From: Xenophilus sp. AP218F
GTDB taxonomy: Bacteria > Pseudomonadota > Gammaproteobacteria > Burkholderiales > Chromobacteriaceae
DNA: 58,071 nucleotides
Assembly (NCBI GenBank): GCA_002213445.1
Contig: NJIE01000012.1
Location: forward strand, 1-58,071
Reading direction: 5' to 3'
Shown here: positions 1 to 58,071 of the stretch, piece by piece
How the letters are laid out: each line of letters starts with the position of its first letter
How positions within the stretch are numbered: the first letter of the stretch is position 1
The notes under the pieces: model-generated
Database searches by the model: none
The model's input: only the letters and a program-made list of their open reading frames with translations
What the model was told of the DNA's origin: nothing
Program-made: the position numbers and the translations under genes

Positions 1-159
1 GGCCGATGGCGCGGCCTTCTTCGCTCAGGGTTTTCAGCTGCTTCTCGACGGCGCTCTGGTTCGCGCCGACGGTGGATCGCAGCGCGGTCAAATCCTGCGC
101 GCCGGCTTTGCCCTTCAGGTCGGTTTCCACGGTGGACAGACGCGACAGGGCGGCGTTGA
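1..159. repeat. Fibre-gene direct repeat, copy matching 57154-57312
   Basis: Bases 1-159 are the same as 57154-57312 by eye. Both lie in the same reading frame of the fibre gene, so the repeat encodes a duplicated coiled-coil segment. It is the likely reason the sequence was opened here. Confidence 0.85.
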
Positions 160-1417
160 CGTCGGTCTGGTTGGCCTTGTCCTTGCCCAACTTGTCTATG
201 CCGGCCTGCAACTGCTGCACGCTGCTGGCGGAGGCCTTGCCATCCAGCCCGACCAGCGCCTGATCGGCCTTGGTGTTGGCGGCGGCGAGGCTCTGGCCGA
301 CGTCGCCGGCGGGCGCGAGGCGGGCGGTCAGCTTGCCGATTTCCTGGGCGTTGGCGGCGTCGGCGGTGGTGAGGGTGGTGATCTGCCTGTCCACCGCGGC
401 CTTGTTGGCGGCGACGGTGGCGCTTACGCCTTCGACGCTCAGACCGATGGCCTTGTCCGCGTCGGCCAGCACGGCAAGTTGCTGCTCGTTCTTGGCCTGA
501 TTGTTGGCCATCGTGGCGTTGAGGCCATCCACCACGTTCTTGACCTGCGCGCCGGATATCTGGCCAGTCAGCTTGAAGGCGTCCAGCGCCTTGATCTGGT
601 TGCTTTCCAGCTGGCCCATCACCTGGCTGGCGTCCACGGACTTGATCTGTACCGAGTTGATCAGCCCGATCAGCTTGGTGGCGTCCAGCGCCTTGATCTG
701 GGCGCTCTCCAGCAGCCCGATCAGCTTGCCGGCCTGTAGCCCTGCCAGCTGCCAGTCCTGCAGCGTGCCGGCTACCTTGGCCGCATCCAGCGCTTTGATC
801 ATTTCGCTGGTGATCTGGCCGGGGTTGTTGCGCATCTGCTCCAGGATCGGGTCGATGGTCCCGGTGCTGGCCTTCAGGCCGGCCTGGGACTGGAAACTGC
901 CGGTCACGCCGGCGCGGTAATAGCGCAGCCAGTAATAGCGGGTGGCGTTGGACCCCAGCGCATGGGTGGTGATGGCCGCCGCGGTGCGCTCCAACAGCAC
1001 CGCTTGGCTCAAGTCGTCGGCCGCCGCCACCCAGATTTCAGCTTGGCAGCCGCTGGGCGGCATGTCCCAAGACAGGATGATGCTGGTCAGCGCTCCCTCG
1101 GCGCGCAGCCCCTTTGGCGTCGGCGGCGGGGTCGCGCCGGGCAGCACCGATGAATCTATGCCCGCCTGCTCCAGCGCCTCCTGGGTGATGGACCTGGCTG
1201 GCAGCGCGGATAGATCTGGCAGCGTCATCAAAACTTCGCGCATCTTGCGCAGCAGCGGCGCAAGCGTCGGGTCGGCGGAAATCGGCACCGGCGGCAGCGC
1301 CGGGCCGCCCTGGCCGATGGCGGCTATCGAGCTGGCCAAAGGCGTGGGCGTCGCGGCCGGCGCGCCGGCGGCCACGCTTCCGGTCTGAGATAGCAGTTTG
1401 TCCAGAATGTGGTTCAT
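1..1417 (-). CDS. Tail fibre / receptor-binding protein, N-terminal part
   Basis: The gene starts at ATG 1417, which overlaps the stop of the upstream tail gene (ATGA), and is still open at base 1. The first ~200 codons are Pro/Ala-rich, followed by a fibronectin-like stretch around residues 85-160. After that comes a long series of short coiled-coil-type repeats (units of the form 'IKALDAxKLxGxI' and 'ADKAIGLSVEGVSATV'). Such repeats are typical of trimeric fibre shafts. The frame at base 1 continues into the ORF at 54200-58071 if the molecule is circular, giving a protein of about 1,762 residues. Repeat units may be missing at the junction, so the true length is uncertain. Confidence 0.75.
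   Translation of the reverse strand, partial: MNHILDKLLSQTGSVAAGAPAATPTPLASSIAAIGQGGPALPPVPISADPTLAPLLRKMREVLMTLPDLSALPARSITQEALEQAGIDSSVLPGATPPPTPKGLRAEGALTSIILSWDMPPSGCQAEIWVAAADDLSQAVLLERTAAAITTHALGSNATRYYWLRYYRAGVTGSFQSQAGLKASTGTIDPILEQMRNNPGQITSEMIKALDAAKVAGTLQDWQLAGLQAGKLIGLLESAQIKALDATKLIGLINSVQIKSVDASQVMGQLESNQIKALDAFKLTGQISGAQVKNVVDGLNATMANNQAKNEQQLAVLADADKAIGLSVEGVSATVAANKAAVDRQITTLTTADAANAQEIGKLTARLAPAGDVGQSLAAANTKADQALVGLDGKASASSVQQLQAGIDKLGKDKANQTDVNAALSRLSTVETDLKGKAGAQDLTALRSTVGANQSAVEKQLKTLSEEGRAIG
206..470. repeat. Fibre-gene direct repeat, copy matching 56726-56990 and 57961-58071
   Basis: Bases 206-470 match 56726-56990 with a few substitutions, and 208-318 match 57961-58071. 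All copies are in the same frame and encode the 'QSLAAANTKADQAL' shaft unit and the units after it. The scattered substitutions show the copies are genuine and not merely duplicated reads. Confidence 0.8.
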
Positions 1418-3030
1418 AGATCGGCCAGCTCCCTGAAGTCGTCGGCGATGCCCACCGCCAGCACCCGGCTGCGCGCCTCTACTTCCAGCCGCAACTTGCT
1501 GGCCAGCCTCGAAGGCTCGCCCACCCGGAAGCCGGCGCGGCTGGTCGCCGTGGCCGTGCGCAACAGGACATCGCCGTCGTACAGCCTGAGCGTCACCGGA
1601 TAGCTGTCTGCCAGCACCTTGGCCACCATCGGCGCGCGCGTCCGCTCGGGTATCGGCTTGCTGCGCCAGCGCGCCGCCAGCGCCGGGCCGGCGTTGAAGC
1701 GCTGGATCTTGCCGTCCGCGCCCGCCACATACACCGCATCGCGCAGGTCATCCACGAACGCCGCCGGAAAATACTGATCCAGCGGCACGAAGTCGCCGTT
1801 GATCAGATCGAAGACAAAGCCGCCGCGCTCGCCGTTCTTGTCGTAGAAACCCAGATACTGGTTCTCGAACAGCACGCCGCGCAGCGTGTCCGGGTGGTAG
1901 GCCGCCCACTGTTCGGCGGTGAGCATGCTTTCGGTCAGCACCCGCGAACCGCCGTTGCCCAGGTAACACAGTCCATCGGGCGAGGCGTAAACCGCCCCTG
2001 CGCCGTTGTGGACGATGGATGCCGCCGACACGCAAGCCTGCGCGAAGTCGGTCGGGTTCATCGCCATGCTGTCCGGCTCCGTGCCGCTGATCAGGTAGGG
2101 CGACGATTGCGTCAGCACCGCCAAACCGCCCTCGATCGGCGCCAGCCCCACCGGCTTGACGTTCACCGTCAGGCGGTACTGTTCCGGCCAGGCGTAGGGC
2201 AGCCACGGCTCGGAAAAACACACCTCCTTGCCCGACAGCCCGGCCAGCACGCCGCCGGGCAGCGCCACCAGCCCGCGCAGATCGTTGGGCGGCGGCGCGT
2301 GCCGCGCAGACGGCAGCGGCTCGGCCAGCCGGTTGCCCGGCTTGCTGTCCACATAGCTCTTGGCGCTGATCGGCAACTCCTCCACCAGCAGCATTACCCG
2401 CGTCCCGCTGGGAGTCGTCGCGGAACGGTACAGCCGGCGCGCTTGCAGCGGTCGGCCGGCGGCCGGCACGTCCGGCAGCGTCACCGTCACCGGTTGGCCC
2501 TGCTTCACTTCCACCACATTGGACGGCGCGGACGGCGCGCCCTCCTCGCCCCAGGGCGTCACCGCCGTGACTACGTAAAAGCGGGTCTCGATGTCGGCCG
2601 TGCCGCCTATGCCCGGCACGGCCTGCGGCGCGGGCGGCGTCGGCACCGCCAACGGGTAGCTGGCGACAGGCAGCAGGGTGGTGGCCGCGCCGCCGTTGCC
2701 GGTGGCCAGCGCGAAGTCGGTCACGCGCGGGACGTCCAGCCCGGTGAAGTAGGTGCGTTCGCTGCTGTCGGCCACCGGCCCCGGCACCACGTTCACGTCG
2801 CTGGGGAAGGTGAACCAGTATTTGTCCTCGTCCGGCAGCTCGCGGCCGAAACGGTAGATGGTCCTCACCCCGGCCCGGCCGGTGGCCAGCACGTCGGCGG
2901 CCTGGCGGAACGGCACCAGCGCCCCGCCCTTGGCCGCGAAGTTGCTGGCCGCGGTGGCCTTGCCCTCGGCCAGCAGCAGGTCGGAAACCAGCGGCGCGAT
3001 GCCCTTGAACTGCGTGAAGAACTGACGCAT
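1414..3030 (-). CDS. Virion tail-hub / DNA-stabilisation-type structural protein
   Basis: A 538-residue protein in the late operon, between the two adaptor-like proteins and the fibre. Residues ~145-215 look like a fibronectin type III module ('FYVVTAVTPWGEEGAPS'). The rest reads as beta-rich repeats ('LVALPGGVLAGLSG', 'VYASPDGLCYLGNGG') resembling a propeller-like tail tube or hub. Position and length fit a P22-like tail stabilisation or tubular protein, but no single diagnostic motif was seen. Its stop overlaps the fibre start (ATGA), suggesting coupled translation. Confidence 0.6.
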   Translation of the reverse strand: MRQFFTQFKGIAPLVSDLLLAEGKATAASNFAAKGGALVPFRQAADVLATGRAGVRTIYRFGRELPDEDKYWFTFPSDVNVVPGPVADSSERTYFTGLDVPRVTDFALATGNGGAATTLLPVASYPLAVPTPPAPQAVPGIGGTADIETRFYVVTAVTPWGEEGAPSAPSNVVEVKQGQPVTVTLPDVPAAGRPLQARRLYRSATTPSGTRVMLLVEELPISAKSYVDSKPGNRLAEPLPSARHAPPPNDLRGLVALPGGVLAGLSGKEVCFSEPWLPYAWPEQYRLTVNVKPVGLAPIEGGLAVLTQSSPYLISGTEPDSMAMNPTDFAQACVSAASIVHNGAGAVYASPDGLCYLGNGGSRVLTESMLTAEQWAAYHPDTLRGVLFENQYLGFYDKNGERGGFVFDLINGDFVPLDQYFPAAFVDDLRDAVYVAGADGKIQRFNAGPALAARWRSKPIPERTRAPMVAKVLADSYPVTLRLYDGDVLLRTATATSRAGFRVGEPSRLASKLRLEVEARSRVLAVGIADDFRELADL

Positions 3031-3042
3031 GCCATCGCTCCG

Positions 3043-3681
3043 TTATCGCGCCCCGGCCGCCGTGGTCGCCGGCGTAGGCGCAAAAGCCTGATCGGTTTGC
3101 GTCTTCACTCCCATCGTGTCCTTGAAGGTCTGGTAGTAAGCCGCTGCCGCGTTGGCATTGGCTGCCTCGCCGGCCTTGGAAAACGCGCGATAGACCATGT
3201 AATCGATCAGCGCGTTGGCGTAGGTGTCGGGAATTGCGATGGAGTCGCTTTCTTTCAGGCAGGGTGTCGGGGCGGTGGAATAAACCAACTCGATACCAGT
3301 ACCGGATTCCGGCCTCGGGAAGACATAGAAGTAACGTGGATAGCGCGGATCAAACACATAATGCAGGGTGTTCTTTGTCGGTACTTCCTTGTGCCAGTCT
3401 CGGTTATTGGCGTCCAGCGTGGCGCGGCTGACTTGCGTCACCGCCTGGTACATGGCATTACGCACGACGTCGATCAACGCCAATCCGCCGGCCGGCAATT
3501 CCTGGCGGCCATCTCCAGAGAGTTCCACCCATTCATTGCGGCAGCAGGCGTCAGGGCGAATCACCACAATGGCCCGCTGGCCCGCGTTCAGCCAAACCAG
3601 CAGCTCCTTGCGCGTCCAGGTGATATTGGTGGGGTCGGACAGCAGGATGCTGGCCTCGTCAATCACATCCTTGGCGATCAT
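3043..3681 (-). CDS. Phage head-tail adaptor-like protein
   Basis: A 212-residue protein. It begins with a helical region ('MIAKDVIDEASILLSD...WTRKELLVWLNAGQ') seen in adaptor proteins of podoviruses, followed by a beta-rich middle ('RYPRYFYVFPRP') and a helical C-terminus rich in Ala. It resembles the DUF6682-type adaptor family in overall pattern; this is recognition from memory, not a search. It sits directly between a second adaptor-like gene and the tail-hub gene. Confidence 0.55.
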   Translation of the reverse strand: MIAKDVIDEASILLSDPTNITWTRKELLVWLNAGQRAIVVIRPDACCRNEWVELSGDGRQELPAGGLALIDVVRNAMYQAVTQVSRATLDANNRDWHKEVPTKNTLHYVFDPRYPRYFYVFPRPESGTGIELVYSTAPTPCLKESDSIAIPDTYANALIDYMVYRAFSKAGEAANANAAAAYYQTFKDTMGVKTQTDQAFAPTPATTAAGAR

Positions 3682-3691
3682 GATGATCCTT

Positions 3692-4324
3692 TCACAGGAA
3701 TTGGGCCTTGCTGCGAACCCGGCCGCCGCCCGCGGTCAGGTCGCTCTGGGTTCTCAGCGACTCGATAGCGCTTTCGAACTGCGCCTTGTGCCAGGCGGCT
3801 TGCTGCGGGTTGGCCCACGGCTGGCCGGGTTCGTTGAACAGGTAGTAGCGCGCGCCGTGCTGGATGGCTTCGCAAACTTGGGGTTGCAGTAGAGAGGGGG
3901 GGGCTTCGCCGGTATAGCTGGGCATGAAGTAGGACAAGACAAATAGCTCGGTATCAATCGCTGGCTTCGGCGAGAGGTATATCTTCATCATGTCGCTGAT
4001 GGAGTAATACCTCGGTGATTTCCCGTCAGCCGATTCCCGCGGATGCTTCCATCTTGCGATTTTGTCGGGAATACGCTCCAGCTCCGTGCCGTCGGCCAGA
4101 GTCACTTTCAACACGCCGGCCAGAATCCCGAACGGCCACGGCCCTTCTATGTCAGCGACAGGAGATAGCGGAGAGGACCGCGCCACTGCCCAGCCGCTCC
4201 AGATCCTGGCGCGGCTGCACAGCTCTTGAGTGGCGCGCACCACCTGGCGGAATGCGACGAAATCCGGGCAGGCCGCCAGGCCTCTCGAAACTTCTTGCGC
4301 GACGCTTTGCAGCGTTACGTGCAT
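3692..4324 (-). CDS. Virion adaptor / tail-completion-like protein
   Basis: A 210-residue protein. The N-terminus ('VTLQSVAQEVSRGLAACPDFVAFRQ') is helical, and the C-terminal third ('CEAIQHGARYYLFNEPGQPWANP') resembles the region in phage connector proteins that follows a conserved helix. It follows the capsid and small accessory genes and precedes the adaptor at 3043-3681, so a connector role is inferred from position. Confidence 0.5.
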   Translation of the reverse strand: MHVTLQSVAQEVSRGLAACPDFVAFRQVVRATQELCSRARIWSGWAVARSSPLSPVADIEGPWPFGILAGVLKVTLADGTELERIPDKIARWKHPRESADGKSPRYYSISDMMKIYLSPKPAIDTELFVLSYFMPSYTGEAPPSLLQPQVCEAIQHGARYYLFNEPGQPWANPQQAAWHKAQFESAIESLRTQSDLTAGGGRVRSKAQFL

Positions 4325-4642
4325 TTAGTCCGCCTTGTCTTCCGCGCCGGCATCCGCGCCAGCGGCATCCTCCCCGCCCTCGCCCGTCTTCTCCACCGCG
4401 CCGGGCTTGGCCTTCTTGCGGCCGGTCTCCGCCGGTTTGTCGCCGTCAGCGGTCGCGGAGGTAGCCTCGGCGCGCGGGGCCAGCCGGTAGGCTTCGTGGA
4501 TGGACAGCAGCAGGCCCAGATGGTCCTCGTTCTCCACCTCGGCCACATGGCGGCCCTGGCTGTCGGGTTGGAAGTGGTAGCTCACGCCGTCCAGCTCGAT
4601 CAGCGTGCCGCCTTGGCGTTGCAGTTTGCATTCGACTTTCAT
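4325..4642 (-). CDS. Small virion-operon protein with acidic/Lys-Ala tail
   Basis: A 105-residue protein starting at ATG 4642 ('MKVECKLQRQGG'). It has an ordered N-terminal half (~60 residues) and a low-complexity, charged Ala/Asp/Lys tail. Its stop (4325) abuts the start of the next gene (4324). An upstream extension of the frame exists but lacks a Shine-Dalgarno site and lies across the neighbouring gene. The function is unknown; position suggests a capsid accessory or assembly factor. Confidence 0.6.
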   Translation of the reverse strand: MKVECKLQRQGGTLIELDGVSYHFQPDSQGRHVAEVENEDHLGLLLSIHEAYRLAPRAEATSATADGDKPAETGRKKAKPGAVEKTGEGGEDAAGADAGAEDKAD

Positions 4643-4692
4643 GCTATGGACTCCGATCAGCGGCTGCCCGGCCCGGCCGGGCAGCCTGCGGG

Positions 4693-5154
4693 TTAGGAAA
4701 CGATGGTCACGATCAGGGACACGACGGCGCCCGCTACCTGCGTCGCGGGGGCGGTGGCCACCTCGATGCCGATGGAGCGGTGCAGCGGTGCCTTGTCGAT
4801 GCGAAAGCCCGCCGGTCGGGTCATGCGCGCCACGCCGCCGGCGCGCGCCGTGGTGTCGGCGGCGAACAGCTCGCTGCCGCAGTCGCGGGTTTTCGCGCCG
4901 TCGCGCCACTCGCCGGACATCAGGCCCACATCCAGCGCCAGCGCCGGCGTCGCGTTGCTGTCGCCCTTGTCGGCCACCAGCACGGCGTCGGCGATGGTGG
5001 TGCCGGCCGGCAGGCACATGGCCTCGATGATGTCGCCGGCCTTGATCCCCGCCGGCAAGGTCACATCGATGCGCACCTGTACCGGCGCGCCTGCCGCGAA
5101 AGACATCGGCGCGACTTTGCGGCCGTTGGCGTAATCACTCTGGAAAATGGTCAT
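4693..5154 (-). CDS. Capsid-accessory (decoration-like) protein
   Basis: A 153-residue protein immediately downstream of the major capsid gene, with Shine-Dalgarno AAGGA ten bases before the ATG. It is rich in beta-strand-forming stretches ('VQVRIDVTLPAGIKAGDIIEAMCLP', written here in part). In related podoviruses the gene after the N4-gp56-type capsid often encodes a head accessory protein. Decoration is inferred from position and size only. Confidence 0.5.
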   Translation of the reverse strand: MTIFQSDYANGRKVAPMSFAAGAPVQVRIDVTLPAGIKAGDIIEAMCLPAGTTIADAVLVADKGDSNATPALALDVGLMSGEWRDGAKTRDCGSELFAADTTARAGGVARMTRPAGFRIDKAPLHRSIGIEVATAPATQVAGAVVSLIVTIVS

Positions 5155-5163
5155 GGCTGGTCC

Positions 5164-6273
5164 TTATGCGGCTTGCGGGTTGGGGTTCTTGGCGGCGGTG
5201 TCGATGGCGCACACGCCCAGGTCGCGGCCCTTGAAGCGGGTCTTCTTGAAGCCGTAGACAATGCCGCCGGTGAAGACCGGCTCGTTGCCGGCGTCCTTCA
5301 ACTCCTCGAACCAGTTGACGCGGGTTTCGCGGTTGGCCGAACCGTAGCCGATGACGCCGGCCTGGCGGCCCAGCAGCAGCGCGCGCGCCGCCTGCACCTT
5401 GCCGCTCGCGCCGTAGTCGTCGAAGCGAATGCCCCAGCGGTGCTCGTGCAGCACCACGTTCTTGATCATGCCCAGCCCGCCCTTGAAGATCGGGCTGTCC
5501 TTGCCTTGCGCCGCGGCGGAAGCCTTCTGGATTTCCAGCCAGCCGCCGATGCCGGCCTCCTGGCGCAGGTCGTGGGCTTGCCACGGGTTCATCAGCAGTA
5601 CGTAATGCGGCGCGCCGTCGATGGTGGTCGGCTGCATATTGATGCAGTCCGGATTCACTTCTTGCAGCATTTCGGCATGCACCGCCGCGCGCTCGATCAC
5701 CGCGCGCGACATCTTGTCCGCCTCGGTCAGCGAGGCCTTGGACACCGCCGCGCCGCCAAACAGGATATGGTCGGCATCCGGCGCTTCCAGCGGGTTGCCG
5801 GCGTGGCCCTGCCAGCCGGTGCCGACGATGAAATTGCCGTTGATGCCGCGCGCGCCGGACAGGTAGATGAAACGCACCTGCTCCATGTACTCGCGCCACC
5901 AGTCCTTGAGGCGGTCTTTGGCCACGCCGCGCAAATCGTGCAGAGTGCGCTTGCGGGTCATGGTGCCGCCGGCGGAAACCTGCTTGCGGTACTGGTCCAC
6001 GACCAGCTCGTCAGTCAGCAGGCGCAGGTTTTCGGCGGTGCCGTCTACGCGATCGTCGCCGGCCACGCCCTCGCCGCGAATGCGCATGGACAGGTCGAAC
6101 GACACGCGGTCGCCAGCCTCCGATTCCAGATCGGTTTTCTGCTGGATGACGGCGTTGTCGCTTGTGCCGGTGAAGCGGGTGAAATAGTCTTCGGCCAGGG
6201 TTTCCGCGCCCAGCACCTTGCTGTAGCGCTTGACTGCGCGCGGGTCGTTCAGGCCTACGATGGTTTGCGCCAT
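5164..6273 (-). CDS. Major capsid protein, N4-gp56 family
   Basis: A 369-residue protein. It carries features I recognise from the N4-gp56 (HK97-fold) capsid family: an N-terminal 'DPRAVKRYSKVLGAETLAEDYFTRF' type start (abbreviated), the 'IQQKTDLESEAGDRVSFDL' stretch near residues 44-62, and the C-terminal 'VHEHRWGIRFDDYG'-like segment. It forms the icosahedral shell. The ATG at 6273 has AGAGGA upstream, and 27 bases further up is a GGCGC-AGGA-GCGCC hairpin. It is preceded by the CsrA-like gene and the scaffold gene. Confidence 0.85.
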   Translation of the reverse strand: MAQTIVGLNDPRAVKRYSKVLGAETLAEDYFTRFTGTSDNAVIQQKTDLESEAGDRVSFDLSMRIRGEGVAGDDRVDGTAENLRLLTDELVVDQYRKQVSAGGTMTRKRTLHDLRGVAKDRLKDWWREYMEQVRFIYLSGARGINGNFIVGTGWQGHAGNPLEAPDADHILFGGAAVSKASLTEADKMSRAVIERAAVHAEMLQEVNPDCINMQPTTIDGAPHYVLLMNPWQAHDLRQEAGIGGWLEIQKASAAAQGKDSPIFKGGLGMIKNVVLHEHRWGIRFDDYGASGKVQAARALLLGRQAGVIGYGSANRETRVNWFEELKDAGNEPVFTGGIVYGFKKTRFKGRDLGVCAIDTAAKNPNPQAA

Positions 6274-6299
6274 GGATAGCGTCCTCTCTTGAAGAAAAG

Positions 6300-6313
6300 G
6301 GCGCTCCTGCGCC
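6300..6313 (-). promoter_or_regulatory. GGA-loop hairpin upstream of the capsid gene
   Basis: On the minus strand GGCGC-AGGA-GCGCC is a perfect 5-bp stem with AGGA in the loop, in the leader between the CsrA-like gene and the capsid gene. A second GGA lies in the capsid Shine-Dalgarno. GGA in a hairpin loop plus GGA in the SD is the known layout of CsrA targets. Confidence 0.5.
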
Positions 6314-6330
6314 GAACTTGAAATGCGGCC

Positions 6331-6597
6331 TTACTTCTTGCCGCGGGAAATCTTGACGTCGGCCGGCGCATGGATGCCCAGCCGCGCCCGCTTGGTGCAA
6401 TTCAGGTGGTGGAGCGTGGCGACGTGGCCGCCCAGCTCGAGCTGGAACGCCACGTCGTCGCCTACCGTCAGCTCCAGCACCGAACGGCCGTCACGCCGCC
6501 CCATGTAGGTGATCATGGCGCTGTAGGAATCAGACCGCGCCGGGTCCGCGCACAGCTCCACGCTTTGCCCAGGGGTAGACAGCTCGGTGCGAAACAT
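6331..6597 (-). CDS. CsrA-like RNA-binding protein
   Basis: An 88-residue protein. Its C-terminal ~55 residues resemble CsrA/RsmA: 'RRDGRSVLELTVGDDV' parallels the CsrA 'RRvGE-l-iGDDV' start, and 'RLGIHAPADVKISR' parallels the CsrA 'RIGvnAPkdVsvHR' ending, including the C-terminal Arg that contacts RNA in CsrA. There is a ~30-residue N-terminal extension and an insertion of about 10 residues before the last motif, so it is divergent. CsrA proteins are dimers that bind GGA in hairpin loops, often over ribosome-binding sites. The gene lies between scaffold and capsid. Alternative: an unrelated beta-rich head protein. Confidence 0.55.
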   Translation of the reverse strand: MFRTELSTPGQSVELCADPARSDSYSAMITYMGRRDGRSVLELTVGDDVAFQLELGGHVATLHHLNCTKRARLGIHAPADVKISRGKK

Positions 6598-6606
6598 CCT
6601 CTCTCC

Positions 6607-7554
6607 TTATCGTCTCAGCCAGGCATCGCGTTGCGCCGGCGTCATTTTCATCAATGCTGCCTCGGCTTCATCGCCGGTCAGGCGGTCCAGCGGATCGCTT
6701 CCGGCCGGCGTTTCGGTTTCGGCGGTCGGCACGGCCCCCAAATTGGGCGGCAATTTCGGCGCGGCCTTGGCCGGCGTGGCTTGTTCCGCCGGTTCCGCCT
6801 GAGCGTCTTTCGCCGGCTGGCCGAACTCCGCCAGCACCTGCGCGTGGGCTTTTTCCAGCACCTGGGCGTTGCTCAAGTGCGGCTCGGCCACGCCCAGCGC
6901 CCGCACCATGGAGTCCAGCGCGCCGATGCGCACCGAGTTGGGCTGGCCATTCGCAGACAGGTAGAACGCCTTGTTAGTCTGGTTGACGAAGGTGTCGCAC
7001 TGCGTGAACCAAGCCTGTTTTTCCTGCTCCAGCCGCGCTTGCGCCTGTTCTTCCGCTTCCTTGGCCCGGCGCATGTCGGCGCGCACGTCGCCGCGCTCGT
7101 CGCTCACCGCCCGGCGCTGCTGCTCGTACTCGGCGGCGGTCAGCTCGCCGTCGTCAAACGCCGCCGCCAGCTCATCCAGCCGGGCGTCCAGGGTTTTCAG
7201 CTCCTGCGCGAAGTCGCGGCCTTGCTCCTGCCCTTGCGTCGCCGCATCCGCCGCGGGCGTAGTCGCCGGTTGGGTCTGCGGTATGGTTTCATTCGGTATG
7301 GTGCCACTGTCTGCGGCGCTTGCGGGGGCGATTTGCGCGCTTTCCGCCGCCTGGCCGTCGTCAGCGCTCGCCGCCTGTTCGCCGTCGGTCTTCTGCTCCG
7401 GCTCCTCTTTGGCTTCGACGGACGCGCGGTGGATGTCGCCCAGGGTCATGTCGCTGATTTCGTCGTCGCCGAATTCGGTCTTCAGCGCTTCGACTTCGTC
7501 CGGGTTCAGCGTTTCCAGATGGGCCAGCAGGTTGTCGTCTTGCTCGATGGTCAT
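6607..7554 (-). CDS. Capsid scaffolding protein
   Basis: A 315-residue acidic protein rich in Glu, Gln and Ala, with a predicted long helix at ~115-175 ('ARLDELAAAFDDGELTAAEYEQQRRA'-type, abbreviated) and low-complexity flanks. Composition and position directly upstream of the capsid block match podoviral scaffolds, which guide procapsid assembly and are then released. Codons for residues 82-92 are written by a copy of the dispersed GGTATGG element (7278-7309). Confidence 0.65.
   Translation of the reverse strand: MTIEQDDNLLAHLETLNPDEVEALKTEFGDDEISDMTLGDIHRASVEAKEEPEQKTDGEQAASADDGQAAESAQIAPASAADSGTIPNETIPQTQPATTPAADAATQGQEQGRDFAQELKTLDARLDELAAAFDDGELTAAEYEQQRRAVSDERGDVRADMRRAKEAEEQAQARLEQEKQAWFTQCDTFVNQTNKAFYLSANGQPNSVRIGALDSMVRALGVAEPHLSNAQVLEKAHAQVLAEFGQPAKDAQAEPAEQATPAKAAPKLPPNLGAVPTAETETPAGSDPLDRLTGDEAEAALMKMTPAQRDAWLRR
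7278..7309 (+). repeat. Dispersed GGTATGG...GGTATGG-TG-CCA element, inside the scaffold gene
   Basis: Two GGTATGG half-sites 15 bp apart, followed by TGCCA. The G-rich strand is the strand opposite to the transcript. It is one of two clear copies within an open reading frame, where it encodes 'SGTIPNETIP'. Confidence 0.75.
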
Positions 7555-7598
7555 GGTATGCAGCCTTTCACGGGTTGAGGGTCAAGGTAACGATGCTG

Positions 7599-8096
7599 CT
7601 ACAGCAGCAGCTCCCAATCTTCTGCCAGAACGTCGGTCTGGCTGGCCAGCCAAGGCACGATTTTGCCGTCGGCGGTGCGCATGTCGATGTGCGGGCAGTA
7701 GTTGATTTCCGTGCCTTCAGGGTAAATGCCCAGCAGCGGCGGCCGGCTGACGTTGAAGCGGGAACCCGGCACCAAAAACAAGAACATGCCCTTGCCGTTC
7801 CAGCCCTTGCGCGCCACACGGTGGCCACGCTTCATAGCTTCGATGGCCAAACCGAAGGTCAACGCTTCAATCGGGCGGTAGGCTGCGTCGGCGGCTGCCT
7901 TCGGCGTCCAGCTGATGTAACCGCCGTGGCGCGAGTCGTTCGGCGCGCCGCCGTCGGTATACTCCACCAGATAGCCGGGGTCGTCGGCCTTCTCGCCTTC
8001 CGGCTGTTTCCAGCCGCGATACTCGTTGTATTCGCCGCGTGTCATCGGCGTCAGATTAACCAGTTTGGTGCCAAGATATCGGGCATGTTGGGTCAT
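7599..8096 (-). CDS. Tad2-like (DUF2829) protein, putative anti-Thoeris factor
   Basis: A 165-residue protein in two parts. Residues ~1-75 ('MTRGEYNEYRGW...GYLVEYTDGG...GYISWTPK') form a domain often fused to the second in phages. Residues ~78-165 match the DUF2829 pattern: 'TFGLAIEAMKRGHRVARKGWNGKG', 'MFLFLVPGS', 'HIDMRTADG', 'WLASQTDVLAEDWELL' (shortened). Known Tad2 proteins of this family bind the Thoeris cyclic ADP-ribose signal and block abortive defence. The start overlaps the portal stop (ATGA). The fold is clear; the anti-defence role here is inference. Confidence 0.75.
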   Translation of the reverse strand: MTQHARYLGTKLVNLTPMTRGEYNEYRGWKQPEGEKADDPGYLVEYTDGGAPNDSRHGGYISWTPKAAADAAYRPIEALTFGLAIEAMKRGHRVARKGWNGKGMFLFLVPGSRFNVSRPPLLGIYPEGTEINYCPHIDMRTADGKIVPWLASQTDVLAEDWELLL

Positions 8097-10294
8097 TGCG
8101 GCATCACTCCTGTTTGCGGGTCGGCGGGGTAATCCTGCGTCGCGCCCGGCGGCGGGTCGGCGGGGGAAATCTGGGCGGCTTGGCCGGACGGGTCGATCAG
8201 ACCGGCCTCGGCCAGCATCTGATCGGCGGCGGCGGCGATGCCCGGCGAGGCGGCCAGCTGGCTGGCGGCGGCCGTAGCGCTGGCCATCCCTTCCAGCCGC
8301 GTGGCGATGGTGTTGGCTTCGAGGCGGGCATTCTCGATGCGAGCCTTGTCCAGCTCCAGCGCCATTTTGTCCAGCGCCAGCTGGGCCTGTTTCTCGGCCA
8401 TCGCCTGCTGCCTGGCCGCCGCGGCTTCGGCCGCCTGCTGCGCCGGATCGTCCTTGCTCTTCGGGTCGGGGATGCCCAGCTTGGCGCGGATCTGCTTCAC
8501 CACCTCGTCGCGGTTTGGCAGGTCCATCATCTCGATCATCATCGGCAGCATCACCGCGGCCACGTCCGGCGGCATGCGCTGCAACAGCGCGCCCAGCGTC
8601 TCTACCATAGCCTGGCGGTAGCTGGCGCTGTACGGCGCTTCGTCTATCACGAAGTCGGCGCGGGTGCCGGCCACCTGCGACGCCGGTATGTTCGGGTCGT
8701 TGATCCGGGTGTACGCCGGCTCACCGTGCTCGTTGGTCAAGCGGAACACCTTGGCCTCGGTGTAGAACTGCTCCATCAACGCCAGTTGCTTCTCGCCCTG
8801 GATCTGGCGGGCAAAACGCAGATTGTCGAAATACAGGCTGGTTTGCAGGCTGCCTTGTTCCTGCCGGGCGGTGATGGCCGCCCCGCTCACCGCGTTGGTG
8901 CGCCGGCCCAGCAGCTCGTCGGTCACACCGCTGGTGGACTGGATCATCTGCGCCGACATTTGCATCATGTCCAGATGCGCGGGCGCCAGATTGCGGTCAA
9001 CGTCCAGCTGCAGTTGCTTGTTCGGTCTCTTGACGATGATGCCGTCCGGCCTTGCCACCTCGTCGGCCAGCACGTTGATATCCTCCACCGCGCCTTCGTC
9101 CATGATCACTTTTGTGGTGGCCAGGATGAATTGCGCCTTGGAGTGCTTCTTGTTGATGTCGTCCTGCATGTCGCGCAGGCCGCGCACCAGGCCGTAAGGC
9201 ATGCCGTCTCGCCCGCGGCGGTTTCCCCACACCGGGGTGTACGGGAAATCGTTGTGTCGGTACGGCGAGTCGCCTTGCCACAGCATGCCGCCGGCGGTGA
9301 AGTGAGCCACCTTCATGGTCTGGCTGAAGCGGTCTATCACGCTGAAGCCGGATTGCAGCAGCTTCACATGCTCGGCGTTGGCGGAGTCGAAGCGCTCGCC
9401 GGACGCCGGCCCGTTGCGAAACTGCATCCGGTACTCCGGCACCCGATACCAGCACTCGAACACCCGCACCCGGCGGCGGATGTGCATCGCGCTGGACGAA
9501 CGCACCGTGAAACCATGGCCGTCGAATTCGTCCTCGCGCATCACCTCGTCTTCCATGTCGTGCAGAACGCCGTACTTCACGCCGTTGAGCGCGGAACCTT
9601 CCAGCACATGCATGCGTTCTTCCGGCACCCGGTACAGCGCCGCGGCGATGTCCAGGTCCAGCATCTTGCTGCGGAACAGGTAGCGGGCGTCGGACAAATC
9701 GCGCCGGGCCTTGCTGTCATACAGCATTTCCCGCCACGGCACTGAGCGCGAGTAAATTTCCTCGCCGTCGTCGCCGTACTGCGCGCCATCCTCCAGCCAG
9801 CCCAGCCCGGCCACCACGGCGGAGCGGAAGGCCTCGCTGCGCTCGAACGGCAGGCGGTTGCTGTCCGACAGGTACTTGAGCAGCTGGGTCTTGATGTCGG
9901 CGCTCACGTTGTCTTCTTCGGTGCGCCCCAGCACCCGGTAGTCCACCCGCGTGCGCCGCTCGCTGCCCAGGATCCAGTTCACCGCCGGGCTGATGTGGTT
10001 GATGACGATGGGCCACTGGCCGCGATCGCGCAGCACCTGGGCGTCTTCGGGACTCCACTGCAGGCCGTCGTAGTAGTCCTCGTCCAGCGCCATTTGCAAG
10101 CGGTTGTCCGCCTGCCGGTCCATCTCCTGGCTGTATAGCTGCACCAGCCGGGTATGCAGGTCCAGCATGGCCTGGCTGTCGAGCGGATGCTCCGGCGCGT
10201 CGTCCGCCGGCGCGCCGTGGCGCTCGGCATAGCCGGCAATCGGGTCATGGGCCTCGACGCGCCGGGACTCGCGCAAATCGAATAGCCCGCTCAT
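8093..10294 (-). CDS. Portal protein, P22-like
   Basis: A 733-residue portal. Recognisable features are the early 'QWPIVINHISPAVNWILGSERRTRVDY' region (~95-120), 'SVPWREMLYD', 'FPYTPVWGNRRGRDGMPYGLVRGLRDMQDDINKK' (~330-365; both shortened in meaning here), and a C-terminal Ala/Gln-rich helical barrel and tail. It forms the dodecameric DNA channel at one vertex. The start chosen is ATG 10294, overlapping the upstream stop as ATGA; a longer frame to 10390 runs back over the neighbouring gene and is less likely. Confidence 0.85.
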   Translation of the reverse strand: MSGLFDLRESRRVEAHDPIAGYAERHGAPADDAPEHPLDSQAMLDLHTRLVQLYSQEMDRQADNRLQMALDEDYYDGLQWSPEDAQVLRDRGQWPIVINHISPAVNWILGSERRTRVDYRVLGRTEEDNVSADIKTQLLKYLSDSNRLPFERSEAFRSAVVAGLGWLEDGAQYGDDGEEIYSRSVPWREMLYDSKARRDLSDARYLFRSKMLDLDIAAALYRVPEERMHVLEGSALNGVKYGVLHDMEDEVMREDEFDGHGFTVRSSSAMHIRRRVRVFECWYRVPEYRMQFRNGPASGERFDSANAEHVKLLQSGFSVIDRFSQTMKVAHFTAGGMLWQGDSPYRHNDFPYTPVWGNRRGRDGMPYGLVRGLRDMQDDINKKHSKAQFILATTKVIMDEGAVEDINVLADEVARPDGIIVKRPNKQLQLDVDRNLAPAHLDMMQMSAQMIQSTSGVTDELLGRRTNAVSGAAITARQEQGSLQTSLYFDNLRFARQIQGEKQLALMEQFYTEAKVFRLTNEHGEPAYTRINDPNIPASQVAGTRADFVIDEAPYSASYRQAMVETLGALLQRMPPDVAAVMLPMMIEMMDLPNRDEVVKQIRAKLGIPDPKSKDDPAQQAAEAAAARQQAMAEKQAQLALDKMALELDKARIENARLEANTIATRLEGMASATAAASQLAASPGIAAAADQMLAEAGLIDPSGQAAQISPADPPPGATQDYPADPQTGVMPQ

Positions 10295-10764
10295 ACCCTT
10301 ACCTCGATCTGGTGCGCCACTTCGCCGTTGATCTTCAGCACCGCCTCGCCCACCGCGCGCTTGCCGTCCTGCTCGCCGCGGTCGCCGCAATACATCGACC
10401 AGTTCACCATCACGAACAGCCGATCAAGTCCATGCTGCACCACGTCGATGATCTGGCTGGCGGCCATCGGCGTGAACTCAAGCCCGAGCTGGGCCAGGCA
10501 CTGCGCCGTGGCGTGGGCGCACGTCGCCGGCGACACCGGGCGCTTGCCCTTGAACAGCTTCGGCAGCGCGCCGGGCGTGGCGAACATGTAGGCCTTGTCC
10601 AGCGGCACGATGAAGCGGGTGCCGGGCTTGATCGCCCGTTCGATGAACATCGCCGGCCGGTCATCCACCCAGCCGAAAGAGCGGATGAAACCGTGCTCGT
10701 GCTCGCGGTCCATCGCGCCATCCAGAATGCGGACGCGGTGCGCGCCCAGGCTCTGCACCTTCAT
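10291..10764 (-). CDS. Conserved-looking virion-operon protein of unknown function
   Basis: A 157-residue protein between the terminase/small-membrane genes and the portal. It has no recognised domain. It begins 'MKVQSLGAHRVRILDGAMDRE', has a beta-rich first half ('GTRFIVPLDKAYMF') and a helical middle, and contains two cysteines. SD GGAG lies eight bases before ATG, with a GGA-loop hairpin just upstream (10782-10795) and a dispersed element further up (10822-10843). It is translationally coupled to the portal. Confidence 0.6.
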   Translation of the reverse strand: MKVQSLGAHRVRILDGAMDREHEHGFIRSFGWVDDRPAMFIERAIKPGTRFIVPLDKAYMFATPGALPKLFKGKRPVSPATCAHATAQCLAQLGLEFTPMAASQIIDVVQHGLDRLFVMVNWSMYCGDRGEQDGKRAVGEAVLKINGEVAHQIEVRV

Positions 10765-10781
10765 GCGGTCTTCTCCATGAT

Positions 10782-10795
10782 GGCGCTCCTGCGCC
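10782..10795 (-). promoter_or_regulatory. GGA-loop hairpin upstream of 10764 gene
   Basis: GGCGC-AGGA-GCGCC on the minus strand, identical to the hairpin before the capsid gene, 17 bases before the ATG. Another GGA sits in the SD just downstream. Confidence 0.5.
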
Positions 10796-10821
10796 GCAGA
10801 TTGATCAGGCAGGCCAGAATA

Positions 10822-10843
10822 GTATGGTCTGGTCTGGTGCCGT
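10822..10843 (+). repeat. Dispersed element, diverged copy
   Basis: GTATGGTCTGGTCTGGTGCC: three GGT units at 5-6 bp steps ending in GGTGCC. The match to the consensus is weaker. It lies in the gap upstream of the 10764 gene, with the same orientation relative to transcription as the other copies. Confidence 0.55.
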
Positions 10844-10871
10844 TGGCTTAACCGGGCAGCACGCCGTTTCG

Positions 10872-10982
10872 CTAGTTATTGGTGAACATCCACTCAAGCG
10901 AAAGCAATCCAAGTTTGAAAATCACAACAAGTAGGGAAATTGCCAAAAGCATCCCCAAGATGTTGATAGAAATCTTACTCAT
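10872..10982 (-). CDS. 36-residue single-span membrane protein
   Basis: A short ORF encoding 'MSKISINILGMLLAISLL...' and ending 'EWMFTNN', with one hydrophobic segment covering residues ~5-28. Its ATG overlaps the stop of the upstream 49-residue membrane protein (ATGA at 10979-10982), so it is probably translationally coupled. Its lower GC compared with the surroundings also sets it apart. Small paired membrane proteins in phages are often holin/antiholin or membrane-targeted host-takeover factors; the function here is unknown. Confidence 0.55.
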   Translation of the reverse strand: MSKISINILGMLLAISLLVVIFKLGLLSLEWMFTNN

Positions 10983-11128
10983 AGCCACCCCATGAAGCGG
11001 GCCAACGCCAATACGCCGCCAGCCGTGGCCGTGTAGATGGCGAAGCGCAGCGCCAACAGGGCCAGCGCCTTTTGCACGGCCAGGTAGCCGTCAGGGTTCA
11101 GGTTGTGAGGGAGGCGGTGTTTGAACAT
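10979..11128 (-). CDS. 49-residue membrane protein
   Basis: 'MFKHRLPHNLNPDGYLAVQ' followed by a hydrophobic stretch from about residue 20 to 45. The SD (AGGAG) is six bases before ATG 11128 and sits in the loop of an AACGC-AGGA-GCGTT hairpin. The stop overlaps the next small membrane gene. Together these look like a coupled pair of tiny membrane proteins between terminase and portal. The function is unknown. Confidence 0.6.
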   Translation of the reverse strand: MFKHRLPHNLNPDGYLAVQKALALLALRFAIYTATAGGVLALARFMGWL

Positions 11129-11130
11129 GA

Positions 11131-11144
11131 AACGCTCCTGCGTT
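11131..11144 (-). promoter_or_regulatory. GGA-loop hairpin holding the SD of the 49-residue gene
   Basis: AACGC-AGGA-GCGTT on the minus strand, a perfect 5-bp stem, two bases before the ATG. The loop is the Shine-Dalgarno sequence itself, so folding or binding here would block initiation. Confidence 0.55.
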
Positions 11145-11153
11145 GGTGTGGGT

Positions 11154-11423
11154 TCAGACGGGTTTGTAAAACGGCCACTGCGCCTCGAACCACGCGCGGG
11201 CCTTGGCGGGGCTTTCCTGATGCAGCGCGAAGGGCCGCTTCTTGCCCGGCCGCTGCGGGTCCGGGCCGAACAGCTCCCACTCGCCGCTGGCGTAGGCGAT
11301 GGTCCAGCCGCTGGGCTGGCCCTGAAATAGATGCTCATACCAGTAGCGGTCGCGCTTTTTCCAGACGCCGAAGGCCTCGGCATGGCCTGGCGCGGCAGGA
11401 TCGGACTTGTCGCTGTGGGTCAT
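11154..11423 (-). CDS. Hypothetical protein, 89 residues
   Basis: A small soluble protein rich in aromatic residues ('KKRDRYWYEHLFQGQPSGW', 'YASGEWELFGPD'), with a helical C-terminus. I recognise no family. No good SD precedes ATG 11423; instead the dispersed GGTATGG element lies 18 bases upstream. It is the first gene after the terminase large subunit. Confidence 0.5.
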   Translation of the reverse strand: MTHSDKSDPAAPGHAEAFGVWKKRDRYWYEHLFQGQPSGWTIAYASGEWELFGPDPQRPGKKRPFALHQESPAKARAWFEAQWPFYKPV

Positions 11424-11440
11424 GGCTGGCGGGGTGGTGT

Positions 11441-11464
11441 TGGTATGGTGTGGTATGGTGCCAT
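11441..11464 (+). repeat. Dispersed element between terL and the 11423 gene
   Basis: Two GGTATGG half-sites exactly 10 bp apart, followed by TGCCAT. It sits 18 bases upstream of the next start codon in the transcribed direction. Confidence 0.8.
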
Positions 11465-11480
11465 TTTTGGCCCGTTTGCG

Positions 11481-13010
11481 CTATGCCGTCCTGTGATTTG
11501 CCGGCCGGCGGGTGCGCTTCGGCATTTGCAGGCGCAACACCTCGTCAAAGCGCTGCGCAAACTGTCGGAATGCGTCCGAGCCGTGGCTATGCTCGTCATG
11601 CCGCGGCTGGGACTTCCAGACGCCCAGCGTCGCGTTCCAGTCCTTGCGGTAGTAGTCCAGGTGGCGGATGCCATCGGCGCAGCCGGCTTCGTCGAAATAG
11701 CAGTGCGGCAGCACCGTGCGCACGCTGCTGATGCCGGCCTGGATGTTGTCCACCCGCGGCACCACCTCGATATTGCGCATGCCCAGCTCCTCCAGCTGCA
11801 CCCGGATGCTCTTGTTGCCGTCGGCGCTCAGGCGCTCTTGCTCTGCATCGTGCGGCAGGTAGTGGCTGCCGAAGACATAGCCGGTATCCTGCAAATATTT
11901 CATGTAGTGCGACAGATCCTCGCCGCTTTCCTCGTAATAGCGGATGAAGCGATGCTCCATCCCCACCTGCTGGTGGAACCAGATCGCCGTGTTGTCGCTG
12001 GCACCCAAATCCCAGAAAGTGTTGACCACCACCCCCGGCACCCACGGTACTTTCCGGATGCGCCCATCGCGGCGCACCTGCGCCATCTGCGCCGCGTAAT
12101 AGCAGCCCTCGGTACTCACTTTGAATGCCTCCTCCGGCGTGGACGGGAACTCCTGCCACATCTTCTGGATGTCGCCCAGCTCCTGTAACTTCAGCTCATA
12201 CCACGCCCGCTGTTCCGGGCTGATAGCCCGCCCGATCTTGGACTCCAGCTCGTTCCAGTATTTGAGCCGGTCCTCTGACAGTTCCATGCCGGCCGGGTCC
12301 GCGACGTACTTCGGATCCTGCCACCACGCGAAAAAATGGACCTTGTACTGCTGCTTCTTCAGCGTCTTGCCCATCTGCTGCAGCTTCAGGCCTTCGGTTG
12401 TCATGCGGTAGAACTCGCCTTCCGCGCCTTCCGCCGTGCTCTCGATGAAAACCATGCCGTCGGCCTGCACCGTCGGCAGCGTGCCGGTGATCACCTCGCG
12501 CGCCCGGCCGGGGAACTCCTTGCACAACTTGCCGAACTCGGACACATGCAATATTTGCAGCGTGCCGGAGCGCAGCGACACCGCCACCCGCACCTGGCTG
12601 TTGTTGACCAGGCGCAGCGTGCCGCCGCTGCGCTTCACCGCCGGCAGGGCGTGGCGGATCACCGCAGGCAGGTGGTCATAAGCGAAAAGCAGCTTGTCGC
12701 TGAAAAAGTTTTCGGCGTCTTCCTTCTTGTGCGCGATCACGCCGCAGCGGATGTTGGGCGTGAACAGCATGCTGTCCAGTATGAAAATCTGGATAAACGT
12801 GGTGAAACCCAGCTGGCGGGCCTTCAGGATGATGTTGCGGTGCCAGAAGCGGCGCATGAAGCGGCGTTGCGCCCGGTTGGGCCGGAATTGCACCTCGTTG
12901 CCGTCCGCGTCCATGATCCAGTACAGGTTTTCCAGCCGCCAGAGCGGGTCTTTCAGCCGCTCGCCCAGCGTGGCCAGCGCGTCCGGCGGGAACGTGCTTT
13001 TCTCGCTCAT
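11481..13010 (-). CDS. terL: Terminase large subunit
   Basis: A 509-residue packaging motor. The ATPase half shows a variant Walker A 'LKARQLGFTT' (~62-71), a Walker B-like 'LHVSEFG' (~154-160) and 'VFIESTAEG' (~187-195). The nuclease half starts at 'NTFWDLGASDNTAIWF', whose Asp is the usual RNase H-like metal ligand. It cuts and pumps DNA into the procapsid. ATG 13010 is preferred because AAGGG lies seven bases upstream; a GTG at 13046 in the same frame has no SD. Confidence 0.9.
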   Translation of the reverse strand: MSEKSTFPPDALATLGERLKDPLWRLENLYWIMDADGNEVQFRPNRAQRRFMRRFWHRNIILKARQLGFTTFIQIFILDSMLFTPNIRCGVIAHKKEDAENFFSDKLLFAYDHLPAVIRHALPAVKRSGGTLRLVNNSQVRVAVSLRSGTLQILHVSEFGKLCKEFPGRAREVITGTLPTVQADGMVFIESTAEGAEGEFYRMTTEGLKLQQMGKTLKKQQYKVHFFAWWQDPKYVADPAGMELSEDRLKYWNELESKIGRAISPEQRAWYELKLQELGDIQKMWQEFPSTPEEAFKVSTEGCYYAAQMAQVRRDGRIRKVPWVPGVVVNTFWDLGASDNTAIWFHQQVGMEHRFIRYYEESGEDLSHYMKYLQDTGYVFGSHYLPHDAEQERLSADGNKSIRVQLEELGMRNIEVVPRVDNIQAGISSVRTVLPHCYFDEAGCADGIRHLDYYRKDWNATLGVWKSQPRHDEHSHGSDAFRQFAQRFDEVLRLQMPKRTRRPANHRTA

Positions 13011-13054
13011 GCGGCAGCCCTTCCACCCGTCAGCGGCCCGCGCCACACCGCACG

Positions 13055-13074
13055 CGCCTGGCGGCAGCCAGGCG
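13055..13074 (-). other. Stem-loop between terS and terL
   Basis: A 7-bp perfect inverted repeat, CGCCTGG / CCAGGCG, with a 6-base loop. It lies two bases beyond the terS stop and ~45 bases before the terL start, with no T-run. It may limit readthrough or set relative translation of the two subunits. Confidence 0.5.
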
Positions 13075-13076
13075 GA

Positions 13077-13877
13077 TCATTCCTCGTCGTCATCGTCCGC
13101 CGCCGCGCTGTTGGCCGGATCCGGCCGCAGTCCGCCGCCTGCCATGCCTGCCGCCTGGATCAGCTCGCGCATGCTTTCCGCCAGCCCGCCGCCCTGCTGC
13201 TGGTTGTCCCGCTCGTAGAGTCCGTAGTGGCGCATCAGCTTCTCCAGCGCCGCCGCTTTGTCCTGGGTCTTGACCTCCAGCCCGTCCTTTGTCGTCTTCA
13301 CGCCCAGGAACAGCGCGCGCGCCGCCGGGGACAGGGTGCGGGTATCGTGATAGAAAGGCTGCTCGATGCCGTCGCCGTGACACTCGGGGCAATCAGCCGC
13401 CGGCGCTAGCTTGGGGTTGTAGCCGACGCCGCCTTGCGGGTTGAGCGGCGCAGGAGGCGGCGCGTCGGCCTTCCTGGCTTCCTCGCACTCCGCCGCATGC
13501 TGCTGAACCGCCGCGGCCCACTCGCGCGGGGTGTACTGATACTGATGATCGACGCCATGGCAGTAGCGGCAGCTGATGCGGCGCAGCTCGGATATCTCGC
13601 CGGCGTCGGCCAGCGCCACCCGCCACAGCTCGGCGATCAGCACCGCGCGGTCCTGCTCAGACACGTCGCGCACCTGCCTGCGCCACTCGGCCAGGCGCTG
13701 CACGATAACGGGGTGCTGCAGCAGCTGGGAGGCCTGCTGTTTTGCGGTTTTGGGGGAATAGCCGGCTTCCGTCGCCGCCAGCGTGGCGTTGAAATGGACG
13801 GTGTAGCGACGCCAGAACGCTTCTTGCAGCGGCGTCAGATCAGCGGCGGTATCGTCGGATGCTCGGACTCGCGCCAT
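13077..13877 (-). CDS. terS: Terminase small subunit with inserted zinc-ribbon
   Basis: A 266-residue protein. Residues ~15-90 match the Terminase_2 HTH pattern ('LTPLQEAFWRRYTVHFNATLAATEAGYSPKTA', in part). Residues ~103-106 (CRYC) and ~163-166 (CPEC) form two CxxC knuckles separated by a proline-rich loop, suggesting a zinc-ribbon. The tail is acidic (DDDDEE). It recognises packaging sites and stimulates TerL. It starts the 36-kb late operon. SD GGGAG precedes ATG 13877, and a 19-codon ORF overlaps this start. Confidence 0.85.
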   Translation of the reverse strand: MARVRASDDTAADLTPLQEAFWRRYTVHFNATLAATEAGYSPKTAKQQASQLLQHPVIVQRLAEWRRQVRDVSEQDRAVLIAELWRVALADAGEISELRRISCRYCHGVDHQYQYTPREWAAAVQQHAAECEEARKADAPPPAPLNPQGGVGYNPKLAPAADCPECHGDGIEQPFYHDTRTLSPAARALFLGVKTTKDGLEVKTQDKAAALEKLMRHYGLYERDNQQQGGGLAESMRELIQAAGMAGGGLRPDPANSAAADDDDEE

Positions 13878-13894
13878 GTTTGAACTCCCAACAT
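13835..13894 (-). CDS. Possible 19-codon leader ORF overlapping the terS start
   Basis: ATG 13894 is preceded at six bases by AGGAG, a better SD than that of terS. The ORF encodes 'MLGVQTWRESEHPTIPPLI' and ends inside terS in another frame. It would make terS initiation depend on ribosomes reading this leader. It could also be chance. Confidence 0.25.
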   Translation of the reverse strand: MLGVQTWRESEHPTIPPLI

Positions 13895-13896
13895 GT

Positions 13897-13910
13897 CACG
13901 CTCCTGCGCG
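13897..13910 (-). promoter_or_regulatory. GGA-loop hairpin at the head of the late operon
   Basis: CGCGC-AGGA-GCGTG on the minus strand (4 Watson-Crick pairs and one G-U). The loop is the SD of the leader ORF just upstream of terS. Confidence 0.45.
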
Positions 13911-13947
13911 GAATGGTAAAGAAAAGACAACTCCAGATGATGATATC

Positions 13948-13968
13948 AAAAAGCCGCAGGGCAGCGGC
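13948..13968 (-). terminator. Intrinsic terminator in the late-operon leader
   Basis: Reading leftward, GCCGC-TGCCCT-GCGGC is followed by TTTTT. It lies ~70 bases before terS and after the divergent promoter region, so leftward transcripts must pass it to reach the virion genes. This is the layout of lambda tR', which is overcome by an antiterminator. Confidence 0.55.
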
Positions 13969-14022
13969 GACCAGGGATTGACTACGTAGAAACCACAATA
14001 TGCAATTATTTTGCAGGTTAAT

Positions 14023-14052
14023 ATTGACCTTTTTGGTCAATGTATGCATAAT
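14023..14052 (+). promoter_or_regulatory. Rightward promoter with overlapping palindromic operator
   Basis: TTGACC (14024-14029), a 17-base spacer and CATAAT (14047-14052) give a good sigma-70 promoter for the 14131-17570 operon. The palindrome ATTGACC-TTTTT-GGTCAAT (14023-14041) covers the -35 box and the first part of the spacer, a standard repressor-site arrangement. The 13884-14130 gap otherwise holds only the leader terminator and hairpin. Confidence 0.65.
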
Positions 14053-14092
14053 GGGAATCATGGAAGGCACCCCAAGCCAACCACACCTGAGA

Positions 14093-14123
14093 AGCCGGGC
14101 ATCCCGCCACGGCATGCAAGGAG
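14093..14123 (+). repeat. Leader repeat, copy 1 (before 14131 gene)
   Basis: GCCGGGCATCCCGCCACGGC then TGCAAGGAG, leading directly to the SD. The same 5' leader recurs before the next two genes. Confidence 0.7.
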
Positions 14124-14130
14124 ATACAAA

Positions 14131-14442
14131 ATGACTACCATCTACATCAGCAACGCCATCCGCTCGCACTACACCTCCGCTGAACGCATCATCGAACTGA
14201 TCAACACCGCCCCCATCACCGAAGGCATTGAACGTATCGAATTCAGCGCCGAGCAACTAGCTGGCCAGTTTGCCGCCCAAGGCTATGTCGAATCCGGCGA
14301 AGGTGAATACCGCCCAGCCACTTCCGACGACATCGAAGCCTACCTCGACGGACTGCGCGACGACGGCGCACAGTTCCACTACCCCACCGCAATCGAGCAC
14401 GGGCTTAAAGTAGCTGCCGCGATGCTCGAATCCGACGAGTAA
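14131..14442 (+). CDS. Hypothetical protein, 103 residues
   Basis: First gene of the rightward operon. The strong SD AAGGAG is seven bases before ATG 14131. The protein is acidic ('MTTIYISNAIRSHYTSAERI...', ending 'AAAMLESDE') with mixed helix and strand, and I recognise no family. Transcription would start at the 14024-14052 promoter. A hairpin follows its stop, and the same leader sequence precedes the next gene, suggesting these are interchangeable cassettes. Confidence 0.65.
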   Translation: MTTIYISNAIRSHYTSAERIIELINTAPITEGIERIEFSAEQLAGQFAAQGYVESGEGEYRPATSDDIEAYLDGLRDDGAQFHYPTAIEHGLKVAAAMLESDE

Positions 14443-14449
14443 CAAAACC

Positions 14450-14467
14450 GCCCGGCGCAAGCCGGGC
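14450..14467 (+). other. GCAA-loop hairpin after the 14131 gene
   Basis: GCCCGGC-GCAA-GCCGGGC, a perfect 7-bp stem with a GNRA tetraloop, without a T-run. It is unlikely to be a full terminator and may protect mRNA ends or space cistrons. Confidence 0.6.
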
Positions 14468-14512
14468 ATCCCTCAGACGCCGGGCATCCCGCCACGGCAC
14501 GCAAGGAGAACG
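14458..14512 (+). repeat. Leader repeat, copy 2 (before 14516 gene)
   Basis: GCCGGGCATCCC occurs twice here (14461 and 14480), the second followed by GCCACGGCACGCAAGGAG. It is nearly identical to 14093-14123. Confidence 0.7.
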
Positions 14513-14515
14513 AAC

Positions 14516-15178
14516 ATGGCCATCACCCTGAAACTGTCCAACCTGACCGACAGCGCCGCCCCGCTTTACTACACCTACCCGCTTCAAAACAGCCCCCAGC
14601 CCGCCTACGTGCAGTTGAACGGCGACGGCACCGTGACCGCCGACTACTCCGGCGAAATCGGCAACGCCATGCCGGCTAGCGTCTGGCATGGCATAGATCG
14701 CCGCTACAGCGTGGACGCCAGTGTCAGCGGCAAGGCGCTGCTTGCCTATCTTGAGGGCGAAGGCCGCGCACTGCTGGATCGAATTCACGCTGGACATGAC
14801 GAAAAATGGAACGGCAACAACTACGTCGGCACTCTCGACGCCGATGCCAAGGTCGCCGAGGAACAGCTGATTCAAGGCCTGGAAACCATCCCGGACGCCG
14901 AGGTCTGGTCGGCTTACGACTGGCTGTTTTCCGGCTGCTGCTTGTTCGACCACTGGCAAGGCCGCCCGCTATCAGAGGCGGTTGCAGAATTGCAAAATCA
15001 GGTCGAGCCTGACGTCGAGCTGGATGGCAACATTGAAGATGCCTTGCTCAGGGCTGCTGAAATCGAGTTCGACGAGGACGGCGACGACAAACTAGACGCC
15101 CACCACCTGGCCGCACTGGTCGCCGCCGGCCGCATTACCCAAGAGCAGGCCAACGCCCGCAACGAGAGCGAAGACTAA
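14516..15178 (+). CDS. Hypothetical acidic protein, 220 residues
   Basis: Begins 'MAITLKLSNLTDSAAPLYYT' after SD AAGGAG. It is acidic throughout, with a beta-rich N-terminus and a helical C-terminus containing 'EIEFDEDGDDKLDAHH'. A Cys-Cys pair lies near residue 140. I recognise no catalytic motif. Its position in an operon ending in a KorA-like regulator suggests plasmid-type or lysogenic functions, but this is only context. Confidence 0.6.
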   Translation: MAITLKLSNLTDSAAPLYYTYPLQNSPQPAYVQLNGDGTVTADYSGEIGNAMPASVWHGIDRRYSVDASVSGKALLAYLEGEGRALLDRIHAGHDEKWNGNNYVGTLDADAKVAEEQLIQGLETIPDAEVWSAYDWLFSGCCLFDHWQGRPLSEAVAELQNQVEPDVELDGNIEDALLRAAEIEFDEDGDDKLDAHHLAALVAAGRITQEQANARNESED

Positions 15179-15185
15179 CCACGAC

Positions 15186-15204
15186 GCCCGGCCTCGCGCC
15201 GGGC
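15186..15204 (+). other. Hairpin after the 14516 gene
   Basis: GCCCGGC-CTCGC-GCCGGGC, with the same arms as the hairpin at 14450-14467. It opens the third leader repeat. Confidence 0.6.
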
Positions 15205-15246
15205 ATCCCTCAGACGCCGGCCGCCTGGCCCGGCACGCAAGGAAGC
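15198..15246 (+). repeat. Leader repeat, copy 3 (before 15250 gene)
   Basis: GCCGGGCATCCCTCAGACGC then a diverged arm (GCCTGGCCCGGCACGCAAGGA). The SD-proximal part is conserved while the middle has changed. Confidence 0.65.
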
Positions 15247-15249
15247 ATC

Positions 15250-15672
15250 ATGGCTGAAAAAAAATCGGTTTATATCTCGGACGAACTGGCGGCCGTCATC
15301 GGCAACCTGCCGGACAACGCCCCGCCCTCTCTGTCTGGCCGGCTCAACGCCATCGGCATCCGCTACGGCGAAATCATCGCCCGCGCCCTGCCTGACACGC
15401 TGGCGCGCTTCACCGCCGACGAACTGAACATGATCAAAATCGTGATGTGGACCACGGAAACGCTCACCAGCCCGCCCGGCCTACTGCTGGGCGGCCTCGC
15501 TCACAACCTGGCCGACAGCCAGGATTTCGAGCTGCAGGACTACCCGCGCGAGGCCGTGGACGCCTGCATCCAGAAAGCGCTGGCGCTGACGCCGGCCGAA
15601 GAGCTGGCGCTGGTGGAGTGGATAGAAGGCGTCAAGCACGGGACCGGGGCGGCGAGTGGCCTTCAAGACTAA
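15250..15672 (+). CDS. Hypothetical protein, 140 residues
   Basis: 'MAEKKSVYISDELAAVIGNLPDNAPPS' begins with a beta-strand plus helix that recalls ribbon-helix-helix proteins ('SVYISDELAAVI'), followed by a predominantly helical body. It could be a DNA-binding protein, but the family is not certain. Its 3' end overlaps the GTG start of the zinc-finger gene by 17 bases. Confidence 0.55.
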   Translation: MAEKKSVYISDELAAVIGNLPDNAPPSLSGRLNAIGIRYGEIIARALPDTLARFTADELNMIKIVMWTTETLTSPPGLLLGGLAHNLADSQDFELQDYPREAVDACIQKALALTPAEELALVEWIEGVKHGTGAASGLQD

Positions 15673-16591
15673 AGACCTTTCCGGCCAGACGTTCGGAAAG
15701 CTGCGGGTTTTGCGCCAGGCCGAACGCACCGCGAGCGGGCTGGTGCAGTGGTTGTGCCGCTGCGCATGCGGCCGGGAGGAAGTCATCCGCGCCGCGTATC
15801 TCACCGGCGGGCGCCACCCGCGCACGGAATGCACCGCCTGCCTCACGGCCCGGACCTGCCCGCAATGCGGCGCTCGCTTCACGGCAACAAAAGGCAACTC
15901 GACGTACTGCAGCCCGGAATGCAAACGACTCAGCCTGCTGGAAAGGCTGCGCGAACCGCCCAAGCCGAGAATCTGCAAGGCCTGCGGCTCGGAATTTCTA
16001 TCCTCCCGGCCCCGCAGCAGCTGTAGCGAGGCCTGCCATGCCGCCCTGCGCGCAGCAAGCGCGGCAGCCTACCGGGACCGCAACCGGGACACTCTGCGCG
16101 AACAATGGCGGCAAACGGCCCAAGCGAGGCGGGACCGCGACAAGGAAACCCCGGATCTGGCGCTGCGCGCCAGCGTGCGCAAAGCCATCGAGCGGCAAAT
16201 GCTGCGCCGGAAAACCGACGCCGAATACCGCGAGCTGCTCAAGACCCGCCGCGCGCTTTATCACCGCCGCAAAGTGGAGGCGGCCCGCGAGCAACAGCGG
16301 CATGGCATCGACGGCAAGGAGTTGCGCCAGTACCGCCAGTCGCTTGAGCATCAGCGGCGCTACTCGCAAGCCAGGCGCGACGCGCTGCGGCAAAACCCAG
16401 AGGCCTACCAGGCCTATCTGGACGCGATGCGCGAACATCGGCATCGCTGGTACATCAAGCTGCGCAATGACCCGCAGCGGCTGGCAGCGTGGCGCGCCAA
16501 ACAACGCGAGGCCGCGCGCCAGCAGGCGCTGGCGGGCTTGGCCAATGTCGGCCAGCAGCTGATCGAAAAACAGGAAACAAATCATGAGTGA
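15656..16591 (+). CDS. Multi-zinc-finger, basic DNA-binding protein
   Basis: A 311-residue protein from GTG 15656. Residues ~6-70 follow the 'DLxGxxFGkLxV...W.C.C.CG' pattern found beside phage HNH nucleases. CPQC (~68), a C...C knuckle (~85), CKAC (~108) and C...C (~122) make two further zinc fingers. The remaining ~190 residues are very basic and helical (Arg/Gln/Ala). No HNH active site is visible, so a nucleic-acid-binding role is preferred over a nuclease. Confidence 0.55.
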   Translation: MAFKTKDLSGQTFGKLRVLRQAERTASGLVQWLCRCACGREEVIRAAYLTGGRHPRTECTACLTARTCPQCGARFTATKGNSTYCSPECKRLSLLERLREPPKPRICKACGSEFLSSRPRSSCSEACHAALRAASAAAYRDRNRDTLREQWRQTAQARRDRDKETPDLALRASVRKAIERQMLRRKTDAEYRELLKTRRALYHRRKVEAAREQQRHGIDGKELRQYRQSLEHQRRYSQARRDALRQNPEAYQAYLDAMREHRHRWYIKLRNDPQRLAAWRAKQREAARQQALAGLANVGQQLIEKQETNHE

Positions 16592-17357
16592 ACTGATCCT
16601 GGCCGGCGAGGCGCTGCCTACGCCGGCCGAGCTGAACAACCTGAGCAGCCAGATGCTCCGCGAAGAGCTGGCCAAAAGCATCGAGCTGTCCGCGCGCCAT
16701 CTGATGCGGCTGGCCGCTATCTGGATGGAGCTGGAGCGCCGCGGCGAAGACCTCAGCGACCTGCGCGTCGGCCTCGCCGCCTACCTGCCGCACATCGCCG
16801 CCGGCCAGCTCAGCGCCGATGCCGTGCTGCGCTTCGCCGGCCAGCGCACCCTGCTCAACATGGTGGCCACGCTGCCAATCGACGAGCAACAGCGCTTGGC
16901 GCGCGGCGGCGCGGTCAAACTGCTGACGCAAAACCCGGATGGCGACATCGTGGAAATCGACACCCCGGCCCATGCGCTGACCGCGGCGCAAGTGCGCCAG
17001 GTATTCGACCAGGGCAAGATCCGCACCCCAGCCGAGCAGCGCCCGCGCCTGCAACTCCACGCCGCCAAGCCGAAACCGAAAGCGCGGGAAGCCATCCACT
17101 ACCACCCCTCCTCTGGCGTCGTCAGCATCGGCCGCAAGCGCGTGCCGCTGGCCGACATCATCGCCGCGGTTTCAGCCTCCAAAATCGCCGCGCCGCAGGC
17201 GGAAGAGGGAGAGGAGCGCAAGCCCCTGCCGCCGCTTCCGGTCACACCGGACCAACATCGCGCGCTGCGCATCCACGCTGCGCGCACCGGGGAAACCATG
17301 ACCGGGCTGCAGCTGGCGGCGCTTCACGCCCTCGGCCTGCTGACGATCGAGGAATAA
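16584..17357 (+). CDS. Hypothetical protein, possibly plasmid-partition or regulator related
   Basis: A 257-residue protein overlapping the upstream gene by eight bases. Residues ~20-115 are helical, with 'ELERRGEDLSDLRVGLAAYLPHIAAG' (in part) and 'LPIDEQQRLARGGAVKLL'. A proline-rich linker follows, and the C-terminal ~35 residues are a separate helical unit. It lies immediately before the KorA-like gene, with three bases between stop and start. No family is assigned. Confidence 0.55.
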   Translation: MSELILAGEALPTPAELNNLSSQMLREELAKSIELSARHLMRLAAIWMELERRGEDLSDLRVGLAAYLPHIAAGQLSADAVLRFAGQRTLLNMVATLPIDEQQRLARGGAVKLLTQNPDGDIVEIDTPAHALTAAQVRQVFDQGKIRTPAEQRPRLQLHAAKPKPKAREAIHYHPSSGVVSIGRKRVPLADIIAAVSASKIAAPQAEEGEERKPLPPLPVTPDQHRALRIHAARTGETMTGLQLAALHALGLLTIEE

Positions 17358-17360
17358 AGC

Positions 17361-17570
17361 ATGTCCCCTGAACTGTTTGAAGTCCTGGCCGGCAAGGAAG
17401 TTGTCGGCGTATCAGGGAGAAGCCTGGAAGCAGCCCGATTGGTCCTGCTGGAGAACATAAGCAACAAAGAGGCCGCCGAGCGGATCGGCGTGGATCCGTC
17501 CATCACCTTCCGCCAGGTCAAGCGCATTCGGCGCGCCTATGCAGCCCTGCTGCCCTTCCTCAAGCCCTAA
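17361..17570 (+). CDS. KorA/TrfB-like transcriptional repressor
   Basis: A 69-residue protein. 'LEAARLVLLENISNKEAAER' continuing into 'IGVDPSITFRQVKRIRRAYA' follows the KorA/TrfB helix-turn-helix pattern (IarGVLVdGkpqa-fA-slG-tr-aVsqaVhRvwaA). KorA of IncP plasmids dimerises, binds a GTTT...AAAC palindrome and represses replication and partition promoters. This genome has a TrfA-like initiator, a ParA and dispersed GTTTGG-TG-CCAAAC sites, a matching set of partners. It ends the rightward operon just before a terminator. Confidence 0.65.
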   Translation: MSPELFEVLAGKEVVGVSGRSLEAARLVLLENISNKEAAERIGVDPSITFRQVKRIRRAYAALLPFLKP

Positions 17571-17580
17571 GCCACGACAC

Positions 17581-17602
17581 AGCGCCCGCCAGGGCGCTTT
17601 TT
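17581..17602 (+). terminator. Intrinsic terminator of the 14131-17570 operon
   Basis: AGCGCCC-GCCA-GGGCGCT, a 7-bp stem, followed by a T-run, eleven bases beyond the korA-like stop. Confidence 0.85.
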
Positions 17603-17649
17603 CATTGCCGCGCAGGCAAAACAAAAGGGCGCTATCGCGCCCTGATTCT

Positions 17650-17693
17650 GGTATGGTCTGGCACCATTTATGCGGTATGGTCTGGCACCATAC
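17650..17693 (+). repeat. Dispersed element, tandem pair of palindromic copies
   Basis: Two copies of GGTATGGTCTGGCACCAT 24 bp apart. Each has inverted arms TATGGT / ACCATA around a 5-bp centre. They lie between the KorA-like gene and the convergent 17668 gene, and encode the end of the latter. Confidence 0.8.
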
Positions 17694-17883
17694 TTGCACC
17701 GTGCTGGGACTCGACCTGTTTGCGAGCCAGCGACAGCCCGCCAGACATCAGCGCCGTGTCCTGCATGCCCTCGGCCGACCCCACGAACTCGATCACCAGC
17801 TCGCCATCCACCACGGCAACCACCGCGGCCGACTGAACCAGACCGTCTTTATCCAGACCTGCAAAACGCTCAAATGTATTCAT
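17668..17883 (-). CDS. Hypothetical protein, 71 residues, CI-controlled
   Basis: 'MNTFERFAGLDKDGLVQSAAVVAVVDGELVIEFVG' (shown in part) is a compact alpha/beta protein of unknown family. ATG 17883 is preferred to 17892 because AAGGA lies eight bases upstream. Its last codons ('ASMVPDHTA') are made by the dispersed repeat. A promoter with two repressor-operator-like sites lies upstream, so it is probably silent in the lysogen. It is the last gene of the leftward early block. Confidence 0.55.
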   Translation of the reverse strand: MNTFERFAGLDKDGLVQSAAVVAVVDGELVIEFVGSAEGMQDTALMSGGLSLARKQVESQHGASMVPDHTA

Positions 17884-17930
17884 ACAAACCATCCTTTTAT
17901 GCCGAGGTGCTGAATGCTATTGTCTCGCAG

Positions 17931-17949
17931 CATTCGCAAAATCTCAACA
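17931..17949. promoter_or_regulatory. Candidate CI operator A
   Basis: CATTCGCAAAATCTCAACA matches TGTTCGCAAAATGCAAACA (the 20273 operator read on the other strand) at 14 of 19 positions. It lies just downstream of the 17954-17981 promoter. Confidence 0.45.
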
Positions 17950-17953
17950 AATA

Positions 17954-17981
17954 TTTATAGAAAATAACCAAATGCAAACAA
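17954..17981 (-). promoter_or_regulatory. Leftward promoter with CI half-operator B
   Basis: On the minus strand, TTGTTT, a 16-base spacer and TATAAA. The half-site AAATGCAAACA (17970-17980 on the plus strand) covers the -35 box. The 17884-18008 gap contains this promoter and operator A, and nothing else was seen. Confidence 0.55.
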
Positions 17982-18008
17982 ATACCCTCACATAGACGGC
18001 TATTACTG

Positions 18009-18698
18009 TTACGAATATCCGAATTTGTTCGATTTATTCAAAATTTCGCGCACCGTGCTCAATGCCTGACGCGCCGCCTCCCCGCTGCTGGCTTTCCCCG
18101 CCGGCGGCAAATACCGCTGAGGCGGCGGCACCGGGGGCAAGTCTCGGCGCGCGCACTGCTGGTCATACGCATGCTGCCACAGCGCGGCGATCGCATCGTA
18201 GTTCGACGCCGCGCAGGCTCGCGTCCAGATCGAGCGCAACGCCCAATACTGCGCCGGCGTCGCCCAGCGCGGCGCTTGCTCGTGCGGCAGCATGGGCAGA
18301 TCCTGGCGCGCCATCTGCTGCATGCCGTGCTCGAACAACTGCCGGTACGGCCGGCACATCCCGCGGAACACCGGCAGCGTCGGCGGCCAGTCTCCCCCGC
18401 GCACCCGGCAGGCCTGCACGCCGCGCTCGATTTCCGCGTCGGAAAACCCCATCAGCCCCAGCGCCCATTGCCGACGGGTTTCAGCTGGATCCTCGCCGTA
18501 TTTCGCGCCCATCGCGCCCGCGCCGAAAATCGCGCCCAGCTCGCCGAACAACGCGGCCACCCGATCCTCCAGCTCCGCCGGCGGCGCCAGCGGGGCGCGG
18601 CTAAACGTCGATGACTCGCCCGCCGCTTGCCCTGGTGAGTTCGGCAAAAGCCCTTGCCGCGCGGCTTCCGCCAGTGCCTGTCTTGCTGTCTTCTCCAT
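18009..18698 (-). CDS. Phage replication protein P-like (helicase loader)
   Basis: A 229-residue protein. 'LEDRVAALFGELGAIFGAGA' and 'ALGLMGFSDAEIERGVQACR' then 'DWPPTLPVFRGMCRP' (~100-115) match the pattern of lambda P-type proteins, which recruit the host replicative helicase to the O-bound origin. It overlaps the end of the O-like gene by ~98 bases, which is unusually long for two neighbouring phage genes. It is expected to act in lytic replication, separately from the TrfA system. Confidence 0.65.
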   Translation of the reverse strand: MEKTARQALAEAARQGLLPNSPGQAAGESSTFSRAPLAPPAELEDRVAALFGELGAIFGAGAMGAKYGEDPAETRRQWALGLMGFSDAEIERGVQACRVRGGDWPPTLPVFRGMCRPYRQLFEHGMQQMARQDLPMLPHEQAPRWATPAQYWALRSIWTRACAASNYDAIAALWQHAYDQQCARRDLPPVPPPQRYLPPAGKASSGEAARQALSTVREILNKSNKFGYS

Positions 18699-19416
18699 GT
18701 CGTCCCTTTCTCTTCGCCTGCTCCAAATCGTTCACCCGCCTGGCCACCAGACCCGCCCCGAACCCCTCCGGGTGGCGCTCTTTCAACTCCTCCACCACCA
18801 GGAACAAATCGTCGTCGCTCTGCGCCAGCAGCCCCGGATATTTGGTCTTCAGCTGCGGCATCGAACACGCCACCCCCCAACTTCGCAGCAGGCGGCACAC
18901 GGCTGCCGTTCGCTTCGCCGCGTCAGACGGCTCCGGCAGCGGCGGCAAGGGCGCGTCAGCGCCCAAATCGTCATTGCTGCTGCTAGGTTGTGCCTTGGTG
19001 GGTGATGGTGAAGGTGAAGGGCAATCATCCGGCAATGCTCCGTCGCTGCTATGAGCATTGCTGCCAGCTTGCTTGCCTTTCCTCCAGCGCTTGTTGGCCG
19101 CGTCGCGCGCCTTCTGTTGCCGGCGCGCGGCGTTGTCTGTCGCGACAGACAGCTCGGCGTCCACGCGCTTGTGCCGCCAGACGCCGTCGCCTACCTGAAA
19201 CAGCCGCGAAAGCGTCGGACGATGGCGCTTCCACTGCGCCGTGGATAAGCGGCACACGTTCGCCAGCGCGCTGTCGTCGTCGGGCAAGCTGCCGTTTCGC
19301 CAGTAATCCATGATCAGCAGCAGGTAAGCGCCGTGCTGCTCGGTCGTCAGCCTGGCAGTGTCGGCCAAATAGTCCGCGATATAGAGCGGCATCCACACAT
19401 CGGTTTTGCGCGTCAT
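18601..19416 (-). CDS. DUF1376-type replication protein (O-like)
   Basis: A 271-residue protein from ATG 19416, with SD AAGGAGG ten bases upstream. The N-terminal ~95 residues ('VWMPLYIADYLADTARLTTEQHGAYLLL', in part, and 'SLPDDDSALANVCRLS') fit the DUF1376 domain found in phage and prophage initiators. A Ser/Pro-rich linker and a helical C-terminus follow. Paired with the P-like gene it should start lytic replication. I looked for origin iterons inside the gene and saw none that were convincing. Confidence 0.65.
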   Translation of the reverse strand: MTRKTDVWMPLYIADYLADTARLTTEQHGAYLLLIMDYWRNGSLPDDDSALANVCRLSTAQWKRHRPTLSRLFQVGDGVWRHKRVDAELSVATDNAARRQQKARDAANKRWRKGKQAGSNAHSSDGALPDDCPSPSPSPTKAQPSSSNDDLGADAPLPPLPEPSDAAKRTAAVCRLLRSWGVACSMPQLKTKYPGLLAQSDDDLFLVVEELKERHPEGFGAGLVARRVNDLEQAKRKGRHGEDSKTGTGGSRAARAFAELTRASGGRVIDV

Positions 19417-19504
19417 GGTTTCCGCGCCTCCTTGCCGTTCCCGCTTGACGTCGGGCCATGCCCTCGCCACCATTCAAAATCATTTGTCATTACGAGTTCC
19501 CGCT

Positions 19505-19915
19505 ATGCGATTTTCTCCATCGCCAGCTGCCGCTACGCTGCTGGCCATCCCCTTGGCCCTGGCCGTCTGGCTGCTTGTCGGCCTGTTGGCGCGGGCCGCG
19601 CTCCAACTCCTGCACGGTTTCGCCTGGATGCTGCCCCCGCAGGCGCTGGCCATTCTGGACGCCGGCCTGGCCTCCTTCCTCGCCGGCTATCTGGTTATCC
19701 GCGCCACGCGCGCGGCGCTGCCCACGGCTAACATCGCCGTCGTGGCTGCGCTGCTGATCGTGGCGCTGATCGGCAATCACGTCGTCTACTCCGCTTACCT
19801 GTGCCTGCTGGGCGCCGCGCCGCTCGCCTTGCTGCCGGGCTGGATCAGCACCGGCTTGGGCGGCAGCGCCGGCGCATGGCTGCAACTGCGCCGCCTACGC
19901 GAGGCCAGCGCCTGA
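19505..19915 (+). CDS. Four-span membrane protein, candidate lysogeny gene
   Basis: A 136-residue protein from ATG 19505, with about four hydrophobic segments (roughly residues 8-30, 38-58, 72-95 and 98-122). It runs against the leftward early genes and has its own terminator, so it is an independent unit inserted between cro and O. That arrangement is typical of 'moron' genes expressed in the lysogen, such as superinfection-exclusion proteins. The function is inferred from context only, and the SD is weak. Confidence 0.55.
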   Translation: MRFSPSPAAATLLAIPLALAVWLLVGLLARAALQLLHGFAWMLPPQALAILDAGLASFLAGYLVIRATRAALPTANIAVVAALLIVALIGNHVVYSAYLCLLGAAPLALLPGWISTGLGGSAGAWLQLRRLREASA

Positions 19916-19920
19916 CGCGG

Positions 19921-19943
19921 CCCGCCGGACGCCGGCGGGTTTA
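19921..19943 (+). terminator. Terminator after the membrane-protein gene
   Basis: CCCGCCG / CGGCGGG stem followed by TTTAT, five bases beyond the stop codon. Confidence 0.65.
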
Positions 19944-19947
19944 TGGC

Positions 19948-19970
19948 GGTATGGTTTGGTATGGTGCCAT
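19948..19970 (+). repeat. Dispersed element between convergent 19915 and 20000 genes
   Basis: Two GGTATGG half-sites 10 bp apart followed by TGCCAT, identical in layout to 49435-49457. It lies beyond the stop of the cro-like gene. Confidence 0.8.
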
Positions 19971-19999
19971 TAAGCCCAAAAAAACGAACCGCCTCGCGG

Positions 20000-20245
20000 T
20001 CAAGCATCGTGCGTTCCCCCCTCGATCAGCTCCTGGTGGGTCAGCGGCACGCGCGCATGCACTGCCGCGCGGATCAAATCTTTCAGCACATCGCCCGGCA
20101 GCCGGTTCCGATCCGCCCAGGCCGCCACCGTTGAACGGTTGTAGGCGTGCCCGGTCACGCTGGACAGCGCATTGGCCACCGCCGTCGGCCCGCCAAAACG
20201 GGCAAGCAGCAGGGCAGCCGGCTCCAGATGTCTTTTGCTAGACAT
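20000..20245 (-). CDS. Cro-like DNA-binding protein
   Basis: An 81-residue protein. Residues ~12-55 form a Cro-type helix-turn-helix: 'LLARFGGPTAVANALSSVTG' then 'YNRSTVAAWADRNRLPGDVL', with the 'V..W..R..LP' pattern common to this group. It is divergent from the CI-like repressor and its promoter contains operator C, the standard lytic/lysogenic switch. The SD region AGGAGGATAAGGG precedes ATG 20245. Confidence 0.75.
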   Translation of the reverse strand: MSSKRHLEPAALLLARFGGPTAVANALSSVTGHAYNRSTVAAWADRNRLPGDVLKDLIRAAVHARVPLTHQELIEGGTHDA

Positions 20246-20270
20246 AAGCCCTTATCCTCCTGTTCGGCAC

Positions 20271-20299
20271 ATTGTTTGCATTTTGCGAACACCTGTCAA
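20271..20299 (-). promoter_or_regulatory. Leftward early promoter (PL-like) with CI operator C
   Basis: On the minus strand, TTGACA, a 17-base spacer and AACAAT. The spacer and -10 box are filled by the operator TGTTTGCATTTTGCGAACA (20273-20291). It drives cro and probably O and P. Confidence 0.75.
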
Positions 20300-20350
20300 G
20301 ACGCCCAATTACAATAACCAGTTATTTTGACTACGCAACAAGGGGAAACC

Positions 20351-20950
20351 ATGTCAAAGCCGGATCGTGACTGGTTTCGGCGCATGTTCGACGCGGCCGG
20401 GATCTCGCAAAATCAGGTTGCGGCCGAGCTGGCAATCCCTCGTTCGTCCATGACCAATCTGCTGGAAGGAAAACGCGCGCTCAAGGCCGACGAAGCCGCC
20501 GCGCTGGCGGAAATCCTGGACGTTCCGCTGGCGGAAATTCTGCGCCGCTTTGGCATCGCCGTGGCGGACCATGAGCATACGCCGCAAAACATCACCCACG
20601 TCATCGACAGCGCCGGCACGCTCACCGCGCTGCAAAACAGCAACGCCGTGGCCCCGCCGGTGCTGGATATGCCGGAAGGCGCGTACTGCGTACAGCTGCG
20701 CACCTCCTATGCCGCCCAGGCCGAAGTCCGCGGCGTGGATGGCTGGATACTCTACACCTCGCCCTTTGACGACGCCGTGGCCAAGGCGGTGGGGCGCTGG
20801 GTGCTGGCGCGCAATCGCGCCGGCCAGGTCGGCATCGGCGCGCTGATTCGCGCCTATCAACCCATCGGACACTACAGCATTTCCGGCCCGGTGCCGCTCG
20901 CCATCTGCGAAATCGTCGCTGTGGCGCTGATACATCACATCCTTCCGTAA
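20351..20950 (+). CDS. CI-like lysogeny repressor
   Basis: A 199-residue protein from ATG 20351 (SD AAGGGG). Residues ~8-60 form an HTH of XRE type ('AAGISQNQVAAELAIPRSSM', then a recognition-helix continuation). Residues ~115-195 resemble the S24/LexA-type C-terminal fold ('GRWVLARNRAGQVGIGALIRAY'), but I cannot see a convincing Ser-Lys catalytic pair. If autocleavage is absent, induction would need another signal. The gene is flanked by operators C and D, so it probably represses both early promoters. Confidence 0.75.
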   Translation: MSKPDRDWFRRMFDAAGISQNQVAAELAIPRSSMTNLLEGKRALKADEAAALAEILDVPLAEILRRFGIAVADHEHTPQNITHVIDSAGTLTALQNSNAVAPPVLDMPEGAYCVQLRTSYAAQAEVRGVDGWILYTSPFDDAVAKAVGRWVLARNRAGQVGIGALIRAYQPIGHYSISGPVPLAICEIVAVALIHHILP

Positions 20951-20974
20951 GCGCGAAAATTTTCTCGGCATAAG

Positions 20975-21005
20975 TGTTTGTAAAATGCAAACACCATGCT
21001 ATGCT
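20975..21005 (+). promoter_or_regulatory. Rightward early promoter with CI operator D
   Basis: Operator TGTTTGTAAAATGCAAACA (20975-20993) has 7-bp inverted arms TGTTTG / CAAACA. A weak promoter, TTTGTA, a 17-base spacer and TATGCT (21000-21005), overlaps it and faces the 21060 operon. Confidence 0.6.
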
Positions 21006-21013
21006 GCGCATCA

Positions 21014-21036
21014 ATGGCACCATACCATACCAAACC
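21014..21036 (-). repeat. Dispersed element upstream of the 21060 operon
   Basis: On the minus strand, repeated GGTATGG units run into TGCCAT. It lies 24 bases upstream of the first start codon of the rightward operon, between operator D and the SD. Confidence 0.8.
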
Positions 21037-21059
21037 GAACCAGCAGGGGAGGCGTGACC

Positions 21060-21296
21060 ATGAAGCAAACTGCACTGCAAGTAGTTCCGTTTCAAACCAC
21101 GCGCCAGGCAGGTCAGGGCGAGGCGCTGCAAGCCATCGGGCAGCTGTCGAGGCTGCTGCGTCGGCCAATCGACGACAGCATCAGCATGCGGGAATTCGGC
21201 CAACAGGCGGCCGCCATCGGCTGCCGCGTGCGCCAGCAGGGCGGGGCGCTGGTGCTGGTGCCGCAACTGAAAATCATCGGAGGCACCCATGCGTGA
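21060..21296 (+). CDS. Hypothetical protein, 78 residues
   Basis: First gene of the rightward early operon, SD GGGGAGG, ATG 21060. 'MKQTALQVVPFQTTRQAG' leads into helices ('LQAIGQLSRLLRRP'), then a short strand-rich end. There is no recognised family, though its second half resembles the protein two genes on (21378-21644: 'AAAIEQLSRMRLSV'), hinting at a duplication. Controlled by CI and by the dispersed element. Confidence 0.6.
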   Translation: MKQTALQVVPFQTTRQAGQGEALQAIGQLSRLLRRPIDDSISMREFGQQAAAIGCRVRQQGGALVLVPQLKIIGGTHA

Positions 21297-21381
21297 CGCC
21301 ATGCGCGGCCTGGCTTTCGCCTTGTGGCTGATCGGCTCTTATGTGCTGGTCAGCATCATCGAAGCCCGGAACCTGGTATGA
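21289..21381 (+). CDS. 30-residue single-span membrane peptide
   Basis: 'MRDAMRGLAFALWLIGSYVL' plus ten more residues, one hydrophobic segment. It starts eight bases inside the previous gene and its stop overlaps the next start (ATGA at 21378-21381). Tight coupling on both sides supports a real gene. The function is unknown. Confidence 0.5.
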   Translation: MRDAMRGLAFALWLIGSYVLVSIIEARNLV

Positions 21382-21644
21382 GGCCGATAGCCAACATTCG
21401 GGCGCAAAGCGGCGCACTGCAAATCGCCGCCGCCATCGAACAACTCAGCCGCATGCGCCTGAGCGTGATTGGCGCCACCTTGGACAGCCGGCGCGCGCCG
21501 GTCATCCAGATCCGCCCGCCCGGCAAAAACTGGCAGGGCAGGGCGCGATGGTCGCAGATCGACCATCACACCGTATTCGGCCCATACCGCCAAGGGCAGC
21601 TGGAAATCTGCGGCTGTCTGGTGGTATGGCAAGAACTCAAATAA
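21378..21644 (+). CDS. Hypothetical protein, 88 residues
   Basis: 'MRPIANIRAQSGALQIAAAI' is followed by 'EQLSRMRLSVIGATLDSRRA' and a basic, aromatic end ('WQGRARWSQIDHHTVFGPYR'). It resembles the gene at 21060-21296 in its helical 'IeQLSRmr' segment. I recognise no family. Translationally coupled to the membrane peptide upstream. Confidence 0.55.
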   Translation: MRPIANIRAQSGALQIAAAIEQLSRMRLSVIGATLDSRRAPVIQIRPPGKNWQGRARWSQIDHHTVFGPYRQGQLEICGCLVVWQELK

Positions 21645-21680
21645 CGAAAACACGCGGGTATCAGCACACAAGGACTCACC

Positions 21681-22286
21681 ATGTCAGACGCACAATTCAA
21701 AACCGACGCTCAAGGCCGGCTCGTCCCTATCGACCGCATCAAACCCATAGACCTGGCCCGCGACGAACTGGTGGCGGACATCGTCAAAAAAGCCCGCGTG
21801 GTCAGCGCCGACTTGACCGCGTTCAAAGAAGCCACGTTCTCCGACATCATCGCCTTCATCGAACTGTCCGCCGAACGCTACGGCGCGAAAGTGGGCGGAG
21901 AGAAGGGCAACGTCACCCTGGTTTCCTACGACGGCCGTTACAAAGTGCTGCGCGCGGTGCAAGAAACCCTGACTTTCGACGAAGGCCTGCAGGCCGCCAA
22001 GGCGCTGATCGACGAATGCGTCCACGAGTGGACCAGCGGCGCGCGCAGCGAACTGCGCGCCCTGATCAACGACGCTTTCAACGTGGACAAGGCCGGCAAG
22101 ATATCCACCGGCCGCATCCTCACCCTGCGCCGGCTGGACATCGAGGACGACAAGTGGAAACGCGCCATGGCCGCCCTCAGCGACTCCATCCGCGTGCAGT
22201 GCTCGAAAAGCTACGTGCGCGTCTACGAGCGGGTAGGCGATACCGACCGATACGAAGCCATCCCGCTCGACATCGCCAATGCCTAA
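21681..22286 (+). CDS. DUF3164-family phage protein
   Basis: A 201-residue protein that follows the DUF3164 pattern closely: 'DLARDELVADIVKKARVVSA', 'AERYGAKVGGEKGNVTLVSY', 'DEGLQAAKALIDECVHEW', and the end 'YERVGDTDRYEAIPLDIANA'. The family is known from Mu-like phages near Gam and transposition genes; its biochemical role is not established. Here it sits in an early operon with rdgC, suggesting a DNA-metabolism setting. Confidence 0.8.
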   Translation: MSDAQFKTDAQGRLVPIDRIKPIDLARDELVADIVKKARVVSADLTAFKEATFSDIIAFIELSAERYGAKVGGEKGNVTLVSYDGRYKVLRAVQETLTFDEGLQAAKALIDECVHEWTSGARSELRALINDAFNVDKAGKISTGRILTLRRLDIEDDKWKRAMAALSDSIRVQCSKSYVRVYERVGDTDRYEAIPLDIANA

Positions 22287-22309
22287 TGGCACCAAACCAT
22301 ACCAAACCA
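22286..22309 (-). repeat. Dispersed element between DUF3164 and HTH genes
   Basis: On the minus strand GGTTTGGTATGGTTTGGTGCCAT is read (10-bp steps of GGT). It begins at the DUF3164 stop codon and ends 18 bases before the next ATG. Confidence 0.8.
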
Positions 22310-22326
22310 CAGAAGGAAGCCTAGCC

Positions 22327-22728
22327 ATGACCGAAAAATCCAGCCTCTCCCCGCGCCAGCTGCGCAGCGCCCTGGGCCTCAATCAGCAAGATTTCTGGAG
22401 CCGCGTCAGCGTCACCCAATCCGGCGGCAGCCGCTACGAATCCGGCCGCAAGATGCCCAAGCCGGTGGCCGAACTGGTCAACACCTACTACGTCTACGAC
22501 ATCGACCTGAGCAAGCTCAACGACACCAACGCCCCGGTCATCCGCGCCGTGCTCGACGGCCGACTGGACACGCAAGCGCTGCTGGCCGCCGCGGAAGAAA
22601 ACATCAAGCTGTCCGAGAGCACCAGCGCCACTATCAACCAATGCCTCCGCCTGGCCGAGCGCATCAATCTGCTCACCGCCGCCGCCAACGCCCCGGAAGC
22701 GGAACCCGCAGAAAAGGCTACCGCGTGA
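22327..22728 (+). CDS. XRE-type helix-turn-helix regulator
   Basis: A 133-residue protein. 'LSPRQLRSALGLNQQDFWSR' then 'VSVTQSGGSRYESGRKMPKP' is a clear HTH_3/XRE pattern at residues ~7-46. The C-terminal half is helical and Glu/Ala-rich, possibly for oligomerisation. It lies directly behind a dispersed element and is another candidate to bind that element. It may regulate the downstream block. Confidence 0.65.
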   Translation: MTEKSSLSPRQLRSALGLNQQDFWSRVSVTQSGGSRYESGRKMPKPVAELVNTYYVYDIDLSKLNDTNAPVIRAVLDGRLDTQALLAAAEENIKLSESTSATINQCLRLAERINLLTAAANAPEAEPAEKATA

Positions 22729-23102
22729 TGGCCTTCCAAGCGCTGAAAAACCTGCTGGCGCAGTACCGCGTCAACAAAGCGCTGCGCGAAGCCGCCCCGG
22801 CCCGCCCGGCGGCGCGCGCCGCCGGCCCCGTTCACGCCCGCCGCCTGCAAGCGGTGGGCGCCGGCAGCCCCCGCGCCAGCGAGGACTACTACCACCCCAA
22901 CAACCCGCACGGCTTCTACGCCAACCACGGCGCGGCCTTGTACGGCGCGCACCACAGCGCCGGCGTGTCCGACGCCGGCCGCTGCGAACCCGCCCCGTCC
23001 GCCGCCTGGGAGCCGGCCTGCTGCCCGGCTCCGGCAAGCGACTGGAGCGGAGGAAGTTGCGGGGATTCGACTTCAAGCAGTTCGCCCTACAGCGGCGAGT
23101 AA
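22728..23102 (+). CDS. Low-complexity protein with Cys/Ser-rich tail
   Basis: A 124-residue protein whose ATG overlaps the previous stop (TGATG). It has a basic, Ala/Arg-rich N-terminus, a His/Asn/Tyr-rich middle ('YYHPNNPHGFYANHG') and a Cys/Ser-rich end. It looks largely disordered. No homology is recognised; strong composition bias makes protein-coding status less certain, but coupling supports it. Confidence 0.5.
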   Translation: MAFQALKNLLAQYRVNKALREAAPARPAARAAGPVHARRLQAVGAGSPRASEDYYHPNNPHGFYANHGAALYGAHHSAGVSDAGRCEPAPSAAWEPACCPAPASDWSGGSCGDSTSSSSPYSGE

Positions 23103-23122
23103 ACCAAGAGAGGGAAAACAAG

Positions 23123-23641
23123 ATGGAACCGACACCGATGACCCAACGCACCACCGGCCTTTACCCGAAATTCACCGTCCGCCGCAACGATGGCCGCGAC
23201 CAGCCCGGCGGCGACCGCGCCGGCGCGGATTACTTCGTGCTTGACCGGACGTTCGACCCCTACGCCATCCCGGCGCTGCTGGCCTACGCCGACGCCTGCG
23301 CCGATGAATATCCCCAGCTGTCCGCCGACATCATCCAGCGCGTTTTCGCGCCGCAGGATGTGAAGCGCGACGAGGACGGCTGGTGGACTCACACGGCTTT
23401 TGCGTGGATCGACGAAGGCTTCGACGTCCGTGTCTGGCTGGCCCGCCATGGCATGGAAGCGCTTTACCAATACATGACCTGCGACATCGACAGCGACGAC
23501 TGGAAGGCATTCGAACTGACCAGCAGCTGCGCCCATTGGCAGCCGAGGCCGCCGGCCGGCGACGGCTGGTTCCTCGCAGCCATCTTCGAAACCGAGGACG
23601 GCCCGCGCGCAGCGTGGGTGCGCCAGAAAGCGGAGGAGTGA
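23123..23641 (+). CDS. Hypothetical protein, 172 residues
   Basis: Begins 'MEPTPMTQRTTGLYPKFTVR' and contains 'DYFVLDRTFDPYAIPALLAY', followed by acidic and aromatic segments ('DEDGWWTHTAFAWIDEGFDV'). The 'kFtV.R.DG.d..ggkh..cdYFVLD...DP.a..AL..YA' layout is common in small phage and plasmid proteins of unknown role. A purine-rich SD precedes ATG 23123. Confidence 0.6.
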   Translation: MEPTPMTQRTTGLYPKFTVRRNDGRDQPGGDRAGADYFVLDRTFDPYAIPALLAYADACADEYPQLSADIIQRVFAPQDVKRDEDGWWTHTAFAWIDEGFDVRVWLARHGMEALYQYMTCDIDSDDWKAFELTSSCAHWQPRPPAGDGWFLAAIFETEDGPRAAWVRQKAEE

Positions 23642-23643
23642 GC

Positions 23644-23904
23644 ATGCAAACAAACAACCCTGAATTCATGGAATTCATCCAGCAGCTGCAAGCGTGGCAT
23701 GCCGACCGCGTAGAACAGCTGAAGCTGATCACCGAGCACAAGGATGCCTCCATCATGCTCAACCAAGACGAAATCGCCGGAGACAGCCCCATCGCCAAGG
23801 GCCTCCGCATTGGCATTCAGATCGCGCTGGACAAGCTAGGCAAGCTGCCATTCAGCGTCAGCCCCTGCCAGATCGAAACCGAATGCGACGAGGACGAGGC
23901 GTGA
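23644..23904 (+). CDS. Hypothetical acidic protein, 86 residues
   Basis: 'MQTNNPEFMEFIQQLQAWHA' then helical segments and an acidic end ('ETECDEDEA'). It starts two bases after the previous stop, with SD GGAGG inside the end of that gene. No family is recognised. Confidence 0.55.
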   Translation: MQTNNPEFMEFIQQLQAWHADRVEQLKLITEHKDASIMLNQDEIAGDSPIAKGLRIGIQIALDKLGKLPFSVSPCQIETECDEDEA

Positions 23905-23906
23905 CC

Positions 23907-24500
23907 ATGCAACCCAACACTAAGCCCGCCGCACTGGCGGACGAAATCAAGGACGCCATCCGCGGGCTGTCCGGCGACTCGTCTTTCCCCGATCTGCTGG
24001 CCGCCGTGGACAAGCTGGCGGCAGACGCCGAGCTGTCGCAGGCCGGCCGGCTGTCGTACTTTGCTTACGACCCAGACACGGGATTTGAACGGTTCAATAC
24101 CGAAGCCGAAGCTAAGGAATACGCGCAAACATCCATCAACGCATACCGCGACGCGGCTGGCGATGGGTGGGATGAAAGCGTCGAAAATGTGTGCTGGGGC
24201 GTAGTCCACGGGACGACTCAGCAAATCGCCGTCGAAGATGACTACGACGGGCGCGACGGCCTGGGCGACATGCTTTTCGCTGATTACATCCTCACGGCGG
24301 GTTCCGCGCCACAACCGGCCCAGCAGCCCGCGTCGGCCACGGAGGAGGCAGCCCGCAAGCTGCGCGAGCGATTTGAGCTGATTTACAGCCTGTGCTGCGG
24401 AACAGCGCCCAAGCAATCAGTTGGCGAGCTGATGGCCGTTACTCTCGATATGCCCGAATGGACCCTGCTCGCTGGCTCGCAGAAAGGGGTCGATGCATGA
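23907..24500 (+). CDS. Hypothetical protein, 197 residues
   Basis: From ATG 23907. A helical N-terminus ('ALADEIKDAIRGLSGDSSFP') is followed by a central 'YDPDTGFERFNTEAEAKEYA' module seen in several phage proteins that carry an internal 'GF..f.t..eA..yA' repeat. The C-terminal end is 'GSQKGVDA', part of the repeated gene-junction motif. Overlaps the next gene by four bases. Confidence 0.55.
   Translation: MQPNTKPAALADEIKDAIRGLSGDSSFPDLLAAVDKLAADAELSQAGRLSYFAYDPDTGFERFNTEAEAKEYAQTSINAYRDAAGDGWDESVENVCWGVVHGTTQQIAVEDDYDGRDGLGDMLFADYILTAGSAPQPAQQPASATEEAARKLRERFELIYSLCCGTAPKQSVGELMAVTLDMPEWTLLAGSQKGVDA
24480..24499 (+). repeat. Gene-junction motif 1 (SD and start of 24497 gene)
   Basis: CAGAAAGGGGTCGATGCATG: C-terminal codons, SD and next start in one 20-base block. 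Related blocks join the next four genes. Confidence 0.65.
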
Positions 24501-25081
24501 CTAAGCCCAATGCATCTATAGCCACCGGCGCGCAACTGACACCGGAAACCTTTGCGGATTTCATCACTAGGCTGCGCCACGATGTCGAGGGCGACGGCGT
24601 CGATGAACACTGCACCGCTGATGCTCTGTTTGTTGTCCAGGCGCGGCGCATCATCACCGGCATCGACACCGACTACACCGACCAGCTGGTCGTGTGCTGC
24701 GAAGACTCGATGTGGTTCAGCCCACAGGAATACTGGGATGACTGCGATGAGGAGACGCGCGAAGAGCTTAACCGGCTGGCCAGCGATGGCGAGGACGAGG
24801 CCATCCTGTTTCTTGAATTGGCCGCGGCCGACCAGTGGGAAATCTTGGGCGAGCGCGAGGACCACACCGTCACCGGCTGGGATGATAGGTGGGATTACGT
24901 GAACGCTCACTTCACCAATGCGGCGGCCGAGGCCTTTGTCCAGCGTAAGAAGCATGACTACAGGAATGGCCTGCGCGTGTACGTGGATTCGCAATGTTAC
25001 TGCTGGGAATTCAACGCCATCGTCAAGGCGCTGCTCAGCGGTGAGCTGACGTTCAAGCCGAAGGAAGGGGTCGAGGCATGA
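24497..25081 (+). CDS. Hypothetical acidic protein, 194 residues
   Basis: 'MTKPNASIATGAQLTPETFA' leads into an acidic alpha/beta protein with 'DQLVVCCEDSMWFSPQEYWD' and 'GWDDRWDYVNAHFT'. Rich in Asp, Glu and Trp. No catalytic signature is recognised; the strong negative charge would suit DNA mimicry, but that is speculation. Ends in the junction motif ('KEGVEA'). Confidence 0.55.
   Translation: MTKPNASIATGAQLTPETFADFITRLRHDVEGDGVDEHCTADALFVVQARRIITGIDTDYTDQLVVCCEDSMWFSPQEYWDDCDEETREELNRLASDGEDEAILFLELAAADQWEILGEREDHTVTGWDDRWDYVNAHFTNAAAEAFVQRKKHDYRNGLRVYVDSQCYCWEFNAIVKALLSGELTFKPKEGVEA
25060..25080 (+). repeat. Gene-junction motif 2
   Basis: AAGGAAGGGGTCGAGGCATG at 25061-25080: SD plus overlapping stop/start before the 25078 gene. 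Confidence 0.6.
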
Positions 25082-25494
25082 GCCAGTACCTGATCGCCCA
25101 TATTGGCCACACGACGAGATACTGCGAGCACATTATCTGGTGGAGGCCGGAAAGCAAAGGCTACACGGTCTGCACCGACAAGGCCGGGACTTACACTGAG
25201 CAGGAAGCACTTAGCATCTGCTCCCCCCTTCGCGGCCTGTGCATCGCCGTGTCGAAAGAGTCTGCCGCCAAGTTGGCGCGCACCACGCCCTACTACCGCC
25301 GGCCGGATGGTTCCCTAGCCAAAATGTATGACGGCGACGTGCTCGCGCCAGTACCAAATGGCCGCGCGGTATGGCGCGCGCTGGGTGACGCAAGACTGAA
25401 CAGTTGGCAAATGGATAAGCCCACGCCAATCCCGCCCAGCAAGTCGAGGGCCATATACCTGCCGCCGAATCTGTCGCAGAAAGGGGGCGAGTGA
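25078..25494 (+). CDS. Hypothetical protein, 138 residues
   Basis: 'MSQYLIAHIGHTTRYCEHII' begins an alpha/beta protein with 'WWRPESKGYTVCTDKAGTYT'. This resembles small phage proteins that share the 'yliah.Ght....hitfWrpds.GYt..ldkAGvY' pattern. Function unknown. The C-terminus 'SQKGGE' and the start of the next gene form the junction motif. Confidence 0.6.
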   Translation: MSQYLIAHIGHTTRYCEHIIWWRPESKGYTVCTDKAGTYTEQEALSICSPLRGLCIAVSKESAAKLARTTPYYRRPDGSLAKMYDGDVLAPVPNGRAVWRALGDARLNSWQMDKPTPIPPSKSRAIYLPPNLSQKGGE

Positions 25495-25496
25495 TG
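25477..25496 (+). repeat. Gene-junction motif 3
   Basis: CAGAAAGGGGGCGAGTGATG, identical to 25923-25942. SD AAGGGGG, stop TGA and start ATG are interlocked. Confidence 0.75.
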
Positions 25497-25940
25497 GGTG
25501 AAGTCATTCAGATCGGCGAGTGGACGCTTCGCCGAACACAGGAATTGCGCTGGACCAAAGAAGACGACTGCAAGCATCACAAGCTGGAATTGGATGACCG
25601 CGGGGACGTGGTGAAATGCTCCGATTGCGGCGTCCAGGTTTCCGCATATTGGGCGCTCACCACCATCGTGGAGCGGTACAACCAAGAGGTGAACAAGTTG
25701 AGCAGCGCGCGCGAGCAGCTGAAGAAGGAGCAGCAAGAAGGCGTTTCTTTGACGGCCGCCAGAAAGGTGGAAAAGGCGTGGCGCTCTCGCTCGATGGTGC
25801 CGGTTTGTCCGCATTGCCACACGGCGATTTTCCCAGGGGACGGTTTCGGCGGAATCAACGTCAACAAAGAGATGGCATTGCGCCGTCGAGAAGTGGCGAA
25901 TGGCCGCAAAACAGCCGCCATCCAGAAAGGGGGCGAGTGA
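25494..25940 (+). CDS. Zinc-binding coiled-coil protein, 148 residues
   Basis: From ATG 25494. 'KCSDCG' (~residue 42) and 'CPHCH' (~105) are CxxC knuckles on either side of a coiled-coil segment ('SSAREQLKKEQQEGV'). It looks like a zinc-ribbon split by a helical hairpin. Possible nucleic-acid or protein-binding factor; no family assigned. Ends 'IQKGGE'. Confidence 0.6.
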   Translation: MGEVIQIGEWTLRRTQELRWTKEDDCKHHKLELDDRGDVVKCSDCGVQVSAYWALTTIVERYNQEVNKLSSAREQLKKEQQEGVSLTAARKVEKAWRSRSMVPVCPHCHTAIFPGDGFGGINVNKEMALRRREVANGRKTAAIQKGGE

Positions 25941-25942
25941 TG
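25923..25942 (+). repeat. Gene-junction motif 4
   Basis: Same 20 bases as 25477-25496, joining the next pair of genes. Confidence 0.75.
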
Positions 25943-26245
25943 GCCGGCAGCGTAATCAAGCGCATCAGCACGACGACGGAAGGCGGCCTTATTAAACACT
26001 ACGACCGCCCAAGCTCTTTCGACGCAGCAGAGAGACTTGCGGCCCGGCGGCTTGATCGTCGGCGCGCATACGCAATCATCGGCGGCGAAGTACGCGAGGC
26101 TGTGTCGTGGAGTCAAGCTTGCAGCGGATGCTATGAGGGAAGCGACAGTTATAACGGAGTCGGTTCTGGCTGCAGAGAATGCGGCTACACCGGCCGGCGC
26201 AAGCAAGGATGGTGGGCGCCCATACAGAAAGGGGGCGAGGCATGA
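25940..26245 (+). CDS. Small zinc-finger protein, 101 residues
   Basis: From ATG 25940. 'MAGSVIKRISTTTEGGLIKH' is followed by a basic segment and by 'CSGC' (~residue 66) and 'CREC' (~82), a short treble-clef-like zinc knuckle as in DnaJ-type or phage zinc ribbons. Ends 'IQKGGEA'. Probably a DNA- or RNA-binding accessory protein. Confidence 0.6.
   Translation: MAGSVIKRISTTTEGGLIKHYDRPSSFDAAERLAARRLDRRRAYAIIGGEVREAVSWSQACSGCYEGSDSYNGVGSGCRECGYTGRRKQGWWAPIQKGGEA
26225..26244 (+). repeat. Gene-junction motif 5
   Basis: CAGAAAGGGGGCGAGGCATG, differing by two bases from motifs 3 and 4. Confidence 0.7.
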
Positions 26246-26445
26246 AGCTGGTAGCAGCATCTGCCTGGATCGCATTCTGGATTGGAGCCACCGTCATGCA
26301 AATCGGCACCCCATCAAAATGCGAACCGGCAACATGGTTTAGCGTATTCGCAATGTTTAGCTTGATGGCGATTCCATCCGGCCTGGCATACGCCGCCGGG
26401 CGCGAGCGCCGCGCGATAACCCGGAGTCACTATGACAAACCATAA
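26242..26445 (+). CDS. Two-span membrane protein, 67 residues
   Basis: 'MKLVAASAWIAFWIGATVMQ' forms a first membrane segment (~3-20). A second lies at ~33-52 ('FSVFAMFSLMAIPSGLAYAA'), followed by a basic tail that should face the cytoplasm. No family is known. Its last 14 bases overlap the next gene. Confidence 0.6.
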   Translation: MKLVAASAWIAFWIGATVMQIGTPSKCEPATWFSVFAMFSLMAIPSGLAYAAGRERRAITRSHYDKP

Positions 26446-26641
26446 CGAACCAGCCGAACTGCGAGAAAAGGCCCAGGCAGCCCACCGCCCAAGCGGCCAG
26501 ATGTGCGCCAGCTGCCTGATGCTGGTCGTCCGGAACTGCAGCAAGCTGCCCTTCCACGCAATGAAGCCGCTCAAGCGCGACGCGGACGGAACCATCGTCG
26601 TGCGCTGTGACAACTACAGGAAATGGAGCCATCCATGCTAA
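26432..26641 (+). CDS. Small Cys-containing protein, 69 residues
   Basis: 'CASC' (~residue 25) and two further Cys ('NCSKL', 'VRCDNY') could bind one zinc ion; the region between is basic. It starts inside the end of the membrane-protein gene and overlaps the next. The 'CasCl..vv.nCSkLpF..MkplkrD.DGtivVrC' pattern recurs in phage proteins of unknown function. Confidence 0.6.
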   Translation: MTNHNEPAELREKAQAAHRPSGQMCASCLMLVVRNCSKLPFHAMKPLKRDADGTIVVRCDNYRKWSHPC

Positions 26642-27000
26642 CCCCTGAAAAAATCGCCCAGCTGCACGGCCACGATTTCGGCAACGCCTTCGCCAACTCG
26701 TCTGTGCAAAAGCTGCTCGCCCACATCGACGCCCAGGCCGCTCGCATCGCTGATCTGGAGCGCGACGCGGCGCGGTATCAAGCGCTGCGCGCCGGGTTGG
26801 TCTCGCCGGACGATAAACGCCTCTTCGAACTCATGACGGCGCTGGAAGAAAAGGTATGCGAGGAGCGCGGCCTGGACGCCATCCCCAACGCCGGCGAGTT
26901 CGACTCGCTCGCGGACGCCTTCATCGCGGCCCTGCGCGACCACGACCAGGAAGGGGGCCAGTCCGACTATATAAAGAGTGAAAGCGAGGAAGCCCGATGA
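26635..27000 (+). CDS. Hypothetical helical protein, 121 residues
   Basis: Starts at ATG 26635 (SD GGAG six bases upstream; an in-frame ATG at 26623 has none). Helical, with 'LLAHIDAQAARIADLERDAA' as a likely coiled coil. No family is recognised. Overlaps both neighbours by a few bases. Confidence 0.55.
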   Translation: MLTPEKIAQLHGHDFGNAFANSSVQKLLAHIDAQAARIADLERDAARYQALRAGLVSPDDKRLFELMTALEEKVCEERGLDAIPNAGEFDSLADAFIAALRDHDQEGGQSDYIKSESEEAR

Positions 27001-27326
27001 TTTCCGACATCACCCGTCTGCAGATCGAACTGCGCGCCCGCGAAGGCGTCGCTGCCCCGCGCGAGCAGAAGCCGATAGAAGTCATCGCTTACCGCTGCCC
27101 AATCTGCCATGAACTGCACGCCGACGAAGAGGACGCGGAAGAGTGCTGCCCGCCGGGCGACGGCGACGAAGTTCTCTGCCCGCTGTGCGGCAAGGAGCAT
27201 GGCGACTACCCCGCGGCGGCGGAATGCTGCTTGTGGCACGAGCTGGACGCGCCGCGCCGGCAGCTGCTGGCAAATCAGGTCAGCGCCGGCATGACTTGGC
27301 TGGAAGCCCTGGAGACTTTGCAATGA
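26997..27326 (+). CDS. Double zinc-finger protein, 109 residues
   Basis: Two similar fingers: 'CPICHELHADEEDAEECC' and 'CPLCGKEHGDYPAAAECC'. Both have CPxC...H...CC spacing, so the second is probably a duplication of the first. A helical tail follows. Fingers of this type occur in small phage proteins; target unknown. Confidence 0.65.
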   Translation: MISDITRLQIELRAREGVAAPREQKPIEVIAYRCPICHELHADEEDAEECCPPGDGDEVLCPLCGKEHGDYPAAAECCLWHELDAPRRQLLANQVSAGMTWLEALETLQ

Positions 27327-27625
27327 CCATCCCGTCCCCTGTCGATCTGACTTTCGACGCGGTGAACGAATTCGTTCATCACCCGGATCGTGCGCCGGAA
27401 GAGCTGCAATGCCTGGCGCTCACGCTGGCCACGCGCATCGCCGAGCTGGAACGGGAGCGGGACCACTGGAAAGCCAACTACGACAACCAGGTGCAACGCG
27501 CCCGCATCCTGCTGGAACGCCCGGACCTGCCCATCGAGCGCGTCCGCGCTTACCACCGCATGGAAGCGCTCGAAATGGCGCTGGCCGCGGCGCAAAACAA
27601 GCAACTCACCCCAAAAAAAGGATAA
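27323..27625 (+). CDS. Hypothetical coiled-coil protein, 100 residues
   Basis: 'LATRIAELERERDHWKANYD' is a strong coiled coil in the centre; the tail is basic ('LTPKKG'). It resembles the helical protein two genes upstream in this 'riaeLerera' segment. No family is recognised. It directly precedes rdgC. Confidence 0.55.
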   Translation: MTIPSPVDLTFDAVNEFVHHPDRAPEELQCLALTLATRIAELERERDHWKANYDNQVQRARILLERPDLPIERVRAYHRMEALEMALAAAQNKQLTPKKG

Positions 27626-27629
27626 GCCC

Positions 27630-28580
27630 ATGTGGTTCCGACAACTGTCGTTCTATCGCCTCTCCCCGCAACCCAGCGCCGAAGCGCTGAACGAGGCGCT
27701 GCAACCTCGTCCGTTCAAACCCTGCGCCGGGCTGGACTGGTTCAGCCAGGGCTGGGTGGCGCCGGCTAGTCATCACGAAGCGCTGGCTTACACCCTGCGC
27801 GGCTACACCCTGTTCGCCCTGCAGCGTGAAGACAAGGTGCTGCCGGCCGCCAGCATCAACGATGCGGTCAATGCCAAGGTGGCGGCGATCGAAGCCGACG
27901 AGCTTCGCAAACTCGGCCGCAAAGAAAGGTTGGCGCTGAAAGAGCAAATCACCGACGACCTGCTGCCGCGCGCGCTCACCCGTCTGTCTCGCCAGCATGG
28001 CTACCTGGACGCCAAGCGCGGGCTGATCATGGTGGCGCTGTCCGGCAGCGCCAAGGCGGAAGGGGTGCTCTCCGCGCTGCGCGAAGCGCTGCCGCCGCTC
28101 CCGGCGCTGCTGCCGCGCACCCGCATCGCCGCGCACACCGCCATGACCGACTGGCTGGCGGCCGGCGCAGCGCCCGGCGGTTTCGAGCTGGACAGCGACG
28201 CGCTGCTGAAGGACAGCGGCGAAAACGGCGCGGTGATTCGGTGCAGCCGCCAGGATCTCTCCGCAGAGGAAATTCGCCAGCACATCGCCACCGGCAAGCA
28301 GGTGGCGGAGCTGGGGCTGATCTGGAACGAACGCATCCGCTTCATTCTCACCGACGAATTGCGCTTCAAGCGCATCCAGTTCCTTGACCTGCTGCAAGAA
28401 GAAGCCAGCCAGGCCGGCGACGACCGCGAAAGCCTGTTCGAAGCCACCTTCCTGCTCGGCTGCGAAGAGCTGGGCAAGCTGGTGGACGCGCTGGTGCAAG
28501 CGCTGGGCGGCTGGGAAAGCGAGGGCGAGCCGAAGCAGGCCTCGCCGATCTTGTTCATCGACGCGCAGGAGCGCACATGA
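27630..28580 (+). CDS. rdgC: RdgC nucleoid-associated recombination protein
   Basis: A 316-residue protein matching RdgC along its length: 'MWFRQLSFYRLS', 'GWVAPASHHEALAYTLRGYT', 'LGRKERLALKEQITDDLLPR', 'EEIRQHIATGKQVAELGLIW' and 'LTDELRFKRIQFLD'. RdgC forms a ring dimer around double-stranded DNA and limits RecA loading. E. coli RdgC is 303 residues, so this is full-length. A phage copy may protect replicating DNA from recombination or curb the SOS response. Overlaps the next gene by four bases. Confidence 0.9.
   Translation: MWFRQLSFYRLSPQPSAEALNEALQPRPFKPCAGLDWFSQGWVAPASHHEALAYTLRGYTLFALQREDKVLPAASINDAVNAKVAAIEADELRKLGRKERLALKEQITDDLLPRALTRLSRQHGYLDAKRGLIMVALSGSAKAEGVLSALREALPPLPALLPRTRIAAHTAMTDWLAAGAAPGGFELDSDALLKDSGENGAVIRCSRQDLSAEEIRQHIATGKQVAELGLIWNERIRFILTDELRFKRIQFLDLLQEEASQAGDDRESLFEATFLLGCEELGKLVDALVQALGGWESEGEPKQASPILFIDAQERT
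28563..28574 (+). promoter_or_regulatory. GGA-loop hairpin holding the SD of the 28577 gene
   Basis: GCGC-AGGA-GCGC, a perfect 4-bp stem, two bases before ATG 28577. The AGGA loop is the SD. Confidence 0.5.
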
Positions 28581-29320
28581 AAAAACGCAAACAGTACAAC
28601 CCTCGCAAGATCCACGCATACGCCGCCGGCGGCGCGGGCCTGATCGCCGCCGTGCTGTCCCAGCATGTGGCCGACCCGGTGGAGCCGGCCGAAGCCGAAC
28701 GCCGCTGCCTGTCCCTGCGCCTGGCACTGGATCAGCACCAGCCCGGCCGCTGGTGCTCGTTTTCCTTCCGGGTCATCTGCCACTACGGCCGCATGGGCGA
28801 ATACCTGGGCCAGCTGCTGGACAACCACGCGCTGCACCGGGCGGCCGTCGCCAGCCGCGAGGCGCTGCGCCGCATCGTCAACGCCAACGGCGACGACACG
28901 CCGCATATCACTCCGCGCGATTATCAGATCATCCGCGTCATGGTCACGACCTTCATCGACCTGCTGGAGCGCCAGCGCCTCAGCCGCGTGGATCTGGCGC
29001 GCGCCGAACAGGCCTCGCGCGCGGTCTACGTCAACAGCGTGACCGACCAGTTCAAAAAAACGCCTCCGGCCATCCGTCAGCTCGCCGTCCGCGCGCTGCG
29101 CGGCGAAACGCTGCCGGCGCTGGCCAAGGAAACCGGCATCAAGAAGACGGAGCTGTCGGAGAAAATCCGCGAAGTGGTGCTGGTGGTGCATGGGCTGCTG
29201 GACTCGTCGCTGATCCCGATGCCGGACAGCATGGCCACCACCCGCAAGATCGCCAAGGCAGTGCTGCCGCGCCTGCTGCAACTGGAAGAGGAGCACGGCC
29301 ATGCCCAGCTTGTTGCGTGA
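28577..29320 (+). CDS. HTH-containing protein, candidate late regulator
   Basis: A 247-residue helical protein. The basic start 'MKKRKQYNPRKIHAYAAGGA' precedes a long helical region. Residues ~178-200 ('RGETLPALAKETGIKKTELS') form a plausible helix-turn-helix. As the last gene of the early operon, with its SD in a GGA-loop hairpin, it stands where many phages keep the late activator or antiterminator. That role is inference. Confidence 0.5.
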   Translation: MKKRKQYNPRKIHAYAAGGAGLIAAVLSQHVADPVEPAEAERRCLSLRLALDQHQPGRWCSFSFRVICHYGRMGEYLGQLLDNHALHRAAVASREALRRIVNANGDDTPHITPRDYQIIRVMVTTFIDLLERQRLSRVDLARAEQASRAVYVNSVTDQFKKTPPAIRQLAVRALRGETLPALAKETGIKKTELSEKIREVVLVVHGLLDSSLIPMPDSMATTRKIAKAVLPRLLQLEEEHGHAQLVA

Positions 29321-29327
29321 CAAATCA

Positions 29328-29355
29328 ACTTCCGATAACCCACCTTATCGGAAAT
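29328..29355. other. dif/lox-like recombination core site
   Basis: ACTTCCGATAA-CCCACC-TTATCGGAAAT. Arms are a perfect 9-bp inverted repeat (TTCCGATAA / TTATCGGAA) around an asymmetric 6-bp centre. The 11-6-11 layout and the ...ATAA / TTAT... inner ends are those of dif sites. A tyrosine recombinase gene starts ~210 bases downstream. It has no T-run, so it is a poor terminator. Confidence 0.55.
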
Positions 29356-29376
29356 AGACAAATGAGCATGTCGGCA

Positions 29377-29397
29377 ATGGTATGGTTTGGTGCCAAA
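29377..29397 (+). repeat. Dispersed element upstream of the recombinase
   Basis: GGTATGGTTTGGTGCCAAAT. It is the one clear asymmetric copy oriented the other way relative to neighbouring genes. Confidence 0.7.
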
Positions 29398-29513
29398 TCA
29401 TGGCGGCGGGATGATCATACGGCGGCCTGGCTGCCGGGGAATTGCGCTAAAGTGGAAAGGTGCCGTTTTACTCAACCCGTTTCTCGGTGGTAATTCGGAT
29501 CCGGCACACCTGG

Positions 29514-29543
29514 CAGGACGCCCCTAACCCGGCGTCCTGTTTT
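29514..29543 (+). terminator. Terminator between the early operon and the recombinase
   Basis: CAGGACGCC / GGCGTCCTG, 9-bp stem, 8-base loop, followed by TTTT. It ends rightward transcription 22 bases before the recombinase start. The 29356-29513 stretch holds only the dispersed element. Confidence 0.8.
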
Positions 29544-29564
29544 CATTTGAGCTAAGATCACGCC

Positions 29565-30533
29565 ATGAATATCGTCCCGCAGTCGTCGCAACAGCTGATC
29601 ACCGCCGCGTCCCTGGAGCAGGTGGACGATGCCGTGCGCCGCTTCCTGCGGGCGCAGCATGCCGGCAATACCCGGCGCGCCTACGTGTCTGACTGCCGCA
29701 TCTTCGCGGAGTGGTGCCAGTTTCATGGTTTCGAGACCTTGCCGGCGCGGCCCGATACCATCGCCCGTTTCCTGTCGGCCCAGGCCGAAGCCGGCCACTC
29801 CACCCAGACCATCGTCCGCCGGCGGGCGGCCATCCGCTGGATGCACGAAGCCAACGGCCACGCTTCGCCCACCTTGATGCCGCTAGTCAAGCAAACCATG
29901 TCCGGCATCACTCGGGAAGTCGGCCTCGCGCCGCGCCGCCAGAAAGCGCCGCTGATCGACAGTCAGTTAAGCCAGCTGCTGGCGTGCATCGACGCCACCA
30001 CCCTGGCCGGCATCCGAGACCGGGCGCTGCTGCTGGTGGGTTTCGGGGGCGCGCTGCGGCGCAGCGAGCTGGTGGGCATTCATGTCGAACACCTCACTTG
30101 GCAGCCGCTGGGCGTGACGGTTCGCATCCCGCACTCCAAGACAGACCAGGAAGGCCGCGGCCAGACCGTCCCCGTTCTCAACGGCCGGCACTTCAAGCCG
30201 GTGGACGCGCTGCGCGAATGGCTCGCCGCCGCGGGCATCGACAGCGGCCCGGTGTTCCGCGCCGTCACCCGCACCGGCAAGCCGCGCAAGGCCGGACTGT
30301 GCGACCGCGCCGTCGCCAACATCATCAAGCACTACGCCACGCTCGCCGGCATCGATCCCGCCACCGTATCGGGCCACAGCCTGCGCTCCGGCTTCGTCAC
30401 CAGCGGGGTGATGCACGACGCCAACATCTTCAAGATCATGGACGTGACGCGCCACAAGAACGTCCAGACCGTCCGCACCTACGCCCGCATCGCCGAACAG
30501 TTCAAGGACCACGCGGGCGCCGGCTTCATGTAG
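29565..30533 (+). CDS. Tyrosine recombinase (Cre/XerD-like)
   Basis: A 322-residue site-specific recombinase. An N-terminal SAM-like core-binding domain spans ~20-110. The catalytic domain shows Arg at ~165 ('GALRRSEL'), Lys in 'HSKTD', 'HSLRSG' (~270-275), 'TRHKN' (~295) and the nucleophile Tyr306 ('VRTYAR'). Beside a dif/lox-like site and in a plasmid-like genome it most probably resolves multimers, as Cre does in P1. Integration into a chromosome is the alternative. The SD is weak. Confidence 0.85.
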   Translation: MNIVPQSSQQLITAASLEQVDDAVRRFLRAQHAGNTRRAYVSDCRIFAEWCQFHGFETLPARPDTIARFLSAQAEAGHSTQTIVRRRAAIRWMHEANGHASPTLMPLVKQTMSGITREVGLAPRRQKAPLIDSQLSQLLACIDATTLAGIRDRALLLVGFGGALRRSELVGIHVEHLTWQPLGVTVRIPHSKTDQEGRGQTVPVLNGRHFKPVDALREWLAAAGIDSGPVFRAVTRTGKPRKAGLCDRAVANIIKHYATLAGIDPATVSGHSLRSGFVTSGVMHDANIFKIMDVTRHKNVQTVRTYARIAEQFKDHAGAGFM

Positions 30534-30852
30534 CCTTGGCCGCGCGCTGGGCCAGCTTGGCGCGGGCGTTCTCGCTGTGCGCCTTGATCTTGTCCGCGAC
30601 GCGAGCGGTTGTCTCCCAGCGGACGACATTGAGGATAGTCTGTTTCCCATGGCGACGCTGCAGGTCAGGCGTCAGCGCCTGCTTGACCTGATCGGCCAGC
30701 TCCTCGCTATCCAGCATCGCCATGCCGCCCTCGCCGGCCAGGCGAAACGACGGGCCGACGAATACCTCGCCCTTTACGACCGCCTGAAACAGATTCAGCG
30801 GCGGATTGCGCATATCCAGTACGTTGACTGCGTAGTACAGGTGCCAAGCCAT
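30526..30852 (-). CDS. Hypothetical protein, 108 residues
   Basis: From ATG 30852, preceded by AGGAGGG. 'MAWHLYYAVNVLDMRNPPLN' leads to an alpha/beta protein with a basic Ala-rich C-terminus ('HSENARAKLAQRAAKAT'). It converges on the recombinase and overlaps its end by eight bases, so the two transcripts are antisense at their tails. A TTG further upstream (30876) is a less likely start. No family is recognised. Confidence 0.5.
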   Translation of the reverse strand: MAWHLYYAVNVLDMRNPPLNLFQAVVKGEVFVGPSFRLAGEGGMAMLDSEELADQVKQALTPDLQRRHGKQTILNVVRWETTARVADKIKAHSENARAKLAQRAAKAT

Positions 30853-30939
30853 ACTCCCTCCTTTTTCCTTTGCCAATCATGCCATATGGGTTTTTGGCTG
30901 GCAAAAGACCCTCGCGCGCCACGGCTCCATGCAGAAGAT

Positions 30940-30968
30940 TTGAACGGTTGTACAATATTTTGTACAAT
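30940..30968 (+). promoter_or_regulatory. Toxin-antitoxin promoter with twin TTGTACAA operators
   Basis: TTGAAC (30940-30945), a 17-base spacer and TACAAT (30963-30968). Two copies of the self-palindrome TTGTACAA (30948-30955 and 30960-30967) are set 12 bp apart, inside the spacer and on the -10 box. E. coli YefM binds TGTACA cores, so autoregulation is expected. Confidence 0.8.
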
Positions 30969-31014
30969 CAAACTTCAGCAACACCACGCACCAAGCGATG
31001 AAGAGGAATGAACC

Positions 31015-31290
31015 ATGAACGTCTTAACTTTTAGCGAGGCTCGCGCCAGCTTGAAGAAGGCCATGGATGATGTCTGCTCCGCGCATGAACCCACGGTTAT
31101 CACCCGCACCCGCGGGGAACACGTAGTCATGCTGTCACTGGACGACTTCAACGGCATGCAAGAGACCTTGCACCTGCTCAAGAGTCCCAAGAACGCGGAA
31201 CGCCTGATGTCGTCCATCGCCCAGCTCAAGGCCGGCCAAGCCAAGATTCGGGAACTCTCAAACCATGAGCAATCAGAAGTCCAAGAATAA
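31015..31290 (+). CDS. yefM: YefM/Phd-type antitoxin
   Basis: A 91-residue protein: 'MNVLTFSEARASLKKAMDDV' and 'EHVVMLSLDDFNGMQETLHL' are the Phd/YefM pattern. The N-terminal half dimerises and binds DNA; the C-terminal tail masks the toxin. The gene overlaps the toxin start by 26 bases. The pair would favour retention of an extrachromosomal genome by killing cells that lose it. Confidence 0.9.
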   Translation: MNVLTFSEARASLKKAMDDVCSAHEPTVITRTRGEHVVMLSLDDFNGMQETLHLLKSPKNAERLMSSIAQLKAGQAKIRELSNHEQSEVQE

Positions 31291-31561
31291 GCAAGCCGCC
31301 AAGCAAGTCAGCCTGGCATTCACCGATGAAGCCTGGGATGACTACCTGTACTGGCAGCAGCATGACGCCAAGAAGGTGCAAACCATCAACGCCCTGCTGG
31401 AAGAGTGCAAGCGCGATCCTTTCCGCGGAACGGGCAAGCCCGAGCCGCTGGTAGGCAATCTGACGGGTTACTGGTCCCGCCGCATCGACAAGGAGCACCG
31501 ATTGGTGTACCTGCCGGAAGACAGCTGCATCTATGTGTTGCAGTGTCGATACCACTACTGA
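31265..31561 (+). CDS. yoeB: YoeB/Txe-type mRNA-cleaving toxin
   Basis: A 98-residue RelE-superfamily toxin. 'AFTDEAWDDYLYWQQHDAKK', 'GTGKPEPLVGNLTGYWSRRI', 'DKEHRLVY' and the C-terminal 'CRYHY' are the YoeB signature, including the catalytic Arg and His near the end. It cleaves mRNA on the ribosome. An N-terminal ~15-residue basic extension is longer than usual for YoeB. Confidence 0.9.
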   Translation: MSNQKSKNKQAAKQVSLAFTDEAWDDYLYWQQHDAKKVQTINALLEECKRDPFRGTGKPEPLVGNLTGYWSRRIDKEHRLVYLPEDSCIYVLQCRYHY

Positions 31562-31590
31562 AGCGACACATCGCCCCTGGGAGGCATGAA

Positions 31591-31785
31591 ATGGACAGCA
31601 CGCGGGAAGAAATGCTGGCAGAGCTGAAAGAGCTGCTTCAGCTCATGGATGTTGAGGATCTGAAGCAGCTCCAGCAGATCGCCGACTTGTTCGCGAGCGG
31701 CCAGCACGAAGAGGGGGTGGCGCTGGCAAGAAAAACCTTGCGCGATCGCGGAGCCGACGACAGCGTGCTTGATGCTTACCAGTGA
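31591..31785 (+). CDS. Small acidic helical protein, 64 residues
   Basis: 'MDSTREEMLAELKELLQLMD' followed by 'VEDLKQLQQIADLFASG' is all-helical and acidic, like a small regulator or adaptor. SD GGGAGG precedes ATG 31591 by six to eight bases. It follows the toxin by 29 bases and may be a third gene of that operon. Confidence 0.55.
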   Translation: MDSTREEMLAELKELLQLMDVEDLKQLQQIADLFASGQHEEGVALARKTLRDRGADDSVLDAYQ

Positions 31786-31794
31786 CGCCAAGTG

Positions 31795-31823
31795 AAAAAA
31801 AAGCCCGCCGGGCGGCGGGCTTT
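31795..31823. terminator. Bidirectional terminator between TA operon and lysis cassette
   Basis: Stem GCCCGCC / GGCGGGC with loop GGGC, flanked by eight A on the left and TTT on the right. The long U-run is made on the leftward transcript, so it mainly ends the lysis mRNA. Confidence 0.8.
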
Positions 31824-31882
31824 CAATAGCGGGTACTCAAATAGAGGAAAAACAAGAGAAACCGTCACGGGGAATGACAGCA

Positions 31883-31910
31883 ATGGTATGGTGCCATACA
31901 CAACCATACC
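31883..31910 (+). repeat. Dispersed element downstream of the lysis cassette
   Basis: GGTATGG-TG-CCATACA, a 7-bp near-perfect palindrome, followed by an inverted half-site CCATACC eight bases on. It sits between the last lysis gene and the terminator. Confidence 0.8.
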
Positions 31911-31916
31911 AATCAA

Positions 31917-32090
31917 TCACTTCTTGGCATGCCCCACGTTCAGCGCCAGCACGTCGGCCACGCGGCGCAGGGTGCCCACCACCTTGTCGTCCTTCTTGTT
32001 CGGGGTGATGGCGGCGACGGCGGACGCGGCGGAAATCACCGACGTCACCACCGGCAAAGCTTGCTGCAGCAGGTCCAGAAAATGAGCCAT
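31917..32090 (-). CDS. Small amphipathic/membrane protein of the lysis cassette
   Basis: 57 residues from ATG 32090 (AAAGG seven bases upstream; an ATG at 32096 is too close to the SD). 'MAHFLDLLQQALPVVTSVIS' contains one hydrophobic segment (~10-30), and the rest is basic. Position after the endolysin suggests a holin-type or lysis-control role. The usual two or three membrane spans of holins are absent. Confidence 0.5.
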   Translation of the reverse strand: MAHFLDLLQQALPVVTSVISAASAVAAITPNKKDDKVVGTLRRVADVLALNVGHAKK

Positions 32091-32092
32091 GG

Positions 32093-32584
32093 TCATACCT
32101 TTCTTGAGTGTTCGCGCTCCTGCGCCGGGTGGAAGCGCAAGAAGCCCTTGCACTTGGAAATCGGTCGGCGGCGGCGGCAGACTTCGTAGCCCTCGCGGCT
32201 GCCGTCGGCATTGGTGTTGCCCTCGATCGCCACCACCGCGTCGCCGTCAACGGACTCGACAATCCCGGTGTGGCCCAAGCCCTTGCCGTAGTCCAGGATC
32301 ATCACGTCGCCGGGCGCCGGTCGGGCTTGGCGAAAGGCCGGCGACTCGTTCCATTGGCGCAACACCCCCCCGGTGCGGACCAGCGGATTGGCTACGCCCT
32401 GTTTATTCGCGGCCTGCTCGAACGCCCAATACACCAAGGCCATGCACCAGGGGGCCGGAAACTTGATGCCCACCGATGCCAGATACTGGCGCACCTCGGG
32501 GCCGGTATTGGAACCGGGCGGCGTTTCGCGCACGCCCAACTGGCTTTTCATCACCGCCAAAGCGGCCAACGGCAAAGAACCCAT
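32093..32584 (-). CDS. Endolysin, CHAP-type amidase/peptidase
   Basis: A 163-residue enzyme. Cys47 in 'APWCMALVYWAFE', His105 in 'GLGHTGIVES' and 'AIEGNTN' (~119-125) give the CHAP Cys-His-Asx arrangement. It degrades peptidoglycan at the end of lytic growth. No signal peptide is seen, so release needs a holin. Its final codons carry the CGC-AGGA-GCG motif before the next gene. Confidence 0.85.
   Translation of the reverse strand: MGSLPLAALAVMKSQLGVRETPPGSNTGPEVRQYLASVGIKFPAPWCMALVYWAFEQAANKQGVANPLVRTGGVLRQWNESPAFRQARPAPGDVMILDYGKGLGHTGIVESVDGDAVVAIEGNTNADGSREGYEVCRRRRPISKCKGFLRFHPAQEREHSRKV
32114..32125 (-). promoter_or_regulatory. GGA-loop hairpin before the last lysis gene
   Basis: GCGC-AGGA-GCGC on the minus strand, 23 bases before ATG 32090 and inside the endolysin codons. 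Confidence 0.4.
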
Positions 32585-32588
32585 TTCG

Positions 32589-33041
32589 CTACTCTCCTTC
32601 TCGCATCGACAACAGCCGGCGCAGCTCCTCGATCACGGCGCTCTGCGCCTGGATCAACCTGTTGGCTTCGCGCTGCTCCAGCACCATTTCGTCCAGCTTG
32701 TGCTGCATGCCGGACATTTCGCGCTTCATGGCCAGCATTTCGTTTTCGACTTCGGAGAGGCGCAAGCTGGATGTCTCGGCAAGCTGCTGGGCGGCCAGCA
32801 GGTCTTGCACGGCGGCGTTGCGTTCGCGCACGGCGGTATCGGCGGCTTCGATGGCGCGGTCTCGCTCGGCCATCAGGTTCTTGATCAGGTCATGGGTGCC
32901 ATCATCGGCGCGCCAGGCTCTGCGGATTTGTCGGACCACCACCACAATCAGGGCCGCAAAAGCAAAGAGACAGGCAATCAATGCGCCAGACGCTCCTGCG
33001 CCGCTGATCAGCATCCCGACCGCTTCGACGGTCAGGGGCAT
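32589..33041 (-). CDS. Membrane-anchored coiled-coil protein (spanin- or holin-like)
   Basis: 150 residues. One strong membrane segment at ~18-38 ('ASGALIACLFAFAALIVVVV') is followed by a short basic stretch and ~100 residues of coiled coil. This N-anchored, periplasm-spanning layout is that of an inner-membrane spanin (Rz). A pinholin-like role is the alternative. No separate outer-membrane lipoprotein spanin was found nearby. Confidence 0.6.
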   Translation of the reverse strand: MPLTVEAVGMLISGAGASGALIACLFAFAALIVVVVRQIRRAWRADDGTHDLIKNLMAERDRAIEAADTAVRERNAAVQDLLAAQQLAETSSLRLSEVENEMLAMKREMSGMQHKLDEMVLEQREANRLIQAQSAVIEELRRLLSMREGE

Positions 33042-33075
33042 AAGGTAATCATCCTGCGTGGGTAAGAATTAGTTC

Positions 33076-33091
33076 GGTTTGGTGCCAAACC
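33076..33091. promoter_or_regulatory. Best palindromic copy of the dispersed element
   Basis: GGTTTGG-TG-CCAAACC: 7-bp perfect arms around a TG centre. It lies between the lysis cassette and parA. KorA operators of IncP plasmids share the outer GTTT...AAAC. Confidence 0.8.
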
Positions 33092-33103
33092 ACTTTTTTT
33101 AAT

Positions 33104-33131
33104 TTGGTTTGGTGCCAAAGCGCGCTATACT
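33104..33131 (+). promoter_or_regulatory. parA promoter with operator copy
   Basis: TTGGTT (33104-33109), a 16-base spacer and TATACT (33126-33131). The operator TTTGGTGCCAAA (33108-33119) overlaps the -35 box and fills the spacer, so binding should block parA. The inverted repeat ATACT-CCGC-AGTAT covers the -10 box. Confidence 0.65.
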
Positions 33132-33213
33132 CCGCAGTATAAAACCAAATAGCGCCGCCAAAATCGTGATTTGCACGGGCAGCGCATGAGAAACATTCAG
33201 CGGAACTCAACTC

Positions 33214-33906
33214 ATGATCATAGCCTTTGCCAACAGCAAGGGCGGGGTCAGTAAATCCACGACAGCATTCAACCTCGCGGTTACTGCCTCGCTGAAAAAC
33301 GTGTCCACCGTTCTGGTGGATGGCGATATCCGCCAGCGTTCCTGCCTGAAGTTCAACGCGTTGCGCAACAAGTACGGCTTGCCCACGCTCAATGTGCAAG
33401 AAATCATCACCGCCCCGGACAGCCCGGCCGACGCATTCGGCGCGGGCATTGTCGAGCTATCCACGCAACACGAGCTGGTGGTGGTGGATGTCGGCGGTTA
33501 CGACAGCACCGAGCTGCGGCAATGCTTGCTGGTGGCGGATATCGTGGTGGTCCCCACCCAGACCAGCCAGGCCGATCTGCAGGAATTGCCGGAAATGCTG
33601 GGCCATATCCAGGCAGTGGAAGCCTTGCTTGGGCGCCCGCCGGTTGTCCGCACCCTGATCACCCGCGCGTACACCAACACCTTTGTGCGCGATTGGGAGA
33701 AAGGCCTCGACACCATCGGGAAATACCCGGCTTTGCTGCAATACATGCCGCCGCTGCCGGTCATTCTCTATGAGCGCCAGGCTTACCGGGAGGCGCTGGA
33801 GCAAGGCAAGTCGGTCACAGAGTTGCAAGGTTCGCGGGTAGGCGACGTCAAAGCGGCAGACGAAATCAATCGTCTTTTTGAAACCCTCTTCGCAGGAGCG
33901 AAATAA
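33214..33906 (+). CDS. parA: ParA-type partition ATPase
   Basis: A 230-residue short ParA. The deviant Walker A is 'SKGGVSKSTT' (8-17), with Ser where most ParA have Gly. 'VLVDGDIRQRS' (~33) is the second motif, and 'VVVDVGGYDS' (~90) is Walker B. The protein lacks the N-terminal HTH of long ParA, so the promoter is probably controlled by another protein. It moves plasmid copies over the nucleoid. First gene of the parA-33909-trfA operon. Confidence 0.85.
   Translation: MIIAFANSKGGVSKSTTAFNLAVTASLKNVSTVLVDGDIRQRSCLKFNALRNKYGLPTLNVQEIITAPDSPADAFGAGIVELSTQHELVVVDVGGYDSTELRQCLLVADIVVVPTQTSQADLQELPEMLGHIQAVEALLGRPPVVRTLITRAYTNTFVRDWEKGLDTIGKYPALLQYMPPLPVILYERQAYREALEQGKSVTELQGSRVGDVKAADEINRLFETLFAGAK
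33889..33902 (+). promoter_or_regulatory. GGA-loop hairpin holding the SD of the 33909 gene
   Basis: TTCGC-AGGA-GCGAA, a perfect 5-bp stem, six bases before ATG 33909. The loop is the SD. Confidence 0.55.
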
Positions 33907-33908
33907 CC

Positions 33909-34295
33909 ATGGATCTGACCCCACTCGGCGGCAACAGCCACGCAGCACAAGAAAAACTCGAAGCTCTGGCCAAAGGCAAGGGCTGGAGCACCCAGCTTCC
34001 CAGCGGCACCCAGCGCGCGCCTTACCATTGGGAAATGCCCTACGCCAACCCGCAAATTCCGCGCGCCATCAATATTCGCTCCATGCAACCGCTGATGGCC
34101 AAGTTGGACGTTCTGATCGGCATCCGCGCCATTCGCTCCAAACTGTCGTTCTGCGAAGAAGCGCTGGAGCAGGCCGCCGACAAGCTGCTGGAAGAAAATT
34201 GGGACCGCGTGCTGGAATACATGGCCAGCCATGAACCCGTCGTTCCCGGCGATCCGAATTCGCCGAAGGTGCCGCGAGGCTCGCAGACCCGATAG
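33909..34295 (+). CDS. Candidate ParA partner / plasmid-maintenance protein
   Basis: 128 residues, three bases after parA. It has a flexible N-terminus ('MDLTPLGGNSHAAQEKLEAL'), a central 'INIRSMQPLMAKLDVLIGIR' and a helical C-terminal half. It lacks the ParB ParB/Srx fold motifs. The place right behind a short ParA is where small centromere-binding proteins sit, so a ParB/ParG-like role is inferred from context. A role as replication accessory is also possible. Confidence 0.5.
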   Translation: MDLTPLGGNSHAAQEKLEALAKGKGWSTQLPSGTQRAPYHWEMPYANPQIPRAINIRSMQPLMAKLDVLIGIRAIRSKLSFCEEALEQAADKLLEENWDRVLEYMASHEPVVPGDPNSPKVPRGSQTR

Positions 34296-34297
34296 CC

Positions 34298-35155
34298 ATG
34301 GCCATCGACAAGGGCAAAGAGCTGCTTACGCCGGGACTGCTGCAACGAGTCACCGACGCCGCGGCCAAGAAACAAACCCAGCAATTGGAGCTTCCCATCT
34401 GGGGAGACCCGTACCGGGCGATGCCGAACGAGCTGGTTCGTTCGGCGCTTTTCGCCGTGCGCGACAAGCGCGCCGCCCGCACTTACGTGAAAAACCACGA
34501 AGTCGCCATGATCGGCAAGGGCAAGCTGTTCTATACCGGCGAAGAACTCAGCCAGGACGATGAAACCGTGTGGATGCACTTGGTCAATCTGGCGCGGGAA
34601 TCGGGCATCAACACCACAGTCAAGTTCACGCCCTACTCGTTCAACAAAGCCATAGGCTGGACCACCAACCAAGCCGGCTACAAGCGGCTGCGCGAGAGTC
34701 TGGACCGGCTCAAGTTCGGCGGCATCACGCTGGTCAATCAGCGCATCACCGAAAACGGCATCCAGATATCCGAAGCCGGCGGCCTGTCCATTTCGCTGCT
34801 GCGCCGCTTCACTTGGCAAGGCCCGGACGGCGCCCCGGCGACGGTTTACACCGCCGAGCTGGAACGCGAAGCGGCGGTGCTGTTCTCCGGCGGCTACTTC
34901 TCGCTGATCAACTGGACCGAGCGCCTGGCGCTGCCCACCGGGCTGGCCACCTGGCTGCACAGTTTCTTCGCCAGCCACCGCGAGCCGATACCGCTGAAGA
35001 TCAGCCAAATCCGCCTGGCTTGCGGCGCGGCCACCCCCGGCCCGCAGTTCAAACGCAACCTGAAAAAAGCCATGGGCGAGCTGCAGAAGGTCGGCGCGAT
35101 ATCGTCGTTTGAAATCGCAGGCGATATCCTGACCGTCACCCGCAACAAGGCATGA
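34298..35155 (+). CDS. trfA: TrfA-like plasmid replication initiator
   Basis: A 285-residue protein. 'LPIWGDPYRAMPNELVRSALF' (~29-49), 'GKLFYTGEELSQDDETVWMH' (~70-89) and 'SLDRLKFGGITLVNQR' follow the TrfA pattern of IncP plasmids, including the winged-helix region. TrfA monomers bind iterons and open the origin. Its stop codon lies within an inverted iteron (35153-35165), and the iteron array follows at once. It gives the phage a plasmid mode of replication separate from O/P. Confidence 0.8.
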   Translation: MAIDKGKELLTPGLLQRVTDAAAKKQTQQLELPIWGDPYRAMPNELVRSALFAVRDKRAARTYVKNHEVAMIGKGKLFYTGEELSQDDETVWMHLVNLARESGINTTVKFTPYSFNKAIGWTTNQAGYKRLRESLDRLKFGGITLVNQRITENGIQISEAGGLSISLLRRFTWQGPDGAPATVYTAELEREAAVLFSGGYFSLINWTERLALPTGLATWLHSFFASHREPIPLKISQIRLACGAATPGPQFKRNLKKAMGELQKVGAISSFEIAGDILTVTRNKA

Positions 35156-35520
35156 CTCAAAACAGAGTCCGTTGGATTGTCGGCCGCAGGGGTCTGTTTT
35201 GAGTCACGCCCACTCTGTTTTGAGTCATCCATTTTTCGTTGCGAACCCCTTGTACGCGGCGCGTCGCCATGTTGGCGGCATCAGCCGGGGGAGAAGTTCA
35301 TACAAAAACGCGGGCAGACTCTGTTTTGAGTCATCATTTTCGGGGCCGGCGACGCAGCAACAGGCACGGATCAACTCTGTTTTGAGTCATCTGCCTGTCT
35401 GAGTTGAGTCATTCCCGCTCTGTTTTGAGTCACAGGCTATCGTTTTTGAGTCACGCGGGGGTCTGTTTTGAGTCATTCAGGGGGTCTGTTTTGAGTCACC
35501 GCATACTCTGTTATGAGTCA
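35153..35520. repeat. Iteron array, probable plasmid origin (oriV)
   Basis: Eleven copies of CTGTTTTGAGTCA: one inverted at 35153-35165; direct copies at 35194, 35215, 35321, 35377, 35399 (diverged), 35420, 35441 (diverged), 35463, 35486 and 35508. The last seven are spaced 21-23 bp, two helical turns, so initiator molecules would line one face. It lies directly after the trfA-like gene. No CRISPR-like spacers. Confidence 0.85.
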
Positions 35521-35531
35521 TGGCGATAGGC

Positions 35532-35560
35532 CTGAAACCCAAGACTGGCAAGGGTTTCAG
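35532..35560. other. Inverted repeat at the origin
   Basis: CTGAAACCC / GGGTTTCAG, 9-bp perfect arms, 11-base loop, just past the last iteron. It has no T-run in either direction; it may be an origin structure or a weak end for the giant gene's transcript. Confidence 0.6.
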
Positions 35561-35567
35561 ACCTCTC

Positions 35568-35603
35568 TAACCAATGTAACCAGTTTTTAACCAGATTTAA
35601 CCA
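35568..35603. other. Phased TAACCA tract, candidate DNA-unwinding element
   Basis: Four TAACCA hexamers at 35568, 35577, 35588 and 35598 (steps 9-11 bp, one helical turn) in AT-rich sequence between the iterons and the giant gene. No consensus DnaA box was seen. Confidence 0.5.
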
Positions 35604-35609
35604 AAACCC

Positions 35610-38600
35610 TTAATCGGTGTTGAACTGGTCCACCTCCCTCACCACGCCCTGATAACGCTTGGAACCGATCTGGCCGCCCTCCTCCTTGCTCACTCCACGT
35701 TTCAAGTTGCGCAGGGAGCGCACCAAATCCCCGCGCCGGATCCTCAATTCCGGATGCTGCCGGTTCCACTTGGCGATTTCGGCCAGCGCGTCACGAGTCT
35801 GATCCTCATCGCCATTCAGCTTGCCTGCCACCCAAGCCTTGGACAAATCCGAACGCCTGGAAGCCAGATAGCCCTGTGCTTCGCGGATGGTCCGGATCTC
35901 GGCGTTCTTCTCCGCCACCTCCGCCGGAGAAAATCCCATCGCCTGAACTGCAACCTGGTAAGCGTTGGCATCGCCTCGCTTCACCGTCGCCAAGCCATCC
36001 ACCACCCGGATATCCTCCCTCGCATAGCGCGCAGACTTTAACAGGTCAGCAGCAAACTTGGGCAAGGCCGCCTCCGCTGCTCGGTGATAGTGTCCGCGGC
36101 TAGCTAGATCGACCGATCGCGCATAGTTCACCAACGAGCCAAACGCTGCACCACCTACCATCTGTATAAAAGCCTGCTCCAGCCAGCCCTTGGCGGTATT
36201 GTTACGTGGCCCGGTTTCCACGTCACGTATCAACAAATCATTCATGCTAATTCGGTTGGCGACATCCACGCCCAAGGTCCGCAGTAAACCCTTGTCCAGC
36301 AGCTCGGCCGCCGTTTTGCTACCCGTTATATCCACCAGAAAGGCTCGCAGCTCAGCGCGCCAATCAAACGGCTCGTCATCATCATGGAAAAAGCCGGACA
36401 TCATCGCCTCCATCATCGCCATGCCTAGCATGACCCCGCCAGCGGCCACTACCCTCGAACCACTGGCCTTGTAGGCTGCAGCGCCGGCAACGCCCGCAGC
36501 CAGCGGCACAAGCGGCAAACTGGACAGCCCGGCAAAAGCGGTCTGCAAGGCCAGCGTCCGTACCAGAAAGCGGCAGGCCATTTTGCGTTCGGCCTGGTTC
36601 TTGCCGGTCATGGCCAAAGCCATATTGCGCCCCACTCGGTACAGCGCATTGATGGCAAAGGTATGCAGCATGCCAATCACCCGCCCAGGATTACTCATCA
36701 GGATGCGCGGACGGTTAGAAAACGCATAGTTGAACTGTGTCTGGTCCAGCACATAGGCCGCATAGTTCTGGGCCTGCTCCGGACTCATGCCGTTTTCCCG
36801 CGCTAGTTCATACGCTGCCAGCGCAGTTATCTGCCGGTTGGCTGCTTCGGTGACATGGGAAAACACCCCCATATAACGCCCCACCCAATCAAACCCGCGG
36901 CTGAACACATTGCGCCCTGGTGCTTGCGATGCACCACCGGCGCGTGCCAGATCCAGCGCCATGGTCATATCCAGCTTGCCGCGCAAGGTCATCATCTTCA
37001 ACAGGTCACGCTGCTCACGGTTAAGGCCAGTCAGCTTGCGCACATCAAAGCGATTTTCCCCGCCGGGCTTCACCCCCGCCTTACCCACCAGTGCCGTAGC
37101 ACGAGACAGCGCCGCCGTAGCCTTGCCGTCGCCAAAGCGCGCCGCCAGTGTCGGATAGGTCAGTAGTGGCACCTGCGTCAGGTTAAGTATCCCCTGCGAC
37201 AGCGAAAAGCCGAGGAAATTGAACATACCCAGCTGGGTAATGGCATTGGCTATCGGGTTGGCCCGGAAAGTGCGCGCCTTGTCCGCTCTCTCCTCCATTT
37301 CGTCCACCACCTGGGCGAATTCGTTGACGTTTTCCTGATCGGCCGCCGCCTGTTTGCGCGCCCGCCTCAGTTCCTTGTCGATGCGGTCCTGATACTCCAG
37401 ATTGGCGATGTGCGACGCCAGCGAAGATTGCGCTCGGACAAAGGCTCGAATCGCGTCGCGGGAAAACCCCGGCACCGCGCGGCGGTGCTTGTAGTGCTTG
37501 CGGGCGCTGGCCGGCGGCAGCGCCTCGATCAGCATCTGGTTGATGTCGTCCAGCAAGCCGGCGTGCTCCTGGGCGCTCAAGCCCATCTCCTCCAGCTTGC
37601 CCATCACGGAGGCGGCGAACTGCGTCAGTTCCGGCCCGCTGTCGCTGCCCGGCTTGCGCCACGCCGCGCGGTCCAGCTTCACCGAGTCGAAGCCGCGTCG
37701 CTTCAAGTCTTCGGCCATGGCCTTCTGCTCGGCTTCGGTTTCGGCGGACAGCACGATCTTGTCTACCGGCTTGTCGTCGCCGCCGATGCGGTGAGCAATC
37801 ACCAGGTAGTCGCCAAAGCGCGCCAGCGGGAAATACGGGCCTTCCCCCTTGTTCCGGTCGAAAGACTGGCGCAGCTGCAACACCATGCGCTGGCGCTGCG
37901 TCGCCGGAATGTCTTCCACCCGGTCGATACGGTCGGCCAGCGCCTGAAACATTTCCTCGCTGCGCTGCTCGTACAAGTCGCGCACCTCGCGGTACACCTC
38001 TCGCGCCTCCTCGGGCAGGCGCTGCCAGTCGCGCGACAGCTGCTCGTGTTTGTTGACCCACTCCGGCCTCCAGCGCTCGCGCGGCTCCTGATCGGGGTGG
38101 ATCCCCCAGATCGTCGCCTCATGCATCAAATCGGCCAGCGTGTCCGCTGTCTTGCCCGGCAATGCCTGCCAGCGGCGGAATACCTCGTCCGCTTCGCTCT
38201 GCATCTGCTGGCGGCGGCCGTCCAGACGTTCTCCCAGGCGCTGCGCGGTAAACAGCGCAGGCATGGACTTGCGGTACAGCTCCACCACCGCATTGCCTGG
38301 CAGGGCCGACAGCGCCGGCCGCAAACCCTTCAGCCCCACATCGCGCAAACGCTGGGCCCAGGACGGCGACAGCTGTTGCAACCGCTTTTGCACGTCGAAT
38401 CCCAGCGCGATGTTCTCGTCCCGATTGGCGAACATGTCCTTGTCGTCCGGGTAAGTCGCCAGAGGAATCCGCGGCGGGGTGTCCGCAATCGAGAATTTAC
38501 CGTCCTCGAATGAGGCTGTGACGTTGACATCATCTGGCAGTTTGTTTATCGTTTTAGCTGAGGTTCGACTAACTTCCTCCGTGGACAATTGGAGTCCGAA

Positions 38601-41600
38601 GGCACGAAGTTTTTCGAACCTCTTTGCATTCCAGTACCGCAACAAGCCTCTTTCTTGCCAATCCGCGAATATCTGCTTTGCCCGGTCTTTGCCGTAGATG
38701 CTGGCAACCTTGTTGATCTCTTGCCGATTGCGCAGCTTATTCAAGTGAATAGCTACAATCACCGGACTCCCATTCGCGTCCTGTAACTCCGTCACCGCCA
38801 CCAGCGCGTCCTGTTGCGTCCCCGATTGAAAAACCGCCAAAGGCTGCTGCAGCGCATAGGGAACCTGGCTCAACAGCTCGGCATTCAAGCCATGGCCGTC
38901 ATGCCGCTCCGACTCGTTCTTGACCAGCTGGAACAGCTTTTTCACGTCGGTAATCATCAACGGCAGCGCCGGCGCGCCGGCTTGTCGCAGCGGCTCGGGG
39001 GTCATGCCCAGCGCAATCGGCTGATTCGATAGATGCCGGCTGCCGTTGGCAATCGCCGTGGCGATCCGGCGCAAGCGGTCTGAAGCCTGCTTCACCTCGT
39101 CTTCGCCAACCGAATACGCCCCCGCCAGCGCCATGCCGCGGAAGCCATCCCGCATGCTGCCCTGGCGCTGCGCGCGCGCCGCCTCCTTCAGCGCGGCGAT
39201 GGACAGCGCCCGCAGCTGATCGGGCGTCACCCGGCCCAGCTGGCGCCCGAAGCGGCGCAGCAAGAAGGCTTTCGCCGCGCCGATCAGCCTGTCCGCCCAC
39301 ATGCGCCAGGTGCGGGGCGCTTGTTCCGCCAGCTCGATGGCGTAAGCCCCCAGCTCCTCCGCCGCGTTCATCGGCGCGCCGGCCTCCAGCGCCCCGTTCA
39401 CCCGTTCGCGCGCCTGCGCGAACAGCTCCCCCGTCCGCCCGCCGGAGCGTTCGGCCTGCTGGCGCAATACCTCCAGCTGCGACAGCAGCTTGGCCCACTG
39501 CGCCTCGCCCAACATCGGCCGCACCGAACTGTGGAACATTTCGTGAACCAGCACCGGCATCAAGGTGTCGGCGCTCAGGTTGCCGGTTACCAGATGGATG
39601 GTGCCGTCCGCTGTCGTGATGCCCTGTATCGCCCTGGGCGTCATGCCCTCCGGCGTGTTGCGGGTGCGCACCATCTGGTGAAGCTGGATGCGCTGGCTTT
39701 CCAGCAAGGGAGCGATGAACGCGCCCAGCGGGCCGGCTTCCAGCTGGGCGCGGGCTTGCTCCACGCGCATGCCGGCCGGCGGCGCTTCCGTGCCTTGGGA
39801 ATAGCGCAAGCCCTTGAACACCGCCCCTTGCGACCCCTTCTCCACCAGCTCGCGGCCATGCTTCAGCAGCAAAGCCAGATCGGATTCGCCCAGCTGAGAC
39901 AGCCGGGCAAAACCCTTGTCGCGCAGCCACTGGCGGAACGCGCCCAAAACCTCCAGCAGACGTTGGCGCATGCCCGGTTTGCCGCGCTCGGCCAGCCTGG
40001 CATACAATTCATCCAGCATGACAATGTCGCGCACGATCAACGGCGTACCGGCCAAGGCCAAGGGGCGATCATAGTCGCGCAGCACACCGTCAAGCTGATG
40101 GCGCTCCGCAATGCGCATGATTTTTTCAAAACCAAGATGCTGGGCAAAGCGGTGTTTGAAGCGTTGGCGTTCACCCTTGGCATCGCCTCCCAAGCGATCC
40201 AGCGCGTAATGTCCCAAGACCTCATGCAGCAAGGTGGTTTCGACTTCGGCCAGGTTGGCGTGATTGCCGGCAATCAGATAAATGGAGTTCGTTCTATGGT
40301 CATATACGCCTTGGGCATTCTCGGCATCGCCGCCCTGTTTCTTGGCGTCCGCGAGTACCGCCGCCGGAAGCGAGTCGAAGCGATCTACAACGACTGGATT
40401 CGGGAGTTCCCGGAATTGGCTGGCCCACGAACGGACGAATCGCTCGACCTCTCCGAGGTAATCATCGTCAACCCGCCCAAGCTCCGGGGTAACACTCCCC
40501 CCAAGCCCGCTCTGGATGGCTTGATCATTCCGATCGAATCCCAGCGAGAATGACGCGCCGGCCGCATCCAGCTCGGCCACCTTGTCCACCACCACCAGCC
40601 GCGCGTGGGCGCCGGTCGTCACCGGCAAGGACGGGTCTTCGAAGCTGCCGGCCGGCAGCTTCTCGGACGTGCCGCCCACTTGCTCCAGCCACTCGCGGAA
40701 AGCCTTGGCCTTTTTGTCCTGGCCGAAAAACACCCCCTCGCCCATGATGGCCACCAGCCGGCCGCCCGGCTTCAGCATCCCGTAAGCGTGCATGACGTGC
40801 TCGGCGTCGCGGCGGTCACTGAACGGCGGGTTCATGACGATCCGGTCGTAGCCGCTGCCCACGCCGCGGCGCTCCACCCCCACCAGCTCGGAAAAGTTGT
40901 ACTTGCCCAGCGTGCGCGCTTCGCTTGCCGGCTCGTCGCTCACCAGCCGCACCCGATCAGACCCCATGCCGCCCTGGCCGCGCAGGATGCCGCGGGTGCC
41001 GTCCGGCGCTTCCATCAAGTCGCCGTAGGTGAAGCCGCGTTCGGCGTGGTTGGCGTCGTTGAAGGCCAGGAAGTCGTCGCCGACCAGGTTGAAGCCCTTG
41101 GCTTCCAGCAGCTCGCGGCGCGCGGGCGACAGCTCCACCACCTCCGGGTCCGCGCCGGCGGCGCGGATCGCCTCGGCGATGTGGCCCATGCCGGCGGATG
41201 GCTCCAGCACCCGCATGCCCGGCTCCAGCTCGGCCGCGTCCAGCATCTGCCGCACCGCCTCCGGCCCGGTGGGGAAAAAGTCCAGCCCGTCTTTCTGGCG
41301 GCCCACCATGGCGCGCTCCAACTGCTTCACCTGATCCGGCGCGGCCGGCGCTTCGCGCAGGCCGATGTACTCGCGCAGGGCGGCGCGCAGCTCCGTGGCG
41401 GTTTCGATGCCCATGCCGGCCAGCCTCTTGAGCTGTTCGGCGGTGGTCAACAGACCCTGGGCGCGATGCTGCAGCGTCGGATGCTGGCGGATCTTGTCTA
41501 CCAGCTCGGCGGCGAAGTCGCTATTCAGCGCGACGCGCTTGTCCTGCGCCTGCCAGACGCCGGCCTCGGCAGCCGCCTGCGGCGACAGGATCACCGCGTT

Positions 41601-44600
41601 TTCGCCGCGCTTGATCGGCAAGACGATGGCCTGGCCGCGCTTGTCGCTGCGCGCGATGGCGCGTTCCGCCGCCTCGCGGTTGGAAAACACGGCGGGCTTG
41701 CCGTTGTCGAGGCGGAAGCCGGACACCTTCAGCAGATTGTCCCGCGCGAAGGCGAGGTAATCGTCCGTCACATCGTTTGCGCCCTTCTGCAGACGCTCGC
41801 CCAGCTGCTTGCCGCCAGGCAGCGCGGCCAGCTGGCGGCCCAGCGCGGCCAGATCCTGCCGCCAGCCCGTGTACGTCGGCCACTCGGCATGATCGGCCAC
41901 CTCCGGCGTGATGGGGTCGTCGCGGTGGCGGTCCCAATTCGCGCCGTGCTTGGCCTTCAACGCATTCCATCGCGCCAGCGACAGGTGTTTGTCCAGCGCT
42001 TCGATCTGCACCTTCTGCCGCACCAGGTTCAGGAACTGGATGTCGCCGGACTCGATGCCGTCGGCCAGGCGGCGCATGGTGGCGGCTTCCGCCTTCTGCG
42101 CGCTGGCCTGCGCCTCCGCCGCCGCGGCGAAACGGGCGCGCCGCGCGGTATTGGCTTTGCGATCGCGGGACAGCGACGCATCGGCCAACTCGTCCAGCCG
42201 CGCCGCCATCGCGCGCAGGCGCTCGGCGGCGCTCTGGCTCTTGTCGTCGTCGAATGCGTCGCCGCGAGCCGTCACCGCCTCCTGCGCCGCCTGGCTGTCG
42301 CCTTGGGCCAGCTGGGCGAAGGCCTCGGCGCTGGCGCGGTCGCGGAACTGGAAGCCCGGTATCGCGCCCCCACCGCGGTACTTGCTGTAGTAGCCGCCCA
42401 TGCGTTTGGCCGCGGCGTTCAGCGTGTTGTAGCTGTCGCGATCCACCCGCTCGTCCAGCTGCACCACGAACAAGTCATGTCCTTGCTTCGTGTGCTTGGT
42501 TTCCAGCACCTGCGCGCCGGTCTTCTGCTTGGCGGTGGCAACGGCGTTGCGCGCGGCCTGCTGGCGCGTGACGCGCGCGCTGCGGGTATGCTCGGCTTCC
42601 AGCTCGTCGTAGCGGGCGCGCTGCGCCGGCGTCAGCGACAGATAGGCCTCGCGTGGACTCAGCTCGTTCTCGGCCCGGCGCTGGCGCAACAGGTCGCGGT
42701 AATCGTCCAGCGTCTGCGGGTCGGCCAAGCGGGCCGTCCGCGCCTCGCGCTCGGACTCCCTTTCTGCCTTGTCTTTGGCCGCGCCCTCGGCGAAGGCGCG
42801 CACGTCGGCGTCGGTCAGCGACGCCACCTGCTCGCGTACCTTGGCTTCATGCTCTTGTTTCTTGCGAGCGATATCTTCGCCGAAGGTGAAGCTGAAACTC
42901 GGGTGCTCCTTGTCCAGCAGCAGGCGCGCCAGCGTGTTCTCACGTACCTTGCGGATCAAGTCGGCTTTCTTGTCGCCGGGGTGCGCGGACCAGCCGGCCA
43001 AGCGCTGCAGCTGGGGAACCTTCAGCTGCTGCAAGGTGGCGGCCAGGCCTTCCGGCGCGGCCAGCAGGTCGAAGGCCTGCAACACCTCCGCCGCGGTAGT
43101 GTTCTCGCCGCTCGCCAGCCCGTTCCACCAGTCGGCGAAATCGTCCCATAGCGCGCTTTGCAACGGGCGGCCCGCGGGCGCGTCTTCGGTTTGGCGGTCT
43201 GCCGGCTCGGCCTTGCCGGTCTTGTCCGGCGGCGGCGCGTCGGTCAGCAGCTCGCGCACGGCCTGATTGGCTGCAGCGTCGTCCAGGTCGATGTAGTAGC
43301 TGTCTTCTACCGCTTCTTCGATCTGCTCGGGCGTCACCCCGGCTTCAATCGCCTGGCCGATCAGCGCGGGGTCAAGCCGGTCGAACTTGTTGGCCACCGC
43401 CATGGCGGCATGATCGTGCGCGTTGTTGGCCATGAAGAAACCGTAGCTGAAGCCTTCCGGGGTGACGCTGCGCGCGTTCTTGGTAGCCTGGCTCTTGCCG
43501 CCGTACAGCCGGTGCATCTTGCTGCCTTCCGTCGGCTCTACCGGCGCGACGGGCAAATCTCCGTTGAAGCGGCCCCAGATCAGCGTTTTCTTGGTATACG
43601 GGTCGCCCAAGTGGTTCGGGTCGAAAGACAGCCGCCACGGCGGCAGGCCGCCCAGCTCCTCGATGCGGCCTACCGGGTTTTCCAGCGCCCACACCGCCGG
43701 CTTGAAATACTCGATGGTCCGTAAGGTCTGATGCACCAGCTTCACGCTGGCTACGGTGCGGCCGTCGGCGTCCTTGGCCGCGAAGTGGCGGGCGCCGGAA
43801 ACGGCGAAGTCGGTGCAAGGGCAAGCGGCCAGGATGGCGTAAATGTCCTTGCCCTCGAAGTCGCCGAACCAGTCGCCGAAGAAGTCGGAAGAGAAGTTAT
43901 TGACGTCGCCGACTTGCGGATCCGCCTGGATGTCGAAGCGGTATACCTGATAACCGGCTTCCTCCCAGGGACGGGACCATTCGCCGGACAGATCGAACAG
44001 CGACAGCACGATCTTGTCGCTGTTGGCGCTGCGGATGGCCGGGTCCGCGCCTTGCGCCTTGGCGTGCGTCTTCCATTCAGCAATGCGGGCCTTGGCCTGC
44101 GCCGGGGTCATCCAGCCGTGTTCTTTGTGATAGACCTTGGCCTTGTCGTTCAGCCTGACGATATCGCTCTTCTTGGGCGGCTGGAACACGTTGGAAACCG
44201 GGTGGTCGCCGTCCATCATCGCGGCCTGCGCCTGATTGAACTCGGCGACGATTTCCGACAGCTCGCGGTCATCCACGCCTTGCACATGCTCCGGGGCGGT
44301 GGCGTTGGCCAGCTTGCCGGCGTTGTCGCCGGCGGCAGCCTGTTCCCCGCCCGCAAGCAACTGCGCCACGCGCTGGCCCAGGGCGGAGCGCGGCCCCACC
44401 ACGGCGGCCAAACCCTTCAAATCCTGCAAGGCCTTGTCGGCCCGCTCGACGGCTTCACGCCGGGTGGCGTCGTCCATATCGTCCAGCAGCGCCATCATGT
44501 CCTTGTTGGCCCACTTGCGGGTGTCCTTGGCGGTTTCTACCCGACCATTGCGCAAGTCGTCGGCAATCGCCCCGGCGGCGCGGGCGAATTTGACGATGCG

Positions 44601-47600
44601 CTGGCGGTGGGCCTGCCCGGCCGCCTTCTGCTGTTCCGCCTCGATCTGCGCCGGGGTTCTGGCCTGCCGCACCGCTTTCCCCACAGCGCGCTGGAGGCGG
44701 CTCACCTTGCGGGCGAATTCGTCCTGGGCGTCCTCGTAGGCGCTGCCGGTGCGGGCCGCCTGCCGGCTGTTGAAATTGTTGCGGCCGGCCACATGCCAGC
44801 TCACCGTTCCCTCGCGTACCCGCGCCAGCGCCAGCGCCGCGTCAATGTAGCCGCGGCGGTAATCGTCCATCGCCGCGTCGAAGGCCTGGCGCTGGGCCTC
44901 GGTTTCGATCAAGGGTTCGACTTCGTTCTGGATCTGCTCGATGGCGCGCGTGAACGCCGCCTCTTCGACCTTGGCCGCGCTGCTGCCGTTGTGGCTGATG
45001 TTGCGGTAGGAGTCGGCAATTTGCCGGGTAGGGAAATCGGAGGCGGGATTGGCCGCTGGCGTCGGGGTGGCGGCGGGCGTCGTCGGCCGCAATTCGTAGC
45101 CGCCTGCCACCGCCACGGCTTCGTGGCCGGGATGGCGCGCCAGTTGCAGCTTGGCCACGCCCAGCGACTTGAAGGGCTGCCCGGACTTGGCGCGAATGCC
45201 TGTCGGCGCGGGAGAGGCGGGCGGATCGGCCGCGGGGGCGGCTTGCTGGGCAGGCGGGTGCGCGGGTTGCGCTTTGGGCGCAGCGGGCGGCGCGTCGAAC
45301 AGGCCGCCTTGGCCGCGGGCGGCCAGCTCGTCATGCGTGGCGTCGCTGCCGGTGAGCACAAAATCGCTCACCTCGGCATCGGTCTGGCGCTTGCGCTCGG
45401 CGGCCTGCTCCTCGCGTTTGCGCTGGGCTTCGGCCTCGCGGGCCGCGGCCTCGCGCCGGCTTATTTCGGCTTGGTCGTAGCTTTCGAGGAAGCTTGGCGC
45501 TGGTTCCTCGCGCTGTTCGCCGCGATCCGGTGCAGCGCGTCCAGTACCTTGATCTGGCTGCTTTCCGGCAGGGCTTTCAGGCTGGCCAGCGCTTCTTTCA
45601 CGCTCGGGGTTTTGCTCATTGAGATTTTGCTCCAGTGCTTGGATATAAGCGGCATGCGGCTGATCGGCCGTTTGCTGCGCCAGCGTTTCCAGCAGGCTTT
45701 CCACCTGATCGGCATCATAGCGGCTTTGCAAAGCCGCCACCATGGTTTGCAACTGCTCGGCTTCGGCGTCGGTGAGGCGTTCGGTTTCCGCTGCCACCAG
45801 CTCTTCGTCCGGCAGCCAGGCGCGCGCCGGGCCATCCAGCAAAGGATCATGCGCCAGGGCGGGGTTGAACGGATCTACGTCCACGTCCGCGGCGTCGGCC
45901 GCCGCTTGGGTCTGGCCCGCGGCCCGCGCTTCCTGTTCCAGCCGCGCGGCGTGCTTGGCGTCTTTGCCGAACGCCTCGTACAGATCGTTGATGTCCGAGC
46001 CGGGCGGCAGATAGCCCAGCTCCTCCAGCGCTTCGCGCGCGTGGTCCAGCGTCAGCCCGGTGCCGCCCGTGCTGCGGAACAGGGGCTTGCCGAACACCCG
46101 CGAGCGCTGCCCTTCCACCAGCGTCTTGCCCCACTCGCTCAAGGCCTGGTCCTTGCGCAGGCCGCCCAAGCGGGCGATGGCGTCCCGCACGCTGTCGCGC
46201 GTTACGTCCACCTGCCGCGCCTTGGCATGCCAGTTGCCGGGCGCGCGCGCCGGCGGATTCGGCGCGGCGGCAGGCGCTGCCGGGGCCGCCGCTTGAACCG
46301 GCTCAGGCGCGGGCGACGGCATCGGCTGCGCCGCCGGCGCCGGTTGCGCTGCCGGTTTGGCCGGCGCGGCCACCTTGGACGGGTCGGCGCGGTAGGCCTT
46401 GTATCCGGCCAGCAGCTGGCGGCGCACCTCCTCGCGGGTGATGTCGGGAACGCCAGCCTTCTTGGCCAGCTGATAGAACTGCTGCGGGCTGCGTGCCTTG
46501 TCGGCGAGCGGCTTCAGCTCGGCGGGCAGCACGGCGGCGGGACGGCTCGCTTTCTCCGGCGCGGCCGACTCGCGTTTCTCTGGCACCAGCGCGGCCACGT
46601 CCATTTCATTGGGCAAGGCTCGTTCGGTTTCGGCTGGCGCGTGGAAGGCCTCGCGCGCCGCCTGATAGCGCTCGATGCGCTGGCGCTCCTCCGGGTGGGC
46701 TTCGGTTTCGCGGAAGCCCTGGCGGCGCAGCTCGGCGGCGAAGGCCATCCCCGGATGGCGCACTTCCGGGCGCGACAGCACGCGGTCCAGTATTTCAGCG
46801 CGCTGCGCCCGGCTGCGCGCCTGATCGGCGGCGGCCACGCGCGCGTCGCTATCGGCCAGCGCGCCGTCGATATCCGGCTTGACGGGTTTCGGCGCGCGTT
46901 CGGCCAGTTGGAACGGCGCGGGGCTGGCCACCGTGACGGGCTTGTCGCCCAGCGTCGCCTTGGGCGGCGCTTGCCATTCCGGCGCGGCCCGCCGCGTCGG
47001 GGCGGGCCGCTCCAGCCGCATGTCGCCGCCGCCGTCCAGCGGCACCAGATAGCTGTCGCCCAGGTTGTCCACCACCTGGGCTTCGCCGTTGTCGGTCAGG
47101 CGCTCGACCAGCACCTCTTCCGCGCCGTGCGGGGTGTGCAGGGTGAGGATTTCGCCGGGCTGGAAGGGTTCGGGCGCGGCGGGAACCTCTGCGGTGGTCG
47201 CGGCGGGCGCATTGCCGCCCTCTTCCGGCAGGTAAGGGTCCATGTCGGCCGGCGGGCGGTCCACCTCCTCGGTTTGCGCCGCGCCGGGGCGGGTAGCCGG
47301 TGCCGGCATGGCGGCGGCGGCCTTGGCCGCCACCCGCGCCAGCGGCCCGCCGGCCTTGGCGAAGGCCTCCGCCGTGGCCGCTTGGTAATCGTGTTCAGGC
47401 TTCAGCGGCGCGCCTTGGGCGCGCAAGGCGTGGACGCCTTCGCTGACGGTGCCGATAACGCCGCCGCCTATGCCGCCCTTCAGAGCGGAATCGATCACAT
47501 CGTCCAGCAGCTCGGGGGTGAACAGCTTGCGGCCGTCGGCATGGCTCACCGCCGCGTTTTCGATGATGGTTTGCAAGCCTTCGGTGCCGGCTTCCACCAG

Positions 47601-49322
47601 GAACTGCTTGCCGGCTTCCGCGCCCAGGCGACGGATGACGTGGCCGGCCACCTGATCCACCACCGGGCCGGCAATCGCACGCAAGGCCATCACCGGCTGG
47701 ATGGTGTCCAGCAGGCCGGCGACCGCGCCGTAGCCCAATGCCAGGCCGCCGCGTTTCTGCCCGGTCTTCTCATAGATGTCGCCCATGATCGAGCCGGTTT
47801 CCATCCCGGTGGAAGCTAGCCCGGTTCCCGCAGCGGCGCGCGCCATTATGTGGCGCTCCACTGCCTTTACTGCCGCTTTCTCTGCCGCCGCCCGGCCCAC
47901 CTTCTTGGCCATCTGCTCGGCGACGATTTTGGTCACCATGGCTTCCGCCCCTTGTCTCGCGGCGATAAGACTCGCACCGCCGGTCACAAGAGAGGGCAGG
48001 AACATCGGCAGGTTTTCCATCACCGCCTCCACCGCGTAGCGGCCAGCGTCGCCCAAACTGCCGATATTCTTGTAGCTGCCGATGACCGAAGGGTGGTCGA
48101 TGTCGTTGCGGCGGCTGGTCTCGATGTAGTCGCGCAAGGCGGCGTCGGCGATGCCGTCGGCCCCGGCGATATCCGCGGCGGCGGCCACCAAGCCCGAACC
48201 CATCGCCTTCAGGTTGCCCATGCCGCGGCCGAAGTCGTTGGCGATCTGGTTGGACAGCGAACGCTTGGCTGCCGCCAGATTGCGCTGGCGAGTGTCGGCC
48301 TTGTTCTGCTCGGCGGTCTGGGCGCGCCGCGCGATGGCGTCGGCGCCCATGTCCGGCAGCAGCGATTGCCGGCGTTGCGCCGCCAGCGCGTCGCCCAGCG
48401 CCGGACCCAACAGCGCGCGGGCGCGTTCGTTGGAAATCCCCGCTTGCGCCGGGGCTGGCGCGCCGCCGCCGGCATAACCGGCCATCGCCTGTCCGGGGCG
48501 GCGGTCAAGGGGCGGGTTGATCGCGGCTGGAGCGGTCTCGCCGCGCAGGCTGCGCAGCTGCTCGCCGTAACCGAACACGCCCAGGCCTTCGCTGGCGGGG
48601 AGCGTCGCCGGCTTGGCGGCGGCTTGGGCGGCCAGCGCCTGCGCCGTCGGGTTGGCGATGCCGCGGGTGGCCGGGTTCTGGTAATACTCGGCGCGCTTGT
48701 CGGCGGCGGCCTGCTCGCGGCCGGCCTCGCGGCGCTGCACGGTGGCGGCGTCCTGCGCCGCCTGCTCCTGCTGGTACTGGTCGAACAGTTCCGCGGCGCG
48801 GCGCAGCACCTTTTTGCCGTAGTCCTCGGTTTTCGGCCCCCACTGCGCCCGATCCGGCCCGGCGTGATGCTCCATCACCGCGTCGCGCATGGTGTAGCCC
48901 TTGGCCAAGCGCTCCTTGATCTGGTTGGCGGCGGCATAGATCGAGTCGCGGGCGTCCATCGGGTTGATGCCCAGATTGGCGGCGGTGCCATCCAGATACT
49001 GCATCAAGCCCTTGGCGCGGCCCCACTTGGTCGTCGGCCCCTGGGCGGCGGTTTGATGGCTGCTCTCGGTGTAGCCCATCGCCATCAGCACATTGGCCGG
49101 CACGCCGGTATCGCGGGCGGCTTGGTCGTAAATCTGGCGCAGCTTGGGCGGAGCCATCGGACTGGCTTGCGGCTCGGGGGCGGCCGGCGGCGCGCTCACG
49201 GGCGCGGGCGCGGCGTCCAGAGTGCGCAGCAGCTGATTGATTTCGGCGTCGGATTGAGCCTCCGCGCGGGCCAGGCTGGCGTCAAATGCGCCGCTGCCGC
49301 CGTCCAGAAAGGCGTTTTTCAT
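35610..49322 (-). CDS. Giant polyvalent virion protein (4,570 residues)
   Basis: Domains seen in order: lytic transglycosylase (~65-180, Glu in 'MGYTESSH' ~85); glycine/alanine-rich helical region with membrane-like segments (~440-640); long Pro/Ala linkers; C5-cytosine methyltransferase-like domain (~1770-1910: 'SLFDLSGEW', 'ACPCTDFAVSG', 'ENPVGR'); N6-adenine methyltransferase (~2690-2870: 'EPSAGMGH', 'NPPF'); zincin-like 'LLHEVLGHY' (~3033) and 'LVHEMFHS' (~3260); PBECR-type nuclease-toxin-like domain (~3460-3545); hydrophobic segments ~4262-4310. Such DarB-like proteins are carried in the virion, ejected with DNA and protect it. A terminator precedes the gene. Confidence 0.85.
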   Translation of the reverse strand: MKNAFLDGGSGAFDASLARAEAQSDAEINQLLRTLDAAPAPVSAPPAAPEPQASPMAPPKLRQIYDQAARDTGVPANVLMAMGYTESSHQTAAQGPTTKWGRAKGLMQYLDGTAANLGINPMDARDSIYAAANQIKERLAKGYTMRDAVMEHHAGPDRAQWGPKTEDYGKKVLRRAAELFDQYQQEQAAQDAATVQRREAGREQAAADKRAEYYQNPATRGIANPTAQALAAQAAAKPATLPASEGLGVFGYGEQLRSLRGETAPAAINPPLDRRPGQAMAGYAGGGAPAPAQAGISNERARALLGPALGDALAAQRRQSLLPDMGADAIARRAQTAEQNKADTRQRNLAAAKRSLSNQIANDFGRGMGNLKAMGSGLVAAAADIAGADGIADAALRDYIETSRRNDIDHPSVIGSYKNIGSLGDAGRYAVEAVMENLPMFLPSLVTGGASLIAARQGAEAMVTKIVAEQMAKKVGRAAAEKAAVKAVERHIMARAAAGTGLASTGMETGSIMGDIYEKTGQKRGGLALGYGAVAGLLDTIQPVMALRAIAGPVVDQVAGHVIRRLGAEAGKQFLVEAGTEGLQTIIENAAVSHADGRKLFTPELLDDVIDSALKGGIGGGVIGTVSEGVHALRAQGAPLKPEHDYQAATAEAFAKAGGPLARVAAKAAAAMPAPATRPGAAQTEEVDRPPADMDPYLPEEGGNAPAATTAEVPAAPEPFQPGEILTLHTPHGAEEVLVERLTDNGEAQVVDNLGDSYLVPLDGGGDMRLERPAPTRRAAPEWQAPPKATLGDKPVTVASPAPFQLAERAPKPVKPDIDGALADSDARVAAADQARSRAQRAEILDRVLSRPEVRHPGMAFAAELRRQGFRETEAHPEERQRIERYQAAREAFHAPAETERALPNEMDVAALVPEKRESAAPEKASRPAAVLPAELKPLADKARSPQQFYQLAKKAGVPDITREEVRRQLLAGYKAYRADPSKVAAPAKPAAQPAPAAQPMPSPAPEPVQAAAPAAPAAAPNPPARAPGNWHAKARQVDVTRDSVRDAIARLGGLRKDQALSEWGKTLVEGQRSRVFGKPLFRSTGGTGLTLDHAREALEELGYLPPGSDINDLYEAFGKDAKHAARLEQEARAAGQTQAAADAADVDVDPFNPALAHDPLLDGPARAWLPDEELVAAETERLTDAEAEQLQTMVAALQSRYDADQVESLLETLAQQTADQPHAAYIQALEQNLNEQNPERERSAGQPESPAGKQPDQGTGRAAPDRGEQREEPAPSFLESYDQAEISRREAAAREAEAQRKREEQAAERKRQTDAEVSDFVLTGSDATHDELAARGQGGLFDAPPAAPKAQPAHPPAQQAAPAADPPASPAPTGIRAKSGQPFKSLGVAKLQLARHPGHEAVAVAGGYELRPTTPAATPTPAANPASDFPTRQIADSYRNISHNGSSAAKVEEAAFTRAIEQIQNEVEPLIETEAQRQAFDAAMDDYRRGYIDAALALARVREGTVSWHVAGRNNFNSRQAARTGSAYEDAQDEFARKVSRLQRAVGKAVRQARTPAQIEAEQQKAAGQAHRQRIVKFARAAGAIADDLRNGRVETAKDTRKWANKDMMALLDDMDDATRREAVERADKALQDLKGLAAVVGPRSALGQRVAQLLAGGEQAAAGDNAGKLANATAPEHVQGVDDRELSEIVAEFNQAQAAMMDGDHPVSNVFQPPKKSDIVRLNDKAKVYHKEHGWMTPAQAKARIAEWKTHAKAQGADPAIRSANSDKIVLSLFDLSGEWSRPWEEAGYQVYRFDIQADPQVGDVNNFSSDFFGDWFGDFEGKDIYAILAACPCTDFAVSGARHFAAKDADGRTVASVKLVHQTLRTIEYFKPAVWALENPVGRIEELGGLPPWRLSFDPNHLGDPYTKKTLIWGRFNGDLPVAPVEPTEGSKMHRLYGGKSQATKNARSVTPEGFSYGFFMANNAHDHAAMAVANKFDRLDPALIGQAIEAGVTPEQIEEAVEDSYYIDLDDAAANQAVRELLTDAPPPDKTGKAEPADRQTEDAPAGRPLQSALWDDFADWWNGLASGENTTAAEVLQAFDLLAAPEGLAATLQQLKVPQLQRLAGWSAHPGDKKADLIRKVRENTLARLLLDKEHPSFSFTFGEDIARKKQEHEAKVREQVASLTDADVRAFAEGAAKDKAERESEREARTARLADPQTLDDYRDLLRQRRAENELSPREAYLSLTPAQRARYDELEAEHTRSARVTRQQAARNAVATAKQKTGAQVLETKHTKQGHDLFVVQLDERVDRDSYNTLNAAAKRMGGYYSKYRGGGAIPGFQFRDRASAEAFAQLAQGDSQAAQEAVTARGDAFDDDKSQSAAERLRAMAARLDELADASLSRDRKANTARRARFAAAAEAQASAQKAEAATMRRLADGIESGDIQFLNLVRQKVQIEALDKHLSLARWNALKAKHGANWDRHRDDPITPEVADHAEWPTYTGWRQDLAALGRQLAALPGGKQLGERLQKGANDVTDDYLAFARDNLLKVSGFRLDNGKPAVFSNREAAERAIARSDKRGQAIVLPIKRGENAVILSPQAAAEAGVWQAQDKRVALNSDFAAELVDKIRQHPTLQHRAQGLLTTAEQLKRLAGMGIETATELRAALREYIGLREAPAAPDQVKQLERAMVGRQKDGLDFFPTGPEAVRQMLDAAELEPGMRVLEPSAGMGHIAEAIRAAGADPEVVELSPARRELLEAKGFNLVGDDFLAFNDANHAERGFTYGDLMEAPDGTRGILRGQGGMGSDRVRLVSDEPASEARTLGKYNFSELVGVERRGVGSGYDRIVMNPPFSDRRDAEHVMHAYGMLKPGGRLVAIMGEGVFFGQDKKAKAFREWLEQVGGTSEKLPAGSFEDPSLPVTTGAHARLVVVDKVAELDAAGASFSLGFDRNDQAIQSGLGGSVTPELGRVDDDYLGEVERFVRSWASQFRELPNPVVVDRFDSLPAAVLADAKKQGGDAENAQGVYDHRTNSIYLIAGNHANLAEVETTLLHEVLGHYALDRLGGDAKGERQRFKHRFAQHLGFEKIMRIAERHQLDGVLRDYDRPLALAGTPLIVRDIVMLDELYARLAERGKPGMRQRLLEVLGAFRQWLRDKGFARLSQLGESDLALLLKHGRELVEKGSQGAVFKGLRYSQGTEAPPAGMRVEQARAQLEAGPLGAFIAPLLESQRIQLHQMVRTRNTPEGMTPRAIQGITTADGTIHLVTGNLSADTLMPVLVHEMFHSSVRPMLGEAQWAKLLSQLEVLRQQAERSGGRTGELFAQARERVNGALEAGAPMNAAEELGAYAIELAEQAPRTWRMWADRLIGAAKAFLLRRFGRQLGRVTPDQLRALSIAALKEAARAQRQGSMRDGFRGMALAGAYSVGEDEVKQASDRLRRIATAIANGSRHLSNQPIALGMTPEPLRQAGAPALPLMITDVKKLFQLVKNESERHDGHGLNAELLSQVPYALQQPLAVFQSGTQQDALVAVTELQDANGSPVIVAIHLNKLRNRQEINKVASIYGKDRAKQIFADWQERGLLRYWNAKRFEKLRAFGLQLSTEEVSRTSAKTINKLPDDVNVTASFEDGKFSIADTPPRIPLATYPDDKDMFANRDENIALGFDVQKRLQQLSPSWAQRLRDVGLKGLRPALSALPGNAVVELYRKSMPALFTAQRLGERLDGRRQQMQSEADEVFRRWQALPGKTADTLADLMHEATIWGIHPDQEPRERWRPEWVNKHEQLSRDWQRLPEEAREVYREVRDLYEQRSEEMFQALADRIDRVEDIPATQRQRMVLQLRQSFDRNKGEGPYFPLARFGDYLVIAHRIGGDDKPVDKIVLSAETEAEQKAMAEDLKRRGFDSVKLDRAAWRKPGSDSGPELTQFAASVMGKLEEMGLSAQEHAGLLDDINQMLIEALPPASARKHYKHRRAVPGFSRDAIRAFVRAQSSLASHIANLEYQDRIDKELRRARKQAAADQENVNEFAQVVDEMEERADKARTFRANPIANAITQLGMFNFLGFSLSQGILNLTQVPLLTYPTLAARFGDGKATAALSRATALVGKAGVKPGGENRFDVRKLTGLNREQRDLLKMMTLRGKLDMTMALDLARAGGASQAPGRNVFSRGFDWVGRYMGVFSHVTEAANRQITALAAYELARENGMSPEQAQNYAAYVLDQTQFNYAFSNRPRILMSNPGRVIGMLHTFAINALYRVGRNMALAMTGKNQAERKMACRFLVRTLALQTAFAGLSSLPLVPLAAGVAGAAAYKASGSRVVAAGGVMLGMAMMEAMMSGFFHDDDEPFDWRAELRAFLVDITGSKTAAELLDKGLLRTLGVDVANRISMNDLLIRDVETGPRNNTAKGWLEQAFIQMVGGAAFGSLVNYARSVDLASRGHYHRAAEAALPKFAADLLKSARYAREDIRVVDGLATVKRGDANAYQVAVQAMGFSPAEVAEKNAEIRTIREAQGYLASRRSDLSKAWVAGKLNGDEDQTRDALAEIAKWNRQHPELRIRRGDLVRSLRNLKRGVSKEEGGQIGSKRYQGVVREVDQFNTD

Positions 49323-49337
49323 AATGTCCCCTGAATG

Positions 49338-49358
49338 AAAAAGCCCGCTTGCGCGGGC
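49338..49358 (-). terminator. Terminator directly before the giant gene
   Basis: On the minus strand GCCCGC-GCAA-GCGGGC followed by TTTTT, 16 bases before the start of the giant gene. It should lower giant-gene expression unless transcription is antiterminated. Confidence 0.75.
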
Positions 49359-49370
49359 GGTTGGTTGGCT

Positions 49371-50765
49371 TCAGCGCTGGGCGCGCGGATCAAACAACGG
49401 AGGCAAGCCCTTAGATGCTGTATTGGGTTGATTCGGTATGGTTTGGTATGGTGCCATTTTGCCGCCGGACACGCCACCGCTTCCCACGCCCGTGGCGGCC
49501 AATTCCTGATTGATGCGCGCGTTCTTTTGCGCCGGGTCCATCTGGGCAAAGCCCTCCTCGTTCTCCATCAGCTGGCGGTAAATCTGCATGCGGGCGCTAT
49601 CCGGGTTCAGCGGCCGCGGGGTTTCCTGTCCATGCCTGAATTGCTCGCGGATATCGTCCTCGCTGAAGATGCCGGAGGCGCGCAAGTCGCGGATCTTGCG
49701 GCCGGTCTCGCCCGGCAGCGCGTCGCGCGCCTGCGCTTCGGTGATGTTGTTTCTCGATCGGGCGTCTTCCACGGCCAGGCTGTTGCCCAGCTCCAGTTTC
49801 TTTTTCACGACTTCGTGCTTCAGCTTCTGGCTGCCTTCGGCCAGGCGCGTGGCCGCATCGGCGGCAGACTTCTCCTGCTGGCGCCGGCGGGACCAGTCCA
49901 GCTCGAAAAACTGCGGCTCGGACAGCGCGCTCAAGCCCAGCTCGCGCACCGCGTCGCGGTCGATGAACTGGCTGAACGTCTGGTCGCCGCGTTGCAGCTT
50001 GACGTTGAAGCCCAGCACATTGTTCTTGGCGTCGCGCACCACTTCCTTGCTCAACGGCGTCACGCCGTCGTCGTATTGCGAATACAGCTGCATCACGCCG
50101 TCGGCCGCGCGCTCGAAGTCGCCCATCTGCGCCGCCCGGTACGCGCCGCCCCAAATCTTCAGCCGCTTGTTGGCGTCGTCCTTCTGCATCCACTTGTTCC
50201 ATGCCTCGGCCTTGTCGGCGTCGCCCTGCTCCACCAGCTTTTGGTAAATGCGCGGCGCGGCCTGCTTGCGGAAAAACTCCATCACGTCCGGCGCGTTGGC
50301 CTCGGCGTGGGCCTGCGCCTGTTCCTGGTCGGCGAACAGCTGCTTGCCGGACTGGTACGCCGTCGCGGCGGGCATGATGCCGCTGGCGCGGGCCGCCTGG
50401 CTTGCCGCCTGCCGCTGCTGGCTGGCGCTGATCAAGTCGTCCGGGGCGGGCGCGATGCTGCTGGTTTGCGCCGGCGCGCCGATGCCGGCGGCGCGGGTGG
50501 CCACCCGTTGCAGGCTCTCGCCTATCGCGTCGTTCACCGCCGGCGGCGGGGGCGCTTGCACGCTCATTTGCTCAGGCGCGCCCATCTGCACCGGGGCGGC
50601 CTGCCGGCCGATGAAGGCCTGACGCGCCGCCTTGGCCTCCTGCATGCCCTGCTCGCGCAGGTCATCCAGTTTCTGGTTATTCATCGCGCTCTTCATGGCC
50701 AAGCCCAGTTGCAGCCCTTGCGCCGCGCCGTTGAGCAGGCCCGCGCCGAAATGTCCCAGGTTCAT
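49371..50765 (-). CDS. Internal virion / DNA-ejection-type protein
   Basis: 464 residues. The Gly/Ala N-terminus 'MNLGHFGAGLLNGAAQGLQL' with a helical, Gln/Ala-rich body and coiled coils fits podoviral internal core proteins. It lies immediately upstream of the giant polyvalent protein, as do inner-core proteins in related phages. The last ~30 residues contain 'KMAPYQTIPNQP', encoded by a dispersed GGTATGG element. SD GAGGA precedes ATG 50765. Confidence 0.6.
   Translation of the reverse strand: MNLGHFGAGLLNGAAQGLQLGLAMKSAMNNQKLDDLREQGMQEAKAARQAFIGRQAAPVQMGAPEQMSVQAPPPPAVNDAIGESLQRVATRAAGIGAPAQTSSIAPAPDDLISASQQRQAASQAARASGIMPAATAYQSGKQLFADQEQAQAHAEANAPDVMEFFRKQAAPRIYQKLVEQGDADKAEAWNKWMQKDDANKRLKIWGGAYRAAQMGDFERAADGVMQLYSQYDDGVTPLSKEVVRDAKNNVLGFNVKLQRGDQTFSQFIDRDAVRELGLSALSEPQFFELDWSRRRQQEKSAADAATRLAEGSQKLKHEVVKKKLELGNSLAVEDARSRNNITEAQARDALPGETGRKIRDLRASGIFSEDDIREQFRHGQETPRPLNPDSARMQIYRQLMENEEGFAQMDPAQKNARINQELAATGVGSGGVSGGKMAPYQTIPNQPNTASKGLPPLFDPRAQR
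49435..49457 (+). repeat. Dispersed element inside the end of the internal virion gene
   Basis: Two GGTATGG half-sites 10 bp apart followed by TGCCAT, in the last 30 codons of the gene and ~75 bases before the giant-gene terminator. Confidence 0.8.
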
Positions 50766-50798
50766 CCAAGTGTCCTCATGGTTTGCAGAGCGCCGCGG

Positions 50799-51521
50799 CT
50801 AGGCCGTGACCTCGCGGTTGAATGCTTCCAGATGGCCGGAAACCGCCTGCTGGATCTGGTCCAGCCGCTGCTGATACAGCGCGTAATGCGCCGGGTGGCG
50901 CGCCTTCAGGTACTGCGCCCGGTTCTCGTCCCACCACGCAGAGCAGGTCATGCAATCCGGGGTGCTGCCCATGCTGGCGTAAAACGGTCCCGGCTGGATC
51001 TCCTGCGTGGCCAGGTAGGCGTCTACCTGCTCCTCGCTCCAGTCCTGGATCGGAAACAGATAGGTGAAGCCGTCCAGCACGTCGCCGTCGCGCAAGGGAG
51101 ACTTGAGCGCGTCGGCGTTCTTCTGTCCCCTCGCCAGCAGGGTGATGCCATCGTCGCGCATGCGCTGGTGCAAGGGCTGCATCAGCACCCGCCAGCAGCA
51201 ATCGTAGCGGCCCTGGATCAGCGCGCCGCCGCCTTGCCCCATGATGCCTATCGGCGTGGCGCTGGCCGGCACGATGTCGGAGGGGATGCCGTGCTGGCGG
51301 ATGATGTCCGGCTGGCGTCCATCCACTTCCACGAAATGCGGCACCAGCGCCCTCACCTTGGCCATGATCTCCGCCACCTCGGGAAAGGCGTCGCCGCTGT
51401 TGAGCCAGTACACCGTCAGCTTGTCCCACCAGGGCCGCAGCAGGAACAGGCAGGCCAGCGAGTCGCGCCCGCCGGACACTTGCAGCGCGATGCGCGCGTG
51501 TTGCCGAATCAACGCTTCCAT
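50799..51521 (-). CDS. PP-loop ATPase, PAPS-reductase-like
   Basis: 240 residues from ATG 51521. 'IALQVSGGRDSLACLFLL' (~11-28) carries the PP-loop SGGxDS that binds ATP and releases pyrophosphate. 'TVYWLNSGDAFPEV' and 'CMTCSAWWDENRAQYLKARH' fit the PAPS-reductase/DndC-like superfamily. Relatives reduce PAPS or modify DNA or tRNA with sulfur. Why one lies among virion genes is unclear. The start overlaps the upstream stop. Confidence 0.8.
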   Translation of the reverse strand: MEALIRQHARIALQVSGGRDSLACLFLLRPWWDKLTVYWLNSGDAFPEVAEIMAKVRALVPHFVEVDGRQPDIIRQHGIPSDIVPASATPIGIMGQGGGALIQGRYDCCWRVLMQPLHQRMRDDGITLLARGQKNADALKSPLRDGDVLDGFTYLFPIQDWSEEQVDAYLATQEIQPGPFYASMGSTPDCMTCSAWWDENRAQYLKARHPAHYALYQQRLDQIQQAVSGHLEAFNREVTA

Positions 51522-52438
51522 CAGTACGCCACCGCCCCGGCCATGGCCAGGCCGCCGATGCCCTGCCCCCACGCCGCGCCGTTGGCCGCTTCCGCCTGTT
51601 GCGCGGCATTGTAGGCCTGCACCTGAGTGCCGTACTGGTTGCCGTAAATGCTGCCGGCGGCGCTGTGGCCGCTGATCCCGCCCTGAAAACCCTGCGCCAT
51701 GATGTTGTTGTTGCCGCTCCACGCCGCTTGCGCCGCGTTGATGTTGCCCACCGCCGAATTGCCGGCGTTCAGCCCCACTCCGTAGGACGCGGCGGCGGTG
51801 CCGGGCATGTTGCGGCCGAAACTGGCGGCGTCCTTGCGCAGCATCACCCCCATGGTCCGCACCTTGTCGCGGGCGCCGTTGGCGGCGGCAGCGGTCCCCA
51901 GCGCCTCGTCTATGGCGTCGCTGTTGCTGGCGGTCTGGTAACGCCCGGAAGTGGGCGCGACGCCCATCCGCGTCATAGCCCTGTCCTTGGCCGCCTTGCG
52001 CAGCGCTAATTGGGCGCTGGCCTCGGCAGTGGCTTCGCCGGCCGCCTGGCTTTGCTTCTCGGCGCTGTCGTAGTTGGCAGCCTCTTCCGCCATGCGCTTT
52101 TCCATCGGCTGGAAGGTGGACTTGTAGAATTCATCCGCCTCCCGCCCGCGCTGGTTGTTGGCGCGCATGGCATCCAGCTGGGCTTGCGTCACCTGGTTGC
52201 CCAGCGCGTCTATCGCGGCCTGGCGCTGGTTGCCGATGTTGAATTGCTCGCGGCTGAATTGCAGCCAGTCCTTGCCCAGCTGGGCGTTCATCATCGCCGC
52301 TTCGCCCATGCGCGGATCCGGCGCGGGTGCGCCGCCGCCGCCGCCACCCTTCTTGTGCAGTCGCCGGCCGCCGCCGGGCAGCCGTTCCGGGCCGCCGGGG
52401 TGCATCCCCGGCATGGTAGCAATCAGTTCGTCTAGCAT
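51521..52438 (-). CDS. Virion structural protein with Gly-rich head
   Basis: 305 residues from ATG 52438. The N-terminal Gly/Lys stretch ('LHKKGGGGGGAPAPDP') precedes a helical body, and the C-terminal ~90 residues are rich in Ala, Gly, Asn and Gln. Composition and place beside the internal core protein suggest an internal or ejection protein. It overlaps the GNAT gene by seven bases. Confidence 0.6.
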   Translation of the reverse strand: MLDELIATMPGMHPGGPERLPGGGRRLHKKGGGGGGAPAPDPRMGEAAMMNAQLGKDWLQFSREQFNIGNQRQAAIDALGNQVTQAQLDAMRANNQRGREADEFYKSTFQPMEKRMAEEAANYDSAEKQSQAAGEATAEASAQLALRKAAKDRAMTRMGVAPTSGRYQTASNSDAIDEALGTAAAANGARDKVRTMGVMLRKDAASFGRNMPGTAAASYGVGLNAGNSAVGNINAAQAAWSGNNNIMAQGFQGGISGHSAAGSIYGNQYGTQVQAYNAAQQAEAANGAAWGQGIGGLAMAGAVAY

Positions 52439-52866
52439 CGGTACTCCTTGGGGATGAAGCGGCAGCGCCGGCGCAGCATGCCCAGCACCACGATGTCGTC
52501 GCCGGGCATCGCCTGCTCGCAATAGCCTTCCACTTCGAAGCCAAGATGCTGATCGAAGCGCAAGGCGCGCTGGTTTTTCGCCGGCACCAGCCCGGTGACG
52601 CGGCGCAGTCCGCATTGGATGAAGGGATAAGCGAAGACCTGGGCGAGAAAAGCGCGGGTGAGCCAGTGGCCTGACTCGTCGGAGGCGACGTGGATATTGC
52701 AATCGCACTCGCTGAAGCGCTCGTACACCACTGCCGCCAGCAAGCGGTCGTCAGCATCGCGCAGGCCGATCGCCCGCGGCGTCTGCCAGCTATCCACCGC
52801 GCAGCCGGTGCGCGCGGCCACCCAGGCGATGGCCGCCGTGTCGTCATGCACAATGCGCCGCGCCAT
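52432..52866 (-). CDS. GNAT-like acetyltransferase
   Basis: 144 residues. 'VASDESGHWLTRAFLAQVFA' and 'CGLRRVTGLVPAKNQRALRF' followed by 'LGFEVEGY' match the GNAT order: strand, then the acetyl-CoA loop region, then the 'N..a...y..lGF..eG' ending. The Gln/Arg-x-x-Gly-x loop is degenerate. Phage GNAT proteins in structural operons are common, but their targets are unknown. Confidence 0.65.
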   Translation of the reverse strand: MARRIVHDDTAAIAWVAARTGCAVDSWQTPRAIGLRDADDRLLAAVVYERFSECDCNIHVASDESGHWLTRAFLAQVFAYPFIQCGLRRVTGLVPAKNQRALRFDQHLGFEVEGYCEQAMPGDDIVVLGMLRRRCRFIPKEYRC

Positions 52867-52868
52867 GC

Positions 52869-53147
52869 TTACACCGTGATTTCGCCGTTCTTCTTGAAGT
52901 GCTGGTACAGCCGGTCATGCAGCATGAGCGACAGCGGCTTGTCCGCCTCGTCCTTGCCCGGCGGCGCGGCCAGCAGGGCGGAGCCGATGTCCGGCGGCAG
53001 GTAAAGCTGCTTGGCGGCCACCAGAGTGAACGCGCCGTTCTCCTGGCTGCCGATCGCATACTGGCAACTCACCTCGCCGGCGGAGCCGATCGAGACATTG
53101 GACAACGAGCCGAACAAGGGAGTGGTGATGGGTTTCATGGTAGTCAT
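52869..53147 (-). CDS. Hypothetical virion-operon protein, 92 residues
   Basis: 'MTTMKPITTPLFGSLSNVSI' then a beta-rich body and an amphipathic end ('LYQHFKKNGEITV'). SD AAAGGAG precedes ATG 53147, with the dispersed element just upstream. No family is recognised; a tail accessory protein is likely from position. Confidence 0.6.
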   Translation of the reverse strand: MTTMKPITTPLFGSLSNVSIGSAGEVSCQYAIGSQENGAFTLVAAKQLYLPPDIGSALLAAPPGKDEADKPLSLMLHDRLYQHFKKNGEITV

Positions 53148-53160
53148 AGGTAACGCTCCT

Positions 53161-53190
53161 TTGGTATGGTTTGGTGTGGTTTGGTGCCAA
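53161..53190 (+). repeat. Dispersed element before the 53147 gene
   Basis: GGTATGGTTT, GGTGTGGTTT and GGTGCCAAT: three GGT units at exact 10-bp steps. It ends 14 bases upstream of the start codon. Confidence 0.8.
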
Positions 53191-53205
53191 TAATGGTAGC
53201 ATCAG

Positions 53206-53922
53206 CTAATCGAACCAGGCGGCGTCTATGGCCATCACGGTATAGCCGGTCAACGGCCCGGAATAGCGCTCCCGCATGCTGCTACCGGAATCCTCCATGC
53301 GATAGAACACATCCACGAACTCACCGCACAATTGGTTGCCCTGCATCTGCCATGAGTTGCGCGACATCCAGAAATGGCTGCTCTCGGTTGGATAGCGCCC
53401 GTTGAATATCTGCGAGCTGCGGAACGCCATCACGTTGGGCAAGATGAACGCCGGCTTGGCGAAGCTGATCGGCAGGGTGTTGTTGTCGCGGACATTGATA
53501 TTGCCAACCAGCGAGCGGATGCGCAGATGGCGCGCGTTGCTGTTGAAGGTAAGCCGCCCTTGCTCGTTGAACAGTTGCAAACCATAGCCGCCATACGCCG
53601 GCGGCGGGTCGGTGGAAAACAGGTAATAGACGGGGAGCGCCGCGGCCATGCCCGGCGGCCTGGCGATGGTGAGGCTGGTGCCAGGGACATCGACATGGCC
53701 CTCGATGTAGCGGACGCCGCGCGGCTGCCATAGCGGCAGCTGCAAGAAGGCCAGGCAATTGGGCGGCAAGTCCACTTGGTATGTCGTCTGCTGCAGGCCG
53801 CCAAGGTTCACGTCGCGCAACACTCGCCCCATGCCCACGGTGCCGGAAAACCAGGGCGTGATCAGATTGCTGTCCAACAGCAGGTTGCCGCCGTTGTCGC
53901 GGGCTTGCAATCCGTGGCTCAT
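53206..53922 (-). CDS. Tail accessory protein, beta-rich, 238 residues
   Basis: Begins 'MSHGLQARDNGGNLLLDSNL', which resembles the start of the next protein upstream ('MSYGLQVFDGSGRALIDSNV'). Both are beta-rich and follow the fibre, so they look like paralogous tail-tip or fibre-attachment proteins. The C-terminal half is longer here and rich in aromatic residues. Coupled to the upstream gene by an ATGA overlap. Confidence 0.6.
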   Translation of the reverse strand: MSHGLQARDNGGNLLLDSNLITPWFSGTVGMGRVLRDVNLGGLQQTTYQVDLPPNCLAFLQLPLWQPRGVRYIEGHVDVPGTSLTIARPPGMAAALPVYYLFSTDPPPAYGGYGLQLFNEQGRLTFNSNARHLRIRSLVGNINVRDNNTLPISFAKPAFILPNVMAFRSSQIFNGRYPTESSHFWMSRNSWQMQGNQLCGEFVDVFYRMEDSGSSMRERYSGPLTGYTVMAIDAAWFD

Positions 53923-54203
53923 TTGAACACCACCAGATAACGGGTAGACCCGGAAACTCGCCCTCCCCAGGCATAAGGGGAGAGCGTGATGCGCGGGAAG
54001 CCGCTGCTATAGTCGGCCTGCGCGCTGTGGTATCCGCTATTGACCATCAACAGCAGCGCCGTGCAGCCGGCCAGCTGCGGGAAGGCATACACCGCGGTCT
54101 GGTTCGGGGCGGCCGTTAGCACCTGACCGAACATAACCCCTTCGACATTGCTGTCTATCAGCGCCCGGCCGCTCCCGTCGAACACCTGCAAACCGTAGCT
54201 CAT
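53919..54203 (-). CDS. Small tail accessory protein, 94 residues
   Basis: 'MSYGLQVFDGSGRALIDSNV' and a beta-rich body ending 'GSTRYLVVFK'. A shorter paralogue of the 53206 protein. Starts four bases inside the end of the fibre gene (ATGA). Such proteins often cap or chaperone fibres. Confidence 0.6.
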   Translation of the reverse strand: MSYGLQVFDGSGRALIDSNVEGVMFGQVLTAAPNQTAVYAFPQLAGCTALLLMVNSGYHSAQADYSSGFPRITLSPYAWGGRVSGSTRYLVVFK

Positions 54204-57200
54204 AGGTCCAGATTCCCGATCCGCACCCGCAACACGTTGTTCTGGTCGAACACCTTGATCACGTTGTCGGATATTTCGGTGCGGGCGCCGGATGTGGCCG
54301 TGCGCAAGGTGCCGATGCGAGCGCTGATCGCGTCCAGACTGCCCACCGCCATCTTGTCAGCCGTGATGCTGTTGCTGCGGATCATGCCGCCGCCGATCAG
54401 CGTCCCCACTCCGCCCGGCTCCCAGACGCTGGGCTCGGTCTGGTCTGCGCTCGCTTCGCCGAAGTACAGCCGGGTCAGGAACATCCAGCTATCTGCTTGG
54501 CCCGGTTTGGTGCCGTACTTGCGGAAAAGCGGCATCGCAGAGTGGGCGTTGGCAGGGGCGGCAGCCTTCGCCCAGGTTCGGTGATAACCAGTCAGACTGC
54601 GCCCTCCCCTGTTTGTCTCGTCGTTCGGGGTGCCATGAGTTTTGGAGATTTGATTGCCGTCGCGGTCCAGAAACAGGATAGCGGCGTCTAGCTTGCAACG
54701 GTGGGCGCCGGTATAGGCTGACACCTGATACCACTGCCCCGGCACCACCGGGAAGTGGCTTGGTGCGATGTCAATGATCGCGTCGGGGTCATTGTTGCCT
54801 TGGCGCAGGGCAAGGCAATTTCCGGCTATCGGCCGCCAATCGTCATTGGGGATGTTCAGCCCGAAATCGTAGGGCGTGGCGTTCCTGTTCCAATTTACAC
54901 GCCAGTCGTCCAACGACACCGGCGCGGCGTTGCCCAGGAAATTGGACGACGTGCTGACGTTCACCATCATCGCGCTGATGGCGTCGGCGCTCAGGTGCTT
55001 CGCGCCCACGCTGCGCGCCTGCAAGTGCTCGCCGGTCAGCGTTCCCACCTGCACATGGCGGGCGCTGATGCTGTCGCTGGCGATGTGCTGGGCCTGCACC
55101 GCGTTGACGTCGATCTTGGCGGCCGTGATGGCGGCGGTGGCGATGCGGTCGGCGACCACGCTGCCGGCCACCAGTTTTTCCGTTGTCACCGAATTGGCCG
55201 CCAGCTTGTCCACCGTCACCGCGTTGGCCACCAGCTTGTCGGTGGTGATCGCGCCGTTCTGGATCAGCGTGCCGGGCAATACCTCCTCCAACCGCACGGA
55301 CTGCACCGCCATGGTCTTGCCATCTGCCCCGCTGTTGCCGTAGTTGAGGATGACGCCCACCCGGCATTGTGTGGCGTTGGCGGGTATCGGCTTGCTGGTG
55401 CCGACGCCAAAGGTGCCGTCGTATTCCCGGAATTGCCCGTCGCCCGGCGGCGCCCCGTACCAAGGGTAGCCGGACCACGCCGCGCCCCAGCCATTGGACG
55501 GGATGTAGTTGCCGGCCTGATCGTAGAACAGCACCGCCAGATAAGCGCTCCGGTTGTTGCCTGGCCGGCTGTAGAAGTTACCGGTCAACCGGTAAGTGCG
55601 CCGGGCGTCTATCGGCGTCATTTGTTTTTCGCGCAGCCATACTTCGGCGTTGGCCGTTCCCACCGTGTTGTCAGGGTGGACGCAAGTCGGGTGGTTTGCC
55701 CCAGGGGAGAGCGCGCTCGCGCCGAAACGGACTACGCCGCCGCCGCGATTGTTGGTGATCTCCCAGGCCTCTGGGTCGGAAAAATAGGGGTCGCGGTTCA
55801 GGGCGCTGCCGGACGGCTGTATCAGTACCTGGTCGGCGGTGATGACAAAGCCGCTGGTAGTGCCGTCGTTGAATCCCTGGATGCCAGCCAGCTTCTGCCG
55901 CCCGTCCGGTGTTTTTGCGCCCAGCACCATACCGGCCTTGGCCATCAATTTGCCGTCGATGGTGGCGGTGGCCTGCTGCAACACGGTCACGGAGGCTTCC
56001 GCGCCGCCCACGCGCGCGGTCAGCGCGGTAACGTCCTTGGCGTCGGCTTTGTCCTTGACGTTGGTTTCCACGGTGGCGATGCGATCCATGGCAGCGGCCA
56101 TGCTCTCTGCCAAAGCGGGTCGTCCCATGCTCCACGTCCCCGGCACCGTCGCGTCAGCAGTTGCGGCTTCCAACTGCGGCATGACGATGAATAGCCAGGA
56201 ATCGGACCAGCGCGGGTCTGGCAAAGTCGCGTCGCGGCCTATCCGACACACCAGTTTCTTGCAGCCGTTCGGTATGGTCAAGGATGTGGAAACGCGCGCG
56301 AACGCTGAAAGCACCGAGCCTCCGCCCGGCCCATTCGGATTAACCCCCAAGACAGATTTTTCAAGCACATTGCCTGCATCATCCTGGGCCTGAAGCTCTA
56401 CCCAGCCTTTGCAGCGATGGGTTCCCAGGTAGGCGGAAAGGATATATTTCTGCCCGATGGATGGACTGAGCGATTGCTGTAGAACCAATTGCTCATCGCC
56501 GATCGGCGGCGTGTTTTTTTGCTGTAGGAACCAGGTATTGGGGGACGTTTCTGCGGGTTGCAGGCACCATGCGCTGTAGTTCTTTCCACTAGCGAATACC
56601 AGCTTCCCCCCTTTGGTGGACACCACCCATCCGTCGGGTACGCCCGGCCGGGTGCTGACTGAGAAATCGGCGTTAAGCAACAAATTGCCCCCCGCTCCTA
56701 CGGCTTGATCTGCGGTTACGGCCGCTTGCAACTGCTGCACGCTGCTGGCGGAGGCCTTGCCGTCCAGCCCGGCCAGGGCCTGATCGGCCTTGGTGTTGGC
56801 GGCGGCGAGGCTCTGGCCGACGTCGCCGGCGGGCGCGAGGCGGGCGGTCAGCTTGCCGATTTCCTGGGCGTTGGCGGCGTTGGTGGTGGTCAGGGTGGTG
56901 ATCTGCTTCTCCACCGCGGCTTGGTTGGCGGCGACGGTGGCGCTTACGCCTTCGACGCTCAGACCGATGGCCTTGTCCGCGTCGGCCAGTACCCTCAGCT
57001 GGTTGTTGACGGCGGCCTGGTTGTTGCCGACGGTGGCGGCGAGGCCATCGACGCGGCCGGTCAGCGCCTTGTCGGCGTCGGCCAGGGCCGTGATCTGGCT
57101 GTCGGCGGCGGCCTTGTTGGCGCCCACGGCGGCGCTCACTTTTTCGATGCTCTGGCCGATGGCGCGGCCTTCTTCGCTCAGGGTTTTCAGCTGCTTCTCG

Positions 57201-58071
57201 ACGGCGCTCTGGTTCGCGCCGACGGTGGATCGCAGCGCGGTCAAATCCTGCGCGCCGGCTTTGCCCTTCAGGTCGGTTTCCACGGTGGACAGACGCGACA
57301 GGGCGGCGTTGGCACTGTTGCGGGTGGCTCCACTCAACAGATCCGCGATCGTCGGCTCGTTGCCGTCGCACACTTCGAAGCGCGGCAGCGCGAACCACTG
57401 TTCTGCGCCTTCCTCGCCGTAATACTGATACGCCCGGTGAGTGCAAACCTTCGTGCCGGTGGTGAACTTGAAATCGTAATTGCTGGACAAGCGTGCGCCG
57501 GTCACGCCATCGAAGACGCCTGACAAGACGGGATTATTGCCCTGATAATCGCTGGGGTAGATATAACCGACAAACAAGTGCCAGCGCCCCATCGTCATTC
57601 TCTCCCGCGGGAAGCCGCCCAGGAAATACGGGTTGCTTTGTGGAATGCCGTCCGGGATGGTTGAGACATTCCGGGTGCCAAGATAGGCCTTGGCGTTGCC
57701 GCTGACGGGCTTGATCCACACGCTCAGACGATAGTTGCGCTGCTCGTCCACAGGTATATTGTCGTAGTCCCATCCGCCGTCGCCGTTTCCGCCTTTGCCA
57801 ACGCCTCGCCATACCGGCATTTGTTCCCCATACGGTCCCTCCGCCAGGATGATCGAACTTTCGCCCTCATTGTTCTGTTGCGGCCGGTATCCGGGGATGG
57901 GCATCGACGCGCCCGGCCGCCAGCCGCTGGTATCAATCAGGTTGCGATTGGTTTGCGCCTGCAACTGCTGCACGCTGCTGGCGGAGGCCTTGCCGTCCAG
58001 CCCGGCCAGGGCCTGATCGGCCTTGGTGTTGGCGGCGGCGAGGCTCTGGCCGACGTCGCCGGCGGGCGCGA
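54200..58071 (-). CDS. Tail fibre / receptor-binding protein, C-terminal part
   Basis: The frame is open at 58071 and continues, in frame, from 1-1417 if the molecule is circular. It contains repeated coiled-coil shaft units, then three carbohydrate-binding-like modules of the 'NLL.N.DF....PdGW' type (around 57900, 56680 and 55790). Next comes a ladder of 'ITTDKLVANAVTVDKLAANS' repeats (about 55240-54960), typical of trimeric tail tips, then a last binding module and a C-terminal trimer-like end. The mixture suggests a long fibre that binds surface sugars. Confidence 0.8.
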   Translation of the reverse strand, partial: APAGDVGQSLAAANTKADQALAGLDGKASASSVQQLQAQTNRNLIDTSGWRPGASMPIPGYRPQQNNEGESSIILAEGPYGEQMPVWRGVGKGGNGDGGWDYDNIPVDEQRNYRLSVWIKPVSGNAKAYLGTRNVSTIPDGIPQSNPYFLGGFPRERMTMGRWHLFVGYIYPSDYQGNNPVLSGVFDGVTGARLSSNYDFKFTTGTKVCTHRAYQYYGEEGAEQWFALPRFEVCDGNEPTIADLLSGATRNSANAALSRLSTVETDLKGKAGAQDLTALRSTVGANQSAVEKQLKTLSEEGRAIGQSIEKVSAAVGANKAAADSQITALADADKALTGRVDGLAATVGNNQAAVNNQLRVLADADKAIGLSVEGVSATVAANQAAVEKQITTLTTTNAANAQEIGKLTARLAPAGDVGQSLAAANTKADQALAGLDGKASASSVQQLQAAVTADQAVGAGGNLLLNADFSVSTRPGVPDGWVVSTKGGKLVFASGKNYSAWCLQPAETSPNTWFLQQKNTPPIGDEQLVLQQSLSPSIGQKYILSAYLGTHRCKGWVELQAQDDAGNVLEKSVLGVNPNGPGGGSVLSAFARVSTSLTIPNGCKKLVCRIGRDATLPDPRWSDSWLFIVMPQLEAATADATVPGTWSMGRPALAESMAAAMDRIATVETNVKDKADAKDVTALTARVGGAEASVTVLQQATATIDGKLMAKAGMVLGAKTPDGRQKLAGIQGFNDGTTSGFVITADQVLIQPSGSALNRDPYFSDPEAWEITNNRGGGVVRFGASALSPGANHPTCVHPDNTVGTANAEVWLREKQMTPIDARRTYRLTGNFYSRPGNNRSAYLAVLFYDQAGNYIPSNGWGAAWSGYPWYGAPPGDGQFREYDGTFGVGTSKPIPANATQCRVGVILNYGNSGADGKTMAVQSVRLEEVLPGTLIQNGAITTDKLVANAVTVDKLAANSVTTEKLVAGSVVADRIATAAITAAKIDVNAVQAQHIASDSISARHVQVGTLTGEHLQARSVGAKHLSADAISAMMVNVSTSSNFLGNAAPVSLDDWRVNWNRNATPYDFGLNIPNDDWRPIAGNCLALRQGNNDPDAIIDIAPSHFPVVPGQWYQVSAYTGAHRCKLDAAILFLDRDGNQISKTHGTPNDETNRGGRSLTGYHRTWAKAAAPANAHSAMPLFRKYGTKPGQADSWMFLTRLYFGEASADQTEPSVWEPGGVGTLIGGGMIRSNSITADKMAVGSLDAISARIGTLRTATSGARTEISDNVIKVFDQNNVLRVRIGNLDL
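57154..57312. repeat. Fibre-gene direct repeat, copy matching 1-159
   Basis: Identical by eye to the first 159 bases of the window, in the same frame of the fibre gene. Confidence 0.85.

Follow-up and report, generated by a model that had tools for sequence, protein, structure and literature searches.

To our knowledge, one phage group has so far supplied the detailed picture of genome-wide silencing in which transcription is blocked at elongation rather than at initiation. In phage L5, the repressor gp71 binds the sites termed stoperators. The available text of two papers (PMC6550527, PMC9283540) describes the stoperators of cluster A mycobacteriophages such as L5 and Bxb1 as genome-wide, lying mostly off promoters, in short gaps and in one orientation, and some relatives of L5 as extrachromosomal with a parABS system. 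The original prediction likened to these sites an element dispersed through the window, the 58,071-nucleotide stretch of Xenophilus sp. AP218F DNA analysed here, and in layout the likeness held, the element being distributed genome-wide in short gaps, in one orientation relative to transcription, and conserved in a relative.

The element had been written GGTWTGG-TG-CCAWACC and placed at twelve loci. All twelve places do carry it, in 14 copies when the doubles at 17650 and 33076 are counted separately (Table 1), but the unit had to be redrawn: head-to-tail 5-bp half-sites (TWTGG), one to five per arm in arrays, are closed by one inverted half-site across a 2-bp spacer, and half-sites are added at steps of 5 bp, not of 10 bp as proposed. 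With the dashes of the written motif taken as any base, only 2 matches were obtained, which is not above chance, and the dashes are therefore separators. Of the full palindromes proposed for the parA promoter, that at 33076–33091 is perfect over 16 bp, the only such case, and the copy at 33106 has one mismatch, as have those at 31885 and 29384.

Table 1. Features of the window and counterparts of its elements in the related plasmid (plasmid positions). Strand in element rows is the direction of the transcription faced by each copy under the orientation rule.
Feature	Position	Strand	Remark
Element	7278..7306	-	Within gene 6607-7554, codons 83-93, low-complexity linker
Element, degenerate (TATGG TCTGG TCTGG TG CCG)	10822..10841	-	58 bp before gene 10291-10764
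Element	11440..11465	-	Between terL (11481-13046) and gene 11154-11423, whose start follows after 18 bp
Element, spacer CA for TG	17649..17668	-	Convergent gap after KorA-like gene
Element, second copy	17673..17693	-	Overlaps 3' end of gene 17668-17892
Element	19947..19971	-	Immediately downstream of cro-like gene 20000-20245
Element, 5 units	21015..21042	+	After cI-like gene, 15 bp before next start codon
Element	22287..22309	+	40-bp gap between DUF3164 gene and RsaL-like HTH gene
Element, orientation reversed	29378..29399	-	Before tyrosine recombinase 29565-30533 (+)
Element, two-sided	31884..31911	.	Toxin-antitoxin region and lysis genes converge on this gap
Element, perfect 16-bp palindrome	33075..33092	.	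Divergent gap before parA
Element, second copy	33105..33120	.	Ends 5 bp before TATACT (-10-like, by eye) of parA
Element	49434..49458	-	Upstream of 4570-aa DarB-like gene, overlaps 3' end of 49371-50765
Element, 5-unit array	53160..53191	-	15 bp before gene 52869-53147
KorA/TrfB-like HTH protein, 69 aa	17361..17570	+	Best candidate binder
cI-like XRE protein	20351..20950	+	
RsaL-like HTH_92 protein	22327..22728	+	
ParA-like ATPase	33214..33906	+	Two element copies upstream
Small protein between parA and trfA	33909..34295	+	ParB-like position
TrfA-like replication initiator	34298..35155	+	Plasmid state
Relative, counterpart of 11440	12151-12187		
Relative, counterpart of 19947	19206-19240		
Relative, counterpart of 21015	20257-20292		
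Relative, counterpart of 22287	21253-21278		
Relative, counterpart of 29378	33250-33272		Normal orientation, unlike window copy
Relative, counterpart of 31884	35995-36017		Likewise two-sided
Relative, counterpart of 49434	51558-51595		
Relative, counterpart of 53160	56698-56740		Seven GG units, inverted half-site absent

The element is clearly enriched over shuffled sequence. With up to 3 mismatches, the 16-bp form GGTWTGGTGCCAWACC gave 16 matches, compared with 1.06 on average, and at most 5, in 100 shuffled sequences; the 16 correspond to 12 places, namely 11 of the 14 copies (four of them matched on both strands) and one extra place, 54504, the copies missed being 7278, 10822 and the first at 17650. 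A score combining the core with 5-bp arms found 13 sites, whereas 40 Markov-1 controls yielded 0.28 on average and never more than 1. Since the controls scored up to 11, the weakest sites, 17683, 33110 and 17659 (scores 10, 10 and 11), are not distinguishable alone, and the 10822 copy fell under the threshold. In addition, 11 occurrences of the 12-mer GGTNTGGTGCCA lie in the window and a single one in the rest of the 3.98-Mb host assembly, across the whole of which its backward control pattern occurs three times.

In the gene model made for this analysis, some boundaries of which are approximate, intergenic DNA makes up 10.8% of the window, and 11 of the 14 copies lie mainly in it, in line with the claim made for most of them; of the several copies placed 14–24 bases before a start codon, we found four, at 15–18 bases. 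The predicted orientation, with its single exception, was also recovered: seven of the eight asymmetric copies between codirectional genes have the same orientation relative to transcription and that at 29378 deviates, in a count made without the three asymmetric convergent-gap copies (17650, 17674 and 19947) and the three two-sided copies. Orientation tracks transcription on both strands, the copies at 21015 and 22287 being reversed along with their plus-strand genes. This reversal, together with the two copies before parA, speaks against sites that are structural or serve replication (nucleoprotein folding, fork arrest or packaging) instead of transcription; such sites could equally be dispersed, polar and conserved in gaps, but we consider them very improbable. 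A fixed orientation and the four copies ending 15–18 bases before a start codon would also suit a sense-strand (UACCA)n in the mRNA leader to which an RNA-binding protein attaches, preventing translation. However, the 33105 copy precedes the -10-like box of parA and would thus fall outside the parA mRNA, as it would in the relative too, and copies that are two-sided, in convergent gaps or in mid-gene lack a start codon on which to act, leaving translational control with hardly any likelihood.

We consider it probable, then, that the elements are DNA-level sites for a regulator and have a role in blocking elongation. Arrays at parA would block initiation, whereas those in intercistronic and convergent gaps would stop RNA polymerase that has already started, and such roadblocks may silence late and lysis genes, along with some early ones, in the plasmid state. 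Because transcription meets the inverted half-site first and then the array, the block is probably polar, like that of stoperators. We found no promoter-like matches close to copies in the stretches scanned, although this is a weak test, with a chance level of 0.3–1.1 per region, and the same scan overlooked the TATACT before parA.

The cro-like and cI-like genes are separated by a control region (20246–20350) that holds no element copy; besides the one protein originally predicted to silence the whole genome, a second repressor circuit therefore probably exists. The same gap bears on the cI-like XRE protein, which has an HTH conserved in both replicons and, as the expected lysogeny repressor, might bind the arrays as gp71 does in L5. 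Its operators would be expected in just that gap, yet there is no copy there, and cI-like homologues occur in BcepIL02 and PEp14, in which the element was not found; it is thus a most unlikely binder.

One close relative was found, a Chromobacterium phragmitis plasmid whose proteins are mostly 40–85% identical to those of the window. The sites have not been lost from it: arrays are kept at 10 of the 12 matching places as judged by eye, for which reason the accompanying binomial is rough. The half-site of the relative is YATGG, compared with TWTGG in the window; 8 of its 12 copies are intergenic, and all nine copies between codirectional genes have the same orientation relative to transcription, counts made without the duplicated 60–73 kb block and, for orientation, without three of the 12 copies (one two-sided and two in divergent gaps). 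The orientation counts of window and relative include orthologous copies and are not independent. Two copies lie inside the orthologue of gene 6607–7554, at codons 109–124, and the counterpart of the 33105 copy is CATACCAAACCATGCCG ahead of the same TATACTCC. A counterpart of the 10822 element was not found in the relative, and none was seen there for the 17649 element, which follows the KorA-like gene.

Among viral contigs, searches with TrfA, the 33909 protein, XRE and ParA returned only the window itself, and 45 loci with TerL homologues besides the window (the best other TerL being 48% identical) had no element nearby. The stacked pattern occurred in four stretches of viral contigs, two of which are the window, and the palindrome in nine, none outside the window having more than one site; we take these single sites as chance or unrelated. 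No element was found near 25 distant ParA loci of genome contigs in the stretches examined. The stacked pattern was present in 3 of 399 genomes, the host and two others with one copy each, and its backward control, in the same scan, in two genomes with one copy each. Near-identity DNA searches of phage and plasmid collections were made with window positions 1–25000 as the query.

The original prediction named three candidate binders, the KorA-like, XRE and 33909 proteins, of which the KorA-like protein emerged as the best, the other two being weakened by homologues in phages in which the element was not found. Close homologues of the KorA-like protein were found only in the two element-bearing replicons. 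In tblastn searches with the relative's protein we obtained matches to its own plasmid only among 72,556 plasmid records and no match among 50,697 phage records, although a 68-aa query would overlook distant KorA proteins; neither KorA-like protein matched any of 56 other loci, and weaker KorA-like matches came from 3 other genomes among 300 and from a further contig of the host. With only two element-bearing genomes known, this co-occurrence is thin. The Pfam KORA profile scored 16.6 bits with the window protein and 23.2 bits with that of the relative, where it was the best match (cut-off 26.7); for the window protein, DUF134 scored above KORA at 22.4 bits, also below cut-off, as were all its NCBIfam matches, to DUF134-like and sigma-factor models. 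The PDB match had an E value of 0.03–0.06, KorA being the best for a two-row profile (E 0.027). The AlphaFold model was poor, and a fold search with it gave no match at E ≤ 0.001, KorA chains appearing only among the weak ones. Both proteins (69 aa in the window, 68 aa in the relative) end after the HTH domain and lack the C-terminal dimerisation domain of KorA.

In the available text of PMC4889941, Gln53 of KorA makes contact with the base pairs T8, A9 and G10, and the DNA has one HTH domain on each of two opposite faces; in that of PMC9723621 proteins of the KorA family bind inverted as well as direct repeats at variable spacing. In a low-scoring alignment, both phage proteins have Arg at the position of Gln53, a replacement that accompanies the shift of the half-site from TTTAG in KorA to TWTGG or YATGG. 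Arg48 of KorA, which contacts G5, is absent from both, and the recognition helix otherwise differs between the two phage proteins, whereas their sites are nearly identical. A survey of residue 53 at six loci of other genomes found no case of Arg53; one locus (L156) had a readable KorA with Gln there and an upstream palindrome, TTTTAGCCGCTAAAA, and another (L159) gave a protein and no palindrome.

Centromere sites that also silence nearby genes are found with phage N15 and the omega protein of pSM19035, and the 33909 protein could similarly be a ParB-like centromere-binding protein, with the elements as dispersed centromere sites that silence genes near them. Its position is that of a ParB-type partner, two element copies lie upstream of parA, and no ParB_N or KorB match (E 0.001) was found on the window contig (C5), such matches lying on C6, C11 and C42. 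The absence of KorB also bears on the predicted likeness to Kor operators, which stood as regards the presence of a KorA-like protein but not as regards the RK2 KorA operator, GTTTAGCTAAAC, whose one match in the window, with 2 mismatches, is at chance level. Residues 53–90 of the 33909 protein resemble by eye a ribbon-helix-helix motif; in a single-sequence model (mean pLDDT 67) there is a long helix but no strand, which does not confirm this reading. There was no significant Pfam or NCBIfam match, and the PHROGs family is of unknown function. Moreover, BcepIL02, a phage without an annotated parA in which the element was not found, has a homologue (41% over 59 aa, E 1.5e-5), and centromere sites require no orientation relative to genes. 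We therefore regard a centromere function as unlikely.

The RsaL-like HTH_92 protein might instead bind the arrays and act as a repressor of its own and other operons. Both replicons have the same recognition segment, QSGGSRYESGR, which is close to that of RsaL, whose sites contain TATG/CATA (TATGnAAnTTnCATA); the footprinted RsaL site of the rhlI leader, given in the available text of PMC11139201 as CTGGTATGTC within 26 bp, is close to TGGTATGG. One array fills the gap before the HTH_92 gene in both replicons, and GGTATGGT stands upstream of the gene in 4 of 29 loci of other genomes (4 in 9.7 kb upstream of HTH_92 genes, compared with 5 in 73 kb of background). However, these four loci are all from one genus (G283, G192, G253 and G117), and GGTATGGT is missing from six more loci of the family, among them the copy of the host itself. 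HTH_92 matches occur in 149 of 349 genomes of the order, far more widely than the stacked pattern; the full segment is the same in 28 of 29 loci examined, the 29th being incompletely shown, and homologues of this protein occur in BcepIL02, Skulduggery and PEp14. At least one of these three phages has a homologue of each rival binder, and the element was found in none of them. By inspection, the palindromic element is TATG-N4-CATA and the spacing of the RsaL palindrome is incompatible with it; TATG-N8-CATA was absent upstream of the 29 HTH_92 genes of other genomes, before which no general autoregulatory motif was found. Binding by the HTH_92 protein thus appears quite improbable. The four loci of one genus also share, near a TATAAT-like box, ACCATACC, which the six further family loci lack.

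If the elements are DNA-level sites with an elongation-blocking role, the KorA-like protein is rather likely to be their binder. Our best explanation as a whole, read from the sequence and held tentatively, is that a single regulator of the phage-plasmid binds the arrays, most likely the KorA-like protein, and that they serve both as operators and as elongation roadblocks; half-turn steps would place the protein's HTH units on alternate faces of the helix. More doubtfully, a genome-wide stoperator system may have evolved in a betaproteobacterial phage-plasmid, independently of the mycobacteriophages, from a plasmid KorA stripped to its HTH, nucleating on the inverted half-site pair and assembling head to tail on 5-bp half-turn repeats into a polar roadblock, its strength set by the number of units. 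This would add a further case, unrelated to the first and belonging to a Gram-negative phage-plasmid, implying that the strategy evolves repeatedly; it would link plasmid Kor circuits to phage immunity and provide, in a 69-aa protein and arrays of graded length, a small system for polar roadblocks. Gene and sites being named, a direct test is possible.

Among known systems, the partition protein-bound omega/parS arrays of pSM19035 resemble the element in their direct and inverted short units, of 7 bp rather than 5 bp, and the centromeres of N15, also bound by a partition protein, in being dispersed over a phage-plasmid, although as single inverted repeats. The KorA operators of the IncP-1 plasmids (RK2/RP4) are global repressor sites that likewise belong to a TrfA replicon, and their half-site TTTAG is one base from TTTGG; they are, however, 12-bp promoter palindromes with abutting half-sites, compared with arrays with a 2-bp spacer, mostly off recognisable promoters, in the window, and their protein dimerises through a domain that the KorA-like protein lacks. 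ArdK (IncW/IncN), of the KorA family, recognises direct repeats and accepts inverted ones as well; in its crystallised operator, TTGACA occurs twice with a step of 10 bp, next to the -35 box, and the available text describes no arrays (PMC9723621). The repressor of L5 and Bxb1 is a monomer with an HTH and a stoperator domain, and none of the matches obtained for the scanned regulators names such a repressor. Their stoperators share with the element a dispersed placing in short gaps and one orientation relative to transcription, but are single asymmetric sites of 13–14 bp, 20–30 per genome, whereas the window has 14 arrays of 5-bp units, each combined with an inverted half-site.

The predicted element was present at all twelve places in the window, in fourteen copies, and its enrichment over chance was confirmed: the 16-bp form matched 16 times against a mean of 1.06 in shuffled sequence (0 of 100 shuffles reached 16), and a site-score scan gave 13 sites, scoring 10–17, against a mean of 0.28, a maximum of 1 and a best score of 11 in 40 Markov-1 sequences. 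The 12-mer of the element occurs 11 times in the 58-kb window and once in the remaining 3.92 Mb of the host assembly, and of 399 genomes of the order, 3 contain the stacked pattern: this host and two with a single copy each. Read on the G-rich strand, a copy consists of a run of 5-bp units, TG and one inverted unit; the copies at 17649 and 17673 have CA in place of TG, and the 10822 copy is degenerate. Counting units that end in GG, and leaving out these three copies, 40 units in 13 window arms had T as first base in 34, A or T as second in 34 and T as third in 35; for 44 units in 11 arms of the relative, the first base was C or T in 38, the second A in 33 and the third T in 34. The unit step is 5 bp, placing adjoining units on opposite helix faces, and not the 10 bp of the original prediction, which corresponds to every second unit.

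The replicon (contig C5 of a 3.98-Mb host assembly, matching IMG/VR record 2831487680_000001 in length and name) carries genes for a TrfA-type initiator, ParA, a tyrosine recombinase, an RsaL-like HTH protein and a cI-like XRE protein. Together with virion genes related to those of Bcep22-like podoviruses (including a DarB-like protein of 4570 aa), these identify it by gene content as a phage-plasmid. It has no terminal repeat; a tail-gene reading frame stays open as far as each contig end, and the two ends agree in frame, consistent with a circular molecule. Downstream of trfA lie eight copies of TGACTCAAAACAG, seven in one direction, which are probably TrfA iterons and were not found in the Chromobacterium phragmitis plasmid. 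This 74-kb plasmid, NZ_CP029555.1, was the sole close relative found in our searches, and its record holds a morphogenesis block twice, arrays included. Another entry of the plasmid collection, NZ_CP119140.1 (Neisseria gonorrhoeae, 2.17 Mb), looks from its size like a chromosome.

Judged by eye, 10 of the twelve places have a matching array in the relative. One is inside the equivalent of gene 6607–7554; three follow terL, the cro-like gene and the cI-like gene; one separates the DUF3164 gene from the HTH_92 gene; one occupies the convergent gap next to the lysis genes; and four precede the recombinase region, parA, the DarB-like gene and gene 52869–53147. No counterpart exists there for the copy at 10822 or for the pair at 17649 and 17673, and two arrays are present only in the relative. 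Protein identity between the two replicons is mostly 40–85%, which means that the arrays have persisted while much of the DNA around them changed. At the mid-gene copy the two orthologous proteins differ in the residues encoded (SGTIPNETIPQ and DGTIANNGTMPSHAAS), suggesting that it is the DNA that is under selection.

Coordinates of features in the two replicons and the host assembly
Feature	Replicon	Position
KorA-like operon	window	14516-17570
KorA-like gene (+)	window	17361-17570
Gene preceding it	window	16584-17357
cI/cro-like switch	window	20000-20950
cI-like XRE gene	window	20351-20950
HTH_92 gene	window	22327-22728
33909 gene	window	33909-34295
TGACTCAAAACAG repeats	window	35153-35498
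Hairpin beside 31884 array	window	31799-31824
Hairpin beside 19947 array	window	19987-20001
Inverted arms	window	29326-29357
Similar inverted arms	relative	~33215-33246
Counterpart of 29378 copy	relative	33250
Arrays in relative only	relative	5424-5461; 20346-20363
Copy of seven GG units without inverted unit	relative	56698-56740
Morphogenesis block, L009 and L010	relative	~4-11 kb; ~63-71 kb
KorB-like gene	host contig C6	28478-29047
KorA-like match	host contig C6	31415-31543

As had been proposed, most copies lie in gaps (11 of 14 mainly intergenic in the window, expected share 10.8%; 8 of 12 in the relative, expected share 7.4%), and nearly all of those between codirectional genes share one orientation (7/8 and 9/9, respectively), with the inverted unit on the side from which transcription arrives and the array beyond it. 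The 29378 copy is the exception already noted; its counterpart has the normal orientation. Beside it, at 20 bp, the inverted arms CAACTTCCGATAA and TTATCGGAAATAG flank a 6-bp spacer, CCCACC, before the tyrosine recombinase gene; this site, terminator-like in a pattern scan, looks like the crossover site of the recombinase. The convergent-gap copies (17649, 17673, 19947 and 31884) have no downstream start codon. Terminator-like hairpins adjoin two of them, and similar ones were seen by eye alongside other convergent-gap copies. A promoter pattern scan of four stretches found no match near a copy, but is weak, because the TATACT upstream of parA escaped it too. The second parA-upstream copy stops 5 bp before this TATACT, and in the relative, by eye, the units precede the same TATACTCC.

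Four candidate binders were compared. The HTH_92 protein would accord with the RsaL footprint in the rhlI leader, reported to include CTGGTATGTC (PMC11139201), and with the presence of GGTATGGT ahead of the HTH_92 gene at four loci, although these are all of one genus and six other loci of the family have none. HTH_92 is, moreover, common in the order (149/349 genomes), with the same full recognition segment in 28 of 29 loci listed, yet the element is rare. HTH_92 homologues also occur in the related phages BcepIL02, Skulduggery and PEp14, as do XRE homologues in BcepIL02 and PEp14 and a 33909 homologue in BcepIL02, but no copy of the element was found anywhere in BcepIL02 or in 50 kb each of the other two. 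In four genomes of a single genus (L074, L077, L081 and L083), a TATAAT-like box upstream of the HTH_92 gene has ACCATACC next to it; this sequence resembles two units of the phage array.

Searches turned up close homologues of the KorA-like protein in no replicon other than the two that bear the element; weaker matches occur in 4/300 genomes of the order, including the host, and in the one inspected the recognition helix differs. In KorA, Gln53 touches the T8, A9 and G10 pairs, Arg48 touches G5, and the two HTH domains sit on opposite DNA faces (PMC4889941); KorA-family proteins are reported to recognise both direct and inverted repeats, separated by 0 to 6 bp (PMC9723621). Aligned with KorA, both phage proteins have Arg at position 53 and have lost Arg48, and their replicons have the half-site TWTGG/YATGG, compared with TTTAG for KorA. 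From this low-scoring alignment, we infer that Arg53 corresponds to the changed half-site; TTTTAGCCGCTAAAA lies upstream of a KorA with Gln53 in another genome of the class. When the window protein is scored by itself, Pfam ranks DUF134 above KORA. The KorA-like protein as array binder is a motivated guess. The product of the preceding gene, with a weak C-terminal ribbon-helix-helix match in both replicons (E 0.06–0.08) and no match in the Bcep22-like genomes tested, is possibly another DNA-binding protein. Another contig of the host has a KorB-like gene and a KorA-like match, so the cell may also contain a second Kor-type element.

The elements are real, conserved and regulator-site-like. Of the proposed stoperator/Kor likeness, the layout (dispersed, oriented, in gaps) is borne out, while the Kor part depends on the candidate binder. 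No array lies in the control region of the cI/cro-like switch, and hence the arrays probably form a second layer beside it. Site scoring found none in the KorA-like operon either; if expressed from there, the KorA-like protein would first bind the inverted pair and from there extend over the direct units, blocking initiation at parA and, elsewhere, elongation into late, lysis and some early units. No description of such arrays in this phage type was found among the matches listed from the open-licence PMC literature (title and start of abstract). The mode of action proposed here, with elongation blocked, is like that ascribed to stoperators (PMC9283540, PMC6550527).
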